Shown: positions 1-21,053 of the stretch, in pieces | Layout of the letters: each line of letters starts with the position of its first letter | Position numbering within the stretch: position 1 is the stretch's first letter | Source: a virus | Virus record (IMG/VR): IMGVR_UViG_3300020416_000864 | Location: 1-21,053 of that record | Strand: one strand, 5' to 3' | DNA length: 21,053 nt | Program-made: the position numbers and the translations under genes | Notes under the pieces: generated by a model | Seen by the model: only the letters and a program-made list of their open reading frames with translations | Databases searched by the model: none | Told to the model about the DNA's origin: nothing

Positions 1-349
1 GAGTATCCCCATATGTTTGCATTTCAGGTATGTTTTCATCTGTCCTATCGCCGCCATTAGCAAAAATAATTCTAGAACCACTTTTTGTAGCAAGTGTTTT
101 ATATATTGCTCCACATGCTGTATCATCTGCATCATCAAAACTAATAACTTCGTCTACAACGCTAAGACCTTTTATTATTTCTATGCGTTCGTGAAAGGGC
201 ATAAATGGTTTACCTTTTTTGCGTATAAGCCATTCATCACTGTTTAGTCCTACAATAAGTTTGTCACCTAATTGTTTTGCCGCTTTGAAATAAGCAAGAT
301 GTCCTGAATGTAAGGGATCGAATCCACCTGTAACTAATACTACGTCCAT
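1..349 (-). CDS. Cytidylyltransferase-like nucleotidyltransferase (3' end cut by window)
   Basis: Reading from the ATG at 349 the frame is open to the window edge (116 codons), so the C-terminus is missing. The N-terminus has a beta-strand followed by GGFDPLHSGH at residues 8-17, the HxGH nucleotide-binding signature (H14, H17) of the cytidylyltransferase-like superfamily (TagD glycerol-3-phosphate cytidylyltransferase, the RfaE/HldE nucleotidyltransferase domain). Near the cut end, FANGGDRTDENIPE resembles the later nucleotide-binding region of the RfaE/HldE type. The family transfers a nucleotidyl group to a sugar- or polyol-phosphate, making an activated precursor; this fits the glycan operon just upstream. 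The exact substrate cannot be told. The start has no ribosome binding site and lies 5 bases from a late-promoter-like box, suggesting its own leaderless transcript. Confident of the family, not of the substrate. Confidence 0.85.
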   Translation of the reverse strand, partial: MDVVLVTGGFDPLHSGHLAYFKAAKQLGDKLIVGLNSDEWLIRKKGKPFMPFHERIEIIKGLSVVDEVISFDDADDTACGAIYKTLATKSGSRIIFANGGDRTDENIPEMQTYGDT

Positions 350-362
350 ACTGATATTTATG
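350..362 (-). promoter_or_regulatory. T4-type late promoter box, leaderless geometry
   Basis: The minus strand reads CATAAATA, then TCAGT, then the ATG at 349. The box matches 7 of 8 bases of the T4 late consensus TATAAATA. With T4 spacing (+1 six bases after the box) the transcript would start on the A of the ATG. No Shine-Dalgarno sequence lies upstream. It sits in the 20-base gap after the preceding gene. Confidence 0.6.
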
Positions 363-369
363 TACGCAG

Positions 370-1029
370 TTATTTACTAGTTGTTGATTTGATACCTTGT
401 ACTTTTGTAAAGTAAGGTTTGTATGCTCGTAACCATGGGCATAATTGTTTGCACATTATAGCATCATTAGGCCACCAACCAACTACGTCTTGTAATTCAC
501 AAACTTCTTTGGCCGCTTCAGGCTTAATAATGTATGCACTGTGTCCTGGTAACCCTTGTGGTATACTTTCATCTGCTACCCAAGGAACTTCTTGTTCACC
601 TGAATCATCTAATTTATTGTATAACTTCCAATTAAAGGTAGCGTGATCAGGATTGTTGATACTAATAGCACCGCCTTCAAAATCAAATGTCTTAAACTGT
701 CTTGTAAAGATTGCATCATGTTCGAGCACCATAATAGGTTGGTTAAGTTCTATTGCTTTCTGCCAAAGTCTATAATGACTGCCAGCGGCCGCAATACGCT
801 TTGTCATATCATATGTTTTGTATGCTTTAAGAGTCATGCCTGTGTTAGGACATTGTTTCTTTTTTGTATATGGCCACTTCCAATTAACTTCCCACATGTT
901 CTCCGGAGTAATAGCATCAAACTTTTGTACATCAATCCAGCTCTTTGTATCTATTATACTTTGTATACAACGGTCTGCATGTAGTTGACTATCCTCATGG
1001 CCTGGGATTGCAATTATAAATGCCTGCAT
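370..1029 (-). CDS. Putative GT25-like glycosyltransferase
   Basis: A 219-residue protein. Residues 1-10 (MQAFIIAIPG) look like the first strand of a GT-A fold. GSHYRLWQKA (83-92) followed by PIMVLEHDAIF (98-108) matches the S-H-x-x-x-W ... ExD region of glycosyltransferase family 25 (LPS-type galactosyltransferases), with E103/D105 as the likely metal or sugar-nucleotide site. A later GHSAYIIKPEAAKE segment is also typical of the family. The start at 1029 is an ATG overlapping the upstream stop (TAATG); an in-frame TTG at 1080 would overlap the upstream gene by about 50 bases and is less likely. It resembles the GT25-like protein at 6207-6776 and is the last gene of the coupled glycan operon. 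Sugar and acceptor are unknown. Confidence 0.7.
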   Translation of the reverse strand: MQAFIIAIPGHEDSQLHADRCIQSIIDTKSWIDVQKFDAITPENMWEVNWKWPYTKKKQCPNTGMTLKAYKTYDMTKRIAAAGSHYRLWQKAIELNQPIMVLEHDAIFTRQFKTFDFEGGAISINNPDHATFNWKLYNKLDDSGEQEVPWVADESIPQGLPGHSAYIIKPEAAKEVCELQDVVGWWPNDAIMCKQLCPWLRAYKPYFTKVQGIKSTTSK

Positions 1030-1616
1030 TACTTTACAACTTTCAATATATAACTGTCTTGTTTTTTCTTGCTTATCCAATCGTGATGTGTGACAGTATA
1101 TCTATTAATAGACTCTAATAACTTATTCCATTTGTCAGATGTAAAATCATTCGCATGACTTTTAATCCAAGGATGATTCATTTTAACTTTATCTAAATTC
1201 CAAACATCTTCTATATAATAGGTGTCTGTAAATTCAATTAAGTTTTCGAAAGTTAGACGTTGAGCTTCTGGAGTATGTAACCCGTCATCGATTATAAAAT
1301 CAAACTTTTGTCCTAGTGCTTTAAAGTGTGCATTACATTCAGCTGAAGTACTATCTAGTTTAGCATATTTTACTCTTACATTGTTCAGCATTGGAAGAGC
1401 TTCAGGAGCAACTCTTTCAAACGTATCAATTGTATAGATATTTGCATTTGTAAAATATTCTAACCATACATTGATGCTTTCACCTCTAAATGTTCCAACT
1501 TCTAAAATATTAATTTGCTTTTGACGAAGTTGTTCAAAATCTGCTTCATATAATTCGCTATAGCTATGCCATATTTTTTCACAGCCATATTTTTTGAATA
1601 GTTGTTCCATTATCAT
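1029..1616 (-). CDS. Class I SAM-dependent methyltransferase
   Basis: A 195-residue protein with a Rossmann-type motif I at 37-47 (ILEVGTFRGES), an acidic residue after the second strand (YTIDTF, 61-66), and FDFIIDDGLH at 105-114. The last motif resembles the region of sugar O-methyltransferases of the macrocin/TylF and cephalosporin-hydroxylase-like group, whose IDD-x-H metal-site residues are seen here. It probably methylates a sugar or glycolipid in the pathway encoded around it, but the acceptor is not identifiable. Its ATG overlaps the stop of the methyltransferase upstream (ATGA), and its own stop overlaps the next start (TAATG), so translation is probably coupled at both ends. Confidence 0.75.
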   Translation of the reverse strand: MIMEQLFKKYGCEKIWHSYSELYEADFEQLRQKQINILEVGTFRGESINVWLEYFTNANIYTIDTFERVAPEALPMLNNVRVKYAKLDSTSAECNAHFKALGQKFDFIIDDGLHTPEAQRLTFENLIEFTDTYYIEDVWNLDKVKMNHPWIKSHANDFTSDKWNKLLESINRYTVTHHDWISKKKQDSYILKVVK

Positions 1617-2185
1617 AGTTGCACCTCAAATTGATCATCATGAAAATTGTTTAGTGTGTAACCTGTGTTATCTATAAATTTATTAACAGCATCTCTTACG
1701 CCTGGCTTTTTAGGTCCATAGTCGTCGCCAAACAATAGTCCACCGGGTTTGATCATACTTACTGCTCTAGTTAAGTCATGTAGGCAACCTTCATAGGCAT
1801 GACTAGCATCTACATAGATCCAATCTAGTTTATCAGGAAATGTGTCAAACCATCGTGCAGTTGACATTCTGTGAATAGTAACTGGACTATTTGCAAAACG
1901 TTTTACAACACCTTCATAAATTTTATTGTAATATTTTTCAAAACCTTCTGTAGTAGCTTCACCTGTAAGTTTTGAATAACGTTCAAGGTATGCATCGTAA
2001 CCACCAAATTCGTTTGAGCCGTTGAAAACTTCTGGTGCCCAAGCATCAACTAAATGAATATGATCAGCACGTTTTAGAAACTTTGCAGAACTATCTCCCA
2101 TCCAAACTCCTAGTTCTGCACCAGTACTGCCTTCGGGTATACGTTTCCATGTTGCATCAGTACCTGGATTCTTTCCAAACATCAT
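1613..2185 (-). CDS. Class I SAM-dependent methyltransferase (Methyltransf_24-like)
   Basis: A 190-residue protein. SAM-binding motif I is GAELGVWMG (22-30), followed by LVDAW (45-49) with the acidic residue expected to bind the SAM ribose. LDWIYVDASHAY (120-131), IKPGGLLFGDDY (145-156) and GVRDAV follow the pattern of Methyltransf_24-type enzymes, which often act on sugars or small molecules. Two ATGs stand together at the start; the first is preceded by AGGAGAG at about 10 bases, one of the few good ribosome binding sites inside the glycan operon, following a 23-base gap. That gap may mark a new translation entry point in an otherwise overlapping chain. Not close in sequence to the methyltransferase immediately downstream, so probably a different reaction. 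Confidence 0.78.
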   Translation of the reverse strand: MMFGKNPGTDATWKRIPEGSTGAELGVWMGDSSAKFLKRADHIHLVDAWAPEVFNGSNEFGGYDAYLERYSKLTGEATTEGFEKYYNKIYEGVVKRFANSPVTIHRMSTARWFDTFPDKLDWIYVDASHAYEGCLHDLTRAVSMIKPGGLLFGDDYGPKKPGVRDAVNKFIDNTGYTLNNFHDDQFEVQL

Positions 2186-2208
2186 AATTCTGCTCTCCTA
2201 TATAATAC

Positions 2209-2895
2209 TTATTTTATCTTTTGTACAAAACCATGCATACTGGTATGTATATCATTTGTCCATTCACTCATTACTTGATACCAACCCCATTCGTTAGGAT
2301 ACAATTTACATTCTTTTACGAGTTGTCTTAGTAATGCACGATTAAAATGTTTACGGTGATGTATCAAAAAATCACATGGTAAAAATCCGTGCCAGTCATC
2401 GTGAGGATTATTTTTATCTACTTCTTCTATATTTCCTGAACCAAATTTAGGTCCTCTATTTGGTCTTGTTAAAAAACCTACTGGTCCTTTTTCATGTGCT
2501 TTACGCAACCAATTATGTAAATCTACTTTGTGATCAATTTGCGTATTCCAATCAACTCTAATAATTAAGTCGTGATGTTCAGGAATTTTTGAAACAATAT
2601 CTGCATGTGCAATCATAGGCGCAATACCAAAATATAAATCATCAAACAATTCTTTTGACTTTACATATTGAGAATATTTGGCATGCTTAGAGGGCGGTTT
2701 AACTTCCATAGGATGATAATGCCATTTTGGATAATGCATTGTGTATAATCTATCATGATACTGTTCTGATATAAGATTTGTTTTATTAGTCCATGTATGA
2801 TAATAAAAATTAGTGCCAGGAAGTTTTTTGCGTAGTTCTTCTACTATATTACTTTGTTTGTCATTTACACCACTGACACATATTGCTATATTCAT
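2209..2895 (-). CDS. Putative glycan-biosynthesis protein (WavE-like candidate)
   Basis: A 228-residue protein that I do not firmly recognise. The N-terminus MNIAICVSGV (1-10) is a strand-turn of the sort opening nucleotide-sugar-binding folds, and DLIIRVDWN (109-117) resembles the D-x-x-I-R-x-R/D segment of WavE-type and related polysaccharide synthesis proteins. Long stretches are rich in His, Lys and aromatic residues. There is no signal peptide or membrane segment. Position inside a chain of glycosyltransferase and methyltransferase genes, with an ATGA overlap to the SGNH hydrolase upstream, argues for a role in the same glycan pathway. The glycosyltransferase assignment is an inference; the gene itself is certain. 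Confidence 0.55.
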   Translation of the reverse strand: MNIAICVSGVNDKQSNIVEELRKKLPGTNFYYHTWTNKTNLISEQYHDRLYTMHYPKWHYHPMEVKPPSKHAKYSQYVKSKELFDDLYFGIAPMIAHADIVSKIPEHHDLIIRVDWNTQIDHKVDLHNWLRKAHEKGPVGFLTRPNRGPKFGSGNIEEVDKNNPHDDWHGFLPCDFLIHHRKHFNRALLRQLVKECKLYPNEWGWYQVMSEWTNDIHTSMHGFVQKIK

Positions 2896-3650
2896 TTAAA
2901 GAACCATTTCATTATGTTCTTTGCAAAATGAACTTGACTTTTTACACCAGGGTGTGGCCTAGTATGTCTTTGTTTATCTAGTCCATCATCAATATGGAAA
3001 TCTTTCATGTGATGAAATGTTTTTGCTTGAAGTGTGTCTATTTTTAAATTATTAAAAACATGTTTATATTTGTTAATAGCATGTTTATTAATTAGATGAA
3101 AGTCTGTTACACCTTTACTTTTCATATATGCGTGTGCATAATTTATCAGCACTGTATTTTCATACACACAGTCATGATCGTAATGATAATCTGTGTACCA
3201 TTGGTGTATTAATCTAGCATAATTATCTTTTTGTTCAGGTGTAAACCCTCTCCAAAATTCTTCAGGCATATGATCTTTATAAATGAATGCTGGCATCATA
3301 TGCAATTTATGGTCACTAAAATTACCACCTATATTTAATCTTGCATTGTAAGGTTTATATTCTTTGAATATAGTTTTACGTTCAAAATTACTCCATAGTA
3401 CAATTACTATTGTAGGTTCATTGAAATTATAATTTACTATTTCATTTAAAATTATTTTATTACTAGCTCCCGGTATACCTTTGTTATCTAGCGTATGAAA
3501 TTTACCAAATGTTTGTAAATGATTTGACCAGGCCATTTTGCTAGGTAAGGTTCCAGGACCTTTTTCATTTACATCTAAGCAATCGGGTAGACCGTGGCCA
3601 AATGTAAAACTACACCCGAATACAACTAATTTATATTTGTCAAGTTCCAT
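2892..3650 (-). CDS. SGNH/GDSL-family hydrolase
   Basis: A 252-residue protein. FGCSFTFGHG (11-20) is block I with the presumed nucleophile S14; NKGIPGASN (56-64) supplies the block II Gly and nearby Asn; VLWSN (84-88) stands at block III; and RPHPG near 231-235, preceded by DDGLD, fits the block V Asp/His. SGNH enzymes are esterases, often sugar O-acetyl esterases or transferases, so this one could remove or move acyl groups on the surface glycan made by the neighbours. No signal peptide, so it should act in the infected cell's cytoplasm or within the virion. It overlaps the sulfotransferase gene by 25 bases and the next gene by ATGA. Confidence 0.72.
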   Translation of the reverse strand: MELDKYKLVVFGCSFTFGHGLPDCLDVNEKGPGTLPSKMAWSNHLQTFGKFHTLDNKGIPGASNKIILNEIVNYNFNEPTIVIVLWSNFERKTIFKEYKPYNARLNIGGNFSDHKLHMMPAFIYKDHMPEEFWRGFTPEQKDNYARLIHQWYTDYHYDHDCVYENTVLINYAHAYMKSKGVTDFHLINKHAINKYKHVFNNLKIDTLQAKTFHHMKDFHIDDGLDKQRHTRPHPGVKSQVHFAKNIMKWFFK

Positions 3651-4306
3651 ACGTTTTTCCTTGCACCTGTATCGAAATCAAAATCCCAATAGTCAATGTC
3701 TTTTTTATACCAGTCAGCAACTTTTTCATAAGTGCTATTGTTATATAAAGTTCTATAGTCTTCCTTTATACTTGTAACATTCCTCGATCTAGGCATTTCT
3801 GTCATGTTAAAGTATTTAAGCACATCTTCTTTTAGATGTTCTACTCGTAATATATCACAACGAACTTTACCGTTACTATCAACAACATGATCTAATTGCG
3901 GGTGCCAACCTCTAATAGCTCTATACCATGTGTATTTTTTATCGATCCATTTGCCACGTTCATATAAAAAATGTTCTAATGATCGTGTGTCAGCATATGA
4001 TGGATCAATATTTCCTCTTTGTACTGCTTCTTTAGCAAACAAATATCTACTAACAACTTTACTCCATGGATTACGTACAACAGCAAATGCTTGATATTGA
4101 TCTGTAATTACACAGTTAACATCTCTCCACCGTGCATGTTCTACTCCTTTAACATCACGCTCGCCATACTCTTTCATAGTATTGTTAAAATCTTTAAAGT
4201 TTGCAATCCATTTTCGATGCACAGGAATAATTTTATTTTGAAACACTTCACTACCACGTATTGTCATGCCTGCATTTTTTGGTATATGTATAAAAAGTTT
4301 TTGCAT
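3626..4306 (-). CDS. PAPS-dependent sulfotransferase
   Basis: A 226-residue protein. FIHIPKNAGMTI (5-16) is the 5'-phosphosulfate-binding loop of carbohydrate sulfotransferases (Sulfotransfer_2 type, IPKxAGxT). AVVRNPWSKVVSRYLF (75-90) is the 3'-phosphate-binding motif, with R78 and S87 as expected contacts. DILRVEHLKED (151-161) and a C-terminal Y..DIDYWDFDF complete a pattern typical of bacterial and marine-phage members. The family moves sulfate from PAPS to a hydroxyl or amine, usually on a glycan. No PAPS-synthesis gene is visible here, so the host would supply the donor. The gene starts in a TAATG overlap with the DUF6165-like gene. Family assignment is strong; the acceptor is unknown. 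Confidence 0.85.
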   Translation of the reverse strand: MQKLFIHIPKNAGMTIRGSEVFQNKIIPVHRKWIANFKDFNNTMKEYGERDVKGVEHARWRDVNCVITDQYQAFAVVRNPWSKVVSRYLFAKEAVQRGNIDPSYADTRSLEHFLYERGKWIDKKYTWYRAIRGWHPQLDHVVDSNGKVRCDILRVEHLKEDVLKYFNMTEMPRSRNVTSIKEDYRTLYNNSTYEKVADWYKKDIDYWDFDFDTGARKNVWNLTNIN

Positions 4307-4683
4307 TAGTATTTTGTATAATCCTTTTCTTCTACAACATCTGAATTTGTAATTACATTAATCATTTTTTTAATTTTAGCACGATCATCATTTTTTATAT
4401 AAACATCTCTTGCTAGTCTAACAAATTTTGCACCAAACATTTTATCAGCTTCGCATTTACGTTTGCTATTTTCTATATCCCAAAGTTGTTCGTTAATTGA
4501 CTCTAATTCTGCAACTAACGCATTAACTTCTGGATCGTTATTAAATGCTTTGCTTTCTAAATATGCAAGTTCTTTATTAACGTTTTCTAGTTGTTCTTTA
4601 TCTGTAAGTTTCTTTTGTTTGATTTTAAGTATAGTAATTTTATCAAATAATTCACCAACAGATACTTCAATTGATACCATCAT
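4306..4683 (-). CDS. DUF6165-like helical protein of glycan clusters
   Basis: A 125-residue protein with the N-terminal block VSVGELFDKITILKIK (7-22), which I recognise as the conserved opening of a small family (DUF6165) usually found beside glycosyltransferase genes. The rest is mostly charged helix, probably coiled coil (roughly residues 15-75). Biochemical function is not established to my knowledge. The start has two adjacent ATGs and lies 17 bases inside the end of the GT9-like gene; its stop overlaps the sulfotransferase start. The position between a GT9-like enzyme and a sulfotransferase makes an accessory or scaffold role in glycan assembly plausible, by inference only. Confidence 0.7.
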   Translation of the reverse strand: MMVSIEVSVGELFDKITILKIKQKKLTDKEQLENVNKELAYLESKAFNNDPEVNALVAELESINEQLWDIENSKRKCEADKMFGAKFVRLARDVYIKNDDRAKIKKMINVITNSDVVEEKDYTKY

Positions 4684-5413
4684 TTATTCTAATCCCGTTG
4701 TCTTTAGCCCTATGCATGTGATGACTCCAGCGGTCTTTAGGACTTAAAGTATATATGTGAATATTCTCTGGAGCAAAATATACTTGAGACATATGTAAAA
4801 ATCCGCTGTCAACACCAACATGATAAGTTGCTTTTGACATTGCATATGCAATATGTTTCAAGCTATCTCTTAATAATACATCTTTTGATTCACCGCCTAC
4901 AATAACAACTTCATAGTCTTTATATTTGTCAAGTATTGCTTGTCGTTGCTTTGGCTTGATCATACGCTTTTTAGATGTACTATCAAATTGTACAGTAATA
5001 AATTTGTTAGGTAATTTGATGTCTTGCGGTTGTGCATCAAGTTGCGGAAAATAACGTAAGTATGCAGTCAAGTCTATACCCTCTTTTGGTTCAAAGCGTT
5101 GGGGATAGTCTGCATAAATTTGTGCATCTGCATTATACCCTCTATCTCTAAGATAGTTTACAAAATCTAGATTGTCTTTAGGTTCATGCTCAAGGTGTGG
5201 CATAACTGCAACACTACCTTTAGGAAACAAACTTAATATCTCAGGCCAACTTTCGGGCTTGTGTCTATTCCATTGATACTTTGTAAGATGCAACATTACT
5301 GAAGTATTTTCCATTAGTCCATAGTTATATGATAGCAATACACTGTGTATTCTATCTCCTAATCCAGGTGCACCGTAATGAAAGTTTTTCTTAACAGTAC
5401 TAAATGCTCGCAT
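4667..5413 (-). CDS. GT9-like (heptosyltransferase-type) glycosyltransferase
   Basis: From the ATG at 5413 the protein has 248 residues. The N-terminal GAPGLGDRIHSVLL (about 14-27) resembles the glycine loop of GT-B enzymes, and EVVIVGGES (168-176) followed by GVDSGFLHM (200-208) is the sugar-nucleotide-binding signature of glycosyltransferase family 9 (ADP-heptose:LPS heptosyltransferases). The protein is shorter than the bacterial enzymes (about 320-350 residues), consistent with a trimmed phage version. A TTG at 5428 overlapping the upstream stop (ATTGA) is an alternative start adding five residues. GT9 suggests transfer to a core-LPS-like acceptor; the actual sugar cannot be deduced. Confidence 0.72.
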   Translation of the reverse strand: MRAFSTVKKNFHYGAPGLGDRIHSVLLSYNYGLMENTSVMLHLTKYQWNRHKPESWPEILSLFPKGSVAVMPHLEHEPKDNLDFVNYLRDRGYNADAQIYADYPQRFEPKEGIDLTAYLRYFPQLDAQPQDIKLPNKFITVQFDSTSKKRMIKPKQRQAILDKYKDYEVVIVGGESKDVLLRDSLKHIAYAMSKATYHVGVDSGFLHMSQVYFAPENIHIYTLSPKDRWSHHMHRAKDNGIRINDGIN

Positions 5414-5424
5414 TGCTAAATGTT

Positions 5425-6210
5425 TCAATTTATTACTCTCATTAAGTCATGAACGTTTTCGCCTTTTTGTGGCAATAAGTCTTTTAGAAAAAAATGTATA
5501 AAATATGCTTTAGGTATTTGTTTGTCATCTATACCTTTGAATAATCCATTCCAACGCCAGTCCATATTCAGTGTAGGAATCTTTTCCTTTTTTACCCAAT
5601 AGTTTAATAGCATTTGATCAGTTGACCATTTACGATAACCTATACCATCAACAAAGTCTTTGAACTCTGGTCTACGTATAAATTGTTCTGCTGTTTGTCC
5701 TTTTAGATATGGTAAAAACTTTTTACTATTAATAACCATCATACCCATGTTATAAAATTCAGCACCTAGTTCGTTCCACTTCCAATCTACGTCTTTTAAA
5801 TTTTCAAATGCCGCTTTAGAATATTTTCTAATCTTTGATTTATATTTTTTGGCACAAGGTAATTCTCTTTCTGCTACTGCACCAAAAGCATACTCTTCAG
5901 TTAAGTCCCAAAAAATATTTGGAGCTTCTTGTCTTATATAAATGTCACTATCTATTATTGCAATTTGTTCGTAGTCGTGTAAGTGTGTAAATGCATTTTC
6001 TTTTTCATATATAGGCATATAACCTAAACGTTCTACTGCTTCCTTGCTTCTACCAGTTCGTGACATATCTGGTCTAATTTTCAATATTGGTTCTCGTTGA
6101 ACAATGTGTTTCATATTATATTTGTTACAATAATTTGCAACACTCTGTATACAGTGTTCGTACAGTTTGCTTTGACTACCAACTGCAACTTGGTAAATCA
6201 TTCTTCTCAT
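5425..6210 (-). CDS. GT-A glycosyltransferase with DxD motif
   Basis: A 261-residue protein. IAIIDSDIYI (83-92) holds the DxD metal/sugar-nucleotide motif (D87, D89) of GT-A glycosyltransferases. NMGMMVINSKKF (154-165) resembles the N-x-G conserved segment of family 8-like enzymes, and STDQMLLNYW (196-205) the D-Q segment that usually follows. A terminal H near IHFFLKD could complete the metal site. The start overlaps the GT25-like gene by ATGA. Fold and general activity are well supported; sugar donor and acceptor are not. It is a different lineage from the GT-A protein at 6766-7626, which shares the DxD and D-Q features but little else by eye. Confidence 0.72.
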   Translation of the reverse strand: MRRMIYQVAVGSQSKLYEHCIQSVANYCNKYNMKHIVQREPILKIRPDMSRTGRSKEAVERLGYMPIYEKENAFTHLHDYEQIAIIDSDIYIRQEAPNIFWDLTEEYAFGAVAERELPCAKKYKSKIRKYSKAAFENLKDVDWKWNELGAEFYNMGMMVINSKKFLPYLKGQTAEQFIRRPEFKDFVDGIGYRKWSTDQMLLNYWVKKEKIPTLNMDWRWNGLFKGIDDKQIPKAYFIHFFLKDLLPQKGENVHDLMRVIN

Positions 6211-6776
6211 TTTAAATCCTTAGTGAAACTTACATTAGTTTTGTATGTAACTTTATTTAATTTATCAAATTTCATGTTGACTATTCCATCGCATAACATC
6301 CAGTCAGCTGGCATAGCACCATGAGTATGTACCCAGTCTAATATCTTTTTTGCACCTGTGGGTGTTATACGATAAGCTCTAGCACCTTCATACCAATTAC
6401 CTGGTGGAATAGGTTTTGCTTTATTAAATCCTTCAAACTTATATACATCACAATCTATATATTCGCCCATTGGCTTTTGAAATACAACATCATGTTCAAA
6501 AATACAAATAGGTGTATTTGTTGTGTGGCATTTTTGCCACAGTAGATATTGACTAAGAAAACAACCTTGTGTTCCTGGTCTTTCTAGTAATCTTTTAGCC
6601 TTTTTGTGTTCGTATGGTTTTATTCTATAATCAATTAATCCTGTGTCTTTACCATTTACACCTTCATATAATTCTAGATTCCAGTTTCTCATTGTACCTG
6701 TTTCTAATGCACGGTTAGCCATACTTACGCTATCAGGATATCCTGGCAAATAAATTATATAACCTTTATTTTCCAT
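6207..6776 (-). CDS. GT25-family glycosyltransferase
   Basis: A 189-residue protein. QGCFLSQYLLWQKC (70-83) then TPICIFEHDVVF (88-99) is the family 25 signature (G-C-x-x-S-H/Q-x-x-x-W and ExD, here E94/D96). GARAYRITPTGAKKIL and PADWMLCDG near residues 129-163 match the later conserved blocks where the acceptor side usually lies. Family 25 enzymes are LPS-type galactosyl/glucosyltransferases. Residue 75 is Gln where bacterial enzymes usually have His. It overlaps the upstream GT-A gene by 11 bases and the downstream gene by ATGA. It resembles the GT25-like protein at 370-1029, so the operon carries two members, probably for successive residues. Confidence 0.8.
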   Translation of the reverse strand: MENKGYIIYLPGYPDSVSMANRALETGTMRNWNLELYEGVNGKDTGLIDYRIKPYEHKKAKRLLERPGTQGCFLSQYLLWQKCHTTNTPICIFEHDVVFQKPMGEYIDCDVYKFEGFNKAKPIPPGNWYEGARAYRITPTGAKKILDWVHTHGAMPADWMLCDGIVNMKFDKLNKVTYKTNVSFTKDLK

Positions 6777-7626
6777 CTTTTATCTTTGCTATCTCTTCTA
6801 AAGTCTTGTGATACAAATCGTTAGGTAACCATTTTAGTTGTGCGGCTTTATATTTTATATCATTCTTTTTATTGCCTTTGCCTGTGCTAAAAATATCATC
6901 TTTCTTTATACCCCAAGCATTCCATTTATACGGAATATTATTATATGGCAGATTGAAATCAACTTTCCATTCACGCACTACGTTTTTTAACACATCTTGA
7001 TCTATATACCAATAGCACCCTTTTTCAAAACCTTCAATAAGCCTTGTTGCAAACAAATCTCTAAATTGCATACCATTAGGTCCTAGTCCTAATGTTAACG
7101 CACTTGCAATAAACACTGATGGATCTTTTGGCTTTGGCATGACTCCTACAAACTTTGTCAAGTCTCTAAACTTCGATTGATGAAAGCCATTACGAAGCAC
7201 ACTATCACAATCAATTTGTAATATGTGTGTGTCTTGATTTTTGAATAATTGATTAAGACGCATAAATCTTACACTTGCAAGATATGTACGTCTAGCAATA
7301 TAATCTATGTCAGCAGTTTTAAATATACTCATTCCCTCACGCATTCTATGTTTATCTTTGCGTAAGTTTACATAGAAGTCTTTGTTTACATCTTCCCAAG
7401 TATATGTAAATTTATTATGTTTAGTAAATTCTTTCAATACATTATGATTAATATTACCTTCATTAATAATATGAACGTGTACATGCATCCAACCTATTGT
7501 ACCAAAAATACTTTTTGCAAGTGCATATCCATGTTTGTAAAAATAGTCGTAGTCACAACTAAAATATATTACATCTTGTTGATGTGCAGGAGAACATTCT
7601 CCTTGTAATGGAGGTAATCTAAACAT
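6766..7626 (-). CDS. GT-A glycosyltransferase (GT8-like)
   Basis: A 286-residue protein. HILQIDCDSVLR (134-145) contains the DxD motif (D139, D141) expected to bind Mn2+ and the sugar nucleotide, and WYIDQDVLKNV (206-216) fits the D-Q segment of GT8-like enzymes. A basic and aromatic-rich N-terminal half with ARRTYLASVRFMRLNQLF (111-128) is typical of the helix before the DxD strand. No membrane segment is seen. The start overlaps the FkbM methyltransferase gene by 8 bases. Glycosyltransferase activity is likely; specificity is unknown. Confidence 0.7.
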   Translation of the reverse strand: MFRLPPLQGECSPAHQQDVIYFSCDYDYFYKHGYALAKSIFGTIGWMHVHVHIINEGNINHNVLKEFTKHNKFTYTWEDVNKDFYVNLRKDKHRMREGMSIFKTADIDYIARRTYLASVRFMRLNQLFKNQDTHILQIDCDSVLRNGFHQSKFRDLTKFVGVMPKPKDPSVFIASALTLGLGPNGMQFRDLFATRLIEGFEKGCYWYIDQDVLKNVVREWKVDFNLPYNNIPYKWNAWGIKKDDIFSTGKGNKKNDIKYKAAQLKWLPNDLYHKTLEEIAKIKDGK

Positions 7627-8296
7627 CTGTTGCTATTCCTGGTCTGTATCCTATAATGGCATTTTTCTCACCTCTGCCTATTTTTCTTATCATTCTATAA
7701 CCAAGTGGAGCAAGTATTTGTCTAATACTATCAGCATGTAGTCCATAACGTTGCGGATGATCTTTACATTCGTATAATATAATAGGCTTACATCTTTCAA
7801 TAGTATTATATCCGCCTTGAGCTACAAAAGGTTCATAACCTTCTGCATCAATTTTTATAAAATCTACATTTTCTAAATTGTAAAAGTCTAAAGGCTTTAC
7901 CGGAATATCACCTTCTCTTTGACTAGGGTGTACATGTGTGCTAAAACTTTTATTTGTAGTTTTTATTGAAACAAATTCTTCTCTTGCACCTAGACCTACA
8001 GGGTATGTTGTTACATTTTCAATATTACGTTTTTTCAAATTATAATCCATACATTCATAAATTTTAGGATGTATTTCAAATGCATGTACATGATCAAAAC
8101 TTCTGCTCATTTGATATGCAGTAATACCTACATGAGCACCGACATCAACAGCAGTGCGCCATTTGGCACAATAGCTCATTGCAGTTACAAGTTCAATGTT
8201 TTGATAATTGTTTATATCTCCATTGCCTTGTTTTTTTGCACTTTTTAAACATATGTCGTTCTTTATAGAACGCCAGCCATCTATTTCATTATACAT
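7619..8296 (-). CDS. FkbM-family methyltransferase
   Basis: A 225-residue protein. AVDVGAHVGITA (49-60) is SAM motif I, HAFEIHP (71-77) the second motif with the acidic ribose-binding residue, and VDFIKIDAEGYE (144-155) the diagnostic FkbM motif, followed by KPIILYEC. FkbM-type enzymes O-methylate sugars and polyketides; methylation in a phage glycan operon would cap or mask a sugar. Two in-frame features support the start: the ATG lies just inside the end of the upstream gene, and the first conserved block begins at a usual distance. Family assignment is strong; the substrate is inferred only from context. Confidence 0.85.
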   Translation of the reverse strand: MYNEIDGWRSIKNDICLKSAKKQGNGDINNYQNIELVTAMSYCAKWRTAVDVGAHVGITAYQMSRSFDHVHAFEIHPKIYECMDYNLKKRNIENVTTYPVGLGAREEFVSIKTTNKSFSTHVHPSQREGDIPVKPLDFYNLENVDFIKIDAEGYEPFVAQGGYNTIERCKPIILYECKDHPQRYGLHADSIRQILAPLGYRMIRKIGRGEKNAIIGYRPGIATDV

Positions 8297-9071
8297 TATT
8301 CTCTACCTGATACTTAAATGTTATATTCCATGCAGTACCGTTTTCGTATTCTTTTCTACTAAACTGACTGTGTGCAATATGTTCAAGCATAGGTGTTCTA
8401 TCAAATCCAAACTGTCCTTGCCAATGTTCAACTGCACTTTGTCCTAATACTTCAATTGGTTTACCTAAACATAATGCTTCAACCACTGCCATACTATGAT
8501 ACGTAATAACTTTTTTCGCATTTTTCATCATAGGCAAAATTTCTTGAAAACGCTGTCTACGTTTACCTTCTTTTTCTCTAATAACTAATCTTTGCGACTG
8601 ACCATCATAATGCCTTACTGTATCTGTACGCCATGTTTGATAATCCTGTCCTAAGTATTTAAAGATATTACTATTGTTAGGCATCACTAAAAGGTTGTAA
8701 TCTCCTTCTTCATTCCAGTCTTGCCATAACTTATCGTCCATTTCTAAAAGTCCAATTCTGCTTTTACCTACAGCAGGACGTACTTTTGTATTTTGTAAAG
8801 AATTATAACTAATTCTATAATACACTGGAGTCTTATGTCTATGGTTACCTATGTAACCGTTATCTATATGGAAAAAATTAATGCGTCTATCTCTTGATAT
8901 AGCATCAAACACCCAATCATCAAAAGGATGACTAAATGCTAAAAATCTGTCTAGTTGAATATCTTCTGGTCGTTCAATTGTTATTGTATCGTAGTTTCTA
9001 TATAAGTCTATAAAAAGTTGTCCGCGTAATCTTTTTGAATTAGCTGGTACTTGAAATTTATAAGCTGGCAT
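8289..9071 (-). CDS. Putative GT-B-type glycosyltransferase or glycan protein
   Basis: From the ATG at 9071 the protein has 260 residues; a TTG at 9086 would add five. The C-terminal block KKVITYHSMAVVEALCLGKP (186-205) resembles the donor-binding end of GT-B enzymes and capsular polysaccharide transferases, where a Ser and Glu contact the nucleotide sugar. The N-terminal part (1-150) is less familiar and includes DRFLAFSHPFDDW and FFHIDNGYIG. The ATG overlaps the end of uvsY by 14 bases, so it links the recombination genes to the glycan operon in one translationally coupled unit. The function is inferred; what is secure is a protein-coding gene with a GT-B-like tail. Confidence 0.6.
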   Translation of the reverse strand: MPAYKFQVPANSKRLRGQLFIDLYRNYDTITIERPEDIQLDRFLAFSHPFDDWVFDAISRDRRINFFHIDNGYIGNHRHKTPVYYRISYNSLQNTKVRPAVGKSRIGLLEMDDKLWQDWNEEGDYNLLVMPNNSNIFKYLGQDYQTWRTDTVRHYDGQSQRLVIREKEGKRRQRFQEILPMMKNAKKVITYHSMAVVEALCLGKPIEVLGQSAVEHWQGQFGFDRTPMLEHIAHSQFSRKEYENGTAWNITFKYQVENNV

Positions 9072-9513
9072 CTTCCATACCCGCAACTCTTAATTTAACA
9101 ACGTTTGTAATTTGCCATTGTTTTTGATCAAGACCTTTTAACAAGCCTAGCCATTTGTTACGTAGTAGTGCAAACTCATTAATAATCTTTTCATAGTCAA
9201 CTACGTCTGCTTCGCCGTCAACATACTTCTCAACATCTCTGCTAGACAAAGCACGTTGATAATTTTCAAGATATTTTTTGAAAAATGAACTACGCAGTCT
9301 GCGTAGCTCAATATTTAGGTAATTAAGAATAGCTTCGATTTCTTGGAGTTGATTAAACCTATGTTCAACAATGCCGGGCATTTCTGCCGCGGCACGTTCA
9401 ACGTTGCCTTTCAGTTTTACTTCACCTCTGGCTTCAATTAATTGATCTTCAAAGAACTTAATTGCTTCGGGTATTTTGTTTATATCTCTAGCTACTTCAG
9501 AGTAATATCCCAT
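9058..9513 (-). CDS. uvsY: UvsY-like recombination mediator
   Basis: A 151-residue, mostly helical protein, slightly longer than T4 UvsY (137). The C-terminal part, with a WLGLLKGLDQKQWQI segment (121-135) and a short charged tail, follows the T4 UvsY end (a Trp/Leu-rich helix then an I-K-x-RG turn), and the middle (about 55-100) is basic and helical. In T4, UvsY binds ssDNA, displaces gp32 and loads UvsX. Finding it just after uvsX and gp32 supports the call strongly. It starts one base after the upstream stop, and its tail is overlapped by the glycan operon. The assignment rests on context plus moderate sequence resemblance. Confidence 0.8.
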   Translation of the reverse strand: MGYYSEVARDINKIPEAIKFFEDQLIEARGEVKLKGNVERAAAEMPGIVEHRFNQLQEIEAILNYLNIELRRLRSSFFKKYLENYQRALSSRDVEKYVDGEADVVDYEKIINEFALLRNKWLGLLKGLDQKQWQITNVVKLRVAGMEDASL

Positions 9514-9744
9514 TTAATCTTCCCAATCGTCTTCATCATCCGGATCTTCTTCATCAAGATCTAGATAATAATTAATTGCTTGATCTAGAACATCGCAACT
9601 TCCTAATGCATCTCTAAATGTTTGATCATCTGCTCCGTAATCAGCACATGTATCTACATAAGTTTCTGCAACAGTCTCGATAGTTTTCTTATCAATACTA
9701 TCTTTAAACGTGTTCCACATATCCACAACTAAACTGCTATCCAT
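9514..9744 (-). CDS. Small acidic protein between uvsX and uvsY
   Basis: A 76-residue protein ending in a strongly acidic stretch (about residues 62-76, almost all Asp/Glu plus Trp) after a helical region with conserved-looking Tyr and Asp residues. I recognise no characterised family; small acidic proteins at this position occur in other marine T4-like phages. An AGGAG lies about 6 bases before the ATG triplet cluster, and the gene ends one base from uvsY. The charge pattern is what a partner of gp32, UvsX or UvsY, or a DNA mimic, could have, but nothing in the sequence proves it. Confidence 0.75.
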   Translation of the reverse strand: MDSSLVVDMWNTFKDSIDKKTIETVAETYVDTCADYGADDQTFRDALGSCDVLDQAINYYLDLDEEDPDDEDDWED

Positions 9745-9749
9745 AACAT

Positions 9750-10838
9750 TTACTCCTGTTCGTTAGTAACTAATTCAACCGCTTCTTCAACCGGCTCGTC
9801 ATCTTGGGTATTTACCACAGGTGCAGTTTTCTCGTTGTATTCTGACATAATCATATTCATCTTGTCAGGTTCCATCCATGCCTTACGATAATCAAGATGT
9901 TCTTCACCTTTCAAGTCAACATATTTTAGTCTGTTGCCTTGTTTTTCTAACAAGCCTTTCTTTTCAAACAGTTCAATAAGGCCACTGTAAGGATTCATTC
10001 CAGTTTCATATGGAATCTTAACTTGCACACCTTCAAAAGGTTTAGCATATCTAGTTTTCATTACCTTACATCCAGCTCTGATACCACGTACTTCTGATAT
10101 CTTATTACCGCCTTCGTCTTCTTTTAATTTAAGTTTTTTCATTGCTACAACAATACTTGAAGCATAGATAAAACCTTGACCACCACTAATTTTGTCATCT
10201 GGATCAAACATATCCTGCGATGCATAAGTGTGGTTAGTACATACTAGTCCTACATTGTAACTACCAATCATATTAACTGTGTTACGTACTAGTGCTGTCA
10301 ACTGCTTAGGCTTACGACCCATGTCACCTTTCATATCACCTTTTTGGAACTGATCCATATCAGTAGGTGTAAGCAACATACCTAGTGAGTCAACTACAAA
10401 CAATACTTTCGGACGATCTTCTTCAGCCATTGCTTTGTAGTCTGCCATAAATGTTGATATTGTTTTTGCTACATCATCAATCATTGACATGTTAAGTTTA
10501 AGAAGTTTATCTTCACTTGTATCAACGTCTAATGCTTGTAGCCATGTTTCATCAAGTGCGTTCTCTGAGTCAATAAGAACTACAAAGATACCTTGATCCT
10601 GTGCGTGTTTTACAATGTTACCTGCACAGAAATAACTCTTTCCTGCGCCTGATTCACCTGCAAACACTGTTACTTTACCTAGTGGCACACCTTTGTGAAA
10701 GTCGCCTGATACTAGATAATTTAGTGCATATGAGCCTGTGCTAATCCAATCTGTAGGATCATTAAAGCCACTACTCATACCTGTTATACTTTTTGTTAGG
10801 TCCTTTCGGAACTTACTAACATCAAATGATTTAGCCAT
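9750..10838 (-). CDS. uvsX: UvsX recombinase (RecA/Rad51 family)
   Basis: A 362-residue protein, close to T4 UvsX (391). Walker A is GESGAGKS at 61-68; SEN with E92 is the likely catalytic Glu position; Walker B is VLFVVDS (145-151, D150). VCTNHTY (199-205) and KISGGQG (216-222) are the conserved loop L2 region that contacts DNA. The protein forms ATP-driven filaments on ssDNA and does strand exchange for recombination-dependent replication and repair, with gp32 and UvsY. The C-terminal 25 residues are acidic, as in UvsX/RecA tails. The start has AAGGAG upstream, after a hairpin in the 56-base gap to gp32. Very confident. Confidence 0.97.
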   Translation of the reverse strand: MAKSFDVSKFRKDLTKSITGMSSGFNDPTDWISTGSYALNYLVSGDFHKGVPLGKVTVFAGESGAGKSYFCAGNIVKHAQDQGIFVVLIDSENALDETWLQALDVDTSEDKLLKLNMSMIDDVAKTISTFMADYKAMAEEDRPKVLFVVDSLGMLLTPTDMDQFQKGDMKGDMGRKPKQLTALVRNTVNMIGSYNVGLVCTNHTYASQDMFDPDDKISGGQGFIYASSIVVAMKKLKLKEDEGGNKISEVRGIRAGCKVMKTRYAKPFEGVQVKIPYETGMNPYSGLIELFEKKGLLEKQGNRLKYVDLKGEEHLDYRKAWMEPDKMNMIMSEYNEKTAPVVNTQDDEPVEEAVELVTNEQE

Positions 10839-10860
10839 AGTTTCTCCTTGTTAAAAGCTA

Positions 10861-10880
10861 GTAGGGGATTGCTCCCCTAC
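10861..10880 (-). terminator. Hairpin between gp32 and uvsX
   Basis: A perfect 7-bp inverted repeat (GTAGGGG / CCCCTAC) with a 6-base loop, 15 bases after the gp32 stop. On the minus strand it is followed by TAGCTTTTAAC, a weak T tract, so it would terminate only partly, or act as an mRNA-stabilising or processing hairpin separating gp32 levels from uvsX levels. The low T content makes a full terminator unlikely. Confidence 0.5.
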
Positions 10881-10894
10881 GTAATCTGTTTATT

Positions 10895-11887
10895 TTATGA
10901 TTGACGTGCTCTAATCATTGACAAAATGTCTTCAGCTTTACCTGACGGTGCAGGTGTCTCTGTAGCCGGAGCCTCTGGAGCAGTTTCTGCTACTGGAGCA
11001 GGTGCCGCTTCTGGTGCCGGTGTTGGAGTTGCTGGAGCCGCCGGTGGTGTAGCTGGAGCAGGAGTTCCTGCTTTTGCTTGTGGATCACCTGTTCTTGCCG
11101 CCATTCCCGCAGGACGGAAATATTGACCAAAACGGTCCATGTCGTATGCTTCACCATCAACTGATGCTTCGAACATTTCCTTCATAACTTTTACTTCAAC
11201 TTCTGAAGGTTGTTTTGGAAGGAAGTCACTCATGTTAAACAAGCCATTTGTTTCAATCGCTTTCATTTCAACATCGTTTAATGGACGCTCTCTACGTGCC
11301 CAATTAGAAGTTGAATAGTCTGCATATCCACCTTTACTTGTTTTATTAAGACGGAAGTCTACACCAGCAGTATAATCTGTTGGTAGTTCTTCCATGTCTG
11401 GATCCATAAGTGCCTGTTTGATAATTTGGAAAATCTGTGGCCCAATAATAAATCTACGAATTGGATTCTCTGGAGTAGAATCTTCATTAAGTGCATTTTC
11501 CGTTACAAAACCTTGGAATACATATGAACGTTTCTTCCAATATTTACGACCCATATCTTCAAGACTTGGATCTTTAAACCAACCACGTACTTCATTTAGA
11601 ATATCACATGTTTGACCGTACATTTCCATACATGGAATTTGTACTTGTACAGGGCGTGAGTCTGTTTCACCTTTTATACCTGCAAATGGAAGTTTGATCA
11701 TCAAACGTTCTTTCCAAAAGAAAGTGTTTGTATCATCACCGTCTGGAAGGAATCTAAGAGTTGAACTCTGTCCTTCTTGCATGTTCCAAAATGGGAAAAT
11801 TGCGTTATCACCGCCTGACGAACGATTGCCGCCAGTATTTGCTTCTTGTTCTTTGAGCTTTGCTCGGATTTCTGCTAGTGTTGCCAT
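10895..11887 (-). CDS. 32: gp32-type single-stranded DNA-binding protein
   Basis: A 330-residue protein from the ATG at 11887, chosen over an upstream in-frame ATG at 11965 because AAAGGAGGC lies 7 bases before it. The N-terminal basic helix (1-14) is the gp32 cooperativity region; the core (about 28-240), with WKERLMIKLPF, KYWKKRSYVFQGFV (115-128) and the RRFIIGPQIF segment, matches the gp32 OB-fold as seen in marine T4-like phages. Only two Cys (C86, C94) are seen where T4 gp32 uses three Cys and a His for zinc. The C-terminal part is a 45-residue Ala/Pro linker (271-315), then a short AEDILSMIRARQS tip, not the purely acidic T4 tail. It coats ssDNA during replication and recombination. Very confident. 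Confidence 0.95.
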   Translation of the reverse strand: MATLAEIRAKLKEQEANTGGNRSSGGDNAIFPFWNMQEGQSSTLRFLPDGDDTNTFFWKERLMIKLPFAGIKGETDSRPVQVQIPCMEMYGQTCDILNEVRGWFKDPSLEDMGRKYWKKRSYVFQGFVTENALNEDSTPENPIRRFIIGPQIFQIIKQALMDPDMEELPTDYTAGVDFRLNKTSKGGYADYSTSNWARRERPLNDVEMKAIETNGLFNMSDFLPKQPSEVEVKVMKEMFEASVDGEAYDMDRFGQYFRPAGMAARTGDPQAKAGTPAPATPPAAPATPTPAPEAAPAPVAETAPEAPATETPAPSGKAEDILSMIRARQS

Positions 11888-11894
11888 AATATAA

Positions 11895-11903
11895 GCCTCC
11901 TTT
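11895..11903 (-). promoter_or_regulatory. Strong ribosome binding site for gp32
   Basis: AAAGGAGGC on the minus strand, 7 bases before the ATG at 11887. It is the longest Shine-Dalgarno match in the window and settles the gp32 start against the upstream in-frame ATG at 11965. Confidence 0.9.
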
Positions 11904-11940
11904 AATTTTTGCCTTATAGCTGTGTTGTACTGCCTAAATA

Positions 11941-11965
11941 GTGCATTACTTGTTATATAATACAC
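11941..11965 (-). promoter_or_regulatory. Predicted 5' hairpin in the gp32 late leader
   Basis: GUGUAUUA and UAAUGCAC can pair over 8 bp (one G-U) around a 9-base loop. The first base of the stem coincides with the +1 predicted for the overlapping late promoter. The rest of the 78-base leader is AU-rich and open to the ribosome site, the kind of arrangement used in T4 for gp32 autoregulation. Pairing is seen; the regulatory role is inferred. Confidence 0.45.
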
Positions 11966-11985
11966 TAATCTATTTATAAAGTCAA
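11957..11985 (-). promoter_or_regulatory. Sigma70-type promoter of gp32
   Basis: TTGACT (-35, 11980-11985), a 17-base spacer, and TATTAT (-10, 11957-11962): five of six consensus bases in each box and ideal spacing. It would let host RNA polymerase transcribe gp32 early. The predicted start is near 11950, leaving a leader of about 60 bases. It overlaps the late box. Confidence 0.6.
11965..11978 (-). promoter_or_regulatory. T4-type late promoter of gp32
   Basis: A perfect TATAAATA (8 of 8) at 11971-11978 on the minus strand. With T4 late spacing, +1 falls at 11965, giving a 78-base leader before the gp32 ATG. It lies inside the spacer of the sigma70-type promoter, so the two can hardly be used at once. 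Confidence 0.65.
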
Positions 11986-12001
11986 GTCTTTTTTTGACTT
12001 T
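11978..12001 (+). terminator. Inverted repeat upstream of gp32, plus-strand terminator candidate
   Basis: An 8-bp perfect stem (AAAGTCAA / TTGACTTT) with an 8-base loop, followed on the plus strand by five further T bases. As a Rho-independent terminator it would act on antisense plus-strand transcripts; the stem is A+T-rich, so it would be weak. On the minus strand it lies just after the stop of the 736-residue protein and supplies the -35 box of gp32. Confidence 0.35.
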
Positions 12002-12014
12002 TTTTTGAAATTGG

Positions 12015-14225
12015 CTATCTTAGTCCTGCTAATTGCTGGATTCTAGCCATTTCTTCTTCTTGCCCTTTGAGTAATGTTGCCATTACTTGCTGAGCTTCAT
12101 CAACCATCTCTTCACCGTACTGCTTTTGTACTGCTGTCAAGACCGCTGTTTCACCCTTAGGAAAGCCATTAGTTGTATAATCATAATAACTCTTAATGAA
12201 CTCTTCTAGTGGAATCTCGTTCTTTTGCTTCAATTCGTCGCCGTTTCCTTTTGGACTAATATCGATTGTTGTAGCATCTGTATTATTTTCTCTTGCTTTT
12301 TCGTCATCTCCAAACATCATTTGGAATACTTTATAACCACCTAGCAATAATGCAACTACTGCGGCCGCTGGTAGAGCATACTGTTTACCCATTGCTACTA
12401 CTTTGTCCAAATTTGGAATGTTATCTAATGCTCCTGCCGCCATATCTTTTAGTTCGTCTGCTGTATTTGCTACTTTAGTACCAGCATTCTTAATAACTTC
12501 ACCTGCTTTTTGCATTGCATCGTCTGCTTTACCTACAAGCTCGCCTGCTCCTTTTACTGCATCAACTCCAGTACCAACAACGTCAGCCGCGCCTTTTGCT
12601 AAATCCATTGTGTCTTGTGGATTAGTCGCCGCTACTGCGCCAACTCCTGCTTTAACTGGATTCTTAGCTGACCAACCTAATATGTTTTTTGCACCTTTCA
12701 TCATTCCTGGTAATACTCTAGGAGCAACTGTTCTTAGTGCCGCACCTGCCGCTGGTATTAATAATCCAAGTAATGGTAGTGCTTCTTTCAACTGTTGATC
12801 TTCTGCTGTCAGTTCGTCTGTACGTTTGCCTAAAATCTTTTCTGCATTAAGTTTGCTCATTGTAGTTTTATACTTTTTACCTGCAAACATAAATTCTTTA
12901 TCACCTTTAGATGCCGCATCAGCCGCACACTGTTTAAACTTTTCCCATATAGCTTGTTGTTCTTCTGCTGTCATCATTTGTCTTTCCTCTGGTCCTTGTT
13001 CATGTTTTGATTGTGCAATGATTGCATCTAGTTTTTCAGCATATGCTGTTTGTGGATCAACAACTTCGTAATTATATTTTTCTTTATCTTTCTTTGCCAT
13101 GTACTCCTCAACATCATCAGGATCAAATCCCAATTTTTCACATGCATGATCAAAAGCATCTTCTGGTTCCATTCCTTTATCTACTAAATCCGCTCTCATT
13201 TTAGAAATCATTGGCAAGTGCTTTTCCATATCTGCTGAATGTGCATCCATGTCTTCACCTAGTTTTTCTAGATCAACTTCTTGTACCTTATTTGCTTCAC
13301 TTACAAGTTTGTATATGTAAGGAAATACACCTTTAAGTTCTTCGTTGAACTGTTTAATTGTAAGTTCGTCGATCCAAGAATTTGAAACATCTTCTGGAAC
13401 TTCTTCTAGCACGGTTGTTTCAAAGTTCTCAAATGCTTCTTTATAATATGCTTTGCGTTGTAAAGACTCAAATGTCTTTTTTACTGTTGCTAATCTTTCA
13501 TTTACAACGTCCATGTATCCTGCTAAACCTTCAGCCATTACACTTGAGCGATTCATGTATGTCTTAAATTTACGCAGTTTATTCATTTCTTCTGACAAGC
13601 CAACAATGTGCTTACCAAAATCATCATATGCATTTCCGCCTTCTGATACGTGCATTGCCATTGCTCTTGCACCATTCATATGTCTTAGCGGATATTTAAA
13701 TCTTTCGCCGTTTTCACTTTCAATATAAATGCTGTGTACATTCTGTGTACGCCCTGCCGCATTCTCATGATTTACTGGTCCAGCGTGTTTAACAATTAAT
13801 CTTGCTGACCCAATATCTTGGTAACTAGTTCTGCTAGTACCGTACATTTTTGATTCGCTCATTTGTTTCTCCGTGCTTAGATATTCGTAATCTCTTTTGT
13901 CTAAGTTTGATTTTGTTATATCTCTTGTATCAAAATTAAGCATTCTCTTTTTAGCAAACACTCTTAGTTCTTTCAATAAATCAAACCATTTACTTTTTAA
14001 CGTTGTTTCGTCTTCTGAAAATAAATCCTGACTATACATAACTGTTAACGCATCTTCATCTATACTTATACTAACTTTTTTGTCTTTAGCAAAGTCAAAT
14101 TCAAAAAATCTTGCTTCACCTGGCTTATTAGTAATAGTGGCTTTGTCATCTCCTACTGTAATATTAGGAAATCTGCCGCGGATTTTGTTAAAAAGTTCGT
14201 CTGCAATAGTCTCAAGGTTTTTCAT
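12015..14225 (-). CDS. Large protein of unknown function with membrane-active-looking C-terminal half
   Basis: From the ATG at 14225 the protein has 736 residues; a TTG at 14240 is the only in-frame alternative and lacks support. I recognise no family with confidence. Residues 1-480 look soluble and helical. Around 483-505 there is a hydrophobic Leu/Ala stretch, then a long Ala/Gly/Lys amphipathic region (about 520-600), then a clear candidate membrane span around 617-633 (ALPAAAVVALLLGG), then a charged tail. The pattern fits an internal virion protein released with the DNA, or a membrane-associated assembly factor, by inference. It lies directly after gp17, whose stop codon overlaps its late-promoter box; it has no ribosome binding site and is probably leaderless. 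Confidence 0.85.
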   Translation of the reverse strand: MKNLETIADELFNKIRGRFPNITVGDDKATITNKPGEARFFEFDFAKDKKVSISIDEDALTVMYSQDLFSEDETTLKSKWFDLLKELRVFAKKRMLNFDTRDITKSNLDKRDYEYLSTEKQMSESKMYGTSRTSYQDIGSARLIVKHAGPVNHENAAGRTQNVHSIYIESENGERFKYPLRHMNGARAMAMHVSEGGNAYDDFGKHIVGLSEEMNKLRKFKTYMNRSSVMAEGLAGYMDVVNERLATVKKTFESLQRKAYYKEAFENFETTVLEEVPEDVSNSWIDELTIKQFNEELKGVFPYIYKLVSEANKVQEVDLEKLGEDMDAHSADMEKHLPMISKMRADLVDKGMEPEDAFDHACEKLGFDPDDVEEYMAKKDKEKYNYEVVDPQTAYAEKLDAIIAQSKHEQGPEERQMMTAEEQQAIWEKFKQCAADAASKGDKEFMFAGKKYKTTMSKLNAEKILGKRTDELTAEDQQLKEALPLLGLLIPAAGAALRTVAPRVLPGMMKGAKNILGWSAKNPVKAGVGAVAATNPQDTMDLAKGAADVVGTGVDAVKGAGELVGKADDAMQKAGEVIKNAGTKVANTADELKDMAAGALDNIPNLDKVVAMGKQYALPAAAVVALLLGGYKVFQMMFGDDEKARENNTDATTIDISPKGNGDELKQKNEIPLEEFIKSYYDYTTNGFPKGETAVLTAVQKQYGEEMVDEAQQVMATLLKGQEEEMARIQQLAGLR

Positions 14226-14238
14226 ATTAATATTTATC
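14226..14238 (-). promoter_or_regulatory. T4-type late promoter box, leaderless geometry
   Basis: GATAAATA, then TTAAT, then the ATG at 14225. The box overlaps the gp17 stop codon (TGATAAATA). The five-base spacing puts the predicted +1 on the A of the ATG. No Shine-Dalgarno sequence is present. Confidence 0.6.
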
Positions 14239-15817
14239 AATAACCGCTAACAAATATAGGCATGGGCGGTTCGTATTGCTCCTCTCCTTCAGCTTGTGTA
14301 AAGGTGTTATATATGCGTGGATCCCAGTCTCGCATAACAGCCATCATACGCAGAGCCAGTAAAGTAGCACTGACCAAGTCATCATTAGCTCCCGGTTTTG
14401 CTTTGAAACTTGTTCCTGTTGCTACATAGTTCTTTAATTCAGTTATAAGTGGTCCACTATTAATAGTTATTTTATTATTTTCCACCATAGTTTTTAATCT
14501 ACTACATGCAGTAATTTTTGTACCATGTGTAGTATTGAATCCTTTACGGAATTTGCGTACATGTCCTTTACGCTGTGGCTCACTTACAAATAGTCCTGGT
14601 ATGTTTTCTTCTCCAAAGTCGTTTATAACAATAAGTGCGGCTTCTCCAATGCTATTGTTTTCTACGCTCCAGTATATATTACTACCGTTGGTTTTACAAC
14701 TATCTTGTATATGAGTACATACATCTCTTAATATTCTAATTTGTGCAGGTATAGGTGTTTCATTATGTCGCCATTCTGCTATTTGTTTATAACTAGGTAA
14801 TTCATACACTTGTATTGCGGCATAGTCTCCTCCTGTTCCCATTGCAGGATCAAGTGCTACAGCATAACTTTGATCTGCTGTAGGTTTGCCGTACCAGCGT
14901 GTTTGACCCATATTCATTAAAGGATCAGATGCTTCCATCTGTGCAAGATGAATACTGTTAATTAGTGTTTCATCATATACTAGAAATTCGCAACCGTATT
15001 CACGTCTAAACTTTTCTTCACCAATACGTCCAATTTCTTCTATTTTCCAAGTTTCATCTCTATCAGGATGTTCGTCCCAACCACATGTAAATCCATGAAA
15101 GCCGTTTTGTCCTACTTCTTGTTCATTGCCATGTGCATCGTATTTGTTCTGAGATTCTTTCCAAATTACAGCAAAAGTATCTTCATCTGAGTTTGGTGTA
15201 CTTGTTATAATTGCACGACCACCTGTTGCTAATGTAGGAGATATAGAAGTCCAAAATTCTTCTGCAATATTAGGATTAACAAACGCAAACTCATCACAGT
15301 ATAGTAATGATATAGACATACCACGTCCTGTATTGCCTGTAGTTGTTGCACTTACAATACGTGAGCCATTTTCAAATTCCATACTTCCTTTGTTATAGTT
15401 TGTAACACCTGCTCTAATATGATCTTCACAAGATTCATATACATAACGAATACGTTGCATAATTTCTTGAGCACCAGTATATTTGTGAGCGGCAATAAGA
15501 ACAGTTTGATCAGGATGGAACATAGCATACCAACACAAATAAATTGCGGCAGTAGTAGTCTTACCTGTTTGTCTAGGTAACATGTTTACATTAAATCTAT
15601 GATCGTGATAACTTTTTAATAAACGTACTTGGAATTCGTAAGGTTCAAACAGCAATTTTCCTTTGACAGGATGCTGAATGTATGCAAACTTTCTAGCAAA
15701 ATGTAAATATCCTGATTCAGGATCTATGCACTTTGCTAAATCTTCTAATTGTGCATCTGTAAATGTTTCAGTTTTATTGGCTTTTTTAATTAATACGCCA
15801 TCTAAAGAAGTACTCAT
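14237..15817 (-). CDS. 17: Terminase large subunit gp17
   Basis: A 526-residue packaging motor, shorter than T4 gp17 (610) at the N-terminus. A Q-like FEPYEFQ (58-64) precedes Walker A PRQTGKT (81-87); Walker B is ISLLYCDEFAF (169-179) with D175 and catalytic E176; the coupling motif is TSTPN (205-209). The C-terminal RNase H-like nuclease domain shows D323 in ALDPAMGTG, D331, E386 in SVENNS, and D479/D480 in NDDLVS. It cuts concatemeric DNA and pumps it into the prohead through the portal, together with gp16. The gene starts 5 bases from a late box, right after a strong terminator, so it probably has its own leaderless transcript. Very confident. Confidence 0.97.
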   Translation of the reverse strand: MSTSLDGVLIKKANKTETFTDAQLEDLAKCIDPESGYLHFARKFAYIQHPVKGKLLFEPYEFQVRLLKSYHDHRFNVNMLPRQTGKTTTAAIYLCWYAMFHPDQTVLIAAHKYTGAQEIMQRIRYVYESCEDHIRAGVTNYNKGSMEFENGSRIVSATTTGNTGRGMSISLLYCDEFAFVNPNIAEEFWTSISPTLATGGRAIITSTPNSDEDTFAVIWKESQNKYDAHGNEQEVGQNGFHGFTCGWDEHPDRDETWKIEEIGRIGEEKFRREYGCEFLVYDETLINSIHLAQMEASDPLMNMGQTRWYGKPTADQSYAVALDPAMGTGGDYAAIQVYELPSYKQIAEWRHNETPIPAQIRILRDVCTHIQDSCKTNGSNIYWSVENNSIGEAALIVINDFGEENIPGLFVSEPQRKGHVRKFRKGFNTTHGTKITACSRLKTMVENNKITINSGPLITELKNYVATGTSFKAKPGANDDLVSATLLALRMMAVMRDWDPRIYNTFTQAEGEEQYEPPMPIFVSGY

Positions 15818-15830
15818 ACTACTATTTAAC
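15818..15830 (-). promoter_or_regulatory. T4-type late promoter box of gp17, leaderless geometry
   Basis: GTTAAATA, then GTAGT, then the ATG at 15817. Its upstream edge touches the U-tract of the terminator at 15831-15857, so terminator, promoter and start codon are packed into about 45 bases. No ribosome binding site. Confidence 0.55.
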
Positions 15831-15857
15831 CAAAAAAATAGGCACCGTAGTGCCTAT
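15831..15857 (-). terminator. Rho-independent terminator before gp17
   Basis: On the minus strand, ATAGGCAC, loop TACG, GTGCCTAT, then a run of T. The 8-bp stem is perfect, the UACG loop is unusually stable, and the T tract is canonical. It ends the gp16-to-glycine-zipper transcription unit 30 bases after the last stop. Confidence 0.88.
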
Positions 15858-15886
15858 GTGAGTGTGACTTTAATTTGTTATAGTTA

Positions 15887-16243
15887 TTATACCCAGCCGT
15901 CGCCGGTAATTTTATCGCCTATTGCGCCGCCAAGCATGCCGCCTGCCATACTACCAATAGGTCCTAAAGGTGCACCTAGCATATGTCCTGCTACTGCGCC
16001 ACCTACTCCCCCCAGTACTCCTGCATTTAGATCTTGGTCCCCATCAACATCATCTTTACCTGGATTTTCTGGATCGTCCATTTTTGCAGTTTGTACAATG
16101 CTAGGTTTAAGTCCTGCGTTAGTCATTAACTTCATAAGTTCACCAACATCATCACATGTTTCTGCGTTCATGTTGATGCTAACGCTAGCCGCTTCGTTGA
16201 CTGGGGTACTAATTTTATCTAGTTTCTCCAGTAAATCACGCAT
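15887..16243 (-). CDS. Glycine-zipper protein, shorter paralogue
   Basis: A 118-residue protein. An N-terminal helix (1-10) leads to EAASVSINMN (17-26) and a helical segment to residue 46, then an acidic spacer around DDPENPGKDDVDGDQDLNAG (56-75), then a Gly/Ala-rich region (75-114) with GxxxG-type spacing typical of glycine zippers. It is a paralogue of the 234-residue protein directly upstream: the two match through the N-terminal helix pair and at 16 of 20 positions in the spacer. I know no characterised family for the N-terminal part. Glycine zippers usually mean tight helix packing in membranes or oligomers, so a virion or membrane-inserting role is possible. Near the end of the packaging operon. 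Confidence 0.82.
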   Translation of the reverse strand: MRDLLEKLDKISTPVNEAASVSINMNAETCDDVGELMKLMTNAGLKPSIVQTAKMDDPENPGKDDVDGDQDLNAGVLGGVGGAVAGHMLGAPLGPIGSMAGGMLGGAIGDKITGDGWV

Positions 16244-16246
16244 GAC

Positions 16247-16951
16247 TTAACCTTTGTATTCTTTGTATAACTCGGAAAGTTCTTCTTTGATCTTACTTGC
16301 TAGTGCCATTGGATTATCTCCGCCTGCTACTTTTGGATAAGATTTTTTTGGTCTATTGATGTCGTCACCACCTTTGATCATATCAGTGTATGGTGCATAA
16401 TCTTCGTCCGGTGAGTTTGAATAATCGCCTTCTTTTGCTTCATCGTCACTTAGGCTTTTACCAACTGCTCCACCTAATGCTGAACCAACTACTCCGCCAA
16501 TTCCTGGTGCTATCATGTTACCAGCAATATTACCAAGTGCTGAACCTGCCGCGCCACCTACTCCGCCGCCGCCTGCTAGTGCACCTAATGCTCCACCTAC
16601 TGGACCGCCTGTCAATCCTGATCCTACTGCTGATCCTACTCCAGTGCTTAATGCACCTGCTTTAAGATCTTGGTCTCCTGGAACATCATCTTTGCCTGGA
16701 ATCTTTGGATCATCGTCCATTGCTCCTAATGCTTTCATATGCTTTTCCATATCCATTCTTGGACTTAGTGGCATATCACTTACTTTTTGTGGCTCCATTC
16801 CAGCATTACGCATCATTGCCATAAGCTGACCAACTTGACCAGCATCATCAGCTGTCATAGAAATATTCATTGAAGCCGCTTCATCTAGTTTTTGTTTTTT
16901 GCTAGGTGCTTCTATAGCATCCATTTTAGCAATCATGTCTTTTATGTTCAT
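16247..16951 (-). CDS. Glycine-zipper protein, longer paralogue
   Basis: A 234-residue protein with the same plan as its neighbour: short helix (1-12), EAASMNISM (24-32) with a following helix to about residue 51, acidic spacer (80-99), then an extended Gly/Ala region (98-165) containing several GxxxG and GGxxG steps and no charged residue for about 65 residues. After this come an acidic Ser/Asp/Tyr segment and a C-terminal helix (LASKIKEELSELYKEYKG at 217-234). The hydrophobic part could form two or more packed membrane helices. The gene starts in a TAATG overlap with the upstream stop, after GGGAG. Function unknown; location between gp16 and gp17 suggests a role in head filling, ejection or the prohead. 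Confidence 0.85.
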   Translation of the reverse strand: MNIKDMIAKMDAIEAPSKKQKLDEAASMNISMTADDAGQVGQLMAMMRNAGMEPQKVSDMPLSPRMDMEKHMKALGAMDDDPKIPGKDDVPGDQDLKAGALSTGVGSAVGSGLTGGPVGGALGALAGGGGVGGAAGSALGNIAGNMIAPGIGGVVGSALGGAVGKSLSDDEAKEGDYSNSPDEDYAPYTDMIKGGDDINRPKKSYPKVAGGDNPMALASKIKEELSELYKEYKG

Positions 16952-17511
16952 TATTTGCTCCCTACTGGTGATACAGTATTTTCTTTATCGGTAATATCTT
17001 TAGTATCACCTGGCTTAACATCTTGTAACGGATCAGATTCTCTTTCTGATCTAGCTGTTTCAAGTTCTTTTAGTAATGACATAACACGGTTTGATCCAAC
17101 TTGCTCTTGTGCTTTAGGATCAGACTGTCCCATGTCTTCTGTTTCTAATTTTGTTTGATAAGGACCTTCGTCTTTTATGTTTTGGTACATTTCTTGTGGT
17201 TCATTTTTATTACGTACAATTAAGTTATCTCTGCTACAATCACAACATTGTGCAATATACTCTGCAAGTACTTGCGGTGTAGTTGGATAATTTAGTCCTA
17301 CTTCATAATATGTAACTTCACAATTACTAAGTTGAGGGAAATCTAACGGGCGTTCTTGGATCGGAGTTTTCTTACCTGCACTCATAGACGCTACACTGTA
17401 ACGCTTAAGGCATGTTTCTAACTGATCAGCAAATCCTTCCGGACATTCGCCTGCAACACCAATGTTAAATTCGTATATTTTTTTCGCTTCTGCTAAGTAT
17501 TTTTCAAACAT
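16951..17511 (-). CDS. Conserved packaging-region protein of unknown function
   Basis: A 186-residue protein. Residues 1-101 look like a small folded alpha/beta domain: YEFNIGVAGE (13-22) as a first strand, a Cys-containing helix (23-38), EVTYYEVGLNY (65-75) as a second strand, and a helix carrying CCDC (89-92). Five Cys residues lie in this half, unusual for a phage cytoplasmic protein, though they do not form an obvious zinc knuckle. Residues 102-186 are acidic and look disordered. I do not recognise the family. Neighbours gp16 upstream and the glycine-zipper pair downstream place it in the packaging module. A late-type box lies within the end of gp16, and AAGGA is a fair ribosome site. Confidence 0.8.
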   Translation of the reverse strand: MFEKYLAEAKKIYEFNIGVAGECPEGFADQLETCLKRYSVASMSAGKKTPIQERPLDFPQLSNCEVTYYEVGLNYPTTPQVLAEYIAQCCDCSRDNLIVRNKNEPQEMYQNIKDEGPYQTKLETEDMGQSDPKAQEQVGSNRVMSLLKELETARSERESDPLQDVKPGDTKDITDKENTVSPVGSK

Positions 17512-17524
17512 GTTTTTCGTCCTT

Positions 17525-17538
17525 ATAAATTATTTATC
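17525..17538 (-). promoter_or_regulatory. Late promoter box in the end of gp16
   Basis: GATAAATA made of the last codons of gp16 (Asp-Lys-stop). Unlike the leaderless group, it leaves about 14 bases of leader, containing AAGGA, before the ATG at 17511. Confidence 0.5.
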
Positions 17539-18015
17539 CATATTCTTGAGTTTTTCGAGTAGACTATTACGGTCTGTAACTATATAACCTTCGCCCTGCA
17601 CAAGTTCATCGTCTGGTTTTCCAGTTTTATCCATCTTCTCTTTTTTAAGTTGTAACTCAATCATTTTAAGTTTTTTGTCCATTTTTGCCACTTTAGCATC
17701 AAGAGACGTCTTAAGCATACCACCAGCTACTTCAAATACTCTGCCACTGTATCTACTTTCTACATTCATGCCCAAATCCATTAGATCATCATATGCATCT
17801 AATGCTTTTTCAGCAATATCGTTAAGTTCTTTATCAGCCATTTCTCCTAAACCTTTTACAGCTGGTAGTGCGGCCGCAATTTTGTCAAACTCTGCTATAT
17901 CTCTAAGCGTTTCGTTTTGCTGTTCTATAACTTCTTTTTTATCACGTTTCTTATCTTGCTTGATAATTTCTTTACTATCTGGTAAATCAAGAAGTTCTTC
18001 TAATTTTTTGGTCAT
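17530..18015 (-). CDS. 16: Terminase small subunit gp16
   Basis: A 161-residue protein, matching T4 gp16 (164). It is helical throughout: an N-terminal charged helix, a central pair of helices (about 40-85), then SRYSGRVFEVAGGML (86-100) followed by a long charged helix (to about 130), which corresponds to the central S-P-R-x-(Y/F)-EV block and oligomerisation helices of T4 gp16. The subunit forms rings and stimulates the gp17 ATPase and regulates cutting at packaging initiation. Assigned from length, layout and location between gp4 and gp17; sequence resemblance to T4 is moderate. It has its own late-type promoter. Confidence 0.75.
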   Translation of the reverse strand: MTKKLEELLDLPDSKEIIKQDKKRDKKEVIEQQNETLRDIAEFDKIAAALPAVKGLGEMADKELNDIAEKALDAYDDLMDLGMNVESRYSGRVFEVAGGMLKTSLDAKVAKMDKKLKMIELQLKKEKMDKTGKPDDELVQGEGYIVTDRNSLLEKLKNMDK

Positions 18016-18035
18016 TTTATACTCTCATTAACTGC

Positions 18036-18049
18036 TACTATTATTTATC
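18036..18049 (-). promoter_or_regulatory. Late promoter box of gp16
   Basis: GATAAATA, then ATAGT and a predicted +1 A at 18036. The box overlaps the gp4 stop codon. A 21-base leader with GAGAG follows before the ATG at 18015. Confidence 0.55.
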
Positions 18050-18479
18050 GTTTTCCTTGATGGAACATATCCTTTTCTGTAACAACTCTAAAACTGAGTC
18101 CTTTTGATTTACAGTATGCTCTAGCGGCTTCCCACTTAGCCATATTTAGTGCGACATGTGCTTGATTATGTCTAGATTTTCCAGCAGTTTCCATAGTTAC
18201 TTGATTATCAGGTTTGACTTCTATAAGTTCAACCATATTTTTGCCTTTTTTAGTTTTATATTGAATAAAAAAATCAGGCACATATATAGTTGCTTTACCT
18301 GTTAACGGATTTCTATAAGGAATTTTTACTGCTTCACTTGCCCATGCTTGTATAGCAGGATTTTCATCACAAAATTTCATAAAGGCAAACTCCCAACTAC
18401 TACGGTATGTTGGTGTTTTGCGTCCTACGTATTTTTGTGGATGTTTAAGTTCGAACTTTCCTTGTGCAAAACGTGCCAT
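18045..18479 (-). CDS. 4: Head-completion protein gp4 (nuclease fold)
   Basis: A 144-residue protein, near T4 gp4 (150). The segment TYRSSWEFAFMKFCDENPAI (24-43) then IPYRNPLTGKATIYVPDFFIQY (53-74) and VELIEVKP (82-89) is a PD-(D/E)xK-like nuclease layout: E30, D68 and E86-x-K88 are the candidate active-site residues, as in TnsA-type enzymes. In T4, gp4 acts on the filled head after packaging and allows tail joining; it is thought to trim or protect the DNA end. The gene starts four bases after the stop of the small structural protein. Confidence 0.85.
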   Translation of the reverse strand: MARFAQGKFELKHPQKYVGRKTPTYRSSWEFAFMKFCDENPAIQAWASEAVKIPYRNPLTGKATIYVPDFFIQYKTKKGKNMVELIEVKPDNQVTMETAGKSRHNQAHVALNMAKWEAARAYCKSKGLSFRVVTEKDMFHQGKR

Positions 18480-18482
18480 GGG

Positions 18483-18860
18483 TTACCCCATTATGTTTCT
18501 TGACTCTAACGGTGTATCAGTATTTTTAACTCTGAATCCTAATGTACTAACTTTTTGTCTATTAAAGTTTAAAACAGTAGCCACAGTAAAACTTAGTTGT
18601 AATTTATCTAAACTTTTTAATGTATCTAATAATTCAAAAACTTTAATACCGTCAAGTTTTGCTTGTTTCATTAAAATAGCACCTGTTGATTGTGCCGCAG
18701 GTCTATCAAAACCTTTTGATTCTAAAAAACCAATAACAGCATCTACCTCATTAGCCGGGTATGCAAGTTGTTTTTGATAAAAGGTATTAAAATATCTTTT
18801 TACCTTACTTGCACTTGAACTATCTTTTTTGACAGGTAAATTTAATTGTACTTTATCCAT
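18483..18860 (-). CDS. Small conserved structural-region protein
   Basis: A 125-residue protein with a predicted helical middle: a helix with NEVDAVIGFLESKGFDRPAA (about 37-56) followed by LMKQAKLDGIKVFELLDTLK (63-82) and a C-terminal NFNRQKVSTLGFR (98-110). I recognise this pattern from small proteins sitting next to the tail or head genes of marine T4-like phages and usually listed as structural; no biochemical role is known to me. The start overlaps the upstream stop (TAATG) with AGGAG 10 bases before. It could correspond in role to a T4 baseplate or neck factor that has diverged beyond recognition. Confidence 0.72.
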   Translation of the reverse strand: MDKVQLNLPVKKDSSSASKVKRYFNTFYQKQLAYPANEVDAVIGFLESKGFDRPAAQSTGAILMKQAKLDGIKVFELLDTLKSLDKLQLSFTVATVLNFNRQKVSTLGFRVKNTDTPLESRNIMG

Positions 18861-20056
18861 TATGTTACTTCTCCTGCTGGTGCTCTAGGACCACTTGTTG
18901 AATTGGCACTTGCACTGCTAGCCTGTGAAGTTAAAGCACCGCTATTCATAAAATCATTTACTAATTTTCCGCCTCCAACTACTGCGGCCGCAGTTGCTAT
19001 TGTCGAAAGACCACCACCGCCACCTCCAGTTGGTGTGATTACACCTGCTACTCCACTTACATCAATGCCTGCTGTTTTACCAATTGTATCAATTGCACTA
19101 CCAAGTAATTCTCCACCAATTCCACCTTGTGTTAGGTTTCCTGCATTTTGAATTGTATTAGCCGCTTTTAAAACAGTACCAAATGTTATACCATTATTTG
19201 CAATATCTCCTAGTACACCCATACCACCTGCAAGTACTCCTCCTACTCCTAATAGACTAGAAGCACCTCCACCAGATAATGAATTTGGACTAGGTGTTTT
19301 ATCATAATGCTCTTCAGCAAATCCTTTAGGTCCACCTTTGCCTACAGTTCCTCTGCTATAATGAACTGTTTCATAGTCAAGTGTCATTGTATTTGATACA
19401 GTATCACTAACGCTGTTATCCATAGTATCATGTTGCCAATTTGATATAATAGGATTTATTAATGTAAAGGATGTATAACTTTTTCTTGCCATCTGTGAAA
19501 TTGTAATACTATCAAAGAAAGGCATTCCGCTATCATTGTCTAAACCATATCTAAATTGCTTGTCACTAAATTGGCTACCTCTGTTATATGCTTCAATAGA
19601 TGCACCTGTTTCTGGTGCTCCTGCTGGTTGCACTGCGGCATAGTTTCCGTCTCTATAGTAGTATCTATAATATGCTTCCCACATAGCAGTTGTAACACCA
19701 AAATTATCATCGTGGAATGTAATGTTTACAGGTTGATAATCAATACGTTTTTGTACTACTCTTTTTCGATTGTATTGATGTTTTACATCTGTCTGAATAT
19801 TATATGCAGGTAATTGAGCAGACTTAACAAGCATGTTAAGTTCGTTCATATGTTTTTCCCTTAGCTGAGGTATAACAGATGCCGCTTGTGAATTTATGTT
19901 AAATGTTACATGATATAGAAACTTTACTTTTGGAGTAAGTCTATGATTATCATCTACATAAAGTCTAGCCGCGTGTTGATAGTCAGCAAGGTTACCTTTA
20001 GGGTTCAGTGCCCCTGATATTACGTTGTCTAAAAATCCATTCAAAAAGCTCGCCAT
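18860..20056 (-). CDS. Tail-tube-like baseplate protein with Gly-rich tail (gp48/gp54 type)
   Basis: A 398-residue protein. The N-terminal 250 residues hold a tail-tube-like domain: KFLYHVTFNI (45-54), LNMLVKSAQLPAY (73-85), the basic KRVVQKRIDYQPVNITFHDD segment (99-118) and AMWEAYYRYYYRDG. This is the beta-sandwich shared by gp19 and the T4 baseplate-tube proteins gp48 and gp54, so the likely role is starting or capping the tube at the baseplate. The last 140 residues are Gly/Ala/Ser-rich with hydrophobic stretches, unlike T4 gp48 or gp54, and could be a tape-measure contact or a membrane-touching tip. The start has a late box 5 bases upstream and no ribosome site. Tube-fold call is confident; gp48 versus gp54 is not settled. 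Confidence 0.78.
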   Translation of the reverse strand: MASFLNGFLDNVISGALNPKGNLADYQHAARLYVDDNHRLTPKVKFLYHVTFNINSQAASVIPQLREKHMNELNMLVKSAQLPAYNIQTDVKHQYNRKRVVQKRIDYQPVNITFHDDNFGVTTAMWEAYYRYYYRDGNYAAVQPAGAPETGASIEAYNRGSQFSDKQFRYGLDNDSGMPFFDSITISQMARKSYTSFTLINPIISNWQHDTMDNSVSDTVSNTMTLDYETVHYSRGTVGKGGPKGFAEEHYDKTPSPNSLSGGGASSLLGVGGVLAGGMGVLGDIANNGITFGTVLKAANTIQNAGNLTQGGIGGELLGSAIDTIGKTAGIDVSGVAGVITPTGGGGGGLSTIATAAAVVGGGKLVNDFMNSGALTSQASSASANSTSGPRAPAGEVT

Positions 20057-20069
20057 ACTAATATTTAGC
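20057..20069 (-). promoter_or_regulatory. Late promoter box, leaderless geometry
   Basis: GCTAAATA, then TTAGT, then the ATG at 20056. It lies 33 bases after the terminator at 20103-20127, so the following gene needs its own promoter. No ribosome binding site. Confidence 0.55.
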
Positions 20070-20102
20070 CAATTAAATTATGTGGGTAGATAATTTAGTC
20101 AT

Positions 20103-20127
20103 AAAAAAAGGGCCCGTAGGCCCTTTT
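20103..20127 (-). terminator. Rho-independent terminator after gp19
   Basis: On the minus strand, AAAAGGGCC, loop TACG, GGCCCTTTT, then further T: a perfect 9-bp stem with a strong GC core and a T tract of seven. It ends the gp18-gp19 transcript 17 bases after the gp19 stop. It shares the TACG loop with the terminator before gp17. Confidence 0.9.
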
Positions 20128-20144
20128 ATTTAATTTATAATTGC

Positions 20145-20774
20145 TTAGATAGAACCACCGCCTGTAATTGCAGTATTAATTGTTCTTCCTACTGCTGTTC
20201 CTAGGCCTGTTCCTTGTGGTGTTTGGATTGCATTGTCGTATCTAACTGTTAACGCTACTGTTACAACTTCTGAAGTTGCATAGTTTAATGTGTTATAGTT
20301 AGTTCCTTCTAAGTAACAACCGTATAATTCAAATGTTTCTAATACTGTTGCCGCATTTGCTCCATTACCACCGTCTAGTATTTCAATTCTAGTTACAAAC
20401 TTATAGTCTGCACCACTTGCCGCACTTGACTGCTCAAAGAAATCAAACTGTTTCTGAAGTTGTTCACCAACCATTTTCTGTACGTTGTTGCTAACATCTT
20501 CACGCAAGTTAATTGTAATTGGTTCCCAAGTATGCTTACCAGCAAGATAAACTCTGGAGTTATAAATATCAACCGTCATTTGATCAAAACTAACGCTAGG
20601 TCTTGTTACGTCCATAACTTGTTTTGTTAGCTCTGTTGACGGACTTGATACACCAAAATTTTCTAAGCTCACTCTAAAGCGATACTGAAGTTTGGGCATT
20701 AACAAACCCTGATTAGATGCACTTGCGTTACTATCTAAAGGTACTGTTAATTTTGAAAGTGTTGAAATTGCCAT
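20145..20774 (-). CDS. 19: Tail tube protein gp19
   Basis: A 209-residue protein. LMPKLQYRFRVSLENFG (25-41), the MDVTRPSVSFDQMTVDIYNS segment (54-73), and KHTWEPITINLRED (79-92) are the conserved tube-domain blocks of T4-like gp19 (163 residues in T4); residues 125-181, with LETFELYGCYLEG and TSEVVTVALTVRYDNA, complete the beta-sandwich. It stacks as hexameric rings to form the tube that conducts DNA. The final 25 residues are Gly/Thr-rich. It follows gp18 directly, as in T4, with its own late box and an AGGAG ribosome site. Very confident. Confidence 0.95.
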   Translation of the reverse strand: MAISTLSKLTVPLDSNASASNQGLLMPKLQYRFRVSLENFGVSSPSTELTKQVMDVTRPSVSFDQMTVDIYNSRVYLAGKHTWEPITINLREDVSNNVQKMVGEQLQKQFDFFEQSSAASGADYKFVTRIEILDGGNGANAATVLETFELYGCYLEGTNYNTLNYATSEVVTVALTVRYDNAIQTPQGTGLGTAVGRTINTAITGGGSI

Positions 20775-20787
20775 TATTTGCTCCTAT

Positions 20788-20801
20788 TACTTTTATTTAT
20801 C
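20788..20801 (-). promoter_or_regulatory. Late promoter box of gp19
   Basis: GATAAATA, then AAAGT and a predicted +1 A at 20788, starting four bases after the gp18 stop. A 14-base leader with AGGAG precedes the ATG at 20774, in contrast to the leaderless group. Confidence 0.6.
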
Positions 20802-20804
20802 ATA

Positions 20805-21053
20805 TTATAGTCCACTAATTTCGCCAGTGTTTTTAAGTCTAAGTGGAATGTAGATAAACTCAACAGCTTTGACTGGCTCAATAGCAATATCTAAATATAG
20901 CTCGTTTCTATCAATTCTACTTGGAGTATTGTTAGACTCGTCACATACAACTAGGAAGTCATATAATGCTCTTTGAGATACTAGCTCAAGCATTAAACTA
21001 TCTGCTTGTGCTTTGATTTCATCACGTGTGATTTTATCATTTGGCTCAAAGAT
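20805..21053 (-). CDS. 18: Tail sheath protein gp18, C-terminal end
   Basis: The last 83 codons of a gene whose start lies beyond the window. IFEPNDKITRDEIKAQADSL, LVSQRALYDFLVVCDESNNT and SRIDRNELYLDIAIEPVKAV form the conserved C-terminal sheath domain of T4-like contractile tails (R-x-L-x-D-F ... C-D ... N-T ... I-D-x-N). This domain lines the inside of the sheath against the gp19 tube and carries the handshake that links rings. It is followed at once by gp19 under a separate late box. An internal ATG at 20993 is not a start. Confidence 0.93.
   Translation of the reverse strand: MFEPNDKITRDEIKAQADSLMLELVSQRALYDFLVVCDESNNTPSRIDRNELYLDIAIEPVKAVEFIYIPLRLKNTGEISGL

Follow-up and report, generated by a model that had tools for sequence, protein, structure and literature searches.

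Probable late promoters fused to start codons predict leaderless mRNAs for virion genes in a marine T4-like phage

Late boxes and gene starts in the window

The DNA analyzed here (the window, 21,053 nucleotides, positions 1–21,053 of IMG/VR record IMGVR_UViG_3300020416_000864) comes from a T4-like virus, of which it is a 21-kb piece, and almost every gene runs on the minus strand. Its genes include those for two tail-tube proteins (a gp19-type tube and a 398-aa family member), for head closure, for a gp16-like protein and for virion proteins. Further genes code for gp17 and a 736-aa virion protein, for gp32 and UvsX, and there is a block of genes resembling sugar and methyl transferases; UvsX and the transferase-like genes were named by sequence alone. 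The GC content is about 36%, and the hexamer TAAATA is present 25 times.

TAAATA followed by five nucleotides and ATG (TAAATA-N5-ATG) has exactly four matches in the window, all on the minus strand, and each of them opens a real gene that we predict to be leaderless. The match at 347–360 (box 355–360, N5 TCAGT, ATG 347–349) belongs to an HldE-type nucleotidyltransferase (phrog_7878, 2–349) that is truncated at the window edge. Directly after the gp17 stop codon, the match at 14223–14236 (box 14231–14236, N5 TTAAT, ATG 14223–14225) opens the 736-aa virion structural protein (phrog_13484, head and packaging, 12015–14225). The gp17 large terminase (14237–15817) starts within the match at 15815–15828 (box 15823–15828, N5 GTAGT, ATG 15815–15817), and the 398-aa tail-tube-family or tube-cap-like baseplate protein (phrog_13438, 18860–20056) within that at 20054–20067 (box 20062–20067, N5 TTAGT, ATG 20054–20056). 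A Shine-Dalgarno (SD) sequence is absent at all four N5 starts; it is present at neighbours, e.g., gp19, uvsX and the 190-aa gene. Exact matching hence bore out the first-pass annotation, which had described four late boxes exactly five bases from an ATG without SD sequence.

Such AT-rich DNA with 25 copies of the hexamer could yield some matches by coincidence, and the chance expectation in the window is 0.76. However, none of 100 dinucleotide shuffles reached the four matches observed, and the spacing is conserved in many loci and in 26 orthogroups, as described below. Chance is thus a practically negligible explanation, in agreement with the earlier view that identical spacing in four genes is unlikely to be accidental.

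Four other minus-strand genes have their late box farther upstream. It lies 19 nt before the ATG of gp19 (20794–20799), where the SD sequence AGGAG is present, 26 nt before the start of the 161-aa gp16-like gene (18042–18047) and 19 nt before that of the 186-aa virion gene (17531–17536). The box upstream of gp32 (11971–11976) precedes the ATG at 11887, if this is the gp32 start, by about 83 nt, which gives a leader of about 78 nt. If transcription starts at the sixth base after the box, the four leaders measure about 14–78 nt. This fits the 13–78 bases noted earlier, but the ribosome site that had been assigned to all four genes is weak in the gp16-like gene, with a mean duplex energy of −3.5 kcal/mol among its orthologues. 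The genes behind late boxes are mostly virion genes, i.e., gp17, gp19, gp16-like, virion and tail-tube families.

Spacing, start signals and terminators among orthologues

We sampled 80 gp17 relatives from IMG/VR and the full sequence of eight longer contigs, and tallied TAAATA-Nk-ATG wherever the ATG opens an open reading frame (ORF). In the 80 loci, k = 5 was found 185 times and k = 4 42 times, with other values of k mostly far less frequent. The comparison with related T4-like genomes that had been proposed as a check gave a k = 5 peak across about 80 loci. In the eight contigs together with the window, box-to-ATG distances were bimodal: 55 sites had k = 5 and 13 had k = 4, followed by about three sites per k at 6–13 and about 11 per k at 14–30. 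The gap at k = 6–13 corresponds to leaders too short for an SD sequence, and the hump from 14 nt to leaders with room for one. Counting by orthogroup, which allows for relatedness, left 26 at k = 5, 10 at k = 4 and 0–6 at any other k below 14.

Among orthologues of the individual genes, N5 spacing was found in 57 of 79 for gp17 (N4 in 15, N7 in three), in 52 of 79 for the 736-aa protein (N4 in 12, N7 or N8 in 15) and in 22 of 27 for the HldE-like enzyme (N4 in one). For the 398-aa protein it was found in 35 of 50 orthologues and was kept as protein identity fell to about 40%. Loss of the spacing in homologues had been named beforehand as an outcome that would speak against leaderless transcription; the survey shows that N5 is kept. 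Strictly fixed at the four window sites, the spacing is nevertheless 4, 7 or 8 nt in some orthologues, which implies either that the start shifts by 1–3 nt or that some leaders of up to about 3 nt exist. As controls, gp19 had k = 15–26 and an SD sequence in 45 of 45 orthologues, and uvsX had an SD sequence and no box in 58 of 59; a late box was also looked for among orthologues of the 76-aa gene beside uvsX, and none was found. In seven other orthologues of the 398-aa protein the box is 19 or 30 nt away and an SD sequence is present, and in one gp17 orthologue (L080) the box is gone and an SD-like GAGG has appeared. These cases show the two start modes replacing each other.

A duplex with the anti-SD sequence at or below −6 kcal/mol was formed by none of the 123 unique upstream regions in the four N5 families; this energy was reached by 97% of the uvsX and 100% of the gp19 upstream regions. 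Conserved residues follow right behind the initial methionine (SLDGVL, KNLETI, FLNGFLDN, VLVTGGFDPLHSGH): SLDGVL of gp17 is conserved starting at residue 3–5, and in the HldE-like enzyme, with the N-terminus MDVVLVTGGFDPLHSGH, conservation begins right at the methionine. We therefore regard the N5 ATGs as the true starts.

In a logo of the N5 class, where the TAAATA core is invariant since it was the search term, position −1 is T at 0.74 and C at 0.18 (pyrimidine 92%) and G at 0.00. The two bases upstream of the core are degenerate, unlike in the full TATAAATA box, and no conserved column that could represent a −35 element was found between −35 and −14. The T4 late box occupies −13 to −6 (PMC1524935; PMC2988020). 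With the box ending at −6, position +1 is the sixth base after it, i.e., the A of the ATG at N5 sites; the first-pass annotation had placed the late start at this base, and the T4 numbering agrees. We used the leadered promoters to look for a +1 signature, because no ATG dictates the sequence at the expected start there. The sixth base after the box was A in 14 of 16 gp19 and 12 of 16 gp16 promoters, mostly with a pyrimidine before it; in the 186-aa promoters, +1 is likely the fifth base rather than the sixth.

TAAATA also resembles a weak −10 element, and the host sigma factor is always present. The boxes might then be parts of ordinary early or middle sigma-70 promoters, from which transcripts would still be leaderless. 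Against this stand the lack of a −35 signal, the same hexamer in front of late genes of the leadered class, its absence at uvsX and the adjoining 76-aa gene, the mostly virion nature of the genes and the gp55 homologues in relatives (see below), and we consider a sigma-70 origin improbable.

Intrinsic terminators lie on the minus strand directly upstream of the gp17 box (15832–15854, GGCAC-TACG-GTGCC then TATTTTTTT) and between gp19 and the 398-aa gene (20103–20123, GGGCCTACGGGCCC then TTTTTTT). They recur in 38 of 52 unique gp17 upstream regions, with the stem end 21–25 nt before the ATG, and in 32 of 40 of those of the 398-aa gene; a search of the HldE-like, 736-aa, gp19, gp16 and 186-aa families gave none. 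Given the terminator, no more than about 14 nt ahead of the ATG remain for an independently started gp17 mRNA. The 736-aa gene is possibly also translated from the gp17 mRNA by reinitiation.

The terminators also bear on the idea that TAAATA-N5 is no promoter at all and instead serves translation of longer readthrough transcripts, as an AU-rich site for the ribosome or S1. AU-rich starts without SD sequence can be translated through S1, and the constant distance to the ATG would suit such a signal. However, the same hexamer is found 14–30 nt away in SD-bearing late genes, and terminators immediately ahead of gp17 and the 398-aa gene cut off readthrough. Moreover, divergent genes 26 bp apart, described next, cannot receive readthrough from each other, which leaves a translation signal a very improbable explanation.

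Divergent gene pairs and spread among phages

In the pelagiphage HTVC008M, the genes for the DNA end protector and the head-closure protein are oriented divergently; each has its own TAAATA at 5 nt, and the two ATGs are 26 bp apart. This distance leaves no space for a normal SD leader. We scanned all of IMG/VR for CAT-N5-TATTTA-N4-TAAATA-N5-ATG, with a threshold of at least 60 aa for the ORFs on both sides. The pattern occurred in 82 stretches, 64 of which had ORFs of at least 60 aa on both sides, in 21 gene-pair types. The corresponding N6 pattern was found in 14 stretches, three of them with both ORFs, and the N4 pattern in three. Divergent pairs are a prediction of the leaderless reading and were borne out beyond the lineage of the window. 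Shuffles, terminators and divergent pairs together led us to reject chance and readthrough as explanations.

The main alternative to fully leaderless mRNAs accepts the boxes as real late promoters and lets them initiate 1–5 nt upstream of the A, giving a very short leader free of an SD sequence. Spacings of 4 nt in some orthologues and of 7–8 nt in others would suit it, as would 30 cases of k = 6 in HTVC008M relatives. On the other hand, the spacing peak at 5 is sharp, −1 is almost always a pyrimidine and +1 the A of the start codon, the leadered gp19 and gp16 promoters favour A at the sixth base, and divergent pairs are far more frequent at k = 5 than at k = 4 or k = 6. We hence regard short leaders as unlikely, albeit as the most serious of the competing readings.

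HTVC008M has 12 TAAATA-N5-ATG starts and at most three at every other k, and its relatives have 126 cases at k = 5. P-HM2 has four N5 sites. An N5 peak was not found in T4, S-PM2, Syn9, PA5oct or the 400 kb of Atu_ph07 analyzed. The compact N5 gene-start design is thus present in the window phage and many relatives, and T4 and most T4-like isolates checked are without it. By gp17 identity to the window clade, PA5oct, Atu_ph07 and Phosso are nearest (49–53%), followed by HTVC008M (33%) and S-PM2 (32%). Since the N5 class occurs in two distant lineages and the nearest sampled isolates have no peak, these few isolates suggest repeated evolution, which was perhaps host-driven. An alphaproteobacterial host as the driver was rejected, with zero N5 sites in Sinorhizobium phage phiM12 and Caulobacter phage Cr30. 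Leaderless genes were also sought in SAR11 hosts, where four loci (73 kb) carried no informative signal and whole-genome counts of TATAAT-N6-ATG gave 155 vs 115 in a reversed control, only a slight excess.

Homologues of gp55 were found by tblastn in four long relatives of the window (G001–G004, E about 5e-10 to 2e-11), so that a T4-type late sigma factor is at hand. They were also found in HTVC008M, S-PM2 and PA5oct; the window, a 21-kb fragment, is without gp55. A simple tblastn search with HTVC008M gp45 gave no clamp match in the window-clade contigs, long relatives included. Phage-encoded bS21 was considered as an explanation and rejected, because its presence does not track the N5 class: it is present in HTVC008M, PA5oct, Atu_ph07, Phosso, Vibrio 2.275 and one window-clade contig, and absent from the other nine window-clade contigs, some of them incomplete.

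A predicted leaderless late class and its relation to known systems

We propose that the HldE-like, 736-aa, gp17 and 398-aa genes very likely yield leaderless late mRNAs from gp55-type promoters fused to their start codons. The phage gp55 sigma factor would read TAAATA as the −10 box of a T4-type late promoter, and RNA polymerase would begin at the sixth base after it, so that primary mRNAs open with 5'-AUG and have no leader. Spacing, initiator and divergent pairs all point to transcripts that begin with the A of the start codon. Translation would then take the IF2-favoured path of leaderless mRNAs, where a 70S ribosome carrying initiator tRNA binds a required 5'-terminal AUG. The genes gp19, gp16 and the 186-aa gene would form a second late class under the same sigma factor, with boxes at least 14 nt upstream and hence space for an SD leader. 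Two such classes, leaderless and SD-leadered, had been postulated by the first-pass annotation; judged from sequence evidence, i.e., orthologues, bimodal spacing, SD absence, terminators, initiator and divergent pairs, the division is supported.

The benefit of the arrangement is likely compactness. With promoter and start signal within 14 bp, genes can adjoin a stop codon (736-aa gene) or a terminator (gp17), or stand back to back. An earlier proposal, that terminase and structural proteins are kept in production when host initiation changes, is possible but unsupported, and compact gene starts account for the data more simply. It is unlikely that the leaderless late genes are a dedicated translational class, for which ribosomes altered by phage or infection (e.g., with phage bS21) would favour 5'-AUG mRNAs as infection proceeds, placing terminase and certain virion proteins on a schedule separate from the SD-leadered genes.

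Leaderless mRNAs and T4 late promoters have both long been known. Our literature search, whose coverage left out most subscription papers, found no report on leaderless late transcription in T4-like phages; in the literature searched, a systematic fusion of T4-type late promoters to start codons is not reported, and HTVC008M late genes are not called leaderless. In a pelagimyophage study, late-promoter prediction by standard searches is reported to have failed in those genomes (PMC7029224). If our reading is correct, many virion genes in a large group of marine T4-like phages start without a ribosome-binding site, and the calling of gene starts and late promoters in such genomes changes. Moreover, paired orthologues that are leaderless or SD-leadered under the same box would be a natural set in which leaderless translation in marine bacteria could be studied.

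HTVC008M is a close parallel, with N5 starts that include the gp48 tail-tube cap, head closure, DNA end protector and baseplate wedge. It differs from the window clade in that its N5 favours GTANT rather than TTAGT and its gp17 is only 33% identical; its record classes the phage with cyanophages (Kyanoviridae). The T4 late promoter (gp55/gp33/gp45-dependent, TATAAATA at −13 to −6) shares the TAAATA core, the lack of a −35 element and the position upstream of late virion genes, and gp55 is found in relatives of the window phage. In contrast to T4, the box here lies 5 nt from the ATG in one gene class, and the first base or bases of the 8-bp box are degenerate. Known leaderless mRNAs, i.e., lambda cI and bacterial TA-led genes (PMC3160421), likewise have an AUG start codon, a −10 element some 10 bp away from it and no SD sequence. 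Unlike these, the genes described here would depend on a phage late sigma factor, comprise many virion genes conserved across phage lineages, and share their box with a coexisting class of SD-leadered genes.

Transferase-like gene run and gp32 leader

About 12 glycosyl- and methyl-transferase-like genes form a run at window positions 370-9513, where stop and start codons overlap and Shine-Dalgarno (SD) sites are few. No late boxes were found at the gene starts of this run, and its genes are probably translationally coupled. In the region 11887-11990 the gp32 gene has a late box followed by a long leader of ~78 nt, and an inverted repeat of the form AGTC...GACT adjoins them. Regulation through this leader is possible.

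Glycine-rich and cysteine-rich proteins

Two neighbouring genes (window 15887-16243 and 16247-16951) encode proteins with similar N-termini, EAASxxIxMxAxxxxxVGxLMxxMxNAGxxP, and a glycine-rich core, and are probably tandem paralogues. Outside the window, an orthogroup of small, cysteine-rich 112-aa proteins (MRPLCKCG...NYYKNGKPFYRSKCESC), found e.g. on the minus strand of the long relative G003 near 146,630, carried TAAATA boxes 4 or 5 nt before the ATG in 23 loci.

bS21 genes and switched start modes

Genes for ribosomal protein bS21 occur in one long window relative (G002:C1:23004-23159, L247) and in pelagiphage HTVC008M (L222:41228-41431), and also in phages PA5oct, Atu_ph07, Phosso and Vibrio 2.275. 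Among the phages and window-relative contigs checked, bS21 presence showed no link to the predicted leaderless class.

In the related locus L080, the orthologue of the large terminase gene gp17 lacks the box and has an SD-like GAGG instead. For the 398-aa tail-tube-family gene, loci L046, L033 and L040 have the box 19 or 30 nt away and an added SD. These mode-switched orthologues provide natural pairs for comparing leaderless with SD starts.
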